Source of the DNA: Bryum argenteum | Lineage: Eukaryota; Streptophyta; Bryopsida; Bryales; Bryaceae | Direction: 5' to 3' | Length of the DNA stretch: 64,000 nt | NCBI GenBank assembly: GCA_037043015.1 | Contig: CM073323.1 | Location: 21,604,758-21,668,757 of the forward strand | Shown here: piece after piece, positions 1 to 64,000 of the stretch | Layout: every line of letters starts with the position of its first letter | Position numbering within the stretch: position 1 is the first letter of the stretch | Made by a program: the position numbers and the translations under genes | Notes under the pieces: model-generated | Told to the model about the DNA's origin: nothing | The model's input: only the letters and a program-made list of their open reading frames with translations | The model's database searches: none

Positions 1-1004
1 AGTTTGGTTAATGAGCTAAAAAGCGAATGATGACACAAATGTTCGTCATGGGATTATGGCATCACATGACAAAGCAATAGAAAAGGCTGGCAATGGAAAA
101 AGCCCCCCAAAGGAGAATACTAGAATATATGTGTGCGTGAAATGTGAGGAGACTCTCCAAATGATTGCAATTATTGTCATCCTTTCCAAACATTTTGTGT
201 CCCCCCAAAAAGGTAATCTTTTGTGTAGAAATGCTAAAAGATAAGTGTCTTGAGAGAAATATGGAAAACCAAAGTGTAAGGTACATGTTGGACTCGTAAC
301 CCTTAGACGCCCGGCCGGGCCGCTGGGCTGCGTCACAAGCTCGCAGGCGCTGCCAGGGCGGGTGTCGATCTACCCCACCCCACGTCGGAAGGTAGGGCAT
401 GTAAAAAGGCCGCTCACCAATCACACTTTTTGACAAGTCGATTATATTAAAAATTATTTTGTGTTAATAAAATTGTTGCCATGTATCAGTCTCTCATTAG
501 ATAATGGAGACGCTAAGATGTGAGTGAAGGCACGGGGATAACTTCGAGTTATGGTGTGCTAAAACATTAAACCGTAAACGTGCGACGAGAGCAATGCAGG
601 AAATAATCCCTCAAGGGGAGGGCGGAGCCCTCCATTGCCCAAGGAGCAAGTGATTGCCCGAAGTAAATTTCCCCATATGTTGATGAATACCAAATTGCAA
701 GTGAAAGTCAAAAATGGATGATGAAATTTCCATGATCCCTAACCAAGTGATTACATTCCCTAATCAGTCCGAAGAATAAATAGGAAGTTGTTTTTTTTTT
801 TTTTTTTTTTTTTTTTCCCCGGGTGTTTCTATACATTCGAAAGAAGGTGAGCACCATATGTACCCTAAGTTTACATATAGCACTAATCTCCGCTAGGCTA
901 TTGATGTTTTCCTCAAACGTTCAATACATTGTTTGATTCAAAAAATATAAAAAATAAAATATGTACACTACTGCTTTCTTTTCCACGTGATGAAATTATT
1001 GCTA
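1..1004. other. Intergenic, no gene recognised
   Basis: No supported coding region. It contains a GC-rich patch at about 300-420, unlike its AT-rich surroundings, and a poly(T) run near 789-817. The GC-rich patch may be a transposon fragment, but nothing in the window matches it. Confidence 0.5.
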
Positions 1005-1333
1005 CTCCCCCCATCTGAGAAAAAGACCTTGAAAAGTTTGTCTTCTAAAGAATAATACCAAGATTTGATATTAATGAGTAATCCAAACCATGTCTGGACA
1101 ACTATATCATTTAGGGACGCTTTACATGGGGAGTCATGCCGTTCATGGCTGATGTAAAGCAAAAATCCTCTCATTTTTTAAACTACAAATGATGAACCCG
1201 TCACATTGAGAGAAATTTTGCAATCCTTCTGGCCTATGTTTGGCTTGACTCCCCATGTAAAGCATCCAGGCCATCAGGAAAAATCCAACCATTTTTAGCA
1301 AATCATGGTGTTTTTTTCCTGAGACGGAGGGAG
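1005..1333. mobile_element. Stowaway-like MITE (carries a nested MITE)
   Basis: The left end reads CTCCCCCCATCTGAG and the right end, on the other strand, CTCCCTCCGTCTCAG. This is the classical Stowaway terminal motif of Tc1/mariner MITEs. Both ends are flanked by TA (1003-1004 and 1334-1335), the expected target duplication. A different element with its own inverted ends sits inside at about 1114-1268. No coding capacity. Confidence 0.75.
1114..1268. mobile_element. Harbinger-like MITE nested in the Stowaway-like element
   Basis: The left end GGGACGCTTTACATGGGGAG is nearly identical to that of the element at 24012-24186. The right end carries the complementary CTCCCCATGTAAAGC. The last few bases on the right are degenerate, so that boundary is approximate and the target duplication cannot be read. 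The insertion post-dates the surrounding Stowaway-like element. Confidence 0.6.
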
Positions 1334-1704
1334 TAAGAAGCAAGTAATATTTAATTAAGTTTCCGTGTGTGGGTAGGGTTGTTGACAAAATGGATGGGGT
1401 TGCATTGCTGGAGATGCCCTGGTAGAGCAGTAAGAGCCCTTTTTGGGGGCCCCCCAAGGATGGGATGGGGTCAAGGGCAACACTCCAAAACAGTGGATTT
1501 GGCTTGAGAGCCCGAATCTGCTTCGATTGTCTAAGTCAAGAGGACCGAGTCTTCTTCTTCTTCCCCCCCCCCCCCCCAAAGAGAGTTTCCCCAACAAACT
1601 CTTTATCAGATTCTCTACAAACCACTTTTGAAGAGCTCTTATCAAGTCTTTCCTTTTCTTTAGTGTTTTATAAACCAAAAAAAAATGATCTTGGTATTGG
1701 ATTT

Positions 1705-1962
1705 TTAACCCCTCAATTTCCTTGTCGCAAAATGGTCAAAGTCACAAAATTTGACCTTCCTCTGGATTAAGCTCAAAAAATCTCAATCTAAGCATTATTT
1801 GAAAGATCCAACCGTAAGATCTCAAAGTTCACTTGACATTCTCCTCTCATGCCAAATTTGAACCGTTCATTCTTCCTCATTTGTGAGATTTTAATAGTCA
1901 AAGTTGGTTGAGGTTTTCTCCTACGGGAACCGTTTTGGGTTTTGAGGAAAGTTAGGGGTTAA
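1705..1962. mobile_element. TTAA-flanked MITE, subfamily 1
   Basis: A 258-bp unit starting TTAACCCCTCAATTTCC and ending AAAGTTAGGGGTTAA. Its interior is shared with copies at 36630, 38950, 53000 and 63094, including a GATCCAACCGTAAGATC-like motif and a segment around TCATTTGTGAGATT. The ends fit piggyBac-type insertion at TTAA with a CCC-start inverted repeat. TA duplication with an ACCCC start cannot be excluded. Confidence 0.75.
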
Positions 1963-3519
1963 TGATGTTTCTATATGAGGAAAGAAAAAGTAAACAATGA
2001 ATGGTTCTTGAAGAGTAGTTTCTCCTTCACTGACCATTGGATTTTAACTCTCTCGTTGTTGGGTTGAATTCCCATCTAGGTAAAAACTTCAATTTCATCG
2101 AAATTGTAAAGAAGACTTGGCATGCATTTGAGTGCAAGAGGTATAGTTTTTGATTTGGGGTACTTTTCACCATTGTAAGGCTAGTATTTGAGCTAAGCAT
2201 TTGTTTGTTGATAAATCTCTTTGGTAAAATGATGTCATTAAGGTGAAAGTGAAAAGTTTATAGTAAAAAATAAAATAAATCACTGCAGCGGGCCATTGCT
2301 AGCATTTTCACTTGAATATTCTAATAAGAGAGAATTATTGATGATACTCATATTTTCTCCTAAATTTGTTTAACGTGCTCGATTTAACCCCGAAAAGTCC
2401 AAGCCTTTCTGGACTTCCAACACCAAAAACTGTAATTTTCTCTCACCTTGTTGGAATTGAGGTATGGTCAATTTTTCTACTGTTCTTTTGTAGTTGGAAT
2501 TGAAGAATCTCAAAGTCAAAAACTATCATGGAAAATGTCAACCATTGGATCTTCATCATTTGTGGGAAGAAAATATTCAAAGTTGGTGCAAAAGTTCTTT
2601 GGGGAATTACTCATGATACATTGTCTCCATGGTGCAAAGGGGAACTTGAAGATTCTTACTCCAAACATTTTGGTCATTTTTTTTTATTTTTTTTCATGCA
2701 GGTCATCAAGTTGGGTACACACAATGCAAGATTCTCAAGACTCATTTCACTTCTTTGACCTTCAAAATTCTAAGGACTCATTTCACTTGTTTAGTTACAA
2801 ACATATTCCCATGAAAATAATTAAAAAAGACGAAATTAAAATTGTCCCTTTTGGACTTGAAACCCATTGATAATTTCTAGATTTATGGAGGTTTTAAACA
2901 TTAGATTTTGGTTTTTGCAATTTTTTACCACATACACTTTGTAGTGTAGGGAGCACCCAATAAAAATCGCAGACAAAAATATTACTTTTTCACCCATTCA
3001 TCTATGCTTGAGCCAAAATAACAAAAAGTCATTTTGCTTAGATTTTGCCTAGGTCGGCTAGACGAAAGTGAATTTCACGAGTCTCGCCTACAGTTTTTGG
3101 CCAATTCTTATTTTAGGCTATTTTGCATTGAGATGTCGTTCAGTCTTTTGTCCCCATTAATTTGGGTAATCTGCTCTTTTGTGCAGGCTCTGTAATATTT
3201 GCCCGCAGTGTTTCTTTCTCCATTATTCTGGTCTTACCATAATTTATTGATGGCGGACTCAGAGCTTGACAGCGCGCACTCGTGTGCATTACCACAAGGA
3301 GTTTCTCACGATTAACTGCAAGTCCAGTTTGACCGAAAGAGACTTTGATTTGCCAGAGCAGGGGCTCATCTCATACAAGAGCAGGAGCGTAGTAGTATTG
3401 GGTTGTTTGGGCTAGAATCAGTTCTGAAGTAGCATGTCCATTTAGTCTACATACCAAGTTTTACTATACAAATCTCATCAAACTTCCAGTTTTGTGACGA
3501 TGACATCTTTCTTTACTAT
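1963..3519. other. Intergenic, no gene recognised
   Basis: AT-rich. Short open frames exist around 2448-2870, but the composition is low-complexity and no protein family is recognisable. I see no supported gene here. Confidence 0.5.
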
Positions 3520-3772
3520 CCCCAATTCCGTTAAAATGGCGTTATGCCGCTAAAATGGCACACCTCAACTTTTTTAACTGTAGTTCAAAACTCATGTGAT
3601 ATAACAGAACTTGAAGGTGATATTATGGAAAATCAGTGACACTGTATATAAATGAGTGATATTATTCAAAAAATTGTGATATTATAGAAAACACCATTCC
3701 ATGTGAACACATATGTATGATTTGGTGTGACAAAATGGCACATGGCATAGTGCCATTTTAACGGAATTGAGG
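3520..3772. mobile_element. MITE with CCYCAATTCCGTTAAAATGG ends
   Basis: The left end CCCCAATTCCGTTAAAATGG and the reverse complement of the right end, CCTCAATTCCGTTAAAATGG, match over about 29 bp with a few mismatches. The 253-bp interior is AT-rich and non-coding. The flanking duplication is not clear, so the superfamily is unassigned. Confidence 0.65.
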
Positions 3773-4876
3773 TTAAATTTACTTTTGAGTCGACTCAACT
3801 TACACCTCTTACCTACCAACTTCAGGGGTTAATGAATGCGATGTGAATGGTACACTTACCTCTTACCTTTTGAAGATGATGAGAGACGCTTTGGAAACAA
3901 GTCCACTTTTGGAACAATGATAGCTTTTGGAGCCTATTTCGAGCAAGAATGGAAAGCGGTTCAAGTGGGTGCGGAGGGGAGGGGACAGTCACGCGGCCAG
4001 CAGCAGCTCAGTTGCGTGCGCGGGTGATTGCCACCACCACCGTGACCCCACAACACAACCATTTCGTGGAGTGAGTCATCCATCGATCGAGGGTGTGTGA
4101 TCGAGCTGTTTGCAGCAACGCCACGCACTGGACTTGCATCTCTGCAATCAGACAGAGATGGCTAGCCGTGCCAGGGCTCTGCAAGCAGGCAAGCAAGCAA
4201 TTATCACAAACGGACGATCATTGATATCGCAATCGTCGTCACCTACCCAGTATCGTGTCTAGCTAGCTATCAGTCGATCGATCGGCTAGCTTGGCATGAT
4301 TCTGTTCCTTCCTGCTTGTTCGCCGCCGATCGATGCGTACGGTGCCCCTTCGCCTCCTTCTTTTGGCTCCTCCTCTAACTTCAGCTGGCGCTCTGGATTG
4401 TCGGTTGACAAGATCATTCGGTGACCCTCCAGGACTTCATTTCCATAAGTACCGACTCCGTTCACTCACTCACAAACCATGTCGATCGTTTCTCATTTCC
4501 TTCCGCTAGTCTATGATGCAGATTCTTCATCTGTTCGTGCAGCAAGGTTCGTCACGTACCAGACGAAGGTCTGCATCATAGCCAAGAGGGAGTAAATAAA
4601 ATTTGTGTACACGAATGCGAGTACGTCCGAGTTTGATTTGTGTGAATTTCGAATGTGAAGTGATGAACCGTGGCAGTAGAGTTGAGAATGACCAAGCGGC
4701 AGATTCCATGTGAGTAAAGAGCTTTTTGGTGTAAATGCGCGACCATTGGAGTGGCGAGGTACGTGCCCAGATTCATGGGGGCGCATTGTAACCTTCTCCC
4801 TCCTTTGCAGCAATGGAAAGCAGTACCCTGAAGTTACATCGATCGATGATGAGGAAACCTGCTGTGCTGGATCAGT
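3773..4876. other. Upstream region of the AIP2-like gene
   Basis: GC rises here relative to the preceding repeats. A 34-codon open frame starts at 4159 on the plus strand and could belong to a 5' leader or an upstream exon, but I cannot link it by splicing to the downstream gene. No other gene seen. Confidence 0.4.
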
Positions 4877-7784
4877 ATGCATCCTAAATCGACGCGAGTA
4901 ACATTGCAGGAGCGGCCTTCTCGCGTGGCGTTCCCGATGCTGCGAGGCGGCAGGGAGGTCGCGTACGGGCGCGGCAGCATCAGCATCCAGCGTCACTTGG
5001 CGGAGCTTCAAGTCAAAATCCTGTCGAAGCACACGTTCAAGATCGGGGTGGCCATTCTCACCTCCCTGATGCGCGATCGATACTCGTCGGCATCTCGAAG
5101 CGAGCAGCGGCAGGTGAACACACACCACCCAAATGATCAAAAAACCGATTGCTCTCGATCAAGATCGATAACCTGCCAGCACAGATTTGACTTTGGGGGT
5201 ATGCCCATGTAGATGTACTCCACAGTTTCGAGAGTGGCTACACTCCTGACCACGCAGTTCACGGCCATGGACTTCTGGATGGTGGGACTGGGCCTGTTCC
5301 AAGCCGCCGCGAGCGTCATCACGCAGCTGGACGAGCTCATGCACATGCGCGCTTGCATCGACCTGGCCCAGAAGTTCCTCGGCGATGACCGGCAACGGAA
5401 AGAGGTCCTCGCGGCGGCCGCGTCTCTCACCGTCACCACTTCCACTTCCGATTCCTACTGCCCCAGTGAAGCTCTGTATCCGGTCTCGCTGCAGTCGCCA
5501 CTGCAGTTGCAGTCGCAAGCAGAGGCCCAAAGCACGCTCAGCGACCTCCTGGCAAATCGCATGATGGAATCCCCTCCTGCTGAACCCGCACTGGAGCTCG
5601 ATGAGCCGGACCCCGATCTCGCTTCCGAAGGTACCGGCTCTGATCAGATAAACTTCCTGCTCAGAACCATTTATGGTCATCATTCGATTGTTTTTGAGTC
5701 TGGATTGTTGGAGCAGATGCATTGGTGAGTGATTATGATAATGTTGATAACGAGGATCCTGATTTGCAATTGGCGCGAGCCATGACGATGGAGGAGCTGA
5801 GCCAAGAGATTCAAGCTATCTTGCGCCGTGTCAATCTTACCTTCAGTGGTCGCAGCCAAGCGCTCGCCGACGAGTTCATCGGCCTTCAAGAAGCCATTCA
5901 AGCCACTCTCATGGTAACCAAGCAACCCAATTTGATGACCATATTCAATAAATTGGGAAAATTTAACACTTTGGGAGAAGTTGAGGTGTATTGCAATTCG
6001 GATTGAATCATGTATCTCATTTTCCTACTCTATTGGGAGAGTGAAGATTTTCCCAATTTATCGCTGGTGAGCATTTTGAGTTATTGATTATCTTGCATTT
6101 TTGTGTACATTGTAACAATGTGGTCGTTGGTGACACTCTCTGGTCATGTTGATAAAGAACCTTTGGGAATGTTATCTCTATGACGATACTACTCCACTTG
6201 ATACTTTTTTTTTTACAACAATTATCTACATTTGAATTGTGGAGGTGTTGTTTATACTCGTACGGGATATCAACTCATCCCACTTTATGAAAACTCTACA
6301 TTCATTTCTTTATATACACAATTTTTTTTGAAAAAATGCACATTCACTAAATTCAATGTTGATATCTACCACTGAGTCAAACCATTTAGGGGTTAAAAAT
6401 TGTGTGGTATTGATCTCAACAATAGAATACTCAATGGTTCCTATCATTTGCAGCAGGATTTTTGTTGTTGAGTTTGTCAAGTCCTAACACAATAAAGTGA
6501 GTGCAATAGAGTTCCATCATGCTCTGTTGTCACAACAATTGGGATTAAAGAACAATGTTTGAGCAAGTAGAATATCTTCACTTTATATAATCACATGATA
6601 AAGTATAACAATGATTATAGAAATAACAAAATATGCACAAAAACTACAAAAAAACAAGCAATATTTCATTGAAAGTGCTAGATTAGACACGAGAATGTAG
6701 TTGTTTACCATAACATTTGCTATTATCATCAATGTTAGTAAATTATGCACTATTTGGTAAAGGAAACTGGTTAAATTTGCAAAATGAATCATATAAGAAC
6801 GTGAAGATGATTGTGTAGGAAATCAACAATGTGCCACGAGGACCACCACCTGCAGCAAAGGAGGAAATTGAAAAGTTGGCAATGGAAGTTGTAACAGACG
6901 AAGTACTGGCTAGAATTGGTAAAGGCATGCAGTGTGCAGTGTGTCGCGAAGTGCTTGCAGTAGGAGATATATTGCAACAAATGCCATGCTTACACCCCTT
7001 CCATCCAGAATGCCTTAATCCTTGGCTGGTTAGTTATAAGACTTCTTCTCATGCAATTCATCATTTATTACTTTCAAAAATCTATAATATCTCATCATTA
7101 TCATTTAGTGACCTCTTCCTTGTAGTATTTCTATCTTTCTTATATTGTAAAGTTGGGAGAAGAAAAATTTAAAAAGAAATAAAAAAAGGAAAAAATATTT
7201 TAAAAATCCCTCAACATAGACTTTTTTACCTATATACAATTCTATGTCATAATGTCTATCGAGTACTCAGAGCAATACACCCAACCCTGCATATACAACT
7301 ACATACATAAACACTTGATTCTAAACGATATTATTTGACACCTTCATGAACTAACTAAAGGTTTCCCAAACCATTTTTGGAATTAAAATGAACATCATCA
7401 TAGCCCGTTATTAAACATCCTTGTGTGCCATCACCCATAACGAAGTGTACATTTTTAAATAAATAAAACACACAAACACCATACGTACAAAAGGATTGAA
7501 ATATTTAGTAGTTTCACAATTTACATGTTTTCTTCAAAAAATTGCAAAATATTCACTTCCATCTTATTCAATCTTTCACTAAAGAAAGTTAAGGAGGTGA
7601 CCAACATACATTAACCCACATGAAATCTTGACAGGAGAAGCACAACTCGTGCCCCATCTGTCGATTTGAGTTGCGGACTGACGACGAAGAGTACGAGCGG
7701 CAGAAGCATGAAGACCAGCAAGTGCAAGATCAAAGAAGGCGGGTCCAGATTGCACTCAAAGAAGACGAACTCCTCCGCATGTAA
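4877..7784 (+). CDS. AIP2: AIP2-like RING-H2 E3 ubiquitin ligase
   Basis: Predicted E3 ubiquitin ligase of the ABI3-interacting protein 2 family, which in Arabidopsis ubiquitinates the abscisic-acid transcription factor ABI3. Exons read as 4877-5113, 5213-5630, 5717-5913, 6819-7028 and 7635-7784; all phases agree and give about 403 codons. The N-terminal half carries the family segment RDRYSSAS...STVSRVATLL...FWMVGLGLF. The C-terminal RING is C-x2-C-x14-C-x-H-x2-H-x2-C-x10-C-x2-C (CAVC...CLHPFHPEC...CPIC), with a 606-bp intron splitting it just after NPWL. The first exon start is uncertain: ATG 4877 and ATG 4937 are both in frame, and an acceptor-like site lies near 4909. Known AIP2 is about 310 residues, so this copy is longer, mainly in the acidic linker. 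It converges with the eL18 gene. Family assignment is firm; the ABI3 partner is inferred. Confidence 0.85.
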
Positions 7785-8774
7785 ACTAGTGTATGTCATT
7801 TCAAACTACTGCAATGGTTGGTGCTTTTTGTCATTCCGTTCGGGCACTTTACAGTTGGTGCCAATTTTGTAAGACGGGAGTCTCACTTTAGTAGATGTAA
7901 TTTGTACACTATTCTCGTTGTTGTCTCCATCAATCAGTGATTGAGCATTCCAATTATCACAGAGTTGAACACATGGTCGAAGGTGAATAAATGATTTGGA
8001 CGAAGTCTGAGCTCTGCAGACTTGCATTCACGTAGATTGATTCTGCGAATGAGAATGTGGTGTAGAAACTCAAATAAAGAGAACAGGATCTATCTCTTGA
8101 TAAGTCAACATACTTTAGATCTGAACAGAATTTGACTTCCTCGCGTGTAGCAGTTGAATCCCTGATTTCGATTACTTCGTTCTCCCTTGTTGAACTCATT
8201 CAATTGACACTCATGATTCAGGTCAGAATACTTCGACCCGGTCTTCTACCTTGGTAATGACTATTGGCTCTGCAGCCTCAAAGCAAGACCACTGCCATCG
8301 ATAGAATAATCAAATCAGTGCACATTTAGGCTGTGAGAATTAGAGATGTAGAGTGGTCTACACATACAGGAGCCAGATCCGTTGCACTGTAATTCGTTAC
8401 ATGCATAAGTCTTGCAGTCCCGTAGAACTTCTATCGAATAACGATCAAAGACTCTAATAAAGATCAGTGACCGATTCCACGTAGAACATTTCGACTCGAT
8501 GAGTGGCGACATAAGCTCAGTCAGGGCATTAAGGTGGCCTGGCTCATTTAAACGATTCAACTTCCGAGAGTGCATTAAAGGATAATGATGAGAGGATATT
8601 TCTTGTTGTCATGCAGAAATTTGAATTTTCTTCAATAATGACCCACAAAAACGAAACACCAAATATCAGACCCAAAAAGTGGAAACAGGGCTCTGCATTT
8701 TTTTGATTTCATTAAAACTCAACACACAAAGGCATGTGTAAGAATGCTTCCTGCGAAAACTCAGAAAATGGAGT
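7785..8774. other. Convergent 3' region between AIP2-like and eL18 genes
   Basis: Presumed 3' UTRs and intergenic DNA of two tail-to-tail genes. No further coding region, repeat or RNA gene recognised. Confidence 0.5.
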
Positions 8775-10215
8775 CTAAGCCTTGAAGCCTCTGCTGTTAC
8801 GGCGACCACGAGCCTTCTCGAATTTGCGGCCCTTCGAGCGAACGTAGGGCTTCGTGTGGGATTGTGGCACACCAGGCGCCCTTCCGAAGTGCTTCACTGC
8901 CTCACGGGCATTCTTCGGTCCCCTCAACAACACCTTCGCAAATCGAAACAAAATTTCTCAGCGAAGATAAACCTCACATGGGTGAAGATGACACCTGAAA
9001 CCGAGCTGAACGAATCGAGAGAGCCTTTGCTCTGTCGGAAATCACAGCAGGTAGCTCGACCAATAGGACGTTAGGGTTGAGAGACTTACACAGTTGGATC
9101 CAGTGGGAGCCCTCAAAGCAAGCTGATCAAAAGTCAGAACCTCTCCTCCAGCCTTGACGATGCGAGCACGGGCTGTCTCAGTGAAGCGGAGAGCTACGAC
9201 CTTCATCGCTGGTACTTCGTACTGTCTGATGTCATCTGTGACAGTTCCGACAATAACTGCAAACTTGTCTTCCTGAATATGACAAGAACACCTTTTGAGA
9301 ATACGACTCGGACAAACAAACACGTCCAGTATGAGAGCTGAATACACAAACATGAGTGATTCATAAATCTACTACTTCTGAACTCACTCCAGCTAAAGAT
9401 CAGGACAGCAACAAAAATTTCGTGCAAGTTAATCAAAAGGGTTCGAAAGGGCAGTATAGCATGAGACTTACCTTGCCCTTCATGTATTTAACAAGACGAG
9501 ACATAGACAGAGGAGCCCTGTTGGTACGGCTCATAAACAGACGCTTCAACACGACTCCGTTGAAGGGAGCATCAGTCCTCCTTACCAAGAAACGATACAG
9601 CTGCGAGAAGAGGCACATTGATCCGTCAAAAAAACCATCAACCCCTAGATTCAGCTCAAAAAAGTCTGTAAGAGACGTCCAAATGAAGAAATTCGGAGTG
9701 CGGTGCCTCTGAAAGTACCTTCACAAGAAGCTTCAAGTACACATTGCCGCTCTTCGGCGCTGTGCGCTTGGTCTTCTTGTTGCGGCCCCCGGCCTTCAAG
9801 TCGATACCCTGCAATTAAATCCACGGCGTCACTTCCAAACCCTAATCCTGATCACCCTAGGAAGATTTTCCACATCGTTCGCGCTAAAACTATGGACCGC
9901 GTACCCCACATAGGACCTGAATGCCTCGTCATCCGTTCCAGGACGGCAACTAAACCCTAATCCTGACATCGACCTCCGACTTAAACCCTAAACCTTGGTA
10001 GTTGATTTACAGCTCAAAACTGAGAGAAGTTCAAAGTATCTGAAGCGTAAGAAAACATGCTCAACCCGAAGCGCTGCCCATAGATCTCAGAACCTAGAAA
10101 CCTCGGAAAAACAAAAAATCCTGACCGAAAACGAGTCGCGGAAAAATGCGATTGATGCAGGGCAAAGACAGAAGCGTTAAAATTGCAATCAGGCGAAGAA
10201 GAGGAGACGTACCAT
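8775..10215 (-). CDS. RPL18: 60S ribosomal protein L18 (eL18)
   Basis: Cytosolic large-subunit ribosomal protein. Five exons on the minus strand: 10213-10215, 9719-9808, 9472-9600, 9090-9272 and 8775-8933, giving 187 residues, the usual family length. The first exon is only the ATG, followed directly by a GTACGT donor, a layout seen in other ribosomal protein genes. Diagnostic segments in order are [71 protein letters not shown], and the basic tail [15 protein letters not shown]. Intron 1 contains three telo-box motifs, and the gene is divergent from TFB5, so both probably share promoter elements. No defects seen. Confidence 0.96.
9837..9991. promoter_or_regulatory. Three telo-box motifs in RPL18 intron 1
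   Basis: AAACCCTAA occurs at 9837-9845, 9952-9960 and 9983-9991, within the first intron of the ribosomal protein gene. In plants this motif is a known regulatory element of translation-machinery genes, often near the first intron or leader. The function here is inferred from position and motif. Confidence 0.6.
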
Positions 10216-10660
10216 GGCTGCGACGACGGAGCGGAGAGGCACAGCGTCAAAGCTTGCAGTTCCAAAGAGAGAGAACGTACGCTGCTTGCAGCCCTAAGGC
10301 GAGCTCGGTCTCTACTCTGGACCATCCGATGAAGTCAGAGATCGGACGGCTCACAATCATTAAGATGAAGAACATCTTTCATCCGTGCAGTCAGTACTTT
10401 TGACCGCAGGATGCGTTTCGACGATCGGGCGGCCCTCAGAGGATCGAGCAACGAATATTGGATGAAATAACTGATGAACAGAATAATCCTCTTGCTTCAT
10501 CCAGCGCTGGTGCTCCGGGTTCACGTCCTTCAAAAAAGAAGGTCGCTTAGGGTTTTGCGATTGCGTGAAATCTGCTTGTCACTCGGAGAATTTAGGATTC
10601 GGAGCTTCGAGTAGCGCATTTCTTCAGGAAATTCGGCAGTACTGGAGGGAAGGAGTGGCA
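10216..10660. promoter_or_regulatory. Divergent promoter between RPL18 and TFB5
   Basis: A 445-bp interval separates the two start codons of divergently transcribed housekeeping genes. A TTAGGGTTT telo-box in reverse orientation lies near 10547-10555. Shared regulation is inferred from the spacing; no TATA box is clear. Confidence 0.5.
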
Positions 10661-10982
10661 ATGGTGAACGCCATCAAGGGAATACTGATAACCTGGTAGG
10701 TGTCTATAACGATTTGAGACGGTATTGTATGACCTTGTTGAATTTCGTACCATTGCATCTGTTTCCTTAGTAATGGAGCGTGTGGATGATGCCAGTGACA
10801 TTCCGATGGCGCAGTTTCTAATCAGCATCAACGATTCCATGCCGAACGCTCACAAATTCATCGTCTACATGCTTGATGACACGCATATCTACGTGCAGCC
10901 TGACGTTGGAACCATGATCAGCAAGAGGTTGCAAGAGTTTCGAGATCAGAATACGTATGAGAAGCCCTTCGCAGCTCCTTGA
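10661..10982 (+). CDS. TFB5: TFIIH subunit TFB5 (GTF2H5/TTDA-like)
   Basis: Smallest subunit of the general transcription and nucleotide-excision-repair factor TFIIH, which stabilises the complex through the p52/TFB2 subunit. Two exons, 10661-10695 and 10796-10982, join inside a Cys codon (TG|T) and give 73 residues, typical for the family. Visible family features are the start MVNAIKGILITCDIPMAQF, then a SMPNAHKFIVYMLDDTHIYV strand region, and the ending EFRDQNTYEKP. The 100-bp intron uses GTAGGT and GCCAG. A longer in-frame start at 10725 lies in the intron and lacks the conserved N-terminus, so it was not used. Head-to-head with RPL18. Confidence 0.93.
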
Positions 10983-12295
10983 AAGAGCTATTTATTGTAG
11001 GAAGTATACCACGGTCGTTATGTAGCCCATTCTTATCGTTATTGTACCGATTGCCGGTGTATTTAAGCTGAGATTTATCCATCCTGGTGTGGTTAAAATG
11101 TGGATTTGGTATGAATCTATGGCTGAGTTCAGTGTTGTCTCATCAGACAAAAAAATTCATATTCATTTGTCTAATTAGATGAGATGTACATTCGATACAT
11201 TGAAGACGTCTCAGATGTGCATCTCATCTAAATTTGTCTAAATTTGTTTAACGAACAAATAGGAATATTGTCTAGGAACATTGTCTGATAAGTCAAAGAC
11301 AACCCTGCCTGTATTGTGACTTAACTGTCTTCTGCCTGAATTGTGACTTTAACTGTCTTAAGATTTTGCAGATTGTCGCCGCAGATTGCCGCCATACGGA
11401 AAACAATGAATCTTCGGAAAACAACGAATCTTCGTGTTCGTCATGAGAATACATGCATTTCGCCGCCATTCGAAATACTAGGAATCTTCGTGTTCGTCAT
11501 GAGATTAAGGGCCAGCAAAGTCTTTACACTCCAGAGAACGTTTCTGGCGTGGAGGGATGTAACTGCGTAGTAGGAATTCAGATAGGCTGAAAAGTTGCAA
11601 GACAGTCGGCAGGTTGAGGCTTCGTTCAAAGTGGAGCACTCCCACGTTTCATGATTCGCATCAACTGAATTAGGAGATAGACGAAGTTACATGAGATGGT
11701 GCAGTAACCCTTAACCTTGACGTTTCCCTCGGACGAATCGTGTAAAATCACTTCAAGTGATGGCTGTAACCTAAACTCCCAGAAGATGAGAGGATTCGTT
11801 TGCGTAAAATTCTGATCGAGGGAAAACACATCGATTCTTTCAGAGGAATTGCTGTCTATTGCAGAACTACAGAGGACATTGACAGTTTCCGGGCGTGAGG
11901 GTCGGAACTTAACGAGTCGTAACCACGTTATCAATCATCATATCACTTGAGATGGGCTCCCGGTCATGCCATGAATTTCAGGCGCAAAGAGACTGAACAA
12001 TGTAGCTTCGTGAAGGTCTGTAAGTGAGATTGCCTTGCTACTCAAAAAGTGAGCATGGATGGGAAGTTCCATCGCTTCAGTAAAAGTACTGCGGTATACA
12101 AAAAGAATGGATGAAATCTCATAGAAACCCTGAAAACCCTAACAATCTCACAATGATGGTGGAGTTTCTACGCAAACACGATGAGCCTCCGCCTCAACTC
12201 ACGTTGGCCCAAATTGTTCAGCATCTACGTTCAAAATTATGTGGCAGCATTTGTCTTCGACAAATTCAGAAATGGAAAGAGAGGAAGAAAATTGG
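10983..12295. other. Intergenic with short uncertain ORFs
   Basis: Contains the foldback element at 11139-11292 and a small duplication of a GAATCTTCGTGTTCGTCATGAG-like segment near 11426 and 11481. A 102-codon minus-strand frame (11626-11934) and a plus-strand frame from 12111 with protein-like composition run here, but neither matches a family I recognise, and the second merges into the antisense of bL9. No gene is called. Confidence 0.4.
11139..11292. mobile_element. Foldback MITE, copy 1
   Basis: The ends TCATCAGACAA and TTGTCTGATAA are inverted, and the centre has an inner inverted pair, AGATGAGATGTACATT and a matching ATGTGCATCTCATCT. A related element occurs at about 23645-23775. The sequence would fold into a long hairpin. 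Boundaries are approximate and no target duplication is clear. Confidence 0.55.
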
Positions 12296-12928
12296 CTACT
12301 GTCCGATGACATTGATCTTGACCTGTGCAATCACCTCGGGGTGCAGCTTGATCTCCACCGTGTACTGCCCTACCTCGCGAACCTCCGGCACTGTCACCTC
12401 GCGCTTGTCCACTTCCTGCTTCGTGTTCGCCCGGATGATGTCCACCACGTCCTGCGACGTCACGGACCCAAATATCTGCTTCCCTTGCCCACCCTTCTTG
12501 CGCCGAATCGTCAGCATGCCCGCGCTCTGGAGCGTCCGCGCCACCACTTCTGCCTGCGCCTTCACGGCCTTGCGCTCCTCCTCCTTCCGAAGCTCCTCGG
12601 CCCGGATGGCCTTCAGAATGTCGGGAGTCGCCAGGCGCGCCTTGCCCGTCGGGTGCAAGAAGTTGCGGAAGTAGCCCGTCTTCACGGCCAGCAATGCGCC
12701 CGTCTTGCCTAGGTACTGCACGTCCTCGGTGAGGATCACCTGCCGTCGCTTCTGCACGCGCTTGTCCGCCACCACGGACAATGGCTGGTAGCTCGTCGTG
12801 GGCGACGACGAGACGGACGAGGGTTTCGAAGTGGGTTGAGCAGCACGTAGGCCTTCGAAGGAGGGCAAGAGCGCGGGCGACGCCATGGAGTTCGCCATCG
12901 CCATTTCCAAATTGCGAGAGGAAAACAT
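12296..12928 (-). CDS. RPL9: Plastid 50S ribosomal protein bL9, copy 1
   Basis: Nuclear-encoded chloroplast large-subunit protein bL9. Intronless, 210 residues from ATG 12928; the in-frame ATG at 12904 (residue 9) matches the start of the other copy and could be the true start. A Ser/Pro/Ala-rich transit-like leader of about 50 residues precedes the mature protein, which begins near KRRQVILTEDVQYLGKTG and continues with the bL9 signature AVKTGYFRNFLHPTGKA. The C-terminal domain has QIFGSVTSQDVVDII and ends KLHPEVIAQVKINVIGQ. It is nearly identical to the copy at 16952-17560 in opposite orientation; differences concentrate in the leader (for example PTSKPSSVSSSPTT against PASKPSSSSPAPTT). Divergent from the DCC gene, 339 bp between start codons. 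Confidence 0.93.
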   Translation of the reverse strand: MFSSRNLEMAMANSMASPALLPSFEGLRAAQPTSKPSSVSSSPTTSYQPLSVVADKRVQKRRQVILTEDVQYLGKTGALLAVKTGYFRNFLHPTGKARLATPDILKAIRAEELRKEEERKAVKAQAEVVARTLQSAGMLTIRRKKGGQGKQIFGSVTSQDVVDIIRANTKQEVDKREVTVPEVREVGQYTVEIKLHPEVIAQVKINVIGQ

Positions 12929-13267
12929 TCCCCTACACTTTCACAAGGAAGAACTGGGTTTCGGATAAGGCGAGTGCCTCACTTGGATGAACTTCATCCC
13001 CTTTCTCTTCCGCCCTTCCCCCTCTGACGAACCTGCCAAAAAGGACAGTGACTTTCTATTGGAACCAAGCTCAGCCACGACTGTTGCTACAGTAGTGATT
13101 GAAACTACGAGGCAGAGACTCAACAGGAAAGTTGTCTGTAATAAATGCGTCAAACTCTCCCGATCCCTTGCTCAGGGTTTTACGAAATGGGATCCAAGAT
13201 AGAACTCAGGATTGAAGTGAACATCTGTTTGCCGCAGTTTCGTCGGAGTTTTAAGAATTAGGAAGCT

Positions 13268-15268
13268 ATGGCGTACTCGTTGCGATTACAGCAACAGTTT
13301 CTGGTGAGCCGTCTCATTACTCCCAGAGCGGCGCGATGCTACAGAAGACCGCTGCTCGTCGGTGCGTTTTCACGAATCGAGCCCGCGGCCGGTAATTCTT
13401 CAACAAAAGCTCTGGAGGTGAGCACCGACTTTTAATTGCAATCCACAATGTTCTCTGTTATTGAATTTGCGTCTCACTTCTGGCTTCTGAGATCAATCGC
13501 CGTTGCCAATTGATCGACTCGACAGATCTTGCGCCCCGTGCATCCCTAAATTTGATTGTACTAACCCGTTCTGAGATTGCAGATTGCGGCCACTGACATC
13601 CCTGGAGCCTTTGGAAGGTGAGCATCACGACATCGCAGTTGATAGGATTTTGCCCTTCAGAAAACATTTCTTTACGGTAATTGCTCAATCATCTGCCGCC
13701 AGAGTCAAAGCCGATAGCGCTTTCTTCCGTCATTCGAGCCGCTGCTACAGCACGATGTCCCGGGACGTGGAGGCTGATCCGGGTACAAAGAACAATGAAG
13801 ACTGGAAAATCAAAATGCTGTATGACGGCGACTGTCCCCTTTGCATGAGAGAGGTTTGTCCACCACTCGAAAACCTCTATGAAGCTATGAAGCTTCAAGT
13901 TTGACAGACGTCTTCCTTGTAACAGGTAAACATGTTGAGACAGCGGAATGAGAAGTACCGTGCTATCAAGTTCGTCGACATTTGTGCTGACGACTATTCC
14001 GCCGAAGATAATAACAACATCGACTTCGAGGAGGTAATTACCTGTTGGTACATTCCTCCGCTAATACCTTTGATTGTCATCACTCTGTACTAACACGTCT
14101 CATTTTAACGAGAAGTTTGAAGAGCACTCGCTCTGATTGTGTTGCTTTCTGATACCATTAAAGAGTTGTGATGAGTGCAGGCCATGGGTCGGATACATGC
14201 AATACGCGAAAACGGGGAAGTCTTGACGAATATTGCGGTACGAGCTCTTCTTCTTCGTGACCATATTCATTAAGGAAGGTCCCTAGTCACGAGTAGGACT
14301 CTTATCTTCTCGGAGGAACAGAAACATATATCTGAAGTGAATACATCTAGGCAATTTGAAAATTTCACTAGAATTGGACGCCTTCCAGTACATGATTCAT
14401 GTTAACTCGACCTGATTCATGAGTCGATTCTACCTGAATATGGAGAGTGTTCTACCTGAACCTGGAGTATTGAAGTTAACTCTACCTTTATGTGGACACT
14501 GGATTCAGCTCATCTTCTCCCAATTTTCATGGAGTGTGCTTGATCTATTGAGTTTACGCATTTGCAAATGGTCTTCTTCGAATTTCCTAGTTTCTGACAC
14601 AATGGTCTTCGCTTCTCATTTATGGCTTCTCTGTTTCTGGGTTGCGAAGGCTTTCAGAGCGCTGTATGAAGAAGTGGGATTAGGATGGGTGTATGCTATC
14701 ACTAACTACGAGCCGGTACGTTACACCTATTGCAATGTGTATTTGTTTCTGAAGAAACTACCACGTCAATGGATTTGGATGCTTTGGTTCGTAGGCTCAT
14801 GCTGATGAAGGTGTATCGTTGTTTGCTTTCAGATGGCAAGCATTTTGGACAGAGTGTACGAGTTCTGGGCCAAGTACCGTTTGCCCATCACAGGTGACGA
14901 GCTTTGAGTTCTGTTACCACTTTGCTAACTAATTTGGATCGTTGATCATTCTTTTAATCTGTGCTCATTGTCGTCTTGCAGGACGGCCGCCGTTGGCTGA
15001 AGTTCTTGAGAAGCGGCGGCAAAAGAAGGTATATTACAAAATGCATTCCACTTTACATTGGAAATTACACGTAATTTCATCAGCTTCTCTCAGATTCCTC
15101 GCATTGATGAAAACTACGCCAATAATTTCATTCTAGTCGTTTCGACAATTAATAAAATGGTTTGAGAATCATGGTAGATGACATAGAGGATGAGAGTTCA
15201 TATGATATTTTTTGTGTACAGTCTCAAATTGCTGAAGATTTCTTGTGTTTCAGAAGGACCCTGCTTGA
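13268..15268 (+). CDS. DCC-family (DUF393) thiol-disulfide oxidoreductase-like protein
   Basis: Predicted organellar protein of the DCC family, small redox-like proteins named for a D-x-x-C-x-x-C motif, here DGDCPLCMRE. The well-supported exons end at or span 13853, 13926-14033, 14181-14237, 14650-14715, 14833-14893, 14982-15028 and 15254-15268, all in phase. Conserved blocks are IKFVDICADDYS, GRIHAIRENGEV, FRALYEEVGLGWVYAITNYEP, VYEFWAKYRLPITGRPPLAEVL; the last exon encodes only KDPA. The 5' part is uncertain: an exon 13268-13391 with an Arg-rich transit-like sequence joins in phase to 13576, giving about 251 residues, but the acceptor is weak. ATG 13755 would give a 150-residue form without a transit peptide. 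The gene lies between the two inverted bL9 copies. Confidence 0.8.
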
Positions 15269-16951
15269 ATGTTAACTCTTTTGATGATTGGAGTTTTGTA
15301 GATGGAAGATGGGACGAGGAGTGCGGACGCAAGGTGCCGTGTGGATTGATCCTATCATTCAGTTTAGAGTTGAGATTGATGATGCATTTTATTCTTGTTT
15401 GGTAAAATTAGGAATTCAGACTTCCAAAGGGAGATCTAATGTAGACTATCATTCATCATGTGAAAAAGAGTTTTTTTTTTTTTAATAATGGTAGGTATTA
15501 CATTTGATAAGTAGATTACGAGGATGGGAATTACTCAACTAATCACGTGAAATGTGAACTTTAGTTGCTTATAAATCTCTAATTCTTATGCTGAGGTATC
15601 CATTTTTTGGATGATCAGATGATGTATAGATTGTTTTGTCGTTTTGTCGTTCCAATTGTTTATCCATTCATCAATAATATGTGAGAAAGGTTTGCAATGT
15701 GTATGGTTCAAGTTCGAATGATAATTTGTTATTGCAAATTAGTTCTATAGGTTCTTGAAAACTATAGTTTTGAAGAGGGCAGCCATTCTTAAACACTTAG
15801 TCAACTATTCTCAATTGTTCCCTCGGCCCTTTGCTTATTCAACTTATAGATTCTAACCTAGGTGGCGTGATGGCTTGGCCACACTAGGTTAAGAGCCTCT
15901 AGTCAAGCTAGCAGTCCAGCTTGGCCAATATGTAACGAAAACCTCATCCTATTATATTAGTCATTCTACAGTCAAGCTAGCAGTCCTGCTTGGCAAGTAT
16001 GTACCAAAAAACTCATTCTCTTGTATTAGCCTTTCCAAGACCAATTTAAGGCGTTTTTTAACAGGCATTTGGAATTGAATTGTATGTTATTTAGTTTATC
16101 ATGTTTGAATAAAAGGAGTTGATGGACCACAAAGTTGTGAGTTAGATTACTATGACTCCCAACACATAATTTTGTCTTTCGTTTTGTTTCGTATGAACTC
16201 AGTCAATTGTACGTGTGTATTGAGATAAAAATGCAATAATTAATGGAATGAAGTTGAGAGTTTGATTTTCTTACATGGCCTAGCATTTATGAAGTGCGAG
16301 CCTTGATGATGCACAAGTTTGGCTAGTGAAAAGTGATCAATGTTGCCTTTATATGAATTTACATCATCTATCATTGGATGCCAAACAATTTCAATTTGCA
16401 AATTAAATATCAAATAATCAGTAGAGTTTTATAAAAGAAAAATGTAATTGTTATGCATTTGACATCAACCTCTATCAATCTGATGTTAAGCTCAATTTTT
16501 CAAAACAACCTAAAGGCACTCATTTTGGCCCTCAAAGACTAAAATCCCCTTTTGTCCGCTCTTTTAAATGACCAAAATATAATAGTCAAAACTAACAATC
16601 TTATGAACACATTCACTTCTTGAACCTAAGATTTGATCACTTGAGTACATGAACCAATTTAGAAATCTTACATTTAAAACTCCGAAATCTAAAATCTTAG
16701 ATCAAACTTCTCAATCTTGTAAATTTAGGCTTCGAGTGACTCTGAAGGGTTTTGGGGTTAGGCGTTCAGGGGTTAAGGAATAGGGCAGATGACGAATGAA
16801 AATCATCCGAGCCTCATCCAAAGCCCTCTCTTCTCTCTCGCCTTATCCGAAACGATGGCTCTGCAATGGAATGCAGACGAGCCGGAATGGGGAAACACTT
16901 GGTTCTGTTCTGAAAGCCCTTGCAGGAATTTTCCGGTAGACAAATTTGGCG
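15269..16951. other. Intergenic between DCC gene and bL9 copy 2
   Basis: AT-rich, no gene recognised apart from the 5' leader of bL9 copy 2. It holds a two-copy tandem repeat at 15902-16038. The last ~150 bp share short stretches (CTCGCCTTATCCGAAAC) with the region upstream of bL9 copy 1, so the duplication includes part of the leader or promoter. Confidence 0.5.
15902..16038. repeat. Two-copy 69-bp tandem repeat
   Basis: The segment starting GTCAAGCTAGCAGTC is repeated once after 69 bp with scattered substitutions. It is non-coding. Confidence 0.7.
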
Positions 16952-17560
16952 ATGGCGATGGCGAACTCCATGGCGTCGCCCGCGCTCTTGCCCTCCTTCG
17001 AAGGCTTACGCGCAGCACAACCCGCTTCCAAGCCCTCATCCTCATCCCCGGCGCCCACGACGAGCTACCAGCCATTGTCCGTGGTGGCGGACAAGCGCGT
17101 GCAGAAGCGACGGCAGGTGATCCTCACCGAGGACGTGCAGTACCTAGGCAAGACGGGCGCATTGCTGGCCGTGAAGACGGGCTACTTCCGCAACTTCTTG
17201 CACCCGACGGGCAAGGCGCGCCTGGCGACTCCCGACATTCTGAAGGCCATCCGGGCCGAGGAGCTTCGGAAGGAGGAGGAGCGCAAGGCCGTGAAGGCGC
17301 AGGCAGAAGTGGTGGCGCGGACGCTCCAGAGCGCGGGCATGCTGACGATTCGGCGCAAGAAGGGTGGGCAAGGGAAGCAGATATTCGGGTCTGTGACGTC
17401 GCAGGACGTGGTGGACATCATCCGGGCGAACACGAAGCAGGAAGTGGACAAGCGCGAGGTGACAGTGCCGGAGGTTCGCGAGGTAGGGCAGTACACGGTG
17501 GAGATCAAGCTGCACCCCGAGGTGATTGCACAGGTCAAGATCAATGTCATCGGACAGTAG
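16952..17560 (+). CDS. RPL9: Plastid 50S ribosomal protein bL9, copy 2
   Basis: Second bL9 copy, intronless, 202 residues. The first ATG in frame is 16952 (MAMANSMASP); the frame extends upstream only through a TTG. From about residue 45 onward the protein is identical to copy 1 as far as I can read, and nucleotide differences are few (for example GGGTCTGTGACG against GGGTCCGTGACG). The TAG stop and the next ten bases are shared, after which the copies diverge. Low divergence together with opposite orientation suggests a recent inverted duplication or continuing gene conversion. Role as for copy 1. A 321-codon frame overlapping it on the same strand is a shifted-frame shadow produced by high GC. 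Confidence 0.93.
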   Translation: MAMANSMASPALLPSFEGLRAAQPASKPSSSSPAPTTSYQPLSVVADKRVQKRRQVILTEDVQYLGKTGALLAVKTGYFRNFLHPTGKARLATPDILKAIRAEELRKEEERKAVKAQAEVVARTLQSAGMLTIRRKKGGQGKQIFGSVTSQDVVDIIRANTKQEVDKREVTVPEVREVGQYTVEIKLHPEVIAQVKINVIGQ

Positions 17561-19042
17561 CCAATTTCCTTCCTCCTCTGCTTTTTAGGTTAGATTATCA
17601 TGCCGACTGTAGGAATCGAGAGTCTCTTGAGCAATTTTGTGCAATATTTTTCATGAATTTTGTATCAAAGCTATCACGTGACTGGCGCAGCCCTAGTTTA
17701 CGCAAGGGTCTTGAAGGTCGAGTTCGTCGTGTGGATTTGCATGACATCTTGTAAATGTGGAGACTCCCTTGCTCACTGTAGTACTTTGAGCATTATACCG
17801 TTCCTGCTTCCCATGCAATTTGTATCATAGCTATCAATGTGTCGCATACCCTAACTTCTTTGACGGAATTAAGGTTCAGTGAATGTATCAAACCATCTGC
17901 CTAGACTCAATTTTGAAACAGGACTATTCATTTCCACCACTCTAACCTAATCTCTTCCTTAGTAACCTCGGTACAGATTCCGACTGCGATTGAGTGCTGT
18001 CAAATGAGAATTGTTACCGCAAATAACCTCGATTGCGTGATGCCCAAGGCATCCCTTGTAGAATATTCTTAGGGCATACTCAATGGACTAGCTAAACGGC
18101 ACTTACTGTCTCACTCAGCTCCTTGTAGAGTATCCTTACATTCTCAATGGACTAGCTAAACGGCGTGCTAGAGAAATACTCCAACCCCACAAGATGTGGG
18201 TGGCCCATCACATCCGTGCTACCTACCCCTACCCCCTCCATATTGGAACCCAGAGTACTTATTAAAATGCTTTCTACATAGCTGCAACGCTTCATCATCT
18301 TTCTATCTTCATTATCTTCGACATCTTTCTAATGTATTCATCTTTTTAATTGGCTATCTTCTTTATTATTGTTCACCATCCTTCTCTTGTCTTCATCTTT
18401 TCAAATGTCGTTCTATTGTTTTCAATTCCCATAATATTAAAGTCGGACCCTTCATCTAAGTTGTTCCAAACAACAAAAACCTATCATGACTTTTAAGAAG
18501 CTTTGGGGATTGAGAGCATTCCCAACGGCTTGGCTACGACTAGCTAAATGAGCCATAGGGGGGTAGGTGAATGTAGCACCCCTTTGAATCCACACCCTTT
18601 TCTAACGGATTGATTAAAGAACCATGCTATGTTCTATATTCTCAATAGGTATGAAAGTTTCCTATATTACAAAGTGTGTGTGCAACATTTTACAAAGTTT
18701 AATTTCAACAATAATGTTTTTTTAACTCAAATTATCCTTTTCAAGTCCAAATAAGACTACATATATATGTTTTTTTTGGATTTTATTTTCAGGAATGCGT
18801 TTACAATATTTATAGTACCCAACTTCTCAAAAATCCAAGTTGAAAACTCTACTAATTTTATAAGGCAGCCTCCAAAAATTTCAAAAACAATCTTCACAAT
18901 GCTCAAAAGCACTTGGGAGACAAACTTTGGATCTCAAATGGTAGACATCCAACATTCAATTTTTGGGAGTAATTAAAAATAGTCATAATTAGGTACAAGA
19001 TCTTATGGTTGTAAACTTAGTGAAGGCAAAAAAAATAATCCA

Positions 19043-19410
19043 GATAGATAGATAGAAACTCCGGTCCCTTTCTAAGGGGCCGGCGTGAATGAAGTGTCCG
19101 TTCGTAATGCTAATATCCCGATGGCCACCAGACAAGGGGAAATTAGAACAATACTACTTCCCCCTCTCGAGGGTGGACGCTATAATTACGCTAGTTTCTA
19201 GCCTAGTTACTAGTGCCTTGAAGATACTTGACATAATATCCCCCCAAAAGGCTTTGAGGTACCCATACAACAAGGTCCAAAGACCCCCCACAATAGTTGG
19301 GTGGACTATAGTGGTGAGCACCACGCCGGCATGGGGAATAGAACCCACGACCTCCTCAAAAAAAATCCATTCTCATCCCCCACTGCATAGAGGTAGAAAC
19401 TCCCATTTTT
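19043..19410 (-). mobile_element. Candidate tRNA-derived SINE, copy 1
   Basis: Shares most of its length with 55135-55474. Read on the minus strand, it has a B-box-like GGGTTCTATTCCCC near its 5' end and ends in a simple TCTATC-type tail (AGATAGATAGATAG on the plus strand). These are SINE hallmarks. Its A box is less clear than in the other copy. Boundaries are approximate. Confidence 0.5.
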
Positions 19411-19754
19411 GAGGTTCCAAGCTCCCAAAACACACAAGAAGTCAATCATCCTTAATTAGCATTACGAGTGCTATAATCGGTATGATTATTTCGAGTGAGA
19501 TAGAAACACCAATAACTAATTTATTCTATTTTTTATTACAAATTATCAAAATTTGTGAATAGTGTAGAACAGAATGAACATGACTTGTGGATTATTATAA
19601 TTAGTTCCTGAAAGAGCCTAATTTTCTTGTAGGGAAATTGTGCATTATTGCTGAATATTTATAAAATCATCCATTGGGAAACAATCACAATATCATCACT
19701 AGTCTTTATGTATCCTTTTAATGTATTTCAGAAAACTATTTCTGATTTCAAAGT

Positions 19755-20342
19755 TTAACCCCTAAAGTTCCAAGAAAGCCAAAATGGTTGTTTGTGATTT
19801 TGGGCAGCCTAAATGAAGGTGTTATGATTAATATTCTTGTCTAAGATTTTCAGAGATGTTTCCTATACTAAAAGGTGTGTGTGTGTGAGAATTTTCAGAA
19901 CCAAATTTCAAAGTAAGAATTTTTCAACAAAACTTTTAGTTTTCAAGACCAAAAAAAGTAGTTTCGGCAGGTTCAAATTTATTCCTTCTATGAGATTATG
20001 AGATTCTTTTTAGAAATATGTATATAATAATACTACTACTCAGAGAATCCAGGTTCAAGCTCTTACCAATTTTTACAAGGGCAACCTCCAAAGTGTACAA
20101 GAACAAGAATCAACATTTGCAAACAAACTTGAGACATCAACTTTGAACGTTATGATCTTACAAATGGTAAAAATACAACCCCTGAAACTCAACATGGTCT
20201 TAGTGCAAGTAGCCATCTTAAAGATCTTACGGTTGAAAAAACAAAAAGAATAAAAAAATTCTGAATCATACCTCAATCTATTCAAAGTGGTCAAAAATGG
20301 ATTTTGAAGGCTCACAAGCACGCTTGGACCTTTAGGGATTAA
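19755..20342. mobile_element. TTAA-flanked element, subfamily 2, long copy
   Basis: Starts TTAACCCCTAAAGTTCC and ends GGACCTTTAGGGATTAA. The right half resembles the interiors at 31660-31928 and 54600-54858 (CTTTGAACGTTATGATCTTAC, AAGATCTTACGGTTG). At 588 bp it is longer than its relatives and may contain an insertion or be two fused copies. Confidence 0.5.
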
Positions 20343-20976
20343 AAACACAGGTTCACCTTTTCTTCTATTCATTAAATGGTGCAAAAACTTCAATCAAAGC
20401 AAGGCACTCATTTTGTGCAGAGTGCTGTAAAATTCTCTTTTCTAAATGTCAACAACTAAATGTCTCTAGTCAAACCTTATATCCTTCACAAATTAATTTT
20501 TTTATTGAGTCATTAGTGCAATTTCACTTATTAACAATATTCATTTTAAAGTATTAGAATCTCATAGTTAGTTGCCCATGATAATCTAACAATGATTTTC
20601 CAATATTACCATTTTGCAGGAAAAGTGTGGTAGTGCACATGAATCCAAAATATTTAGGGGTTGAAAGTCTCATACACAATCATAATTAGTGTGTATCATA
20701 ATTAGTGTAGAAAGCTAAATGGAAGCAATTTGGGTGATGGTCCTAGAGAGGAAGCACGTTTGATTGTTCCATGGCGCCGGCCTCCTTCCCTCGCTCCCTT
20801 GCTCGCGTCGTCCCAATGCAGACGTGATCGAGTGCGCCATCGGCCGACAAAAGGTACGTTCTATCAATCCCTCAGACCTCTCTTATTGCAAGATTCAAAT
20901 TAGGGCACAAGAAATGGGAATGTTAGAGAATCGGAGCTAAAAATTTCGTGACCGGCAGGAGGGGAGGATCGCAACA

Positions 20977-22318
20977 ATGGCCGCGATGCTGGCTCGACAA
21001 CGGAAGGGCCTCACAATCGCGACAGATTACCTCCTCGCACTCCGAAGGCGCACCACGCTCTCACCCTCATTGGCAGAGAATGGATTCTGCAACAATCCGG
21101 CCACACAGAGAGGGATCAGTGGCCTTGCAAAATGGGCAGGGGAGAGGCATCTGCAACAGCAACCGCAGGGATTGGCAATACTAGGACGCCGCAATTTCAA
21201 TCTCTCCTCACTCCGGGATCGGTTCAAGAGCGCAACAGGGAAGGTGGTGAATGGCGCGCCACCGCCGGCCCAGCTCAGCGTGTGGAAACCCGTGAACACG
21301 GCGAAGAAGACCGTGATCGGGTACCGGGAAGCCCTCGGCCTCCAAATGGAAGCATTCTGGAAGCGAAACTACCTCGTTGTCGTTGGCGCTGTAGGGTTTG
21401 GGGTTTGCTTGCTCTTGTGGCGCCTCATGTTCGGGATCGCCAGCACCTTTGTTAGTCTCTCGGAAGGCATGGCCAAGTTCGGGTTCCTTGCGCTTGCCGC
21501 TGCCATGGTCACCGTCGGGGTAGGGCTCGCTCCTCTCCTCCTTCCGTTCCATTTCATCAATTGCAAAACCCTAAACCCTAAGCTTGCTTGCAGGGGGTTT
21601 GGTTGAGGGCGAGATACGCTATCAATCCAGACGCAGTGTACCGAATGGCAATGCGAAAGCTCAACACATCAGCACCAGTCTTGGAAGTCATGGGAGCTCC
21701 ACTTACAGGAACCGAGCTTCGAGCTTATGTCATGTCTGGAGGCAATCTCCGAATCAAAAACTTCACACCTCGATTGAGCAACAAGCGTTGCTTCATCATC
21801 TTTCCGATCTCTGGTTCGGAGAGGAAGGGTCTTGTAAGCATCGAAGTGAAGAAGAAGAAAGGCCAGGTCTAGCCTCCATACCATCACCATCCTGAGTTAG
21901 TGTTCTGTATAGAAACTTTTATCGAGGGTGTTTTGTGTTTGTGTTGCAGTACGATTTCAAGTTGCTGGCAGTGGACATTCCAACAGCAGGAGCCGATCAC
22001 CGCGTTTACCTGGTGGGCGATGAGAAGGAGTACGAAGTAGGTGGAGGACTGATTTCCGTGCTTCGCGATCCGATCGTGAAGGCCATGGCTGCTCAGAAGG
22101 AGTTCGAGGATGTAGATGAGAAGGAAGAGCAGGAAGACTTGCAACGGCAGAGGGAAGAGCAAGAAGCGCAGGAACGAGAGAGGGTGGAAGCTTTGGAGCG
22201 AGAAGCTGCGGCTGCTGAACAACAAGCTGAGGATGAGGCTGCTGAGAAAGAGCTCCAGAAATCCCTGGAAGACGGTGAACGTTTGAAAGAGGAGGAGCCC
22301 AAGAAAGCCTTGAATTGA
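20977..22318 (+). CDS. Coa1/Tim21-like mitochondrial membrane protein
   Basis: Three exons, 20977-21519, 21594-21866 and 21950-22318, all joined in phase 0, give 394 residues. The N-terminus is Arg-rich and lacks acidic residues early, consistent with a mitochondrial presequence. A hydrophobic segment YLVVVGAVGFGVCLLLWRLM lies near residues 130-150, with a second, weaker one (FGFLALAAAMVTVG) at the end of exon 1. A soluble domain follows (YRMAMRKLNTSAPVLEVMGAPL...RCFIIFPISGSERKGLVSIEV), the part I relate to Coa1/Tim21-type inner-membrane assembly and import factors. The last ~70 residues are a Glu/Lys/Gln-rich coiled coil. The gene is conserved-looking and intact; its exact role is inferred from weak family resemblance. 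Intron 1 contains AAACCCTAAACCCTAA. Confidence 0.8.
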
Positions 22319-22990
22319 TCTAATATCATTCCACCCTCTCCTAACCAATAATTCCCAGCTTTTCCTTCAAACAATAAATGTCGGTGATGCTCTCATGTTG
22401 CAGGCGATGATGCTACTAGTGCTCGGAGCTTTCTTTTACTGCATGCTCGAACTTTTTCTTACCAGAATGTGCTCTTCTCCAGACGCATATCGAGTAGTGC
22501 TCTGATTGGCCATGTCAGGCATGAAGGTCTATCAGAAACTGCAGTCAGTGTGAGTGTAAACGTTTCCAAGATCGTATAGTGCACCGAGTAAGTAATCTTC
22601 ACTCTCTGTTCTCGGCCGACACAGAAGGTGCACGTAAGAGACTAGTAGAGTTTGAGACGGACCTCAATGTCGAAAAGACGAGCCTTTAGAAAAGCTTGAA
22701 TTTATTTTATACCACCCTCTTCTCTTAGAGGAACCGAGGATCATTTCCCAGCTGCAGGCGATACTGCTGCTCGAACTTTGTGCTCTTTTTCAGACAGATC
22801 TCGAGTGGTGCTCTGATTGTGCTGCCCTCCGTGGAAGTCTGTTGAGGGTCTATCAGAAACCGCAAGTGCTTGTAAAAGATTCCGTTATCGTTTTGAGTAA
22901 GCAACCTACAGTACTGTACAGTGTCTGTTTTCCGCTGACACAAAAGGTGCACATGTAAGAGATGAGAGTTTTAAGATGGATCTTAAGATT
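22319..22990. repeat. Diverged tandem duplication downstream of the Coa1/Tim21-like gene
   Basis: The region at about 22319-22660 is repeated in diverged form at about 22695-22990. Shared landmarks in the same order are TTGCAGGCGAT/CTGCAGGCGAT, TGCTCGAACTTT, GAGTAGTGCTCTGATTG/GAGTGGTGCTCTGATTG, GGTCTATCAGAAAC and GTGCACGTAAGAGA/GTGCACATGTAAGAGA. It probably duplicates the 3' UTR or terminator region. No protein is encoded. Confidence 0.6.
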
Positions 22991-23644
22991 GGACAGGTTG
23001 ATGAAAGGTCAGAATGGAAACCTTGGGCAAAAGATTGCATGGTCATAGATTTCATGACGATAGATTTCTTTCTTTATTTTACAAACATCATAACTTTGAA
23101 ATGTACGAACCAGTCTTCTGACCAATTAATCACAGGAGCACAATCCATCCACAAACTTTCAATACACACTCTGAATCTGCAGCTCAAAATTTGATGTTCC
23201 ATTAAGTTAGATTGTCGCGTTTTGAGTTCCTTCAGCATACTGGCAACTCTGCTTTCGAGAGATTAGTTTCTGAAACCTATTTGCTCAGCAGATGCTTAGC
23301 CTAACTGATTCATGAAATGATGTTTCTGATAGTTTTATCTCTTGATATTTACACTCAAAAGTATCAATGGTACTTTATCACAATACATACTAAAAATTAT
23401 GCCAACGAGAAAATACAAAATAAAGTAACCTCATCCATGTGTCAATCAGCTAAACGATGTTTATTCCAATTTCTCGACTTCATCTCTTTTCCAGCTTTCT
23501 GTACATGGTTTTTTCCGAACGTACTGTGAGGATGATATGAAGCCCTTGAAACAAAACAGTATTGGAAATCGAAAGCTCCACAACACACTTTTCTTCCATT
23601 TATTTAATACTTTCATTGATCCCCACTGGTTAGACCAACGTTGT

Positions 23645-23775
23645 CTTATCAAACAAAATTCCAATTAATTTATCGGAGACAATTTAGATGAGATGTACAT
23701 TTTGATATTGATGATGTCTTAGATGTATATCTCATCTAAATCATGTTTGACAAATGAATAGGAATTTTTGTCTAC
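23645..23775. mobile_element. Foldback MITE, copy 2
   Basis: Matches the element at 11139-11292 in its central inverted pair (TTTAGATGAGATGTACATTTTG and GATGTATATCTCATCTAAA) and in the outer TTATCAAACAAAATTCC/GGAATTTTTGTCTAC arms. Boundaries are approximate. Confidence 0.5.
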
Positions 23776-24011
23776 TCAGGCAACCCTGAGTAGAGCAAAG
23801 AAGATAGGGAAGATCTCCATCATCATGGCAGCAAAGAATGTGAGCCTCCACATGAGCTCCTACATGAGCTTCCACATCATTATAGCATTAGTAAAATATC
23901 GTGAAGTAATAAAACAAGATGGTAAATTGATGTGGTCGTCACAAAAATGCACTGATTCTTCCACCAATTTGTTGTTGTAGCACAAGACCAATCGTAGAAT
24001 CATACAAGTAA

Positions 24012-24186
24012 GGGACGCTTTACATGGGGAGTCCATGGGGAGTCAAGTTGAAGGAGGGCAAAAACTCCCTCAATGTCATTGGTTCATTACTTGTAGTTCA
24101 AAAAATCCACCAATCACGTTGAGAGAATTCCTGCTCTTCATTGGCCCCATGTACAATACAACTTGACTTCCCATGCAAAGCGGCCC
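24012..24186. mobile_element. Harbinger-like MITE with TAA target duplication
   Basis: 175 bp with ends GGGACGCTTTACATGGGGAG and, inverted, GGGCCGCTTTGCATGGGAAG. It is flanked by TAA at 24009-24011 and 24187-24189. A 3-bp TWA duplication with a GGG-start inverted repeat is the PIF/Harbinger pattern. It is related to the nested element at 1114-1268. Confidence 0.75.
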
Positions 24187-24520
24187 TAAGTATGATAAGT
24201 ATTACATGTGACCATTGGAATGCCCAATGCTCACTGAAATCTTCAACAACCTCGACTAACTGTGTCTCCATTATTGTTATGTTGGTCGAATCAATATATT
24301 ACTAAAAAGCCTTAATTAAAAAAAATTAAAAAAAAAAAAAAAACAACGTAGAGAATTATTCTTAGAATAAAGAAGCTGGATGAGTAGAAATTGAGAAGTA
24401 TACATTGACCCCGAGTTGTTGTCACAAAAGAAAACAACCATATTGCTGTAACCTAGTTGACTCCCTGAAGAATAAGTAAAATTTAGAAAGGAGTGCTTAG
24501 TACAAGAGTAATTATACATA

Positions 24521-26140
24521 CAGTGTGTGGCAAAACTGAGTCAACCTTGTTGAAAGAGATTATTTGGCCGTGAATTCCTAACAACTCAATAAATGAAATG
24601 ACCATTTTAACATGGAGGACATATAATATGGAGTGTATTAGTTGACATAGCATCCATGGTGACATATAAAAAAGTTATAAGGAGATACATGTCTTTCAAC
24701 ACATACACTTGGCTTGACTCAGTTTTGCATGGCATGCCATAATAAATGCAATGAAGTGGTAAAAAATGGATGGAAGACTTTTATGACCAGATTGGCATGG
24801 GCACAAGGAGTGTCTATCTTGACATACTCCATGTCAACTTAGTGCACATTGTAAGCAGAGTGTGAGGACAGACCATGGTGCACTTAGATGAGCTTTGTGG
24901 TAGTGCTCGAAAAGACCTTGATAACTCCATTTTGGTGATGTTGCAAGCTGGTATGACTATAAGAGATGTAGCACATGAGTTGCAGGTGTCTCAGAGCCAT
25001 GTTGCAAGACTTAGAAAGAAGATATTATGTGATTTGTCAGCTAGTAGTGGTGGTAGACCACAAGTGCTAAGTGATGCGAGAAGAGAGCATGTGTTCGTCT
25101 TTGTCACATCGAGGAGGTTTTGAAAATGCTACACAAGTTGCCCAACATGTACGCAAGGAATGCCATGTTCTTGTGAGTGTTGATACGGTCACGAAGGACT
25201 TTACGTGCGGCGGGCTTGAGATCAAAAGTGAAGCGAAAGAAACCAAAATTGAACCGAAAACACATTAAGGATCGACTTGAATTTGCTAGGCGCCATCAAC
25301 ATTGGACCGTTGGTATTTGGAAGCATGTCATCTTTTCTGACGAGACCAAGGTAAATCGATTTTGCTCAGATGGTCGTAGTTGGTGTTGGATTCGCAATGA
25401 ACAATCTTGTGATTCAAGACAAGTGCAAGAGACTGTGAAGTTTGGCGGTGGTTCAGTGATGGTATGGGGTTGCATGACATTCCATGGCCCTGGTATGTTA
25501 TGTAGAATCGAAGGAAGAATGGATCAACATCAATATAAAGAAATCTTGCAAAGAGATTTATTGTATACCATCTGTGCATATGATCTTGATCCTTCAAATT
25601 TGATTTTTCAGCATGACAATGATCCCAAACATACAGCAAAAAGTGTTCGGCAATGGTTGAGATCACAAAATTTTAATGTTCTTAAGTGGCATGCACAATC
25701 TCCTGACTTGAATCCAATTGAGCATCTTTGGGGATCAAACGTCGTCTTAACCGAAGATGAAAGGGCTCCAACGGGAATTTTAGAATTGTGGGAGCGTATT
25801 GAGGAGTGTTGGGCTTCTTTAGCAATAGAGGAGTGTAGGAGGTTGTATGAAAGCATGCCAAGGCGGATCCAAGCAGTTTTAGCCGCTAAAGGCAAGTGGA
25901 CAAAATATTGAGTTGCTTTTTGATAGTGGATGCAAAAGTGAGTCAAGGAACATAGTTTCCTTTAAATGTAATTTTCTTGTACATTTCAATGTAAGAAGGA
26001 ACTTCTTCTCCATCAAATTGTAGCCCATTCAAATTGCTATATTGCACAATTTACACATTCTAAAAATCTATTGCCAAGTTTTCCACATTGCTAATCAAAT
26101 TACGAATTTCAAGAGTTTGACTCGGTTTTGCCACACACTG
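24521..26140 (+). mobile_element. Tc1-type (DD34E) DNA transposon
   Basis: A 1,620-bp element with TA on each side (24519-24520, 26141-26142). The inverted ends start CAGTGTGTGGCAAAAC and match at 23 of 24 positions. A second inverted pair lies about 190 bp inside each end: CTTGACTCAGTTTTGCAT near 24713 and its partner near 25930 (ATGCAAAAGTGAGTCAAGG). This gives an IR/DR-like arrangement known from some Tc1 elements such as Sleeping Beauty. A single transposase gene lies between, now frameshifted. Both ends are intact, so this copy could in principle be mobilised in trans. Confidence 0.93.
24875..25911 (+). pseudogene. Tc1-type DD34E transposase, frameshifted
   Basis: Transposase of the element at 24521-26140. 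The N-terminal part (from ATG 24875) has a helix-turn-helix region, AGMTIRDVAHELQVSQSHVARLRKK, then GGRPQ. The frame then shifts near 25090 and again near 25185, where LRAAGLRSKVKRKKPKL resumes the family pattern. The catalytic core is visible as VIFSDETKVNRF (first Asp), FQHDNDPKHTA (second Asp) and SPDLNPIEHLWG (Glu), with 34 residues between the second Asp and the Glu. A further pair of compensating shifts alters the sequence just after HLWG. The end SMPRRIQAVLAAKGKWTKY is typical of Tc1. Several indels make it inactive as it stands. Confidence 0.9.
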
Positions 26141-29068
26141 TAAGTATTTATTTAGTCTTTGCATAACTTAGAAAATAAGAGGGGAAAAGTGTCACATAGT
26201 TTTGCTTGCGAAACTTGTCTTTTATATATCGTATACATCTCCCCCTCATATCTCTTCCCTTCATACAATAGAATTGTGTTCTTCATGGGCGGTCACCTTA
26301 AAATCAGTCACTTCAAAAATAAGGATAATTTCAAATAAGGGAACAATTGCAAACTATTTGCAAAGAGGGGAAGAAAGACGTCTTTCTATTAGATTTTCCC
26401 TTCACTAGTAAACATATGAAGAAATTAATATGAAGAAATTTGGCATCTTAGCATGTTGAAGCTAACAAACCTGCTTTTAATGCAATAGTAGGGTGTCCTT
26501 CCTTCCCCTCTTTGCTAATATACTGTGATTCTTTCCCTGTTAAAAAAAAATAATAACCGACCAATCAGAGAACTCGCTGCAGTCCCTCAGACATGCCCCT
26601 CGCCACAAAAAGCGTGAAAGTGATTGTGAAAAAGTGATTGCGAAAAAGTGATTGGAGAAAGTGATTGCGAAAACGTAATTGCGAAAAAGTGATGGGGTGA
26701 AAGTGATCGTAAAAAAGTGATTGCGATAAAGTGATTGCGATAAAGTGATTGCGATAAAGTGATTGCGAAGAAGTGAACAGGCCCTGACCGTCGCAGGTGC
26801 TGCTGCGAGGCGGTCGAAGGCGAAGAAGAGCTCGCGAGGCGCTCAGTCGAGGAGCGGTGCTGCTGCGGGACGCGAAAGGTGCTCGAAGAGGACAAGCTCC
26901 ACATGGACGCGATCAAAGAACAAAGAAGAGACGCCCGGGCGCAAATTTTTTTAAGGAGCACTGCTTTTGATTCGATCGAGGTGCGCGAAGTACTGGCTTT
27001 CAGAATTGCGTGTTTCGAGTGTGCGGTCATTACAGAATACAGTTTGGGAGAGTTACGAGTTGGTGATTCTTGAAAATCATGAGCTTGCCGAGTCACACGA
27101 AGTGCAGCAAGCAACATGGCGTCTGCAAGACTACAAAGAGATTGATGACTTTCGAGTTAAAATCAAGAAGATCAATTATGTTTTTTAGCTGAAGTTACGG
27201 GATTCTACCACAATCTTATACTGAAGTTACGAGCGAAATTAACATGGTCTGCCTTAGGACTATTCTACTTTTGAGAGCAATGATTTTATATCCACAGCTG
27301 GAGGTGAAAACGATCATGCCAGCGTTGTTTGATATTCTTGGACGATTTGGGCCGGTACAAGGAAATGCATGGAAATGCTCCATCTGAATAAGCTAAGCTT
27401 GCTACACCGGTCTTTCTTACAGTTCAGTTCAATAGAAATGGCCGTGTGCCTTAATTGCAACGTGGAGCCCTCGACAATTATCGCCAAGCAGGTGGACGAA
27501 TCGTATCTTGCTGTAACTTTGATCTTGGTGGAGCTAGATCTTTTACATTTCCTCGCGGTGCGAACCACGAGACATCGTTCAGTCACTGTTCGTTCATGGT
27601 TCATTCAAGTCATATCATTACAGAGTCGTTCAAGCGTGATCAATCAAATTAAGCTCAAAGCGATGGAGATCTCTCCGGACCCCCTGACTCTGAGAAGAGA
27701 ACGGCAAGGAGCATCTTCCTCCGTAAGTTTCTTTGATTTTCTGGCATTGCCGAGGGATATTTCACAGTCTGTCATTCAAGTTTGACTTTTATGCTTCAGA
27801 CTCCGAAGTGCGAGAAGTCTTGTTTACTTTGTTCTAAAATTTGCACCAACGAACCAACATTCATAATTAACTTAAAATGAGTCTGAACTATATGAGTTCA
27901 ATTCATTCTACATACTCTGCAAATCTTCCAAATTTAGTTCCATTCGTTGTTCCTCAATGAACTCGCTGCTTTGAAATTTGTATGGTTTTTGAGCACATTG
28001 TAATTACCTGGAGCATAATTTAATGAAACAAATTATAGTTCATCGAGTTTGTGCCTGTGTGTTTTCTGGACACACTTAAACAAAAGAGGTGCAATTTAAA
28101 TAAAATACAATGGAGATAAATTAGAAGTAGGTATAAAAACCTGATATGGGCACATGATTACTCGTTGTATATATTGTTGAGTTTATGATGTAGTTTGAAA
28201 GCATGATTTGCTTTCTTTAATTTTTACCTTCTTGGTTTTCAGTTAAGAAATATCACTACCAATTCAGTGCCTAACAATGAATTATTCTAAGAAATTTAAC
28301 TTCAACAAAATTAATTTAAATTGCTTCCTTATATAAGAACAAAATTTATTATTCTTATAAATTGAATTTTCTATAGATTTTGGCACTTTGGAACTAAGTA
28401 ATTGAAATCCTACCGAACTGGTCACGTAGATACGATAATCACTCAAAAATGAGATTTTTGTCAGCAATTATCGGCAGTAAAAAGAAAATATCAGCATTAT
28501 CATCATGAATAAAAATCTGAAGAATTAGAAGGTTCCTAAAACTCCTCCAACCGTCCGACGTATCCACAGTGAGAACCTTTCACCGTGAAAATCTCGTCAT
28601 CTTGTCCTTTTACCGTGCGCTTCGACACTGGTTACCGCGCCGATAAGTAACTGAATACCGTTTGCTTCGATTTCACAGCCAATATCGATAGACTTCGTCG
28701 AAATCAAAGACTTTTGCACACAACCTAGACACAGGATGATCAAGCACTCCCATTGTTCATGAGTTTTATAAGCAGTTCGTAACAGATCTCAAAATTGAGT
28801 TCAAATACATACTCTTTGACTGCAACAATTAAAAATACTGAGATGTCAGCACTAAGTCAGCGAACTAGTTGCAATAGAAGAATCGATTCTACCAAACTGC
28901 AACTACGCTGACTAAAAAATAGTCATAAGTGACTATATGAATGATACAAAGAGACCATCTCACTTCTTCCTCAGAAAGGAAGAATGATGATTGTTACGAT
29001 TAGTGCTGCTGCCTGAGGATGGACTCCCGAATTCAAAGCAATGTGCGTTGCGGGGCTTCAGTGCATTA
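26141..29068. other. Intergenic with minisatellite and uncertain ORFs
   Basis: Holds the minisatellite at 26607-26778, a GC-rich stretch at 26780-26945 and a 138-codon plus-strand frame at 27369-27785. In that frame the segment MEISPDPLTLRRERQGASSS runs into a GTAAGT donor-like site at 27721, so it could be a first exon, but no following exon was found and no family is recognised. 27790-28990 is AT-rich with nothing to report. Confidence 0.4.
26607..26778. repeat. Minisatellite of about twelve 14-bp units
   Basis: Tandem units of consensus AAAGTGATTGCGAA, 13-15 bp each, with three successive identical ATAAAGTGATTGCG copies near the right end. Confidence 0.9.
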
Positions 29069-29674
29069 TTATGCATAACCACACATGCCAAAGTTGCAAG
29101 TAGTAGGACTGGCACACTTCACCCCACAACCGCCGCAATTATTCTTGTCACGGCCGAAGACATTGACAGGAGATCCACTGCAGCACTTGTACCCAAACCC
29201 ACAGCTCTTGCCGCACGCGCCACAGTTGCGGTCATCGTTACGGACATTCTTGCACGTTCCGTTGCAGCAGGAGCTACCGTATCCACAGCCGACGTTGCAT
29301 CTTCCGCAATGGCCGCTGTTGTTGCGCGTGTTCACGCACCTGCCGGTGCAGCAAGTGTATCCGCTGGAGCACTTCTTGTCTCTGCCGCATGATTGAGATG
29401 ATGATGGGGAGTGCACGGGAACTGCAGAGTCCTCGGGACTGTAGTGTGAGTCCCCCGGAGCAGAGTGTGAACCCCCGGGAGCAGAGTGTGAGTCCTCGGG
29501 AGCGTAGTGTGAGTCTCCAGGGGCGTAGTGTGAGTCCTCGGGAGCGTAGTGTGAGTCCCCGGGAGCGTACTGTGAGCTTCCGGTACTGACTGCTGGAGCG
29601 GCCAGAGTCAGTGCAGCAACTAGCAGAAATAGCAAAAGAATCGCAGTCCGGGAGGTCGCCATTGATCCCTGCAA
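29069..29674 (-). CDS. STIG1-like secreted cysteine-rich protein
   Basis: Single-exon, 201 residues from ATG 29674; ATG 29662 (MATSRTAILLLFLLVAALTL) may be the true start because the signal peptide follows it directly. Residues about 30-80 are a low-complexity spacer of seven or more APGDSHY/APEDSHY units. The C-terminal ~110 residues form a Cys-rich domain with repeated C-x-x-G-x-x-CC-x-G-x-C and NCGxC blocks (YTCCTGRC, SSCCNGTC, YKCCSG, NNCGGCGVKC) ending CNFGMCGYA, which is the STIG1 family pattern. Seed-plant STIG1 proteins are apoplastic and act in stigma exudate and pollen-tube signalling; the role outside flowering plants is unknown. The Asp/Glu/His-rich spacer is not standard for the family. 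Confidence 0.88.
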   Translation of the reverse strand: MQGSMATSRTAILLLFLLVAALTLAAPAVSTGSSQYAPGDSHYAPEDSHYAPGDSHYAPEDSHSAPGGSHSAPGDSHYSPEDSAVPVHSPSSSQSCGRDKKCSSGYTCCTGRCVNTRNNSGHCGRCNVGCGYGSSCCNGTCKNVRNDDRNCGACGKSCGFGYKCCSGSPVNVFGRDKNNCGGCGVKCASPTTCNFGMCGYA

Positions 29675-29705
29675 CCCACAACGGTGCTAGGAGATGAGCC
29701 GCTTA

Positions 29706-30059
29706 GAAGAGGGAGGTGATTGATGTATCAACCTGCACATCCCTGGCAAGTTCCAGGGGTACTATGTACCCGAGTCCTCCCGAAATCGAATCTGCGGTCG
29801 GACAGCATCTGTACTTCCATTGGCTCCTAGAGTCCGCAATCTTCGTTCGATCCAGTGCTGCGCTACAGCAAAAGTACTCCGCCGGAATCGACGCAACACA
29901 GCAGCTGCACAACGTATAGTTCGTAATCTTCGGCAACTGCAACTTGATCGACGTCGCTCTAGCTACAGCCTCGATATTCCCTAACTTACTGCTATGGAAT
30001 ATCATTTGCTGTAGGGAACTGGAGTCATGCACATCCGGTACCGTTGGATCGAATCGCAC
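29706..30059 (-). CDS. Hypothetical cysteine-rich protein
   Basis: A 118-codon frame immediately upstream of the STIG1-like gene on the same strand. It has paired cysteines (LCSCCVAS, YFCCSAA, YRCCPT) and balanced codon composition unlike the AT-rich neighbourhood, which suggests coding. There is no signal peptide at the first Met; an upstream segment in another frame (about 30060-30145) also looks protein-like, so this may be the last exon of a longer gene. No family recognised. Confidence 0.35.
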
Positions 30060-31659
30060 GAGTCACAAGTGTTGCCATGTGAAGAGATGCCTGATGAGTA
30101 CCTTTCCGGGAGCACCATGTGCGGTGTCATTTCGGTGGGGTCCGCGAGCACTATGGTACACGAACTATCATAAATGCTTACAAAAAGCAGCACTTTTCCG
30201 AAATATACGTACAAATTGAACAACTTAGTAGGATTATCATTTTAGTATGAGTAGAGGAATCACTAATTTGGGACTTCTTGGAAGCTTTACACATGAATAT
30301 GATGGATTGTTGCAGGTACAGATTCAAAAAGTCCGTACAATTGAGCGGTGAAATGAACAACCTTACGTTGAAAAGACCATAAATAAGGCCTAAGAGAAAA
30401 TTGCTACTTGGCCCTTCTCTGGTAGGGGCCTCTTAGGTACCACTAGAAGAAAAATGTAAAAAAATGATGTCCGTAATGACAAGAGTTTTTGTCATTTTGA
30501 TTGTTACATCTCTTAAGTGACTATTTGCAGAAATATATAATTTGACAAGTCACTTTTGACGAATTTGTCACTCAAGACACTATCTTTACATTCGTGTTTC
30601 TCATCTAAAGCAAATACCCGACAGTTAGATGGTCAACTTTGACATTCTGTCTCTTAGGCCAAAACCACGACTGTCACCTTTTGTACACATTACTACTAGT
30701 ATTCAAGCGCATATAAATGTTCATGCATAGAACATTTGTATACTGTATGATCGCCTTTCCGGCGGTAAAGTGTTGATATTTTAGAGATTTCAGAACGAAC
30801 ACCACTTGAAAAGGATTAAGAAGTTGAGCACTTGGAGAGTAAAGTTCCTTTCTAGTTATTGATGATGGATCTAGACTTTACTCAAAATTTATTAATTTTG
30901 ACTTTGAAAAGCCTGTATTGAAAAGCCTTGCCTAGGAAGGTGAGAAAGGCCTCCAAAAATGGGACAAAAGTGAGGGGCGTCGTAGTTTGGCTAATCTGGT
31001 CGGAGTTGAATGTGGTCTGCTTCTTTGAGGAGAGATGGACTTCTCATCTTCAAGAAAAGAAGATCCCTGAAGTCTTTCTAGAGGCTACCAAGGCTGCATG
31101 GCTGCATGCCACCAACCTCATAATAATCTACACTAGGCATACAGTCAAATGAATTCTTATTAAAATAATGATGTTAGGTTATTTTTTACCATACCACCTA
31201 TAGAAATGCTTGATTATTCACATAGAGGTATCTTGAATTGCAAATACAAAGGCCTGCAAATAAAAAAGGCATGTGAAAAATTCTTGGATTGAAAATCCAA
31301 ACAATGCGATCACGCCCTCAAACCACTTCTACATGTTCAAAAATAATCAAAACTTGAAAAAAAAGAAGTAAAGTCTCAATTTTTGGTGAATTTTTGAAGC
31401 TACTACAATCTAATTGATTTTGTGCAGATTTTGAAAATAAATGAGCATGTAACGCAACTTGGGCAGATTTTGAACAATGTCTTCAAACTTTGATCATGAA
31501 TATCTCCTGAAGCTTGAAAATAATGACTCTTCGGAAAGGTATGAAAAAACTCTGACTACAATCTGCAAAAAGTTTCAACTTCATATGATCTATATTCGGT
31601 AAGTGAGAGCCTGACTAGAGTCAAATCCATCATGTTAGGGCTCAGTGGAACAATAGTAG
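30060..31659. other. Intergenic, mostly AT-rich
   Basis: No gene is supported. The only protein-like signal is a possible LINE relic at 30928-31152. Confidence 0.45.
30928..31152 (+). pseudogene. Possible LINE 3'-end relic
   Basis: A 74-codon frame contains VVWLIWSELNVVCFFEERW followed by an alpha-helical stretch, which resembles the WxIWxERN...F region at the C-terminus of plant LINE reverse-transcriptase proteins. No upstream reverse-transcriptase domain is present. It could also be chance similarity. Confidence 0.3.
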
Positions 31660-31928
31660 TTAACCCCTAAACGACCACGGCCACCGATTCGGCGTTTACG
31701 GTCAAGGCAAAAAAAATTTTACAGTCAACTTCAAACGTTATGATCTCACATCTAGTGATGATCCAACGGTTGAAAATTTTCACACTACTACCAATGGTAG
31801 TCTACTTCAAGATCCTACGGTTGAAATTATCAAAAAGTTTCAAAAATATTGAACGTACCTCCATTAGTACATAGTGGTCTGTGTTGGGATTTCAAGCTCC
31901 CAAAACATCGTGGATCTTTAGGGGTTAA
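31660..31928. mobile_element. TTAA-flanked MITE, subfamily 2
   Basis: 269 bp, starting TTAACCCCTAAACG and ending GATCTTTAGGGGTTAA. The interior (CAACGGTTGAAAATTTTCAC, CAAGATCCTACGGTTGAAAT) is shared with 54600-54858 and partly with 19755-20342. Confidence 0.75.
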
Positions 31929-32143
31929 GTGGCATCTCACATGATCTCTACGTACTTTTCCCAAGAGCTCCTCCCCTTGTCTCTTCTTCCTCTCCATTAT
32001 TTCAATGCACAAGAGGCTACTGCAGTCAGTGATTCTCCAAGCAAAGGTTGATTCTCCACGCAGAGGTTCTGCTATCAATTGGTTCGTCAAAAGTACACAA
32101 AAACAAACCTGTACTGATCGTGCTGTACGGATCAAAAGCAATT

Positions 32144-32182
32144 GATATTCGAAATCAAATATTCGAAATCAAATATTCGAAA
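32144..32182. repeat. Short tandem repeat
   Basis: Three copies of about 14 bp (ATTCGAAATCAAAT). A GC-richer stretch follows at 32180-32430, with an open frame on the minus strand that I cannot assign to any family. Confidence 0.7.
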
Positions 32183-32511
32183 TTTGGTCCGACCCCCGTC
32201 CTCCACCGACCTGGTGCCTCCCATAGGCTAATTATAGGGCTCAGATCTTTGAGTTTCTCAAGGTCAACTTGTAGTTTCCAGGTTGCATCCACCAACCCTT
32301 TGAGTACTGTAGCTTCGCTTTTGGCCATGGCTTCACTTTCACCCCAAATAAGAATTGTGTACCTTTTAAACAGATGCCTCCGAAGAGACACTGGTGGGCT
32401 TTTCGGCGTTCGGAGAGAGTTGCCCCCACTCAGTAAGATTCGGCTAAGTGCACTTTTGAGGTATTTTGAGGTGTTTTTACTTTTGACCAGATGGCAGTAC
32501 AGTGGACACTA

Positions 32512-32721
32512 CACTAAATTTGATAATTAGTGTTAGATACACTAATTTACATAAACATGTTATAAGTTTTTACTGTTGTTCAATAATTTTACCCATTATA
32601 TTGGCCAAGATGGGGGTCCTTATATAGTATCAGAATCAATGCTCTTGGTAAATTTTCTTAAACAGAAGTAAAAACTTATAGCATTTTTATAATAATCTAA
32701 CACTAATTATCAAATTTAGTG
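32512..32721. mobile_element. TA-flanked CACTAAATTTG MITE, copy 1
   Basis: 210 bp with perfect inverted ends of at least 26 bp beginning CACTAAATTTGATAATTAG, flanked by TA at 32510-32511 and 32722-32723. It matches 53322-53538 in inverted orientation. TA duplication points to a Tc1/mariner-type MITE, but its ends do not resemble those of the Tc1 element at 24521. Confidence 0.85.
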
Positions 32722-32726
32722 TAGTG

Positions 32727-35700
32727 TTTTGAAATTTACCAGCTAATATCCATGTCCACACCCTATCGGAGAGAATTTTATAGGCAATTTTCTCCATCTA
32801 TACTGAGAATAGAAAATTTTTGTGTAATTTTTATGGGATTTTATCCTATATTTTGCAACTCTGATAGGCTATTTGGTGATTTTCATAGCCTGTATTTGTA
32901 CTAGCCTAAAGTTCTTTCGAGATGTTGGTGGCCACATCGAAGTTAACCTCTAGAGCTTCTTGTGTATTTTTGGGAGTTTGAAACCTCATAACTGCAATTT
33001 TCTACCTTAAGTTTGTGCTCCTCCGAGGATGTGAATCAAATTTCCTTCTTTTAGAAGAATTCCCAGCGTGAGGTTGGGGGGTGCACATTACTGAAGATGT
33101 ATGAGTAGATGTAAATGCAGAGGAGGGTTATTGATTAGAACCTTGCCATATTACGTACATACATATGGTAACATATTAGGTCTTGTAACTACGTACATAT
33201 ATAGAAGGCCTCTAAGAAATATATAATAGTTGTACTTGTACGATAGTGTTGCCATAGTATATAGAATAAGTTTCCATATTATACATTTTATGAAACTATG
33301 AGACCAAAGTTCACTTCAGTTTCCGAAGGGAAATACGACCCACCCACTGGCAGTGATGTTCATCGTGAAAATTTGACGGTAATATGACAACGGTACGTAT
33401 CGTGATGATCCTTCCGTTATGATATAATAGGATCATTGGAGGTCAACGGAAGCCTCAATTATTTACAATACATAGTAAATTTTTTACCCTTTTGCGTCTC
33501 CAAACGTTTTGCTCAATTCCTTCAAGAAATGGTGAGATTTTGTTGAGAGTGGAGAGTTCTGTTTGAAGAGTAATGGAAACCAAGATATTGAGGTTCCGGT
33601 GAAGAAAGTGCTGATGAACTTCACTTGTATTTCTTCTGTTGGGTATCTCTAAGTTTGGAGACAGAAGACAAGACAAATTTGACTGACTAAATCTTGAAGC
33701 TTGAAGAGATCGCAGTAAACTTGTCTCGCAAGCTTACTCGAAGTTTCTTTAGCGCTTGTGGATATGGTACTAGATTTGCTACAAGAATTGGAACATGGAC
33801 TCAAGCATGAGCAACTTGATGTTGTGATTTGGCATGCGCATGTTGGCATGCTGTAGTTGTTCTAAAAAGGCGATCATGTCGTGTTTTCCAAGGTTTGAAA
33901 CGTCGCCTATTATGGATTCGATATGCCTCGAGGTTCAGAAGTAGATAAACATTAGATCTTTGTGTCATATACTCTAAGAATGATCACATGAAGAGACGAT
34001 CTCAAGAAGTTTAAGTAGAACTCCTCGTTTCTATGTTAGATAATCATATCTTTGAATTTTGTCTCTGGTCTAAAAAGAAAATGTTCTTCTGGAATATTCG
34101 GACTTGGTGATATGGGAAGTTGGTCCAAGTCCATGCGAAAGCATTTATAAAAATTCTTAGACAAAATTTCTATAGAAAATACTAAATGTAGAATGTCAAG
34201 GAGAAGACTGTAGTTAGCACTTTCTTCAAACAATTGCAGATAGCAACCCACTAATAACAACGACAAGATTGAGGTGAGATCTTAATAAAAGACGAAGATA
34301 AATGGGAAGGGGATTCCTCGCACAAGACTTAGAAAAGAAGACTAAGATGGACCAGAAGTGAAGGAATTCATTCCACAAAACTCATAACTATTGAATGTAA
34401 CATTACGAAAAGTAAGTTTACTAAGTCAAAGATTAAGTACAATTGATGTTGAAGAGAGTGAAGAACAACAACCTTCAAACTCTCTAGACATACTAAGCTT
34501 GAAGAAGCCTCTAGGGTAAAATCCTCAAAGCAGCCATAGCACCTTTCGAAAGCTTGAGGGACTTCTGGAATGTAGGAAGGTAAAGCTGAAGCTTCATGAG
34601 TCTAAGAAGTGGAAGTTTTTCAAAATCAGAGAATCTACATGGAAGCTCCGAAGCTTTCAAAATCTAGTAGAGATTTGTTGAAACTAGTGAAAGGTTCTAG
34701 AAACTAATGAAAGATTGTAAAATCTTTCAAAAACATAGAGTAACAAATTATACTTAGGGAACAAACTTTGGAAGGTCAACTGTTGAGAAGCAGGGTAATT
34801 ACAATGTGGATAAAGCCCTGGTATGCGGAGAAAGTTTGGTACGGCATGTAAGATGTGGAAAAAGTTTGGTAATCAGTGGGTGGAGTATAGGGATGCAATT
34901 GACTTGATGCACCGTCCATCAGATGTGGAGATTGGTTTATGTTGGCATGAAAACGAGAGTGATAACAAGTAGAAATATGATCTTACTAATCATTTGATGG
35001 TAGACACCGAAACAATAATTACATTGGCTACGGTGACATATATTGTCAAATTAAATGTTTATGAGTTGAATGGAGATAATGAAAAAATTTCAACGAGTTT
35101 GCTAGTGAAAGTTAGAATATTTTGTAGTGCATATTGTAGGCGTTGATTTTTGTTCAAAAGTATATTTGTATAATTATGTTAATGACTATATATAAATAGT
35201 TTTTTTTGTATGCATATTGTCATTTGTATATTCATTGTTGTAATTTTATTTATGTTATTTCATTTTACAAAAAGAAAGTTCTATATAGAGGGTCTTAAAA
35301 GTAGGCAACACTTGCATATTATTCTAGGTTTTAATGAAAGGTGCACCTTCGAGACTGTAAGATCTTGTATTTGAGAATATAGTTCATTCATATTCCAAAA
35401 TTGACCATTAGATGTTTACTATTTGAGAAATTGTAACAACCAAAATTTGTCTCCCTAGTTTTTTTGAGCATTGTTAAGATTATTTTCAAAAAAAATTGAG
35501 GATGTCCTTGTAGAATTAGTAGACTTTATTACTTGGAATTTTTGAAAAGTTGACTTGTTGTATTATTATGAACATATTTTCCAAAAATTTTTTATAAAAA
35601 AAAGATTTTTTCTTGCTGGCCTATTTAGCCTTCAAAAAAGTTCTAAAATTTAAAATTTTAAAATTCGAATTTGCAAATTTTTGCACAAGCACATTCAGAT

Positions 35701-36629
35701 AGAAGGAACTCTTACACCAAATCATAGTCCATAATAATTATTGAGATTATATCCTTTATATAAGTTCCCCGATACAACTAGAATTTATTTTTGGGTCTCA
35801 AGGAGCCGTAGAGAATTACCTAGCATGCACAGTTCATCTTGAGAAGAGGCAAGCCAATGGTACTTATAAGGAGAGGGAGGAAAAATGGAACCAACTCACA
35901 TGCTATCACTCATGTTATTATTGTGTCTCACCAAATTGGTACCGGCAGATTTGTTGACTTTTTTCTATTTTCAGAAAGTTCTTCCCCACGCTAAATTCCT
36001 CACGACCAAGTCAATACGACTATCTCGCACAAGACTACACTTCTTTGGCGTTGCTGATAGTAATCAATTCTACGACATGATTCAAGAGAGAGACAAAGTT
36101 GAATGAATACTGGTAAGTTTCTATTTCCAAGAATTAATCTTTAGGGATTAAGGGTTGAATATGATACATAGTTACTGTTGTCGGGTAGACAGAATTAGCT
36201 GTAGTAAAACATAAGGGTTTCTGAGTGCACCCAAATCAAAGGTGAAGTAGGAGAAGTAATGAAATTATGTAAGTAAGTCATTCTAAATAACAGAAAACAC
36301 TCTTAGGTTTAAACACCAGTTTCCATATAATAAGTAAAACCTAATTTGAGATTGAACTGGGTAGCTGATTATAAGTAATTAATTAAGAGATTAGTTGATT
36401 AAATATGATCAATAAGAAAATTAAATCTTGTTATCCTCTAACCTTAATTAGATTTATTAAGTTAAAGGTAACTAATTATAGTTAGTGTAAAACAAACATG
36501 ATTAAGCTAATTAATACTAAACACTTTTCACCCCTTAATGTTCCTACCCTTTAATACTCTTACCTCTATGATATCCTCTCCTTAGATATTCCTTTCTTAA
36601 TTATACACTTAGTAAACACTTGATTAGTT
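32727..36629. other. Long AT-rich intergenic region
   Basis: No gene supported. Weak protein-like segments occur at 33700-33850 and 34036-34266 (minus), and a 73-codon plus-strand frame at 35885-36106 begins with a hydrophobic stretch resembling a signal peptide. None matches a known family or has neighbouring exons that I can join. Confidence 0.45.
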
Positions 36630-36878
36630 TTAACCCCTAAAGGTTGTTGATGCAAAATTGCAAAAATGAACATTCTCTTACTTCAGGCCTAAAAACTCTC
36701 AATCTAAGAATTATTTGGAAGATCCAATCGTAGGATCTTGAATTTAACTTAACCTTCCACTCACTTGCCAAAATTGAACCGTTGATTCTTCTTCATTTGT
36801 GAGATTATAATGGTCAAAGTTGACTGAATTTTGGACTCCAAAAAGCAGTTTTCGCTTTCCTGAACCTTTAGGGGTTAA
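36630..36878. mobile_element. TTAA-flanked MITE, subfamily 1
   Basis: 249 bp, starting TTAACCCCTAAAGG and ending CCTTTAGGGGTTAA. The interior matches 1705-1962, including the segments around AAGATCCAATCGTAGGATC and TCATTTGTGAGATTATAATGG. Confidence 0.8.
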
Positions 36879-38008
36879 CCAATGATATTTGTTATAATCC
36901 TCCTACTTTGATTAAACAATACCATCTCATACGTTGTAGGATTTAAATAAGTGCTATGTTGTTCGAAAGCTAATATAACATGCTAGAATCACTCTAAAAT
37001 ACAAGCATCACGAACTAAAACACAAAACTCTACAGTGAGTAGAAGTTAGAGTCTCAAGATTTGAAAGCAACAAACCTTCCTTGACTAAGAAGAGTGTCAA
37101 TAGCACTCAAAAGCTTCAAATTCAATGTCTAACAGTTTTATGAAAATCTAAGTTGTTATGTTGTAGATTCTCAAAAGCATCAATCCTAAAATATACACAT
37201 AGAAGTTATAGGCTTAGTTCAAAGCACACTTATCAAAACCGTTTACATGTTGGAAGAGGAAGATACATTATTTACTTCAAAATAACACTACAGCTTCATA
37301 CTTACTCCAAATTGCACACTTAATAGCTCTTTTAGAAAAAATCTCAAATGCACAAACTTTCAAAAACTCACGGTTAGAAACTATTATTACACAACATAGT
37401 AACTCCTTGAAGTCACGGTTAACAAAAGTACAAGATAGCAGATCTCCCTCTACTAAAAAGAGTATTGCTCCTTCATTCCAAAACATGTGAATATACTTGT
37501 TTTGGTTTTGGAAAGCTTACTCGAGGCTCTACAACATATTCCAAACTAAAAACTAAAACTCAATATGTCTTCACCACCTCAAAGCGAGCAGCTCAAAAAG
37601 GGAAAAGAGAAGGAGAGGAAAGGAGAACCACCACGATCTATGTCATGCCCGTATCACATCTCTCATGCCATTGGACATGTATTGTCACCCGATATTGCTC
37701 CTTATCATCTTTTTACCTCCTTAAAATCATTATAATACATATATTTACAGTGTACCTACCCGGTTACCAACCCAATGGTTGAATTTCCACTATGCAGCAT
37801 TTTAACTACCTGACTCGATAAGTCAATACTGCGTTGTATTGGCACGGGTTCAAATCTTCCTGAACTCATTGAGCGACATTATCGGCTAGCCCAAACGACA
37901 CGAAATAATACCACCAACTTGTACTGCTACTTCCGACCTATGATGTCAATTTCTAGAATCAAATTCTATATCTAAGTCTAGAATTTGTCGTACATGATCT
38001 TATACAAG

Positions 38009-38671
38009 TTAACCCTTAAAGGTCCGAGGGGTTTAACAAAAAACTTAGATGTGTTATAAAATATGGATTCCATAACTCGTATGGTATTACACTCCAAAGA
38101 TAGTATAAAGACCTTAAACTCTAGATTGGATATGTATTTACAGTTAATTTTCCTCAAATAGGTAATATTCGGTTTATAATGAATACAAAAGAGTAAAATT
38201 TTGAAAATCAATATAAAATGTAATTTCTATTATTAGTATTTGGACATTGATATGATTGGCTAAAGTCACATAGTATATGTTAAAATGGAGAGAGGCCACG
38301 AGTAATAAACCTATGAGTAACCTTATTGATTTCCCAAAATAATAAGTTTACTTACACTAAGAAAACCTCGTCCTAGTTGTTTCTGAAAGCTTATTTTGAA
38401 CAATCTATGAATCCAAACAAGGCTATGTAAATTGAATGTGGTTCCCAACTCACCAAACTTCTACAATGTTGAAAAAAATTCCAAAAAAAAACTTTTTTTA
38501 TCCGAGTACAACTCCTCAAAATTTGAGATTGATCATAAAATGCTTGAATGGGCTCCTACGGGTTAAGTACTGGATCCATACTACAGTAATATACTTCAAC
38601 ATTATAAGATGAGAAGAGGGCAAATTTGAGGGGTAAGCATGCAAATAGTGCCTTTAGGCTTTAGGGGTTAA
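38009..38671. mobile_element. Possible long TTAA-flanked element
   Basis: Starts TTAACCCTTAAAGGTCC and ends GCTTTAGGGGTTAA, 663 bp apart. The interior does not match the short subfamilies, so the two ends may not belong to one insertion. Confidence 0.35.
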
Positions 38672-38949
38672 GGCATGAGAACCTAGATTGGGATAAGGCC
38701 CTCATCATTGGGCACCTTGAAATGAATATTTCCTTGGGATGGAATGAAGATGTTCTTGGATAACATGTTCCTTAGATGAACATGCAGTAGGATGGAAGAG
38801 TATAAGTATACCTATATTAGTCACTTCTAAATATATAAGTTGTATAACCTACAATACCATAAAAATCAGGGGTACTTTATCTTTTCTATAAACTAATCTC
38901 TGGAATATAGTAACTTAACCATTTGATCATTCCAAGTATAGTGAATTCC

Positions 38950-39217
38950 TTAACCTCTAACTCTCCTTAAAACCTGAAACGAGTTTCGGAGGTTCCCGCA
39001 GGAGAAAAACTCAGCCAACTTTGACCATTATAATCTCACAAATGAGGAAGAATGAACAGTTCAAATTTGGTATGTTAGATAAATGTCAAGTGAACTTTGA
39101 GATCTTACGGTTGAATCTCTCAAATAATGCTTAGATTGAGATTTTTTGAGCTGAATCTAAAGGAAGGTCAAATTTTGTGACTTAGACCGTTTTGCAACAA
39201 GGAGAGTTAGGGGTTAA
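38950..39217. mobile_element. TTAA-flanked MITE, subfamily 1
   Basis: 268 bp, starting TTAACCTCTAACTCTCC and ending GAGAGTTAGGGGTTAA. Closely related to 53000-53267 across the whole interior. Confidence 0.8.
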
Positions 39218-39595
39218 ATGCACAAAAATAGGTGCTCATATCTTACATGATTGCACAATCGAAATAAACAATCTTTCTTGAAATTTTTGAATTTTTATAT
39301 TCATGAGATCCTTTGAGCAAGTGTTTGACGATTCGCTCATATAATTTGTTGACCTTAAGAACATCCTTGCCGACAAAAGTGCATCTCACAAATGCATCCT
39401 TTCATTTCCAATAAGTGACATTGGCACAAATCATAACACCCTGATGGTAATAGAAAAAGAATCCAATGCTGTTTTTTCCCGCAAGTGAAGTGAAAACTCA
39501 AGAATTCAACCTTCACAAATCAAGGCTCCTCCCTCCTCTACCTATTATTTTTAGTGTAAAAGAATCTAACAAGCTCCTGTGTAATGTTGATCTAG

Positions 39596-42595
39596 CTATG
39601 ATGAGGCCACGAGGTTGACATCGTCGTTTGGAGTAAGCAAATGGTTGAGCTTCTGTTCTACTTTCACAATCTCCGGACTCGTTTGATTACTCCGGGTCAC
39701 ACACAGCCATTCCCTTTTCGACGAATCGTCGTCGCTGCAACTCTTTGGAATGTGCCATGACCCACTCACAGATTCCTGCATGCAATCAAGAATCAAAAAC
39801 ATATTCACTTGACAAACATGGCCAGATTCGTTATAGAGACTATACAGTATGATTGAGTAGAAGTGGTGAAAATTCATCTGTCACGAGTAATCAACATAAC
39901 CCCTGTTCGGATTGAGAGAGCATGTACCTGGATTAATATAGAGTAAGGAGGCGGCATGTGGAAGACGGGACCCTCCTTGCTGAGCGAGAATCGGACCTGG
40001 TAAGCAAATGACCACAAACACTATAAGCATGTGTATTCAAAGGGCCTAAATCAGGTATATGTCTTCAAGCTTGAAAGTTTTTCGATAGTCTTGAGGCTAG
40101 GAATGTTTGTAATAGAAGACACAATGTTGCTTAAAGTGACTACCTGATGTCGTTCTTTCCATTTGGGAAAGAAGTCGCTGCCAAGAAGCTGAAATAAGTG
40201 GTCACGCATCTCGTCATTCGTCACGAGAATGCCCTTGTATCGCACTGCAGCGTAAAGCCAATACCTGCGAACACGCAAACTCTAAGATACAAGGAGACCA
40301 AAAACCTGCTGTGGGATCGTTTTTCTGCTATGAATTAGTCAATTTGACTGCTCTGAATCAGATTCCTTTGTTTGCTATAGATTTAATCCTCTCAGTGCTT
40401 TGACCTGTAAACTTCTGCTGATATGAATTTGCTGATAGTCAGCACCTACTTGAATTGACAGGAAAAAATATGGAGGTATACGCACCAGTCATCGTTTGAT
40501 CCGGTAGGAGTGGTGTAAAGTGAATGCGCTTCTTGCCATCTGCCGAGCGTTTTCACAGCGAATGCAGAATTTGCAGGTCCTCCTCTTGTTCGTCTATGAT
40601 GCAACAACACCAGTGGTTCCCGTTTCGAACCCAATTTCTCCTTGATCCCTTTCACCACGGAGTTTAGCTGCGAAATGTACATAAGGGCTTCTATTTCTTA
40701 GCTTCATTCACAATCAAATAAGCCTAATGCTGAATGTTCATGTTTGACAATGTGTACCTGGTAGAAGTTGAAACCACCTTCACCGAAGTTCTGGTTGAAC
40801 AAGCCGACGTTAGCTCCATCTACAATTACATCGAATGGTCCGTGCCGTTCAAGCCATTCCTGAAGAAGCAGGGCAATCACCAATTCCGTCGATTATTGTC
40901 TAACCTCAATGTCGGTGACGATGTTGCAAAAAGCTTGACTCAAAAAAACAGAAGGTACAAGCACCTGAAACTTTTTAAACTCATTATTCTTGCTTTCTCG
41001 CTGACACGCCAGTTCAGACAGAGACTTCGCAAACAACTCCGTCTCTTTGGGATCAATATCAATAGTGACAAGCTGCTCGCCGCACTCCTGGCACACGCCA
41101 CAGGCATCAAGCAAACTGTTCTTAACTTCCCACGATCCCCTGCCCAGCCATCCGAGTCCATGCCATCCCCCGCCGCGGCTCTCGTACGCGGCTTTCACGG
41201 TCTCCTGGGACGGGGAATTCGAGGCTCCCACACTCGCACCCCTGGTGCTCTCGAACCAGGATTTGATCACGGATGATGTCGAGGGTGAGAGGCCTCGCAC
41301 TGTTGTGCGGATTCTGTGTAAGATGGAGTAGACTTTGTCTTCGAGGCCTGCTTCGGCGCTGAGAGAGAGGAGAGCTTCGAGTTCCGGTTCCTCGGGTCGG
41401 ACGCCGGCGGATTGCATGTGGGCGTCTACCTCGAATGCCTTTGCGACGTTCTTTAGTTTGCAGTATGTGTAAAGTGCTGGACTGTAGGATCTCAACCTGG
41501 CATGGCACAAAAACAGGCATGGAAGAATCATAAGAGCTCTGGCTTTGAAAGAGTATTCGAAAGCTACCACAAGAATAAGAAGAGTATTTGCTTACCTAGG
41601 AGAGAGCTTCGCGGCGGCCATCTGCTTAACCATATCAAAGGCCAAGTCACCATCTTCCTTCGCTACAGCAAGCCTCGCAACAGCAGTAAAAGTAGCTTCA
41701 TTCGGCGGCACTCCTTGCAAGTTCATAGCTTCATAAACAGCAAATCCTCGCTGCAAACACATCTCCTTCTGCTCATCACTAAGCACAACAACTTCCTCTT
41801 CAGCTTTCGCTTCATCTCCTTCGTTTCCCTGCGCATTATCTAACACCCCAAAACTGAGTCACACAAAACCCAAAACCTCGAAAGTTCTGTCAAGAGAAGG
41901 AGAGAGAGAGAGACTCACTCTTGCTGTTTCCGCTTTTGCCCCGTTTGAGTGAGCCCGTGGCGCCAGAAGAGCAGAGGTACAGCAGTACATTGTAACTGTA
42001 CTGATTGAACGAAGTCTTGCCCTCAGCTACGACTTTGTCGTAGATGGCGATGGCGCCGATGGCGTCTGCGAACTTGGAGCACATGTCGATCGATCTCCGA
42101 AGCTCGCTCTCCGCTGGATCCCGCTTTTTCTTTGGCTTGCGCTCATCGCCATCCTGCTGATCATTCGGTGCTGGTCTCTTCCCATTGCTGGTATTCTTAT
42201 TCTTCCCGTTCATCTTTGGCTCTTTCTCCTCTCCCTGCACGCTCACTGCATGCCCAGGCAAAAATCACATTGTCAGCGCCAAAACTTTTGAGAGGAAGAC
42301 TCCAAAATCTCCCTTTCTTTAATTTGAGGAGGAAGAAGACTGTTCAAATTCCCGTTCTGAGAGTCGTACCAAATGTTGTGGATTGCCAATTCGAGCGGTA
42401 CGTGCGGTAAGTAGTGCGTTTGTTGTAGGAGCTCAATGCTCGTGGACGACCGTCCTCTTTCTTTCCGACGCTTGCCCTAATTGAAACTTGCTGGGTGCGC
42501 ACCAGACGAAGTCTACTACTACTACTACTACCACCTTCGAAGAAAGCACTTTTGCAGAATCCAAGAGTTCCAAAGCGGCGGATGGCGAGCATCAC
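39596..42595 (-). CDS. PRORP: Proteinaceous RNase P (PRORP)
   Basis: Protein-only RNase P, which removes 5' leaders from precursor tRNAs. Nine exons on the minus strand: 42370-42595, 41919-42245, 41596-41839, 40965-41496, 40758-40859, 40486-40667, 40144-40264, 39928-39996, 39596-39775; phases agree and give 660 residues. The N-terminus is Arg/Ser-rich and transit-peptide-like, followed by a nuclear-signal-like KPKKKR. Then come PPR-like helical repeats (FNQYSYNVLLYLC, PNEATFTAVARL, YSPALYTYCKLKN), a zinc-binding CGVCQECGE, and the NYN metallonuclease domain with DGANVGL, TGSNDDWYWLY and VTNDEMRDH supplying the metal-binding aspartates. The C-terminal HWHIP-type region (SWHIP, WLCV) closes the zinc site. 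A single gene with both targeting signals may serve organelles and nucleus (inference). Divergent from CYP59. Confidence 0.95.
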
Positions 42596-43679
42596 GTACT
42601 CGAAGTAGCAATCAGTGGCGAGTTTTCTGGAAGCTCTCCTTCAACAGTCATTTATCAGGAAGCGGAAAAGGGAGAGAGAGAGAGAAACTTCGCAGCTAAA
42701 ATTGACTGTAGCTGCAGTGGAATTTCCTTCGCAAAATGTGGTCAATTCCTAGTCCATAACCCTAAAAAATTTGCGAGGAAGAAGGTCGCATGCGAGAGAG
42801 TATCAATCCGAAGTTCCGCAAGCTCGCGGAAGCGCCAAAGCTGCGGATTTGGGTTTCTCGCGCCGAAGGAACACCCAATCAAACTCTTAAAACCCTTGGC
42901 CTATGACCATGTTTTCCAGCCTGTGGCCGTGTAGTCAAGGTTTTAGAATCACGGTCAAAAGAAGTTCAAGAGCATCTGCAGTGGTGACCCGGTAAACTAG
43001 CCGGTGTCTAAAACTCTCTACACTAAAAATTATATTTAGTGTTGGATGACAATTGGTGTGGTCACCACCATCATGCTCCAACACTATTAATCAATTTGTG
43101 GACAATTAGTGTATTGTAGGGCCACCATTTCTTAATAGCAGCTTCCCTTTTAAAGTCAACTTGTGGACAATTAGTGTCTTGGGGGGCCACCATATCTTAA
43201 TGGAAGCCTCTCTTTTAGCCGCCAAAGTTGCAAGTTGGCTAACATTAAGTCGAAATCTAACACTAAATGTCAACTTCTTCATTTTTCAATTCTTTAATTC
43301 TTACTACTATTCACAATTGGTGTTGGAATTGACAATTAGAGTTGCTACAATTCTACCCTTGTTGACAATTGGTGTTGTTGTTCGTGTTTAGTGTTGCCAA
43401 AAATAAATATGATTTTTAGTGTAGTGTTCCACCTTTTATACAACATTCACTTTTACTTTGTAGTGTACTTTTACTTCATTAAGGAGACAGGGCCGGGGCC
43501 GCAGGGAGCCGCCGACAACCGCCGAAGAGCGTCAAGGCGTCGCTAGCTCACAGTTCATGTGCACGGGCCAAAAAGCTTCGTCGAGGTCCGCTACCAATTT
43601 TTCGCTGCAGGAATTTGATCTCCTCCCTCGCAGAATCTGTTTTCTTTTAAGCTTCTCTCGATTGCAGAATTTTTTAACA
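42596..43679. promoter_or_regulatory. Divergent intergenic region of PRORP and CYP59
   Basis: 1.08 kb between the two start codons. A telo-box-like AACCCTAA lies near 42759, consistent with housekeeping promoters. A 401-bp MITE (43021-43421) occupies the middle. An open frame reading away from PRORP (42488-42934) starts within PRORP exon 1 antisense and is probably not a gene. Confidence 0.45.
43021..43421. mobile_element. TA-flanked CACTAAAAAT MITE in a divergent promoter
   Basis: The ends CACTAAAAATTATATTTAG and (inverted) CACTAAAAATCATATTTAT match at most positions and are flanked by TA at 43019-43020 and 43422-43423. It is related by its end motif to the CACTAAATTTG elements at 32512 and 53322. 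The interior holds two imperfect copies of a segment with GACAATTAGTGT and GGGCCACCAT. Confidence 0.7.
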
Positions 43680-46600
43680 ATGGCGGTCATGCTGGTTACG
43701 AGCGTTGGCGACCTGGTGATTGATCTCTTCACCGATCAATGTCCTCTCACGACCAAAAATTTCCTCAAACTTTGCAAGTATGTTATCATATCCTCTTTCC
43801 TCCACATCCAGGTTGAATTGAATTGCCGAACTAAGATCTCGCGTTTTAGGTCGTTCGAGCAGTTTTTGAAAATCTCCTTCGTGCATGCAGGATAAAGTAT
43901 TACAATAATTGCTTATTTCACTCCGTCCAGAAAGACTTCATCGTCCAGACTGGCGACCCGACTGGCACAGGAAAGGGCGGCGACTCCGTTTACAAGTGAG
44001 ATTTTCATAGCAAATTGGAACTAACTCGCATTTTGTGTAGTTTACAGTTTTTTGAGATACACTCGACTTGTTGTCTCCTAATTGTTTCATTCGTTGAATT
44101 CTTGAACGTATCTTGATCGTTTGGATTTTTTTTATTACGAGTGCCTTTAGTTTCACAGCAAGGGTTTAGGGTTTTGAGTAATGCTATTTATTATGGTCAG
44201 CTTGATCAAGGGTGTATACATATGAGAATCTTAGAGTTTAGAGTATTCTGAATGATTGATATATGCGTTGCTTTGCTTCCAGATTATTGTATGGCGACCA
44301 GGCAAGGTTTTTTGAGGATGAAATTCGCCCTAATCTTAAGCATGACAAAGTGGGAATTGTGGCCATGGCCAGCGCGGGTGAAAATGCGAATGCATCGCAG
44401 GTTGATCTTTTTTCTATGTCCATGAGTTTCTTCTAATCTTACATCTTTCTGTCCGCTTTTCAGAAAGTTAATTTTTCGACAGTAGTCCAACTATACATGA
44501 GCAACTCCGTTTTCACGAGGAACTAAATTTGTGTTCGTTTGGGATTTGATTTGCAGTTCTATATAACAACCAGGGCTGAACTTGACTACCTTGATGAAAA
44601 GCACACGGTCTGTAAGTCTTTCCTCTTGTTTTTGATTTGTTCAGCTTGCATTTTTGTTTTCTTCTTGATTCTAGATGATATGGAGCAGTTCCTCATACTT
44701 CGTCATGACTTGCTTCAGGTATTTGGCGAGGTTGGGGAGGGTTTGGAGGCATTAATGCGAATAAACGAGGCATTTGTGGACGATAATTTCAGACCTTACA
44801 AAAACATCCGGTACAGATCTTACCCTATACTCTTTGGAGGTATCGTGCAACAATTTAATGACGTTGCTTATTAGTGAATGAGACTTATTGAGTGGCTTGA
44901 AACAGGATCAAGCACAGTATCATACTTGAAGACCCGTTTGATGATCCGGCTGGCCTTGCAGATCTGATACCTGACAAATCTCCTGAACTGAAACCTCCAG
45001 CTCAGGTATGGATATGGACTTGTTGTTCGCAGAATGTCTTAAGATGGAATGGAGTTGTGCATCTGTTTTCATACTGGATGTGAGTATCATAACCAGTGAT
45101 GTGCACTCTGTAATCACACTGTGCACAGATGAGTTGGTTTTACAACAATGAACACTGTGCTTGCTAGATTAATATGAATAGGCTAGATTTCCCTTTCGCT
45201 TGCGAATGACATCTTAGGTGAAGCCATTGCAGTTTGTACCGAAGATATAAATATGACAATTACAAGGACTGATGAATGCATCGATTTCGGGATTTAGGAG
45301 CAAGTGTAGAAGTTTCATGTTCGTATTTAGAGTAAGGTGGACAAGTGTCTTCCTTTCTGACATTGTAAATGTGGAATTGTAGGGAGAGGAGGTGCGACTG
45401 GAGGATGATTGGGTGCCGATGGATGAAACCATGGATCCTGAGGAGCTAGAAAAATCGCTACGCCAGAAAGAAGCCCAGTCGCGAGCTGTTGTTCTAGAAA
45501 TGGTGCGTGATCGCCCTTACACATTCACCTTGCAGCTGTTATAGTTGTAGTTATACGATTATCCAAGTTCAGATTGGTGAAGAGCTCTGTAATTCTTAGC
45601 TCAAAAAATAATTCACAGAATGTTTTGAAGACTTTGGTATGTTATTTTTTTTCGATGCATAGGTGCTCCTTTTTCTACTGACCAGGTCTATCTTCAGCCA
45701 TTGGACATCACAAACTTACTGAATTTGTTTGGATATTGCACATTCTTGTCTTTCCAAGATTAGATCTAGCTGTTGGTTAGCGAGGGGGTCTCTGTTATAT
45801 GGTGTGGCTATGCTACACAAGGTCGCTCTCCATTTATAATAATGAACAAACAAATAAAATATTTCACCCACTTTTGTCTTTAGGGGTTTAGTCGTAACAA
45901 TCAGTCAGTTGTGTATCTTCAAGGTAGTGATCGCATTCAGTAGTTAAGAGCATCAGGATTGAGTTTCCATCCTTAATTCAAGAATTTAGATAACGCTGGT
46001 AATATTTCATTGCTCGTCCTTTCGTTGCTAACACCTTCTTTGTAATAATTTTGCTCTTCTGTAGATTGGGGATCTTCCCGAAGCCGATATGAAGCCCCCG
46101 GAGAACGTGTTGTTTGTATGCAAGCTTAACCCCGTCACTGAGGTAACCACAGAAACATCTACATCTTAGCAGTTGCGAATCCACTTTCTGTAGGTTTCAG
46201 AAACTAATTTCTTGTGGGATGCTTACAGGAAGGTGACCTTGACCTCATTTTCTCGCGATTTGGCAAAGTCAAGTCGTAAGGCTCCTAAACACTTACTTTC
46301 CTAGTCTTTCTTTCAGGTATTGTAAGAGATTTTGATAGTGTTCTTTGCAATATAATATTATATTGTAGCTTACGCTGATGATTTCTCTGTCATTATCTAC
46401 AGAGCTGACATTATCCGAGATTACAAAACTGGTGATAGCTTGTGCTATGCTTTCATCGGTAAGTTCTGCTGCAGTACTTTTCCACGATAAGTTTCGCCAA
46501 TCAAAAGTGGTATCAACAGTATTGACTCTAATTTAATAATGTCATGGTATCCTTGTGTTACAGAATTCGAAACTGAGGAGGCATGTGAGGCCGCTTACTT

Positions 46601-47964
46601 CAAGGTCAGTTATTAACTCACCTGAATGAAAAGGTTGTTTCCTGTGATCTTTTGTTATCGACATTCTTTGCATTGATACATTTTTTGGTGACACTGCAGA
46701 TGGACAATGTTTTGATCGATGATCGGAGAATACATGTGGATTTCAGCCAAAGTGTTTCACAATTATGGAATCGATACCGGAAGTTCGGCAAAGCAGGCGG
46801 AGATGGTCAACGTGAGTTTCTCGTCACATGGTTGATGTATACATGTTGGCTAAAGTACGAGGCAGAAGTTAAAATTTATCACTTGGATGAAGTCTATAGT
46901 AGGCTGAACTCCCTGGTATGTGCTTTATGTTAACATGAGTTCAATTCTTTTCGTTTATGCTGCAGCTGCCAATCAAGGAAAGGGTTGCTTCAAGTGTGGA
47001 GAGGTCGGTCACTATGCCAAAGAGTGTCCCAACGATGGAGCTGAAGAGAAAGACGGCCCTACTGAGAAACCCAAATACACAATCAAGGAAACGGGTGGGC
47101 AACGAGGAAATATAAACAAAAGGTAAATTTCTCGACGTTCATTAACTAGTGTCGCTAATAACAGAAACTTCTACGCTTACCATTTTTTTATCGAAGCTTT
47201 CTGGCGCAGACATGGAGGACTCGATCAGTACAATATGACTAACTTTTTTTCATTACAGATACGACATGGTGTTCGCCGAAGATGAGAATCCAGCAGACCA
47301 AAGAGCATCGGATAGATCTCGGCGAGGCCGGAAGGACACAGACTCCCATCACAGGGAGTCGGAGAGGCCTCGTGCAGATGGGCACACAAACAAAAGAAAT
47401 GAAAGAGACTCTCGAAGGGATAGGGATTCTGAGAGGCACACTGACACACGCAGACGACCAGATAGAGACATGGACAGAAGGAAGGAGTCACGTCGAGAAT
47501 ATACCCCGGAGCCCCGAGCAGAGCGTGATGGAAGCAGACCTTCGAAAGCAAGTCCGCCAAGCAAACCAGAATATTCACGACAAGGCAGGGCTTATCCAGA
47601 TGAAATCAAAGAGAGCTCTCGACACGACTTGAGGAGGGGCAGACGGGATGATGAGCCAGAGCCTCGAAGCCACGGTGAGCACAGGAGACCTAAGAGAAGT
47701 GAAAGAGAAGCCTCTGAAGACAGTGCTGGTGGTTTCCGCAAGGCTTCAGGCAGGAGTAGCAGGGATGTTTCAAGGGGTGATGACAGGCGGAGGGACGAAC
47801 GTGATGATGGGCGGAGGGAAGAACGTGATGATAGGCGGAGAGAAGGACGTGATGATGGGCGGAGGGAGGGACGTGATGATGGGCGGAGGGAGGGACGTGA
47901 TGGTCGTGGTAATGGACGTAGTGATGGACGTGATGACATGCATAGTAAGAAGAGGAGGTCGTGA
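43680..47964 (+). CDS. CYP59: CYP59-type cyclophilin with RRM and zinc knuckle
   Basis: Nuclear peptidyl-prolyl isomerase of the CYP59 family, which links RNA polymerase II C-terminal domain and pre-mRNA processing in Arabidopsis. Fourteen exons: 43680-43777, 43891-43995, 44283-44400, 44557-44607, 44719-44810, 44906-45005, 45383-45502, 46065-46142, 46229-46275, 46403-46458, 46564-46604, 46700-46811, 46966-47122, 47259-47964; 626 residues in phase. Order of domains: cyclophilin fold ([52 protein letters not shown]), RRM ([22 protein letters not shown]), CCHC knuckle [14 protein letters not shown], then an Arg/Asp/Ser-rich tail with direct [16 protein letters not shown] repeats. Start chosen at the MAV cyclophilin start; the frame is open further upstream. 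Exon 4 uses a weak GTCTGT donor. Converges with Serinc, 355 bp between stops. Confidence 0.95.
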
Positions 47965-48319
47965 GTAGTGCTCTAGTTTTGTAGGTGCCCTGGAACCATG
48001 AAGCTGGATCTGAATTTGTACAATACGAGGACAAAGAGATTTTACAAGTGATCGTCTTATGTGGGCCTTTTCTCTTAAGGTAATGGCAACCTCGACTCAA
48101 AGTTAAAAGATCCTCCTAATCTCCAATGTTTATTTTACTCGTGATTTGGTATGCAATAGTTTGTGAGTGCTTTTGAGATGAAAGATGTCTTTGGTTCTTT
48201 CGAGTGATTCATTTCTCCTTGAACAATCAAAGTGATGGTCCCTTCCAGGAGGAGTCATGTACTTGAGCTTGAGTTTGTGAATTTGAACTTGGAAGTTTGT
48301 GATTGATTTTTCATTGATG

Positions 48320-51300
48320 TTATGTAAAATCTCTATTGTGAAGTATCAAAGGTGCAATCATTGACCACACTGCACAATCACAAGGAGAAATTATAAAGGA
48401 GAAATTAGTGAGAAATTATAATATACTTTACTTACATACTTGAGACAAGATTTGATGTATTAGAAGTTGTAGATAATATAAAATATCGCACTGATGAACT
48501 TATGCAAACTTTCCCATCTTGTACATGTAGTTTATATTGATGGGCATATATAAAAAATATGCAACACTTATCTTAGTATTGAAAATTGACTGTGGTTTTT
48601 TGTGTAGCCAATTTTACCATAAAGACCTGTTGCTAGCCATTCGTTGACAATCTTCACCCACACACTTGTCCATCCAACATCAATACTCCACCTATAATCA
48701 TACAACCAATCCAAGTTAAATAAGAAGTTTTGGATGCTTAAAACAGTATCAACATGTTGTGCACCTAAAAATAATGTTTTTTGTATTCTTGACATGTACA
48801 CACAATGAAATGAATGTAACGATATGTTGAAATTAGAGGAAGAATTACCATAGAAATCAAAATGTCACACTGAAGTATATTTCTATATATATGTTTCCAA
48901 ATTTATGGCAGAATGTCATAGTTAAATTCTTATATCGGACTTTTGGTGTATTTTGGAAAAGTGTGATGATATTTGTTGTATGTTGGGAAAGGTTGAACAA
49001 AATATTGAATACCCCAAGATAAGAGCAAAGTGGGAAAGGTTGAAGAAATTATTGGATACCCGAAGATAATAGCAAAGTGGGAGGTTTAGGTGATATTTAG
49101 GGCAAGGGTCGTACTTGTGCATAACTTGGTGCGAGTTCCATCCTACAAAAAGCATAGCAAAGTACATGGCTCCGGTTGCAAATACAAAATGGAAGAACCC
49201 ATAACTGTATGGCACCTTTTCTCCTCCGCCATTTTCAGTCTTGTGTGGAAGCTTCAGAAGGTATATTTCAGCCATATGTTAGATTCAAACACTTCACAAG
49301 CTATCAAAATTATCCTTATGAAGATGTGGTTTCAAAATTTATCTAAATCTAGAACAAGCCCCTTTTATGTTGAAAAAAAGGGGTTTGTTGGGGTTGAGGT
49401 TCTTACAACAAAGGATTTGGAGTCTACTCCCGTTGTAAATGTTGCTAATACTATGGCACAGAAACCTATTATGAATTCCTGCATGATCATAACAAGCAAG
49501 TTAACATTTATTTCAAAATTGGGCATACCTTGCATTGAACTAATGTTGAATATACAAAATGAATAACAACCATGGCATGACACAAATAATATTACCCAAT
49601 ATTTAATAATTTTATATATAATTTTACGACTTTGATATGAAATAAAGGAAAAGGAGTGACCGTAATTGTTAGCCAATCAGACTTGCCACCATTTGGACGT
49701 GGATGTACATTGCAAGACGACGAAAGGGGCTCACTACATTTATTCAATCTATTAGCAAACATTGCAAGACAACCCTCAAGAACTTCACATCTTTTACTAC
49801 CTTTAAACAACCAACTATGTATTTGCTTGCCAAAGATTCCTTGAAGAACATGACAAGCATCACAAATGTTGTAGTTTTCTCATATTTTTTTTACACTTGT
49901 GAAGTCAATGCTAATTTGTTGGAATAACATATTGCATTGAAATTGGTTGATCTTATTTTGAAATTGATCGTGCTCTTAGAACACATGGTTTTAAGGCATG
50001 TTCCTAAAAAGTAACAAAATTCACATGGTTTAGGTGATGGAAAATCTTTGCCTCATGATAGAAGACCAACATAGGAACACAAGATATATCGCCATCAATC
50101 CTGATGTTAGAAGGCCTGCATTCACCTGCCCACAAGACCATTATTTCTTTATGCCTAGAGTTCTTCAATAATTTTTTTTAGAATAGAATTTCCTTTACAA
50201 TAGAGGAAGAAATTCACGCCTCTTTTGGGGCGAGCCGAGGAGATTATTTGTTCAGGATATCTTAGATTTTTATGCTCACAAGACATTACAACAAAGGTTG
50301 AGGACTTTCGATCTCTTTGAGGGTGTATTCTAAAGAGTAAATGGCATGATACTTTTTGGGGTACAAAAACAATTAGGTCCATGCTACCATACTAGAATTG
50401 GGTGGACCTTATTGTGAATAGTTCAAAGATTTTTTGTCCAATTCCTATAAATATAAAAGTACACTATACAAAATATAAGCTTAAATTTAACACTATCCTA
50501 TCTCGTTAGTATTAAATGTAATATAAGATTCGATGTTGCAGATTCTTTGTGTATGTATTTTCGATTGTGTACTTTCAAACATAAGTTCATTTAGAGTACA
50601 AGGCAATATCATTATAGAGAAATAAGTGTACCTTGGATGACAACGAGAGAATTGTCGTCAACACAATGAGGATGGTGGTTGAGCTGATAAAAAAGATGTT
50701 GAGGTTACAACTTGTATCAGGTACAAACCACACGATCATGACTCCAATGGTGAAGAGGGAGGCTATGAAGCAAAGTGCCGATATAAGGACCATTGGCACA
50801 CGGCTACAACAATTTCGGAGATTTTGTCAACATAAGCATCCACCTTTTGATTTTCAGAGAATAAAGTGGTTGTTCAAATACTGCAACAACAATTTTGAAA
50901 ATGAAAACCTCCATCCTATTTTTATCAATGTGATTCTAGATTCCATACACAATATACGGTATATGAGTCCAAAAAGAGATATTACCAAGTACGCTCATAT
51001 TTCTCTTTTAGCCACTCTTCATTCCAAAAGTAAATGAAGTTGATGAAACACACCATTTGAATGACTAAAAAAATTCTGCACAATCCATGAAAAGTACTTT
51101 CAATTGCATTAAGAATTAGAACACTCATTCTTGTCATTTTCTATGAGCACTTAGAGAGACAAAGACAAAATCCAACAATTCTATGATTCTTCTTTAGCAT
51201 TTACATTCCTCAATGCCACTTTCTGCTAACAAATGTTAAGACAAAGTACTCTGCACAATGTCTAAGTAATTGTTATAGTGTCCTTGCATCTCAATATAGA

Positions 51301-52431
51301 AACAAAATACTTGTTTAAGTAGGACAAATAAACATACCCAGCTCCATATCTTGCAACCTCTCCTGCACATATAAATGTTCAACAATTCAAAACTCAACAA
51401 ATTTGGTCTTTCCATTATCAAATCAATGGACACAAAATGCTTACCATATTTATATATGTATCATTTTTTTATGACCTAAGTTCCTCATAGTTGATTAATC
51501 TTGCATGTTCCAAGCAAGATCAAATTTTATTCTAATTGACTATGCAAATCAATGTGTGTGCGGAAAGATCATAAAAGTGAACACCTGTAACTACAGAGAT
51601 AAAAGGAATACCGTAAATGGTGATGTATTGGGGTGGAATGAGGAAAGGCACAACCATGAGAGTAGCCCATATCAATGTCTTTATTGGCCACCACCCCGAA
51701 TGCCACGCATCTCTTATGTCCTTGGAACTAGAAGTTCCGACGGTGCTCAAGAACATGAATAAATGAAACATCTACTCATTCATGTTAAGAAATCTCATCA
51801 CCTATTTCTTTTTCAATCAATGCGAGCTAAGTTTTTATTCTTTTCGGAGGATACAAAACAACCGAAGGTGATGCGCAAGACACCATCCGATCCGAAGCAG
51901 TCCAAGCTAGTTTGGCAACCCTTAAGGTCTGCACAAAAGCTCCACATCATGATCAATACCTAAAACACATCCGGTAGGTGCAATTTCGATGTACTAATAA
52001 TTTCTACTCAACACATTCACTCAATTCAAGATGATGAAATATGGGTTCCAAACAACTTATCTTGAATGATATCAACACAACTTACAATGGATGGGAATGT
52101 ATAGTTTGTGGGTGTAATCCCGTGATTATGATCAATACCTAAAACACGTAAACTACACCAATAGGTGCAATTTCAATGAACAAATAATTTCTACTCAACA
52201 CATTCACTTATTCAAAAACCAATGGAATATGGGTTCCAAAACACCTTATCATTGCAACTTACAATGAATGGGAATGTATCGTTTGTACGTGTAATCGCGC
52301 ACCACCCACGCCATAATATTAGTGAGAAGAAAGAGCACACCATACACGTATCGCGCCGCCATGGGGCTCGAACCTACACATGATTGAAGCACACAAGTTG
52401 CCGCCAAGCAGCAGCAGTTTATCAAACACAT
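48320..52431 (-). CDS. Serinc (serine incorporator/TMS1 family) membrane protein
   Basis: Polytopic membrane protein of the Serinc family, implicated in serine-derived lipid synthesis or lipid scrambling. It is easily missed because exons are short. Twelve minus-strand exons: 52263-52431, 51855-51928, 51612-51771, 51338-51362, 50986-51075, 50632-50803, 50052-50125, 49661-49733, 49407-49478, 49115-49251, 48618-48691, 48320-48369; all phases agree, 389 residues. Family blocks: CLAATC Cys-rich start, GSDGVLRITFGCF, IRDAWHSGWWPIKTLIW, FVPDTSCNLNIFFI, VNAGLLTSGLMAIYLVFLCW, KSDWLTI, TFTTGVDSKSF, VPYSYGFFHFVFATGAMYFA, WSIDVGWTSVWVKIVNEW, and the end VWSMIAPLIL. Exon 4 is a 25-nt microexon; intron 7 appears to use a GC donor (ATGAG|GCAAAG). 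A telo-box precedes the start (52449-52461). Intact as read. Confidence 0.92.
51948..52301. repeat. 177-bp tandem duplication of a Serinc exon-intron boundary
   Basis: Two copies, about 51948-52124 and 52125-52301, share ATGATCAATACCTAAAACAC and many following bases, including the splice donor context. The upper copy contains the real end of Serinc exon 1 (donor at 52262). The lower copy carries a diverged duplicate of the exon end with the same CTTAC donor at 52085, inside intron 1. Confidence 0.75.
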
Positions 52432-52999
52432 CTCTCACTTCTTGCTCAAAACCCTAAACCTCTTCTTTCCTTCATTCCATTGCAAACCGCAAGCACATCA
52501 GATATATATTACTCTTTTCGCTTCATTAAACAGCATGATCCTGCAATAACAACCCATTTTTCTGCATATAAAACTGCTATTTCAAAATACTGGAACCCTA
52601 AAATTAGAACCTCCTCCCATCAACTAATCTTTGACTTGAGAATGTACGACTACGACTACTTTGAGAGGTGAATAAATGAAGCAAGAGCGATCCTCTACCT
52701 TAAATCAGGCAACATTGACCTTGTTCATGAGAATTGCTGCATTAAATTCACTGGAAAGAGTAGGGTTGATGGAAAATCAGCAAGAAATCTTAAACCCTAG
52801 AATGCAAATGCGAACAATATTGCAACCTCTCATGCAAATGACCATGTGGAATGAAAAGTATGATTTCTTCCTACAACTGCTTTTGCGGAGATGATGAACA
52901 TCAAGAATGAAGGAGCTGAGGTGGGGAGATTTTCAGTTTGTTGGGCACTTAGTTTTTTTACGGGCAGTCAAATAAAGAAGATAAAATGATGGTTGTGTT
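52432..52999. other. Upstream region of Serinc
   Basis: Presumed promoter and leader of Serinc, including AAACCCTAAACC at 52449-52461. Open frames here on the plus strand have no recognisable family. Confidence 0.4.
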
Positions 53000-53267
53000 T
53001 TAACCCCTAACTTTCCTTGAAACCCGAAACAGGTTTTGGAGGTTCTCACAGGAGAAAAACTTGGCCAACTTTGACCATCATAATCTCACAAATGAGGAAG
53101 AATGAACGGTTCAAATTTGGTATGTGAGAAGAATGTCAACTTAACTTTGAGATCTTACGGTTGAATCATTTGAATAATGCTTAGATTGAGATTTTCTGAG
53201 CTTAATCTATAGGAAGGTCAAATTTTGTGACTTAGACCGTTTTGCAACAAGGAAATTTAGGGGTTAA
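53000..53267. mobile_element. TTAA-flanked MITE, subfamily 1
   Basis: 268 bp, starting TTAACCCCTAACTTTCC and ending GGAAATTTAGGGGTTAA. It is the closest relative of 38950-39217; differences are scattered substitutions. Confidence 0.85.
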
Positions 53268-53321
53268 CCACATGACCATTTTCATTTTATTCTTTTTTTT
53301 CTTTTATGCAAATGAAAGCTA

Positions 53322-53538
53322 CACTAAATTTGATAATTAGTGTTGGATTATTATAAGATTTGAAAATGCTATAAGTTTTTACTTTTGTTTAAGAAAATTT
53401 ACCAAGAGCATTGATTCTGATACTATATAAGGACCTCCATCTTGGCCAATATAGTGGGTAAAATTATTGAACAACAGTAAAAACTTATAACATGTTTATG
53501 TAAATTAGTGTATCTAACACTAACTATCAAATTTAGTG
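53322..53538. mobile_element. TA-flanked CACTAAATTTG MITE, copy 2
   Basis: 217 bp, inverted relative to 32512-32721 and closely similar along its whole length, with TA at 53320-53321 and 53539-53540. A 38-nt poly(A) run (53544-53581) follows almost directly. Confidence 0.85.
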
Positions 53539-53540
53539 TA

Positions 53541-53582
<42 letters not shown>

Positions 53583-54217
53583 ATTTTTAACATATCTTGG
53601 TTATTCCTCTAAACCCCTTCGGTCTTTAAGGGTTTAGTCGTTGGGTTTTGATAGTTGGATACTTGGATTTGGAATCTTTCCTTTTAGTTTCTTTAGTCTT
53701 TTAAGGTAACGTGCTCAACAACCACACAAATTTTAGATTCGAGAATCCGTGTCAAAAAAAACCATGGAGAAAATTATTATGAAAGAGCAAAGTTACAAGG
53801 AGAGTGATCCAACAGAAATTATCATTTTTGTGCATGTATTAGAATATATAAAAATTAAAGAATAAAAGCTCCTAGATGGGGCCCTTCCCCTACATAGAGT
53901 GCATATTAAACCAAACATCAACTTGTGCAAAATTTCTAGAAGAAGTACAAGAACCACCTCCATTTAAAAAAATTCATGGGGTTGGTTATTAAACACTCCA
54001 TGGGTAACTCTAGAAGTTGACTTTCAACGTTAATATGTGGGATTTGAGCATGTTGCCTTATGCATTTGATCCAAGAGGACACTTATGCGATAGCTTTGTT
54101 CATTATTTTTGGATGTCTCTCATCTTTTATCAACTATCAAATTTAAAACTTCTTACTTCTTTTTAATTTGGTTTCATAACTTTTGATTTAACTTCAGATT
54201 ATTGATTTTTTAAGCAC

Positions 54218-54338
54218 TACGGTGAAACCACCTAAAGGTGGGCACCCAACATTTGTCCTTTATAAAGATCTAACCTCTCTTGCATATACCTCATGCAAAC
54301 ACAATTAGGGTGCCCACTTTTAGGTTTCCACTTCTAAA
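54218..54338. mobile_element. Small hairpin MITE
   Basis: The left arm GGTGAAACCACCTAAAGGTGG and right arm, inverted, AGTGGAAACCTAAAAGTGGG pair imperfectly around about 60 bp of unique sequence; both arms continue into GCACCC. Ends are approximate. Confidence 0.5.
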
Positions 54339-54599
54339 ATTTGAATTTGTACATTCCCGCGGTGTTGCCAAAAACTCAAGAAGGTATATACTCACCGTTC
54401 ATTTTTCCCCTAAACCATATACAAGAAACGTGGTGCATGTTTTACCAAATCCTTGATTTCTACCTTCTTCTAGTAAATAAATTGCATGAAGGTTCAAAAA
54501 GCAAAATGAGTGTCTAAACTTTTGCATGGACATGCTCAACTTAGTTATATACATGGAAAAAAAATATAAACTAGATGTTTAAGGTAATAAGCATTACGT

Positions 54600-54858
54600 T
54601 TTCCTTTGCACAAAGAGGACTATGTTTGCCAAAAAAAAGATTGCATCAACTTTGAATGTTATGATCTTACAAATGGTAAAGATCCAACGGTTGAAATTTC
54701 AGCCACTACCTCTAATGGTAGTTCTCTTCAAAATCATACGGTTAAAATTTTCAAAAAAGTGTAAAGAATATTCTCATACTCCAAATTTTACAAGGTGGTA
54801 TGAAATTGCAATTTTGGAGTTTGGAGCTCACAAAACACCATGGTAGTTTAAGGGTTAA
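54600..54858. mobile_element. TTAA-family MITE, subfamily 2, degraded left end
   Basis: The interior matches 31660-31928 (AAGATCCAACGGTTGAAATT, CAAAATCATACGGTTAAAAT), and the right end reads TAGTTTAAGGGTTAA. The left end cannot be placed precisely. Confidence 0.6.
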
Positions 54859-55043
54859 GTTGATATATTTTTAACTTAGAAGCCACTTCTTGAATTTTTT
54901 ATTTTTTTAAAAAACTATTATTATTATTATTTATTTGGAATAATCAGAAATTATGAGAAGTTATTTTCTAGAAGCACATATAACTAAAGCTCTCAAAATC
55001 AATAATGATACATCTCACAAGATTCATGCCTACAACTCTCGAT

Positions 55044-55135
55044 GTCACAACTTCATTTTCTTAGTCAAGGTAGTCACAACGCTCATTTTCTTAGTCAAGG
55101 TAGTCACAACGTCATTTTCTTAGTTCAAGGTAGTC
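55044..55135. repeat. Three-copy 31-bp minisatellite
   Basis: Three tandem copies of a segment containing CATTTTCTTAGTCAAGGTAG, the last with a one-base insertion. Confidence 0.85.
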
Positions 55136-55474
55136 AAAGAAGAAGAGAAACTCCAACCTATTTAGAGGCCACCGTGAATAAAGCGTTCATTCGACCTATC
55201 CTTGGATGTATGCCAGGCCCCAAGGTTCTCACACCATTGGAGGGAGATTACTAACCCCTCTCGTGGTCAACACTATGCTAGTCCCTACCTAGCCACTAGT
55301 GCTTTAGAGATACCCCACATGATATTCTCCTAAATGGCTTTGAGGTACCCAGAAAATAAAGTCCAAGAACCCCACCATAGTTGGCTGGACTATCAATAGT
55401 GGTGGGCACTGATTAGAACCCACAATCCCTTCTTTGGGGGATGTGAGCCCTATCCACCAACCCAAGGCTTATAG
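55135..55474 (-). mobile_element. Candidate tRNA-derived SINE, copy 2
   Basis: On the minus strand the 5' end carries an A-box-like TGGTGGATAGGG and, about 27 bases later, a B-box-like GGGTTCTAATC; both fit RNA polymerase III promoter spacing. The body matches 19043-19410 over roughly 270 bp (for example GGTACCTCAAAGCC and the CACTAGTGGCTAG region), and the 3' end runs into a TTCTCTTCTTCTT tail. Related copies with simple-sequence tails support a SINE. Confidence 0.55.
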
Positions 55475-55617
55475 TGCATTCTAGGTAGCGAACATTGTAT
55501 CCAATAGACTTCCAAGTACTAATACACATCATTGTATAACAACATCGTACCATGTCATTGGGTACAAACAATATAGTGTCAAAAATTGACTTCCTTCTCA
55601 ATCTTAACCTCCAAGTT

Positions 55618-55850
55618 TTAACCCTTAAAGGTCTGAGAGTGTCGTGGCGGCCAGTAGAATACGGTGTATTTTGGTTGTATTTGGAGTGAATGCACACCTT
55701 TGATGGGTTTGAGTTCAAAGAAGAAGTTGACATTTGAATTAATGCGGTTCTAGTGAGCTATTACGATTCCAGTTTAGAGTTTCTTGTTGGTAGCAAATCC
55801 TAATTATACGACAGCGTACATACTATCCCCAAGGGACTTTTAAGGGTTAA
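55618..55850. mobile_element. TTAA-flanked MITE, divergent copy
   Basis: 233 bp, starting TTAACCCTTAAAGG and ending GACTTTTAAGGGTTAA. Its right TTAA is also the left TTAA of the element at 55851-56215. Confidence 0.6.
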
Positions 55851-56215
55851 CAGTACAACATATGGCACTCAAGGACAACAACCATTCATACATATCGACC
55901 ACAATGTCGGAGAAAATCAACTTTTGACTGTATGGACCACTGTTTTCTAACCATAGACAGTCGGTACATCTGCAAAACTGAACACGGAAGTTAGAATTTA
56001 AGTTGAAAAATCTAACATCTTAAAATATCTCTTTCTGTTAGATCAGCTAAGACAATACGGATCGACAGAGGAACCGAGGTCTGCAGTTGTGTACAACAAT
56101 GATAAAAGAGTTAGGATATTTCTTAAGGTTTTCTGCATTTCCGTAACCAAAGACTAGTCAGACTGATTGTTATTTCCATAAAGGAGTATAACCTTGAGTG
56201 CCATATGTTGTACTG
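55851..56215. mobile_element. 365-bp element with perfect 24-bp inverted ends at TTAA
   Basis: The ends CAGTACAACATATGGCACTC... are perfectly inverted for 24 bp, with TTAA on both sides (55847-55850 and 56216-56219). The interior is unique in the window and non-coding. The target duplication may be TTAA or TA (then 25-bp ends starting ACAG). Perfect ends suggest recent insertion. Confidence 0.85.
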
Positions 56216-56219
56216 TTAA

Positions 56220-57490
56220 TCTAGCAAATCTAGGAGCCTTACACTTCACCTTTACAATGCAATAAAAATATTATAAAGAGAGTTTGATCAGATATATGTC
56301 CAAATTCAACACCTGCAATATGATTATAGGTTGGAAAAGAGAATCTCAATAATAATAAAACATCCAATTGAAAAACCATGAGTGCTTCTTTACCACCATT
56401 TTGCAGTATCCTGCACACTTGTTGCAACAGTCAAACCATCATAGACAGTCAACTTTTGGAGACCCAGGCAGGCAGGCAGTTCAATCAAAGAGGTCAAAAC
56501 GTGACCGAAAACTATTCTCAATGTCAATAAGACACTTCAAATTGAACAAGACACCTGATTTGAAAAGTGGCACCTGTGTAGCATTGAATTGAATAAGCAC
56601 TATTCTTGCATGGGCATCTCAACCAACCGACAACAAGTGCATGTAACGACAAACATGAAGACTGTGACGTACCTGGTAGTCAACATGCTCACAATTCCGA
56701 TAGTCGAAAGTCACAATGATTGAGAGTTTCTCGTTTCCCGACTGAATTGTGTCACTCTATCAGCAATAAACTTACTAAAAAACAACGCAGATATTATTCG
56801 ATCAAGCGTTACATTTGAATGCGTGTTGCAATTCGGATTCAAACTAACACACGCCAAAACAGTAATTTAACAGGAAAAAAATTGAACGCTACCCTGCCTT
56901 GTACGCTCAATCTTGGATATGTCCTGTAGTTTTTTAGATTTCACTGTTTCCAACAATAGAAATCAGAACGTTGCATGTAAGAAAAGAGGTAGATACTCCA
57001 GGAAAGGTACGAGATTAGATACTCACATCACATGGTGCGATGATGCGTCTCCAGTTCAGGGTCTATAGATTTGAGGAATAAGCTTCGAGGACTCCGAGGA
57101 AGATAAGAATGTAGGAGTCTTAGTTCAAGATCGTCGTTGACAACTTTTTGAGACCGTTTACAAGGAGCGTTGACCCTCCTTGTCAACGGGTCAACGCTTC
57201 TTGTCAACAAGCTGGCACATCTTGACTGATGTTGCTGTAGCACTTTATGGAGGGCTCACATCAACAGTTGCCATTGACATCCCCCTGGCATGTTCGCAGG
57301 AGCCCCACAGATTTGAAGTTCAATTACGGCGGAAAGCAGCAGAAAAGAGTCCTTGAAAAAGCAGATGTCAATCACGACCTCAGAGGACGTTTGCACGCTT
57401 GCAGCAATCGTTCACCAACTTGACAATGATGGTCCTCCTTCAGGAGCCCCTATAAGATGAGCCCAATTGAATCGGCTCAGCAATTGCGGT
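56220..57490. other. Intergenic, no gene recognised
   Basis: Balanced composition from about 57000 onward, with short open frames on both strands that match no family. It includes a perfect hairpin at 57167-57197. Confidence 0.4.
57167..57197. other. Perfect inverted repeat containing W-box-like cores
   Basis: GCGTTGACCC and GGGTCAACGC pair over 10 bp around an 11-nt loop. Each arm contains TTGACC, the core of the WRKY-bound W-box, and further GTCAA motifs flank it. A regulatory role is only a possibility. Confidence 0.4.
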
Positions 57491-57496
57491 TCAACA

Positions 57497-58130
57497 TGGA
57501 TAGAGGTCTCAACAATATCAACGTGTCCGTGAGGATACTCGTAGGAAACACAGACATGTAGAGGAGACGAGCAAATACAGACTTGTAGAATGAGACTGTG
57601 GATAAACCTTAGTTATATTCAGTCTAAGGATTGTAGAATTTGAAATCTCGATCGATAGAAGTATGACAGCACCACCGTGTATGTTAAGATACTGCGAGAC
57701 ATGCTTAAGAAGATATGAAAGCAGAGCCTCAATAGTATTAGTATGATATTCCGAGTATCAGAATGGACAAGGGTTTTAACAGCCACGTCTCGGTGAAGGT
57801 ACTGATCTTAGGGAATGCAAAAGAGCTCTAGGCTATGGAGTAGTTGGAGTGCTTCCGAACATGCTATATTTTGAGTGTTAGAATCGGCATTCCGAGCATC
57901 ACAATGGACAGGGGTATGAACAGCCACGTCTCAGTGAAGGTGCTGATCCTAGAATATGCAGACGAGTAGGCAATGGAGTGGTTCGAGTGCCAGCAAAGAA
58001 TTTGACTATCGTTCGAAATTCATCAGCAGAGATTGAGATTGTTTCGGATGTGACAATGGATAGGGGTATTCAAAGCAATGTGTCGGTGAAAATACTCATT
58101 CTAGGAATTGCAGTGAGGAATTGAAGAAAA
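57497..58130. repeat. Four-copy repeat of about 148 bp
   Basis: Copies begin near 57494, 57759, 57908 and 58055 with consensus ATGGACAGGGGT followed by GTGAAGGTACTGATC-like sequence. The last three are spaced about 148 bp; the first is more diverged. On the plus strand each opens a 20-24 codon frame (MDRG...VSVKVLIL) ending in a stop; several differences between copies are synonymous in that frame, but too few to prove coding. Confidence 0.7.
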
Positions 58131-58440
58131 GGAGTGGTACCTGAAGATGAACCATCGAAAGAGTCGATGGCACCGAGGGCCTCCAACCAGAAGACGGCAT
58201 ATCGACGACTTGCGCTGGAGCTTCACTTCAGCGAGCGGAGGAAGAGGACGAAGATGACGCTTGAATCCGGAGCAGCATTCCTCGACACCTTCGTCGTCTG
58301 GTAGCTGCAGCCATGAGCAGATTTTGGACTCCAAAATTCGAGAAGCGTAGTTAACCTATTACGGTAAAAAAGCACATGGAGCTCGAATGTGCTTTTTTCC
58401 AAGTGCATTCGCAGGTTTCGAAACCCTAAGCAGCAGACTC
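58101..58440 (-). other. Possible exon(s) of an unidentified minus-strand gene
   Basis: A telo-box (AAACCCTAA near 58420) is followed on the minus strand by a 61-codon frame from ATG 58408. An alternative frame reads SKICSWLQLPDDEGVEECC... and ends at a donor-like CAG|GTACC near 58140. Composition is coding-like, but no family is recognised and no downstream exon was found. Confidence 0.25.
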
Positions 58441-58670
58441 CACCATAGTTAGGGCATGGAGGCTATTACAGCCCATCCTTAGATTATATTGAACTCACTT
58501 ACATAAATAAAGCGAGTGCATTCGAACTCCGCTCGCATGATTGTACCGATCACCGAAACCTTGATAGATAGCTTCAGCTCCATTCAATACTCGCAGGTAT
58601 TGCTCAATGTGCAGAGTACTTTCAAAATGATGATGAAGCATGTTACTTGAACGGCAGTAAGATGAGTAAA

Positions 58671-59420
58671 TTGGATTTACGCTTGCTTGATTTACTGAAA
58701 CTCTAAGTGACATCAAAGAAACTGGTCAATTCTAGCAGTAACATACTGGAGTGGCGCTCACACGATTTACCGAAACTGTCTGTGACATCAAGAAACTGGT
58801 CAACAGCGATCGACTTGGAACCGCGCTTGCATGGTGTACCGAATCTGATTAAAATCAAGAACCCGGTCAGCTCTGGCAATAGCACAATGAAATTGCGCTT
58901 GCACGATCCACCATCGCTCTAATTGACATCAAGCAAAAGGTCGACTCCGGCAAACACAGTCGACTCCAGCAATGGCACATTGAAACTACGCTTGCATGAT
59001 ATTAAAAAACATGATATAAAAAAAACATCAATCCGAATCAAGAAACTGGTCAACTCCAGGAATAGCATATTAGAGCGGCGCTTAAATGATTTACCGAAGC
59101 TCTAATTCACATCAAGAAACAGGTCAATAGCAATTTGGAACCGCGCTTGCATGCTGAACGTAATTGAAATTAAGAAACCGGTCAACTTTGGTAACAGCAA
59201 ATTGGAACCGCGATTGCATTATGTACCGAAATTCTGATTCACATCAAGAAACAGGCCAATAGCAATTTGGAACCGCGCTTGCATGCTTCACCTATATTCC
59301 AATCGACATCAAGAAATCACAGACATCAACTGTGGTAACAGCAAATTGGAACCGCGATTGCATTATTTACCGAAAGTCTGATTGTCTGACATCAAGAAAC
59401 TCGTCAACAGCAGAATTGAG
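58671..59420. repeat. Tandem array of about ten degenerate 58-109 bp units (mostly near 74)
   Basis: Units share GACATCAAGAAACTGGTCAA, then GGTAACAGCAAATTGGAACC, GCGCTTGCATGATTTACCGAA. Starts fall near 58710, 58785, 58852, 58926, 59035, 59109, 59167, 59241, 59306 and 59389, so spacings are 75, 67, 74, 109, 74, 58, 74, 65 and 83. Many spacings are not multiples of three, which argues against a conserved coding repeat, although both strands keep open stretches of up to about 70 codons. Confidence 0.85.
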
Positions 59421-61751
59421 GTTATCGTACATCATGCTCATAATCGATTCATGATTTCGAGCTAACGACAAAGAGAGTTAACACTGATTTTTTTGGAGGG
59501 AAGAAGAATGCCATTATAGAAGCATGTTCTGTCTGACGATTTTGCAGGTATCAATCGTGTTAGAGTTTGAGTGCCTCCATGATCTAAATGACAGCAAATG
59601 AATAACAGTACGATACCATGATTGAGTGAAAGTGTGCAAGTGCTCCTTTTCGCATCGGAGGGAGCTTGTGGGAGTCGGTTTGGCAGGACATGCCGACCTG
59701 AAGCTACGATCTCTGCTGCTGTACTGATATGTGCGTAAAGGGAGTAGACTTGTTGCAGAAAAAGCTTCACGGAGTGCGAGGCCGGCCGTGCGTGGCTTCG
59801 CATGCAGCAATGAATGAAGACTCTGCCAGTTTGAATTTCGAACCACATAGATCATAGTGATTCTTTACCGGTCCTTTTCGTCCTAGTACATCCTAGAGCA
59901 CCTTTGCTTTGCACCATGAGATGGGGTAGGTCAAACGGACATTCTATTTACGCCAACATTCTATTTACGCCAACATTCTATTTACGCCAACCTCAGAAAT
60001 AGGTTTGTAGTTTTCCATCTTTCATGAGGTTCCGTGAAAGTTGTTGTCTGTAATTTAAAGGCCCAATAGGTTAGCTTGTATCCATGGCAAATTAGATCTT
60101 GACTCTTGCCTCACCCAAATAAGAAAATGTGATTATCATTATTGGAAACACACCTAAGAATGTATGAGTTATTTATAGGGGAATTTGAATGTGTTTTTAA
60201 TGAAATAGTGACAAATATAATATTTTTTTTTGATGTCAATGGAAGTACAATTAAAATAGGCACTTTTCGAACCAGTCTTTACGGACGTCACTTTTAGTGC
60301 CATTTTCTACCGGTGCATGTTGCCTAATGTCTCTTTCTTAGTAGAGTGTAACATGAATTTTGATTCTTTGCCCACCAATATTTTGAAATATGCAACATCT
60401 GTAGGCAGATATTTAAATTGTAAATATTGTAATTTGTAGTGTGCCTGTATGAACTCAACATCAAAGCTTAGCATGATTATGTTTCGAAAAATCAATGAGA
60501 CATTATAGTACCCCAAGTTTCATTCTATGCTTCTATGTCTCATCCTCAAAACTTGCCTCAGTCTCTCCAATATACAAAGTGTTTGAAATTTTGAAATATT
60601 TTGAGATATGTAACCGTAAGATCTTATACCTAACCTGTACTTGTACTGACCATACACTAAATCATAATTTCAAATTCATTTGTTCTCTACAAGAATGTCA
60701 TGATTGAAGTTGGAAAAAATAAATCTTTTTACCGTAGTAAAGTACTCAAGTAGTTTTTTGTGGTCCAATTAAAAAAATTGAAGTATTAGAAAATTACAAG
60801 CTAAGGTAGATCCTTTGGACATTCTAGTCAAACCAACCCCAAAAAGGAGAATAACCCTCTTACTAGTATAATATTATTCATATATGCTAAAAAAGACTGC
60901 TCTTAAAAATCTTCTTTGTAGTAGGTGAATTTTTTTTTCTGATTATCTTCACATTTAAGGAGTCAACCAAGTATCCAAAACTCTCACAAGATTGTAAGGA
61001 AAACACAAAAACCAAGCCAAATGTCGGTCAGCACAATCAACAAGAAATATATTTCACACATATAATTGAGGCCGGGGAGCAAAGGGGAATAAATGCCTTG
61101 GTTCTAAGGACCAAAAAATCTCCCCCAAATTTCATGAGATTCCAAATAGGCCAATGAAGAGTAACCTTTAATAACCATAAATGTCCAAGTGGCAATACAA
61201 TTTCCATGATATTTGTAAAGGCAATAGTTGAGTCAGAGGGGGACAATGATAGTAAGCCATGCATGACCGCCATAGCCACAGTAATTTGACACCACAGTGA
61301 TTTAACTGTAGCAAGCCGCCGACGTGGACCCATTGAAAATCTGACGTGGACACTCTTGTACGCACGATGCTGCACCACAGCCCTTCGGATATTTCAAACT
61401 CTCCTCCCAGGTGTCCCTACCGAGGCCGGCCACCCACCTACATATGCTATGATCATTTCACCACCCCTTAAATTCCACCTCCTGCCTCTTATTGTTCCTA
61501 TCGACCTCTTACAGTCTTCATCGATCACTGACTTCTTACGGTATGTTGCAGCTCAGTGTCTCACTGTTTGTCTGATCCAATTCAAAGCTTTGCATGATCT
61601 AGAAACAAGTTCATGTTTCGATCTAGACTAGTGGTTTCGAGTGCATGCGGTCCAACTTACTGATGCAGTTTTTCTGGTTTTCCGGTCCCGCTGTACAGTT
61701 GTTGAGATCGAGCAGTGAGAGTGAAGACTGCAATTGGAAGTTGATCGAAAC
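59421..61751. other. Intergenic upstream of the HMA gene
   Basis: GC-richer at 59640-59850, where two overlapping minus-strand frames of 113 and 128 codons exist; the first has an Arg-rich, transit-like start (MIYVVRNSNWQSLHSLLH), but no family or further exon is recognised. 59940-59995 is a three-copy 17-20 bp tandem repeat (CATTCTATTTACGCCAA). 60000-61350 is AT-rich without a gene; 61370-61750 is the presumed HMA promoter and leader. Confidence 0.4.
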
Positions 61752-62892
61752 ATGGCGAGTCGGATCAGAGAGGTAAGCGACTGTTCGATGAGTGTGCCTG
61801 AAATCATTTTTCTGTTCGATCGTTATTCATGATCGTTACTGTTTAGACTGAAGCTAGTTTATTACTGCATGACATTCCTGCAGTTGTTTGTAAGAAAGGA
61901 CTGTGGATGAGTGCTGTGAGTGTGGGTGATGATATCGCTTTGGTGGATCGATGCAGATGTTTACCAGAGACTCGGATCCGGTGTACCGGGTGAACTACGC
62001 CCAGCATCAAGGCTCCAGCAGGAGCATGACGCATCATCATCATGGTCCACTTCCGATCGTCGAGCTTCAAGTGCCGATGTGCTGTGAGAAGTGCAAGGAG
62101 AAAGTACAGGAGGAGTTAGAGGACATGGAGGGAGTTCGGACAGTGGTGTGCGACCAGCTCCACCAACGCGTCACCGTAGCTGGGTTCGTAGACCCTCTCC
62201 GCGTGCTCAAGCGGGTGAAGAAAGTGAAGAAAAAGAGCGAGTTTTTCACGCAAGGCAGCTACATCAGCCCCAAATCCCCAAGCCAGCACCGATACCCAAA
62301 CCAGCAGGATACAGTCCGCCCTTTGATGCACCCGGATAGCGCAGTCCGATATGCAGGCCAGCCTTTGAGCCACCCAGTCCACCACCAGCATAGCTCAGTC
62401 CGACATGCAGTCCACCCGGTCCACCAGGATAGCGCAGTCCGATATGCAGGCCAGCCTCTGGTCCACCCGGTCCACCAGGACGCAGTCCGATATGCAGGCC
62501 AGCATCCAAAGCACCAGGATAGCTCAGTGCGCTACGCAGGGCAGGATCCAGTGCGTTACTCAGGGCAGCAGCAGGGGCTGCAGCGCACGAACTCATTCGG
62601 CCGCGAGAGGGGGGGTCTAGCGCGGCAACCTTCCTTCGGCGAAGTGGCCCATTACGAGCAGCACCACGACAATCATCAAGAGTCGCGAGACTACTACGGC
62701 GTTCGTCGCATGCCTTCGTTCAAAAAGCATCGATACCACGATGCGGAGTATGTTTCCATGGGCGATGAGATTCATCATCATCACCATGGCCAGCAGCAGC
62801 GTCCTGGCATGCTGCAATCACAAGTCTCCTTCTCCAAACTGCCTGTCAGAAATCCCCACTACGTTCAACCGGCTTATCATGAGTATGTTTAA
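61752..62892 (+). CDS. HMA-domain metal-binding protein with His-rich repeats
   Basis: Heavy-metal-associated protein of the plant HPP/HIPP type (metallochaperone-like). Two exons, 61752-61772 (MASRIRE) and 61957-62892, in phase; 318 residues. The HMA domain lies near residues 35-95: VPMCCEKCKEKVQEELEDMEGV, with the M-x-C-x-x-C metal site, then VVCDQLHQRVTVAG and RVLKRVKKVKKKSEFF. It is followed by a tandem region of about six units of HPVHQDSAVRYAGQ type and a C-terminus with His runs (IHHHHHG). There is no C-terminal isoprenylation box (ends YHEYV), so it fits HPP rather than HIPP. The His-rich repeats could add metal-binding capacity (inference). Without exon 1 the frame also opens at 61951. 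Confidence 0.88.
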
Positions 62893-64000
62893 GACATCAC
62901 TTCAATGGTGGCTTCCGAATAATCGATGCCTACCTGGGTGTGTATCGATCTGTAAGTTGCAGACTTTTTAGAATAGATTTGTAGATAGTATGTTCTTCAA
63001 TCTGTAAGCAATTTTGATACTTGGTAAGAAGGTGCAAAGTTTCGTTTATGAATATACTCTGATTATATTCTGAGTCGGATAAGCCGGTTGGTGCTAAACC
63101 CCAAAAGATCCTTGATACAAAATTGTCTAAATTATCACAAAGGACCTTCCCCTACTTCAAGCCAAAAAAAACTCAATCTAAGCATTAATCAGAAGATCCA
63201 GCCGTAGGATCTTGAAGTTAACTTGATCCTTTGCCCATAAGACAAATTTGAACCGTTAATTTTTCTCCAATTTTGAGATTATAATGATCAAAGTTGGTCA
63301 AAGTTTCCGTGCGAAAATCCCAAAGAGCCATTTTGGCTTTCTTGGATCTTTAGGGGTTAATTTTGGTGATAGCAATTATGTTTGAGCTTTTACGTTTCTG
63401 AAGTTGATATTTGCATGACTACATAATTTCATATACTGTAAAGGAGCTTTGAGAAATGGTAAAAATGATACTTCAATATTACCATGTGACATGTAAGAAA
63501 TATTATATATTACATACCATTAGAATGACCTTAAATTTAAATCAAATCCCATTATTTCACATTTAAAAGAAGGAAGGTGAGAGTGGGCTTGCGCATTTTT
63601 TATTGCCATTGACCACATGTGACTCCAAAATTGTGAAATTGGAGCCTTTTAAGGTGTGGCAATAAAAGGTGAGTATATGGTAGGAACACCGAAAGGTAGC
63701 CGCCCTTCATAATTGTGGAGGTCAAATTCATACAATCATACTGCTTTGAATGTTCCCATCACCCCACCCTAGATGTTCCTGTAATCCCTAACCGTCCTAG
63801 CCAACTTTTGGCTAGAAAATATATTTTCAAAAAAAGTGTTATAGATGGAAATGAAGGTAATTCTTTTAAATTTCAATTGTACAATCTTATAGTATACTTG
63901 TTGTAGGTCATGCCGACCAAATTTGACTCATGAAACTTCACAGACTTTTTCATCCACTATTTCACCTTTTGCATTGGAGTAACTTCATTGCAAGTTCAAT
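62893..64000. other. Downstream of HMA gene; one MITE
   Basis: Presumed 3' UTR, then a TTAA-family element at 63094-63360 and AT-rich DNA to the window edge without a recognised gene. Confidence 0.5.
63094..63360. mobile_element. TTAA-family MITE, subfamily 1, degraded left end
   Basis: 267 bp; left end CTAAACCCCAAAAG (one change from TTAACCCC), right end GATCTTTAGGGGTTAA. The interior matches 36630-36878 (GATCCAGCCGTAGGATC, TGAGATTATAATGATCAAAG). Confidence 0.75.

What the first reader, a model, noticed from the sequence alone, without database searches (positions are those of the whole stretch)
1705..63360. Dispersed MITE family bounded by TTAACCCCTAA...TTAGGGGTTAA (piggyBac-like signature)
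Seen: eight to ten elements at 1705, 19755, 31660, 36630, 38009(?), 38950, 53000, 54600, 55618 and 63094, with shared ends and at least two interior subfamilies. TTAA plus a CCC-start inverted repeat is the piggyBac pattern. piggyBac elements are, to my knowledge, rare or absent in land plants. The superficial likeness of the end to the plant telomere repeat is notable.
Basis: partly seen in the sequence, partly recalled or inferred. Interest (0 to 1): 0.75.

Follow-up and report, generated by a model that had tools for sequence, protein, structure and literature searches.

The report
Recently active piggyBac family in moss
The repeated short elements are miniature offspring of a piggyBac "cut-and-paste" jumping gene that has spread recently through what appears to be a moss genome; piggyBac is well known from animals but thinly documented in land plants.

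Summary
Observation and piggyBac reading both hold. The window has 26 TTAACCCCTAA-type ends (≤1 mismatch) against 1.03 expected, bounding nine paired elements of several subfamilies. The genome has 2902 exact TTAACCCCTAAAGG ends, reversed control 2. Elements of ~5.7 kb with the same ends encode a piggyBac transposase: PF13843 3.5e-76, PDB matches piggyBat and piggyBac, DDD conserved, Cys-rich C-terminus. Five full-length copies on four contigs differ by 0–5 substitutions. Most MITE subfamilies share DNA with the autonomous 3' end. Empty sites show one TTAA where occupied ones show two; one copy has TTAT directly repeated, excluding a TA duplication. 116 PF13843 matches were scored; 11 representatives form five lineages. 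The host is a plant, very probably a moss (structure identities recalled). The telomere likeness is most likely coincidence. A known superfamily; host, recency and scale are the surprise.

The parts
1705..1962 (-). MITE, subfamily A (258 bp), TTAA on both sides
   Evidence: 2524-2764 aligns to element 5324-5554
19755..20342 (+). 588-bp internal-deletion derivative: matches autonomous 1-67 and 5476-5704
31660..31928 (+). MITE, subfamily D (269 bp)
36630..36878 (-). MITE, subfamily C (249 bp), 96% to genome copy L070
38009..38566 (.). 558-bp non-autonomous element; only ends shared with the others; 83% to L005; a further right end lies at 38671
38950..39217 (+). MITE, subfamily A (268 bp)
53000..53267 (+). 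MITE, subfamily A (268 bp); the query
54457..54858 (+). left-truncated copy of the autonomous 3' end (72%)
55618..55850 (.). 233-bp MITE of a separate family (TTAACCCTTAA ends), 96% to L003
63095..63360 (-). MITE, subfamily B (266 bp), left end degenerate

Best explanation
The elements are non-autonomous piggyBac elements (MITEs) mobilised by piggyBac transposons native to this genome. A ~5.7-kb element with perfect 18-bp terminal inverted repeats (TTAACCCCTAAAGGCCCA, TTAA included) encodes a DDD transposase with a C-terminal Cys-rich domain. Inferred mechanism: the transposase binds the ends and probably a conserved subterminal module of ~105 bp, excises the element and reinserts it at TTAA, which is duplicated; internal deletion made short elements that keep ends and module, and these were cross-mobilised to high copy number. 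Shown: shared ends, transposase domain, TTAA and TTAT duplications, shared subterminal DNA in subfamilies A-E, near-identical dispersed copies, one copy with catalytic and Cys-rich domains in one open frame. Inferred: binding, excision chemistry, cross-mobilisation, present-day activity.
For: Ends. Elements with the same ends. PF13843 3.5e-76; PDB piggyBat 9c0f 1.6e-27 and piggyBac 6x67 6.3e-25 with LTIDE, VTMDN and GVDVADQ aligned to their counterparts; Asp at 142, 233, 350 of the L106 frame. Cys-rich domain in one frame with the catalytic domain in L063 and L106. 18-bp perfect TIR. Empty sites: L075 nest, no gap at the junction against intact siblings (one 1-base gap elsewhere); L093 site, 33 listed repeat copies span the junction, letters read for 4 of 33, all a single TTAA; L062 site, 2 of 2 a single TTAA. 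TTAT/TTAT copy L092. Shared 3' subterminal module at about 70-76%. Five copies 0-5 substitutions apart over ~5.7 kb; all 40 scored matches to one 501-bp end at 99-100% (3552 candidates).
Against: No transposition or expression was observed. Of seven ~5.7-kb copies whose frame was seen at the C-run before the Cys-rich domain, five (L062, L091, L092, L093, L094) lose that domain's frame and two (L061, L063) keep it; L061 and L062 also have shifts inside the catalytic domain and L063 one upstream of it. Many copies may be defective, or the assembly may hold errors. The 38009 and 55618 families share only ends, so another piggyBac lineage could drive them. The one match to the L063 site, in a copy 85% identical, reads TAAA, not TTAA. 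For the other 12 of 15 sites, all nine window sites among them, no match spanning the junction was listed (40 of 2477 candidates scored). The upstream part of the L106 copy was not fetched.
Confidence: 0.96

Rival explanations
1. The elements are Stowaway-like Tc1/mariner MITEs with a TA duplication that happen to prefer TTAA.
For: A Tc1/mariner element with DDE_3 and HTH_Tnp_Tc3_2 domains lies in the same window (24521-26140); TTAA contains TA, and a single TTAA in empty sites does not by itself separate the two.
Against: That element has different ends (CAGTGTGTGGCAAAAC). L092 has TTAT directly repeated on both sides, which does not fit an element that begins with A beside a TA duplication. 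The partner with matching ends has a PF13843 transposase.
Confidence: 0.01
2. The elements belong to another superfamily recalled to use TTAA (Kolobok or Sola3), or to PIF/Harbinger with a 3-bp duplication.
For: A TTAA duplication alone does not separate Kolobok, Sola3 and piggyBac (recalled).
Against: The internal transposase matches PF13843 and solved piggyBac and piggyBat proteins, with no other Pfam family at E 0.001. A 3-bp duplication does not fit TTAT/TTAT. The genome was not searched for Kolobok, Sola or Harbinger transposases.
Confidence: 0.02
3. The ends are telomere-derived and their likeness to the plant telomere repeat is functional.
For: The end contains CCCTAAA, one plant telomere unit (recalled).
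Against: In the copies printed the unit is single, not arrayed, and sits at the edge of a discrete element beside TTAA. CCC starts are ordinary for piggyBac (PMC10813416 and PMC2872659, passages).
Confidence: 0.01

Closest known systems
piggyBac of Trichoplusia ni (PDB 6x67/6x68)
   Same: Catalytic domain aligned over 412 query residues; TTAA target; CCC-starting ends; Cys-rich C-terminus (T. ni details partly recalled).
   Different: Element ~5.7 kb against ~2.47 kb (PMC10813416, passage); plant host; ends CCCCTAAAGG; very large complement of short elements.
piggyBat (PDB 9c0f)
   Same: Best PDB match, 1.6e-27, with the GVD motif aligned and an insignificant second stretch over the Cys-rich part.
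   Different: Animal element (bat, recalled); distant in sequence.
Coral CMITEs with piggyBac-like AmiPB elements (PMC2872659, passages)
   Same: piggyBac-type MITEs with TTAA duplication and CCC ends, a conserved internal region, tandem arrays, one family linked to an autonomous element.
   Different: About 100 bp, animal host; the paper leaves the internal region's origin open, whereas here the shared module aligns to the autonomous 3' end.
Pokey with mPok MITEs of Daphnia (PMC3849761, PMC4912750; search listing only)
   Same: piggyBac family with MITE companions.
   Different: Inserts at a specific rDNA site among other places; animal host.

Membership tests
piggyBac superfamily | PF13843 (DDE_Tnp_1_7) transposase between the same ends | tested here: met
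   3.5e-76, 1.6e-62, 1.1e-58 in L063, L062, L061; 1e-75 in L093
piggyBac superfamily | DDD catalytic triad aligned with piggyBac/piggyBat | tested here: met
   alignments; all three positions D in 10 of 11 representatives (L087 has E at the second)
piggyBac superfamily | C-terminal cysteine-rich domain | tested here: met
   in one frame with the catalytic domain in L063 and L106; frame lost in L062, L091, L092, L093, L094
piggyBac superfamily | TTAA 4-bp target-site duplication | tested here: met
   in 30 subfamily-A loci L031-L060 (L031 is the window's own copy; found with a query that includes TTAA) 28 left ends are TTAA, and 29 right ends plus L050 beside an altered TIR
piggyBac superfamily | Short TIR beginning CCC | tested here: met
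   18-bp perfect TIR, TTAA included
piggyBac superfamily | Seamless excision via hairpin (recalled) | not testable with these tools
   needs an assay
piggyBac MITEs | Sequence shared with an autonomous element beyond the ends | tested here: met
   for subfamilies A-E; not met for the 38009 and 55618 families, which share only ends
Tc1/mariner (Stowaway) | TA duplication | tested here: not met
   TTAT/TTAT copy L092
PIF/Harbinger (Tourist) | 3-bp TTA/TAA duplication | tested here: not met
   4-bp direct repeats TTAA and TTAT
Kolobok / Sola3 | their own transposases in the partner element | tested here: not met
   only PF13843 found in the partner; the genome was not searched for those families

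The most novel reading that the evidence does not exclude
A land plant, probably a moss, hosts an endogenous piggyBac system that is still transposing, alongside at least five long-diverged piggyBac lineages and some 2,900 exact element ends, with the largest contig about ninefold depleted: a first native active plant piggyBac.
Probability: 0.55. Interest if true: 0.75.

Novelty: new member of a known kind. Interest (0 to 1): 0.6.

Why it matters
piggyBac is a main tool of genome engineering and, as far as I know, has been studied almost wholly in animals. A plant genome with near-identical copies, abundant short derivatives and several lineages would offer a natural, plant-adapted piggyBac to test, show that the superfamily can thrive in land plants, and give a clear case of how MITEs arise from an autonomous element.

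Tried and rejected
Tc1/mariner partner: the window's own Tc1 element has other ends. TA duplication: rejected through L092. Telomere origin: rejected as above. The pattern TTAACCCCTAANNNNNNTCAAACG gave 0 matches. The local empty-site screen (110 joined sites, 204 matches across a junction, output partly cut) mostly returned MITE-in-MITE similarity; besides L075, already seen, L018 gave two tandem-repeat matches, one with an intact TTAA and one without. Upstream frames of the element (L061 1030-1437, 1200-1532, 1560-2006) have no Pfam match at E 0.001. tRNA and promoter scans gave nothing useful. Ten paper searches were run (31 and 35 did not name piggyBac); in what I saw of their listings no paper describes piggyBac elements in a moss, and one apparent hit (PMC10619864) held the word 'piggybacking'. 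In correcting this report against the calls, the element at 38009 was re-bounded from 38671 to 38566.

Full report
Observation. The motif TTAACCCCTAA with up to one mismatch occurs 26 times in the window against a mean of 1.03 in 100 shuffles. The element at 38009 is bounded at 38566, where genome copy L005 also ends, though a perfect right end follows at 38671. The tenth position is a left-truncated copy ending at 54858. A further degenerate 1449-bp pair lies at 2384-3832. Several single ends remain unpaired.

Genome scale. The window lies on contig C3 of a 258.8-Mb genome in 25 contigs. The 14-mer TTAACCCCTAAAGG occurs 1459 + 1443 times there, its reversed control 0 + 2 times. A search with the element at 53000-53267 gave 43 matches; 40 of 2227 candidates were scored, and most full-length matches are 93% identical to the query.

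Autonomous partner. End pairs about 5.7 kb apart in the list led to L061, L062 and L063. All three have exact 14-bp ends, TTAA included, and a frame matching PF13843 (3.5e-76 in L063, 1.6e-62 in L062, 1.1e-58 in L061). L063's 553-residue frame matches piggyBat (1.6e-27) and piggyBac (6.3e-25) in the PDB, with the three catalytic aspartates aligned (their roles in T. ni are recalled); they lie at 142, 233 and 350 of the L106 frame. L091, L093 and L094 have exact ends and an 831-residue frame; L092 has that frame but TTAT flanks. A one-base difference in a C-run decides whether the Cys-rich domain stays in frame: it does in L061 and L063, not in L062, L091, L092, L093 and L094. L061 and L062 have other shifts inside the catalytic domain, L063 one upstream. 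The copy at C2:2426161 is listed with a 916-residue open frame, and the 1540 bases fetched read through catalytic and Cys-rich domains without a stop; its upstream part was not fetched.

Recency. L061, L062, L091, L093 and L094 (contigs C2, C2, C4, C9, C7) differ pairwise by 0-5 substitutions in about 5700 aligned bases; L063 on C1 differs from them by 97-99, about 1.7%. All 40 scored matches to a 501-bp end are 99-100% identical (3552 candidates). The indels between copies, many in short runs, could be real or assembly error.

Target duplication. (a) In L075 a 249-bp MITE sits inside a 268-bp MITE; the joined flanks with one TTAA align to siblings L074, L073 and L077 with no gap at the junction and one 1-base gap elsewhere. 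(b) A search with the joined flanks of 15 sites listed 42 matches: 36 span a junction (33 for L093, two for L062, one for L063) and six are single flanks; 12 sites had none spanning the junction (40 of 2477 candidates scored). Letters were read for 7 of the 36: four for L093 and two for L062 show a single TTAA, the one for L063 (85% identical) shows TAAA. (c) L092 has TTAT directly repeated on both sides, so the 4 bp belong to the target, and a TA duplication does not fit. TTATCCCCTAAAGGYCC occurs 18 + 17 times in the genome; both sides were read only for L092. Other piggyBac elements with non-TTAA duplications are in print (PMC10813416, passages). (d) In 30 subfamily-A loci, found with a query that includes TTAA and counting the window's own copy, 28 left ends are TTAA (exceptions GTAA and TAAA), and 29 right ends, with L050 showing TTAA beside an altered TIR.

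MITE origin. A ~105-bp block in subfamilies A-D matches positions ~5480-5604 of the 5704-bp element at about 70-76%; 19755-20342 keeps both ends (1-67 and 5476-5704), a plain internal deletion. The 38009 and 55618 families share only ends; the L081-type lineage has TTAACCCTTAAACGCCC ends, so other lineages may drive some such families (inference).

Diversity. PF13843 gave 116 scored matches out of 775 candidates, and none in 14 control genomes; the only control named in a like search is a cyanobacterium, so that control is weak for eukaryotes. Ten fetched loci plus ours fall into five groups with less than 50% identity between groups in the catalytic domain. End positions suggest L081 and L085 elements of only 2.2-2.3 kb. 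Several old lineages argue against a single recent arrival, but no tree with other organisms could be built.

Host. The genome has 90 matches to the chlorophyll a/b-binding family, some in clusters. The window encodes a protein that matches chloroplast ribosomal protein bL9 (5mlc, 6.5e-49). One LHC protein matches chain 9 of 8htu and 7xqp best (3.4e-128, 1.3e-126; next 4.8e-102), structures that I recall as Physcomitrium patens photosystem I with the moss antenna Lhcb9; an Lhca3-like protein matches 8htu, 7xqp, 7ksq and 6l35 best, which I recall as P. patens too. The host is very probably a moss. Its size fits Bryum argenteum (259 Mb, as quoted in PMC11704416, part 1 of 3 read); a similar size, 262 Mb, is tabled for Hypnum curvifolium (PMC13120521, table section), with an N50 of 20.7 Mb. 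The species was not established.

Literature. piggyBac is listed for land plants or angiosperms in PMC4438587 and PMC10004981 and in repeat tables of PMC6890710 (1230 copies) and PMC13180808 (passages). None of the passages that I read describes an intact plant element. The library holds only open-licence papers and the listings were partial, so absence from print is not shown.

Verdict. The kind is known; host, recency and scale are the surprise.

Noticed in passing
window 24521-26140: A complete-looking Tc1/mariner element (TA flanks, CAGTGTGTGGCAAAAC ends, DDE_3 and HTH_Tnp_Tc3_2 domains), with its coding frame broken upstream of 25177; unusual for a plant as far as I recall.
   Followed up: partly
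G000 contig C1 (44.1 Mb): Only 62 of 2902 exact TTAACCCCTAAAGG ends lie on the largest contig (1.4 per Mb against 13.2 elsewhere), and 5 of 116 scored PF13843 matches. It could be a sex chromosome or differ in chromatin.
   Followed up: partly
window 12281-12913 and 16943-17575: Inverted duplication (97%) about 4 kb apart; the second arm encodes a plastid-type ribosomal protein bL9.
   Followed up: partly
G000:C5:8.16-8.41 Mb, C5:14.73-14.76 Mb, C2:25.06-25.09 Mb: Clusters of weak chlorophyll-binding-family matches that look like ELIP-type gene arrays (identification recalled).
   Followed up: no
L058, L060, L052: Neighbouring MITEs share a single TTAA, as if one inserted into the terminal TTAA of another.
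   Followed up: partly
L087: A PF13843 copy with E instead of D at the second catalytic position and one stop in the domain, possibly decayed.
   Followed up: no
window 58651-59383 and 26600-26779: Degenerate repeats: copies about 65-80 bp apart (with larger gaps), and a 14-bp tandem array.
   Followed up: no
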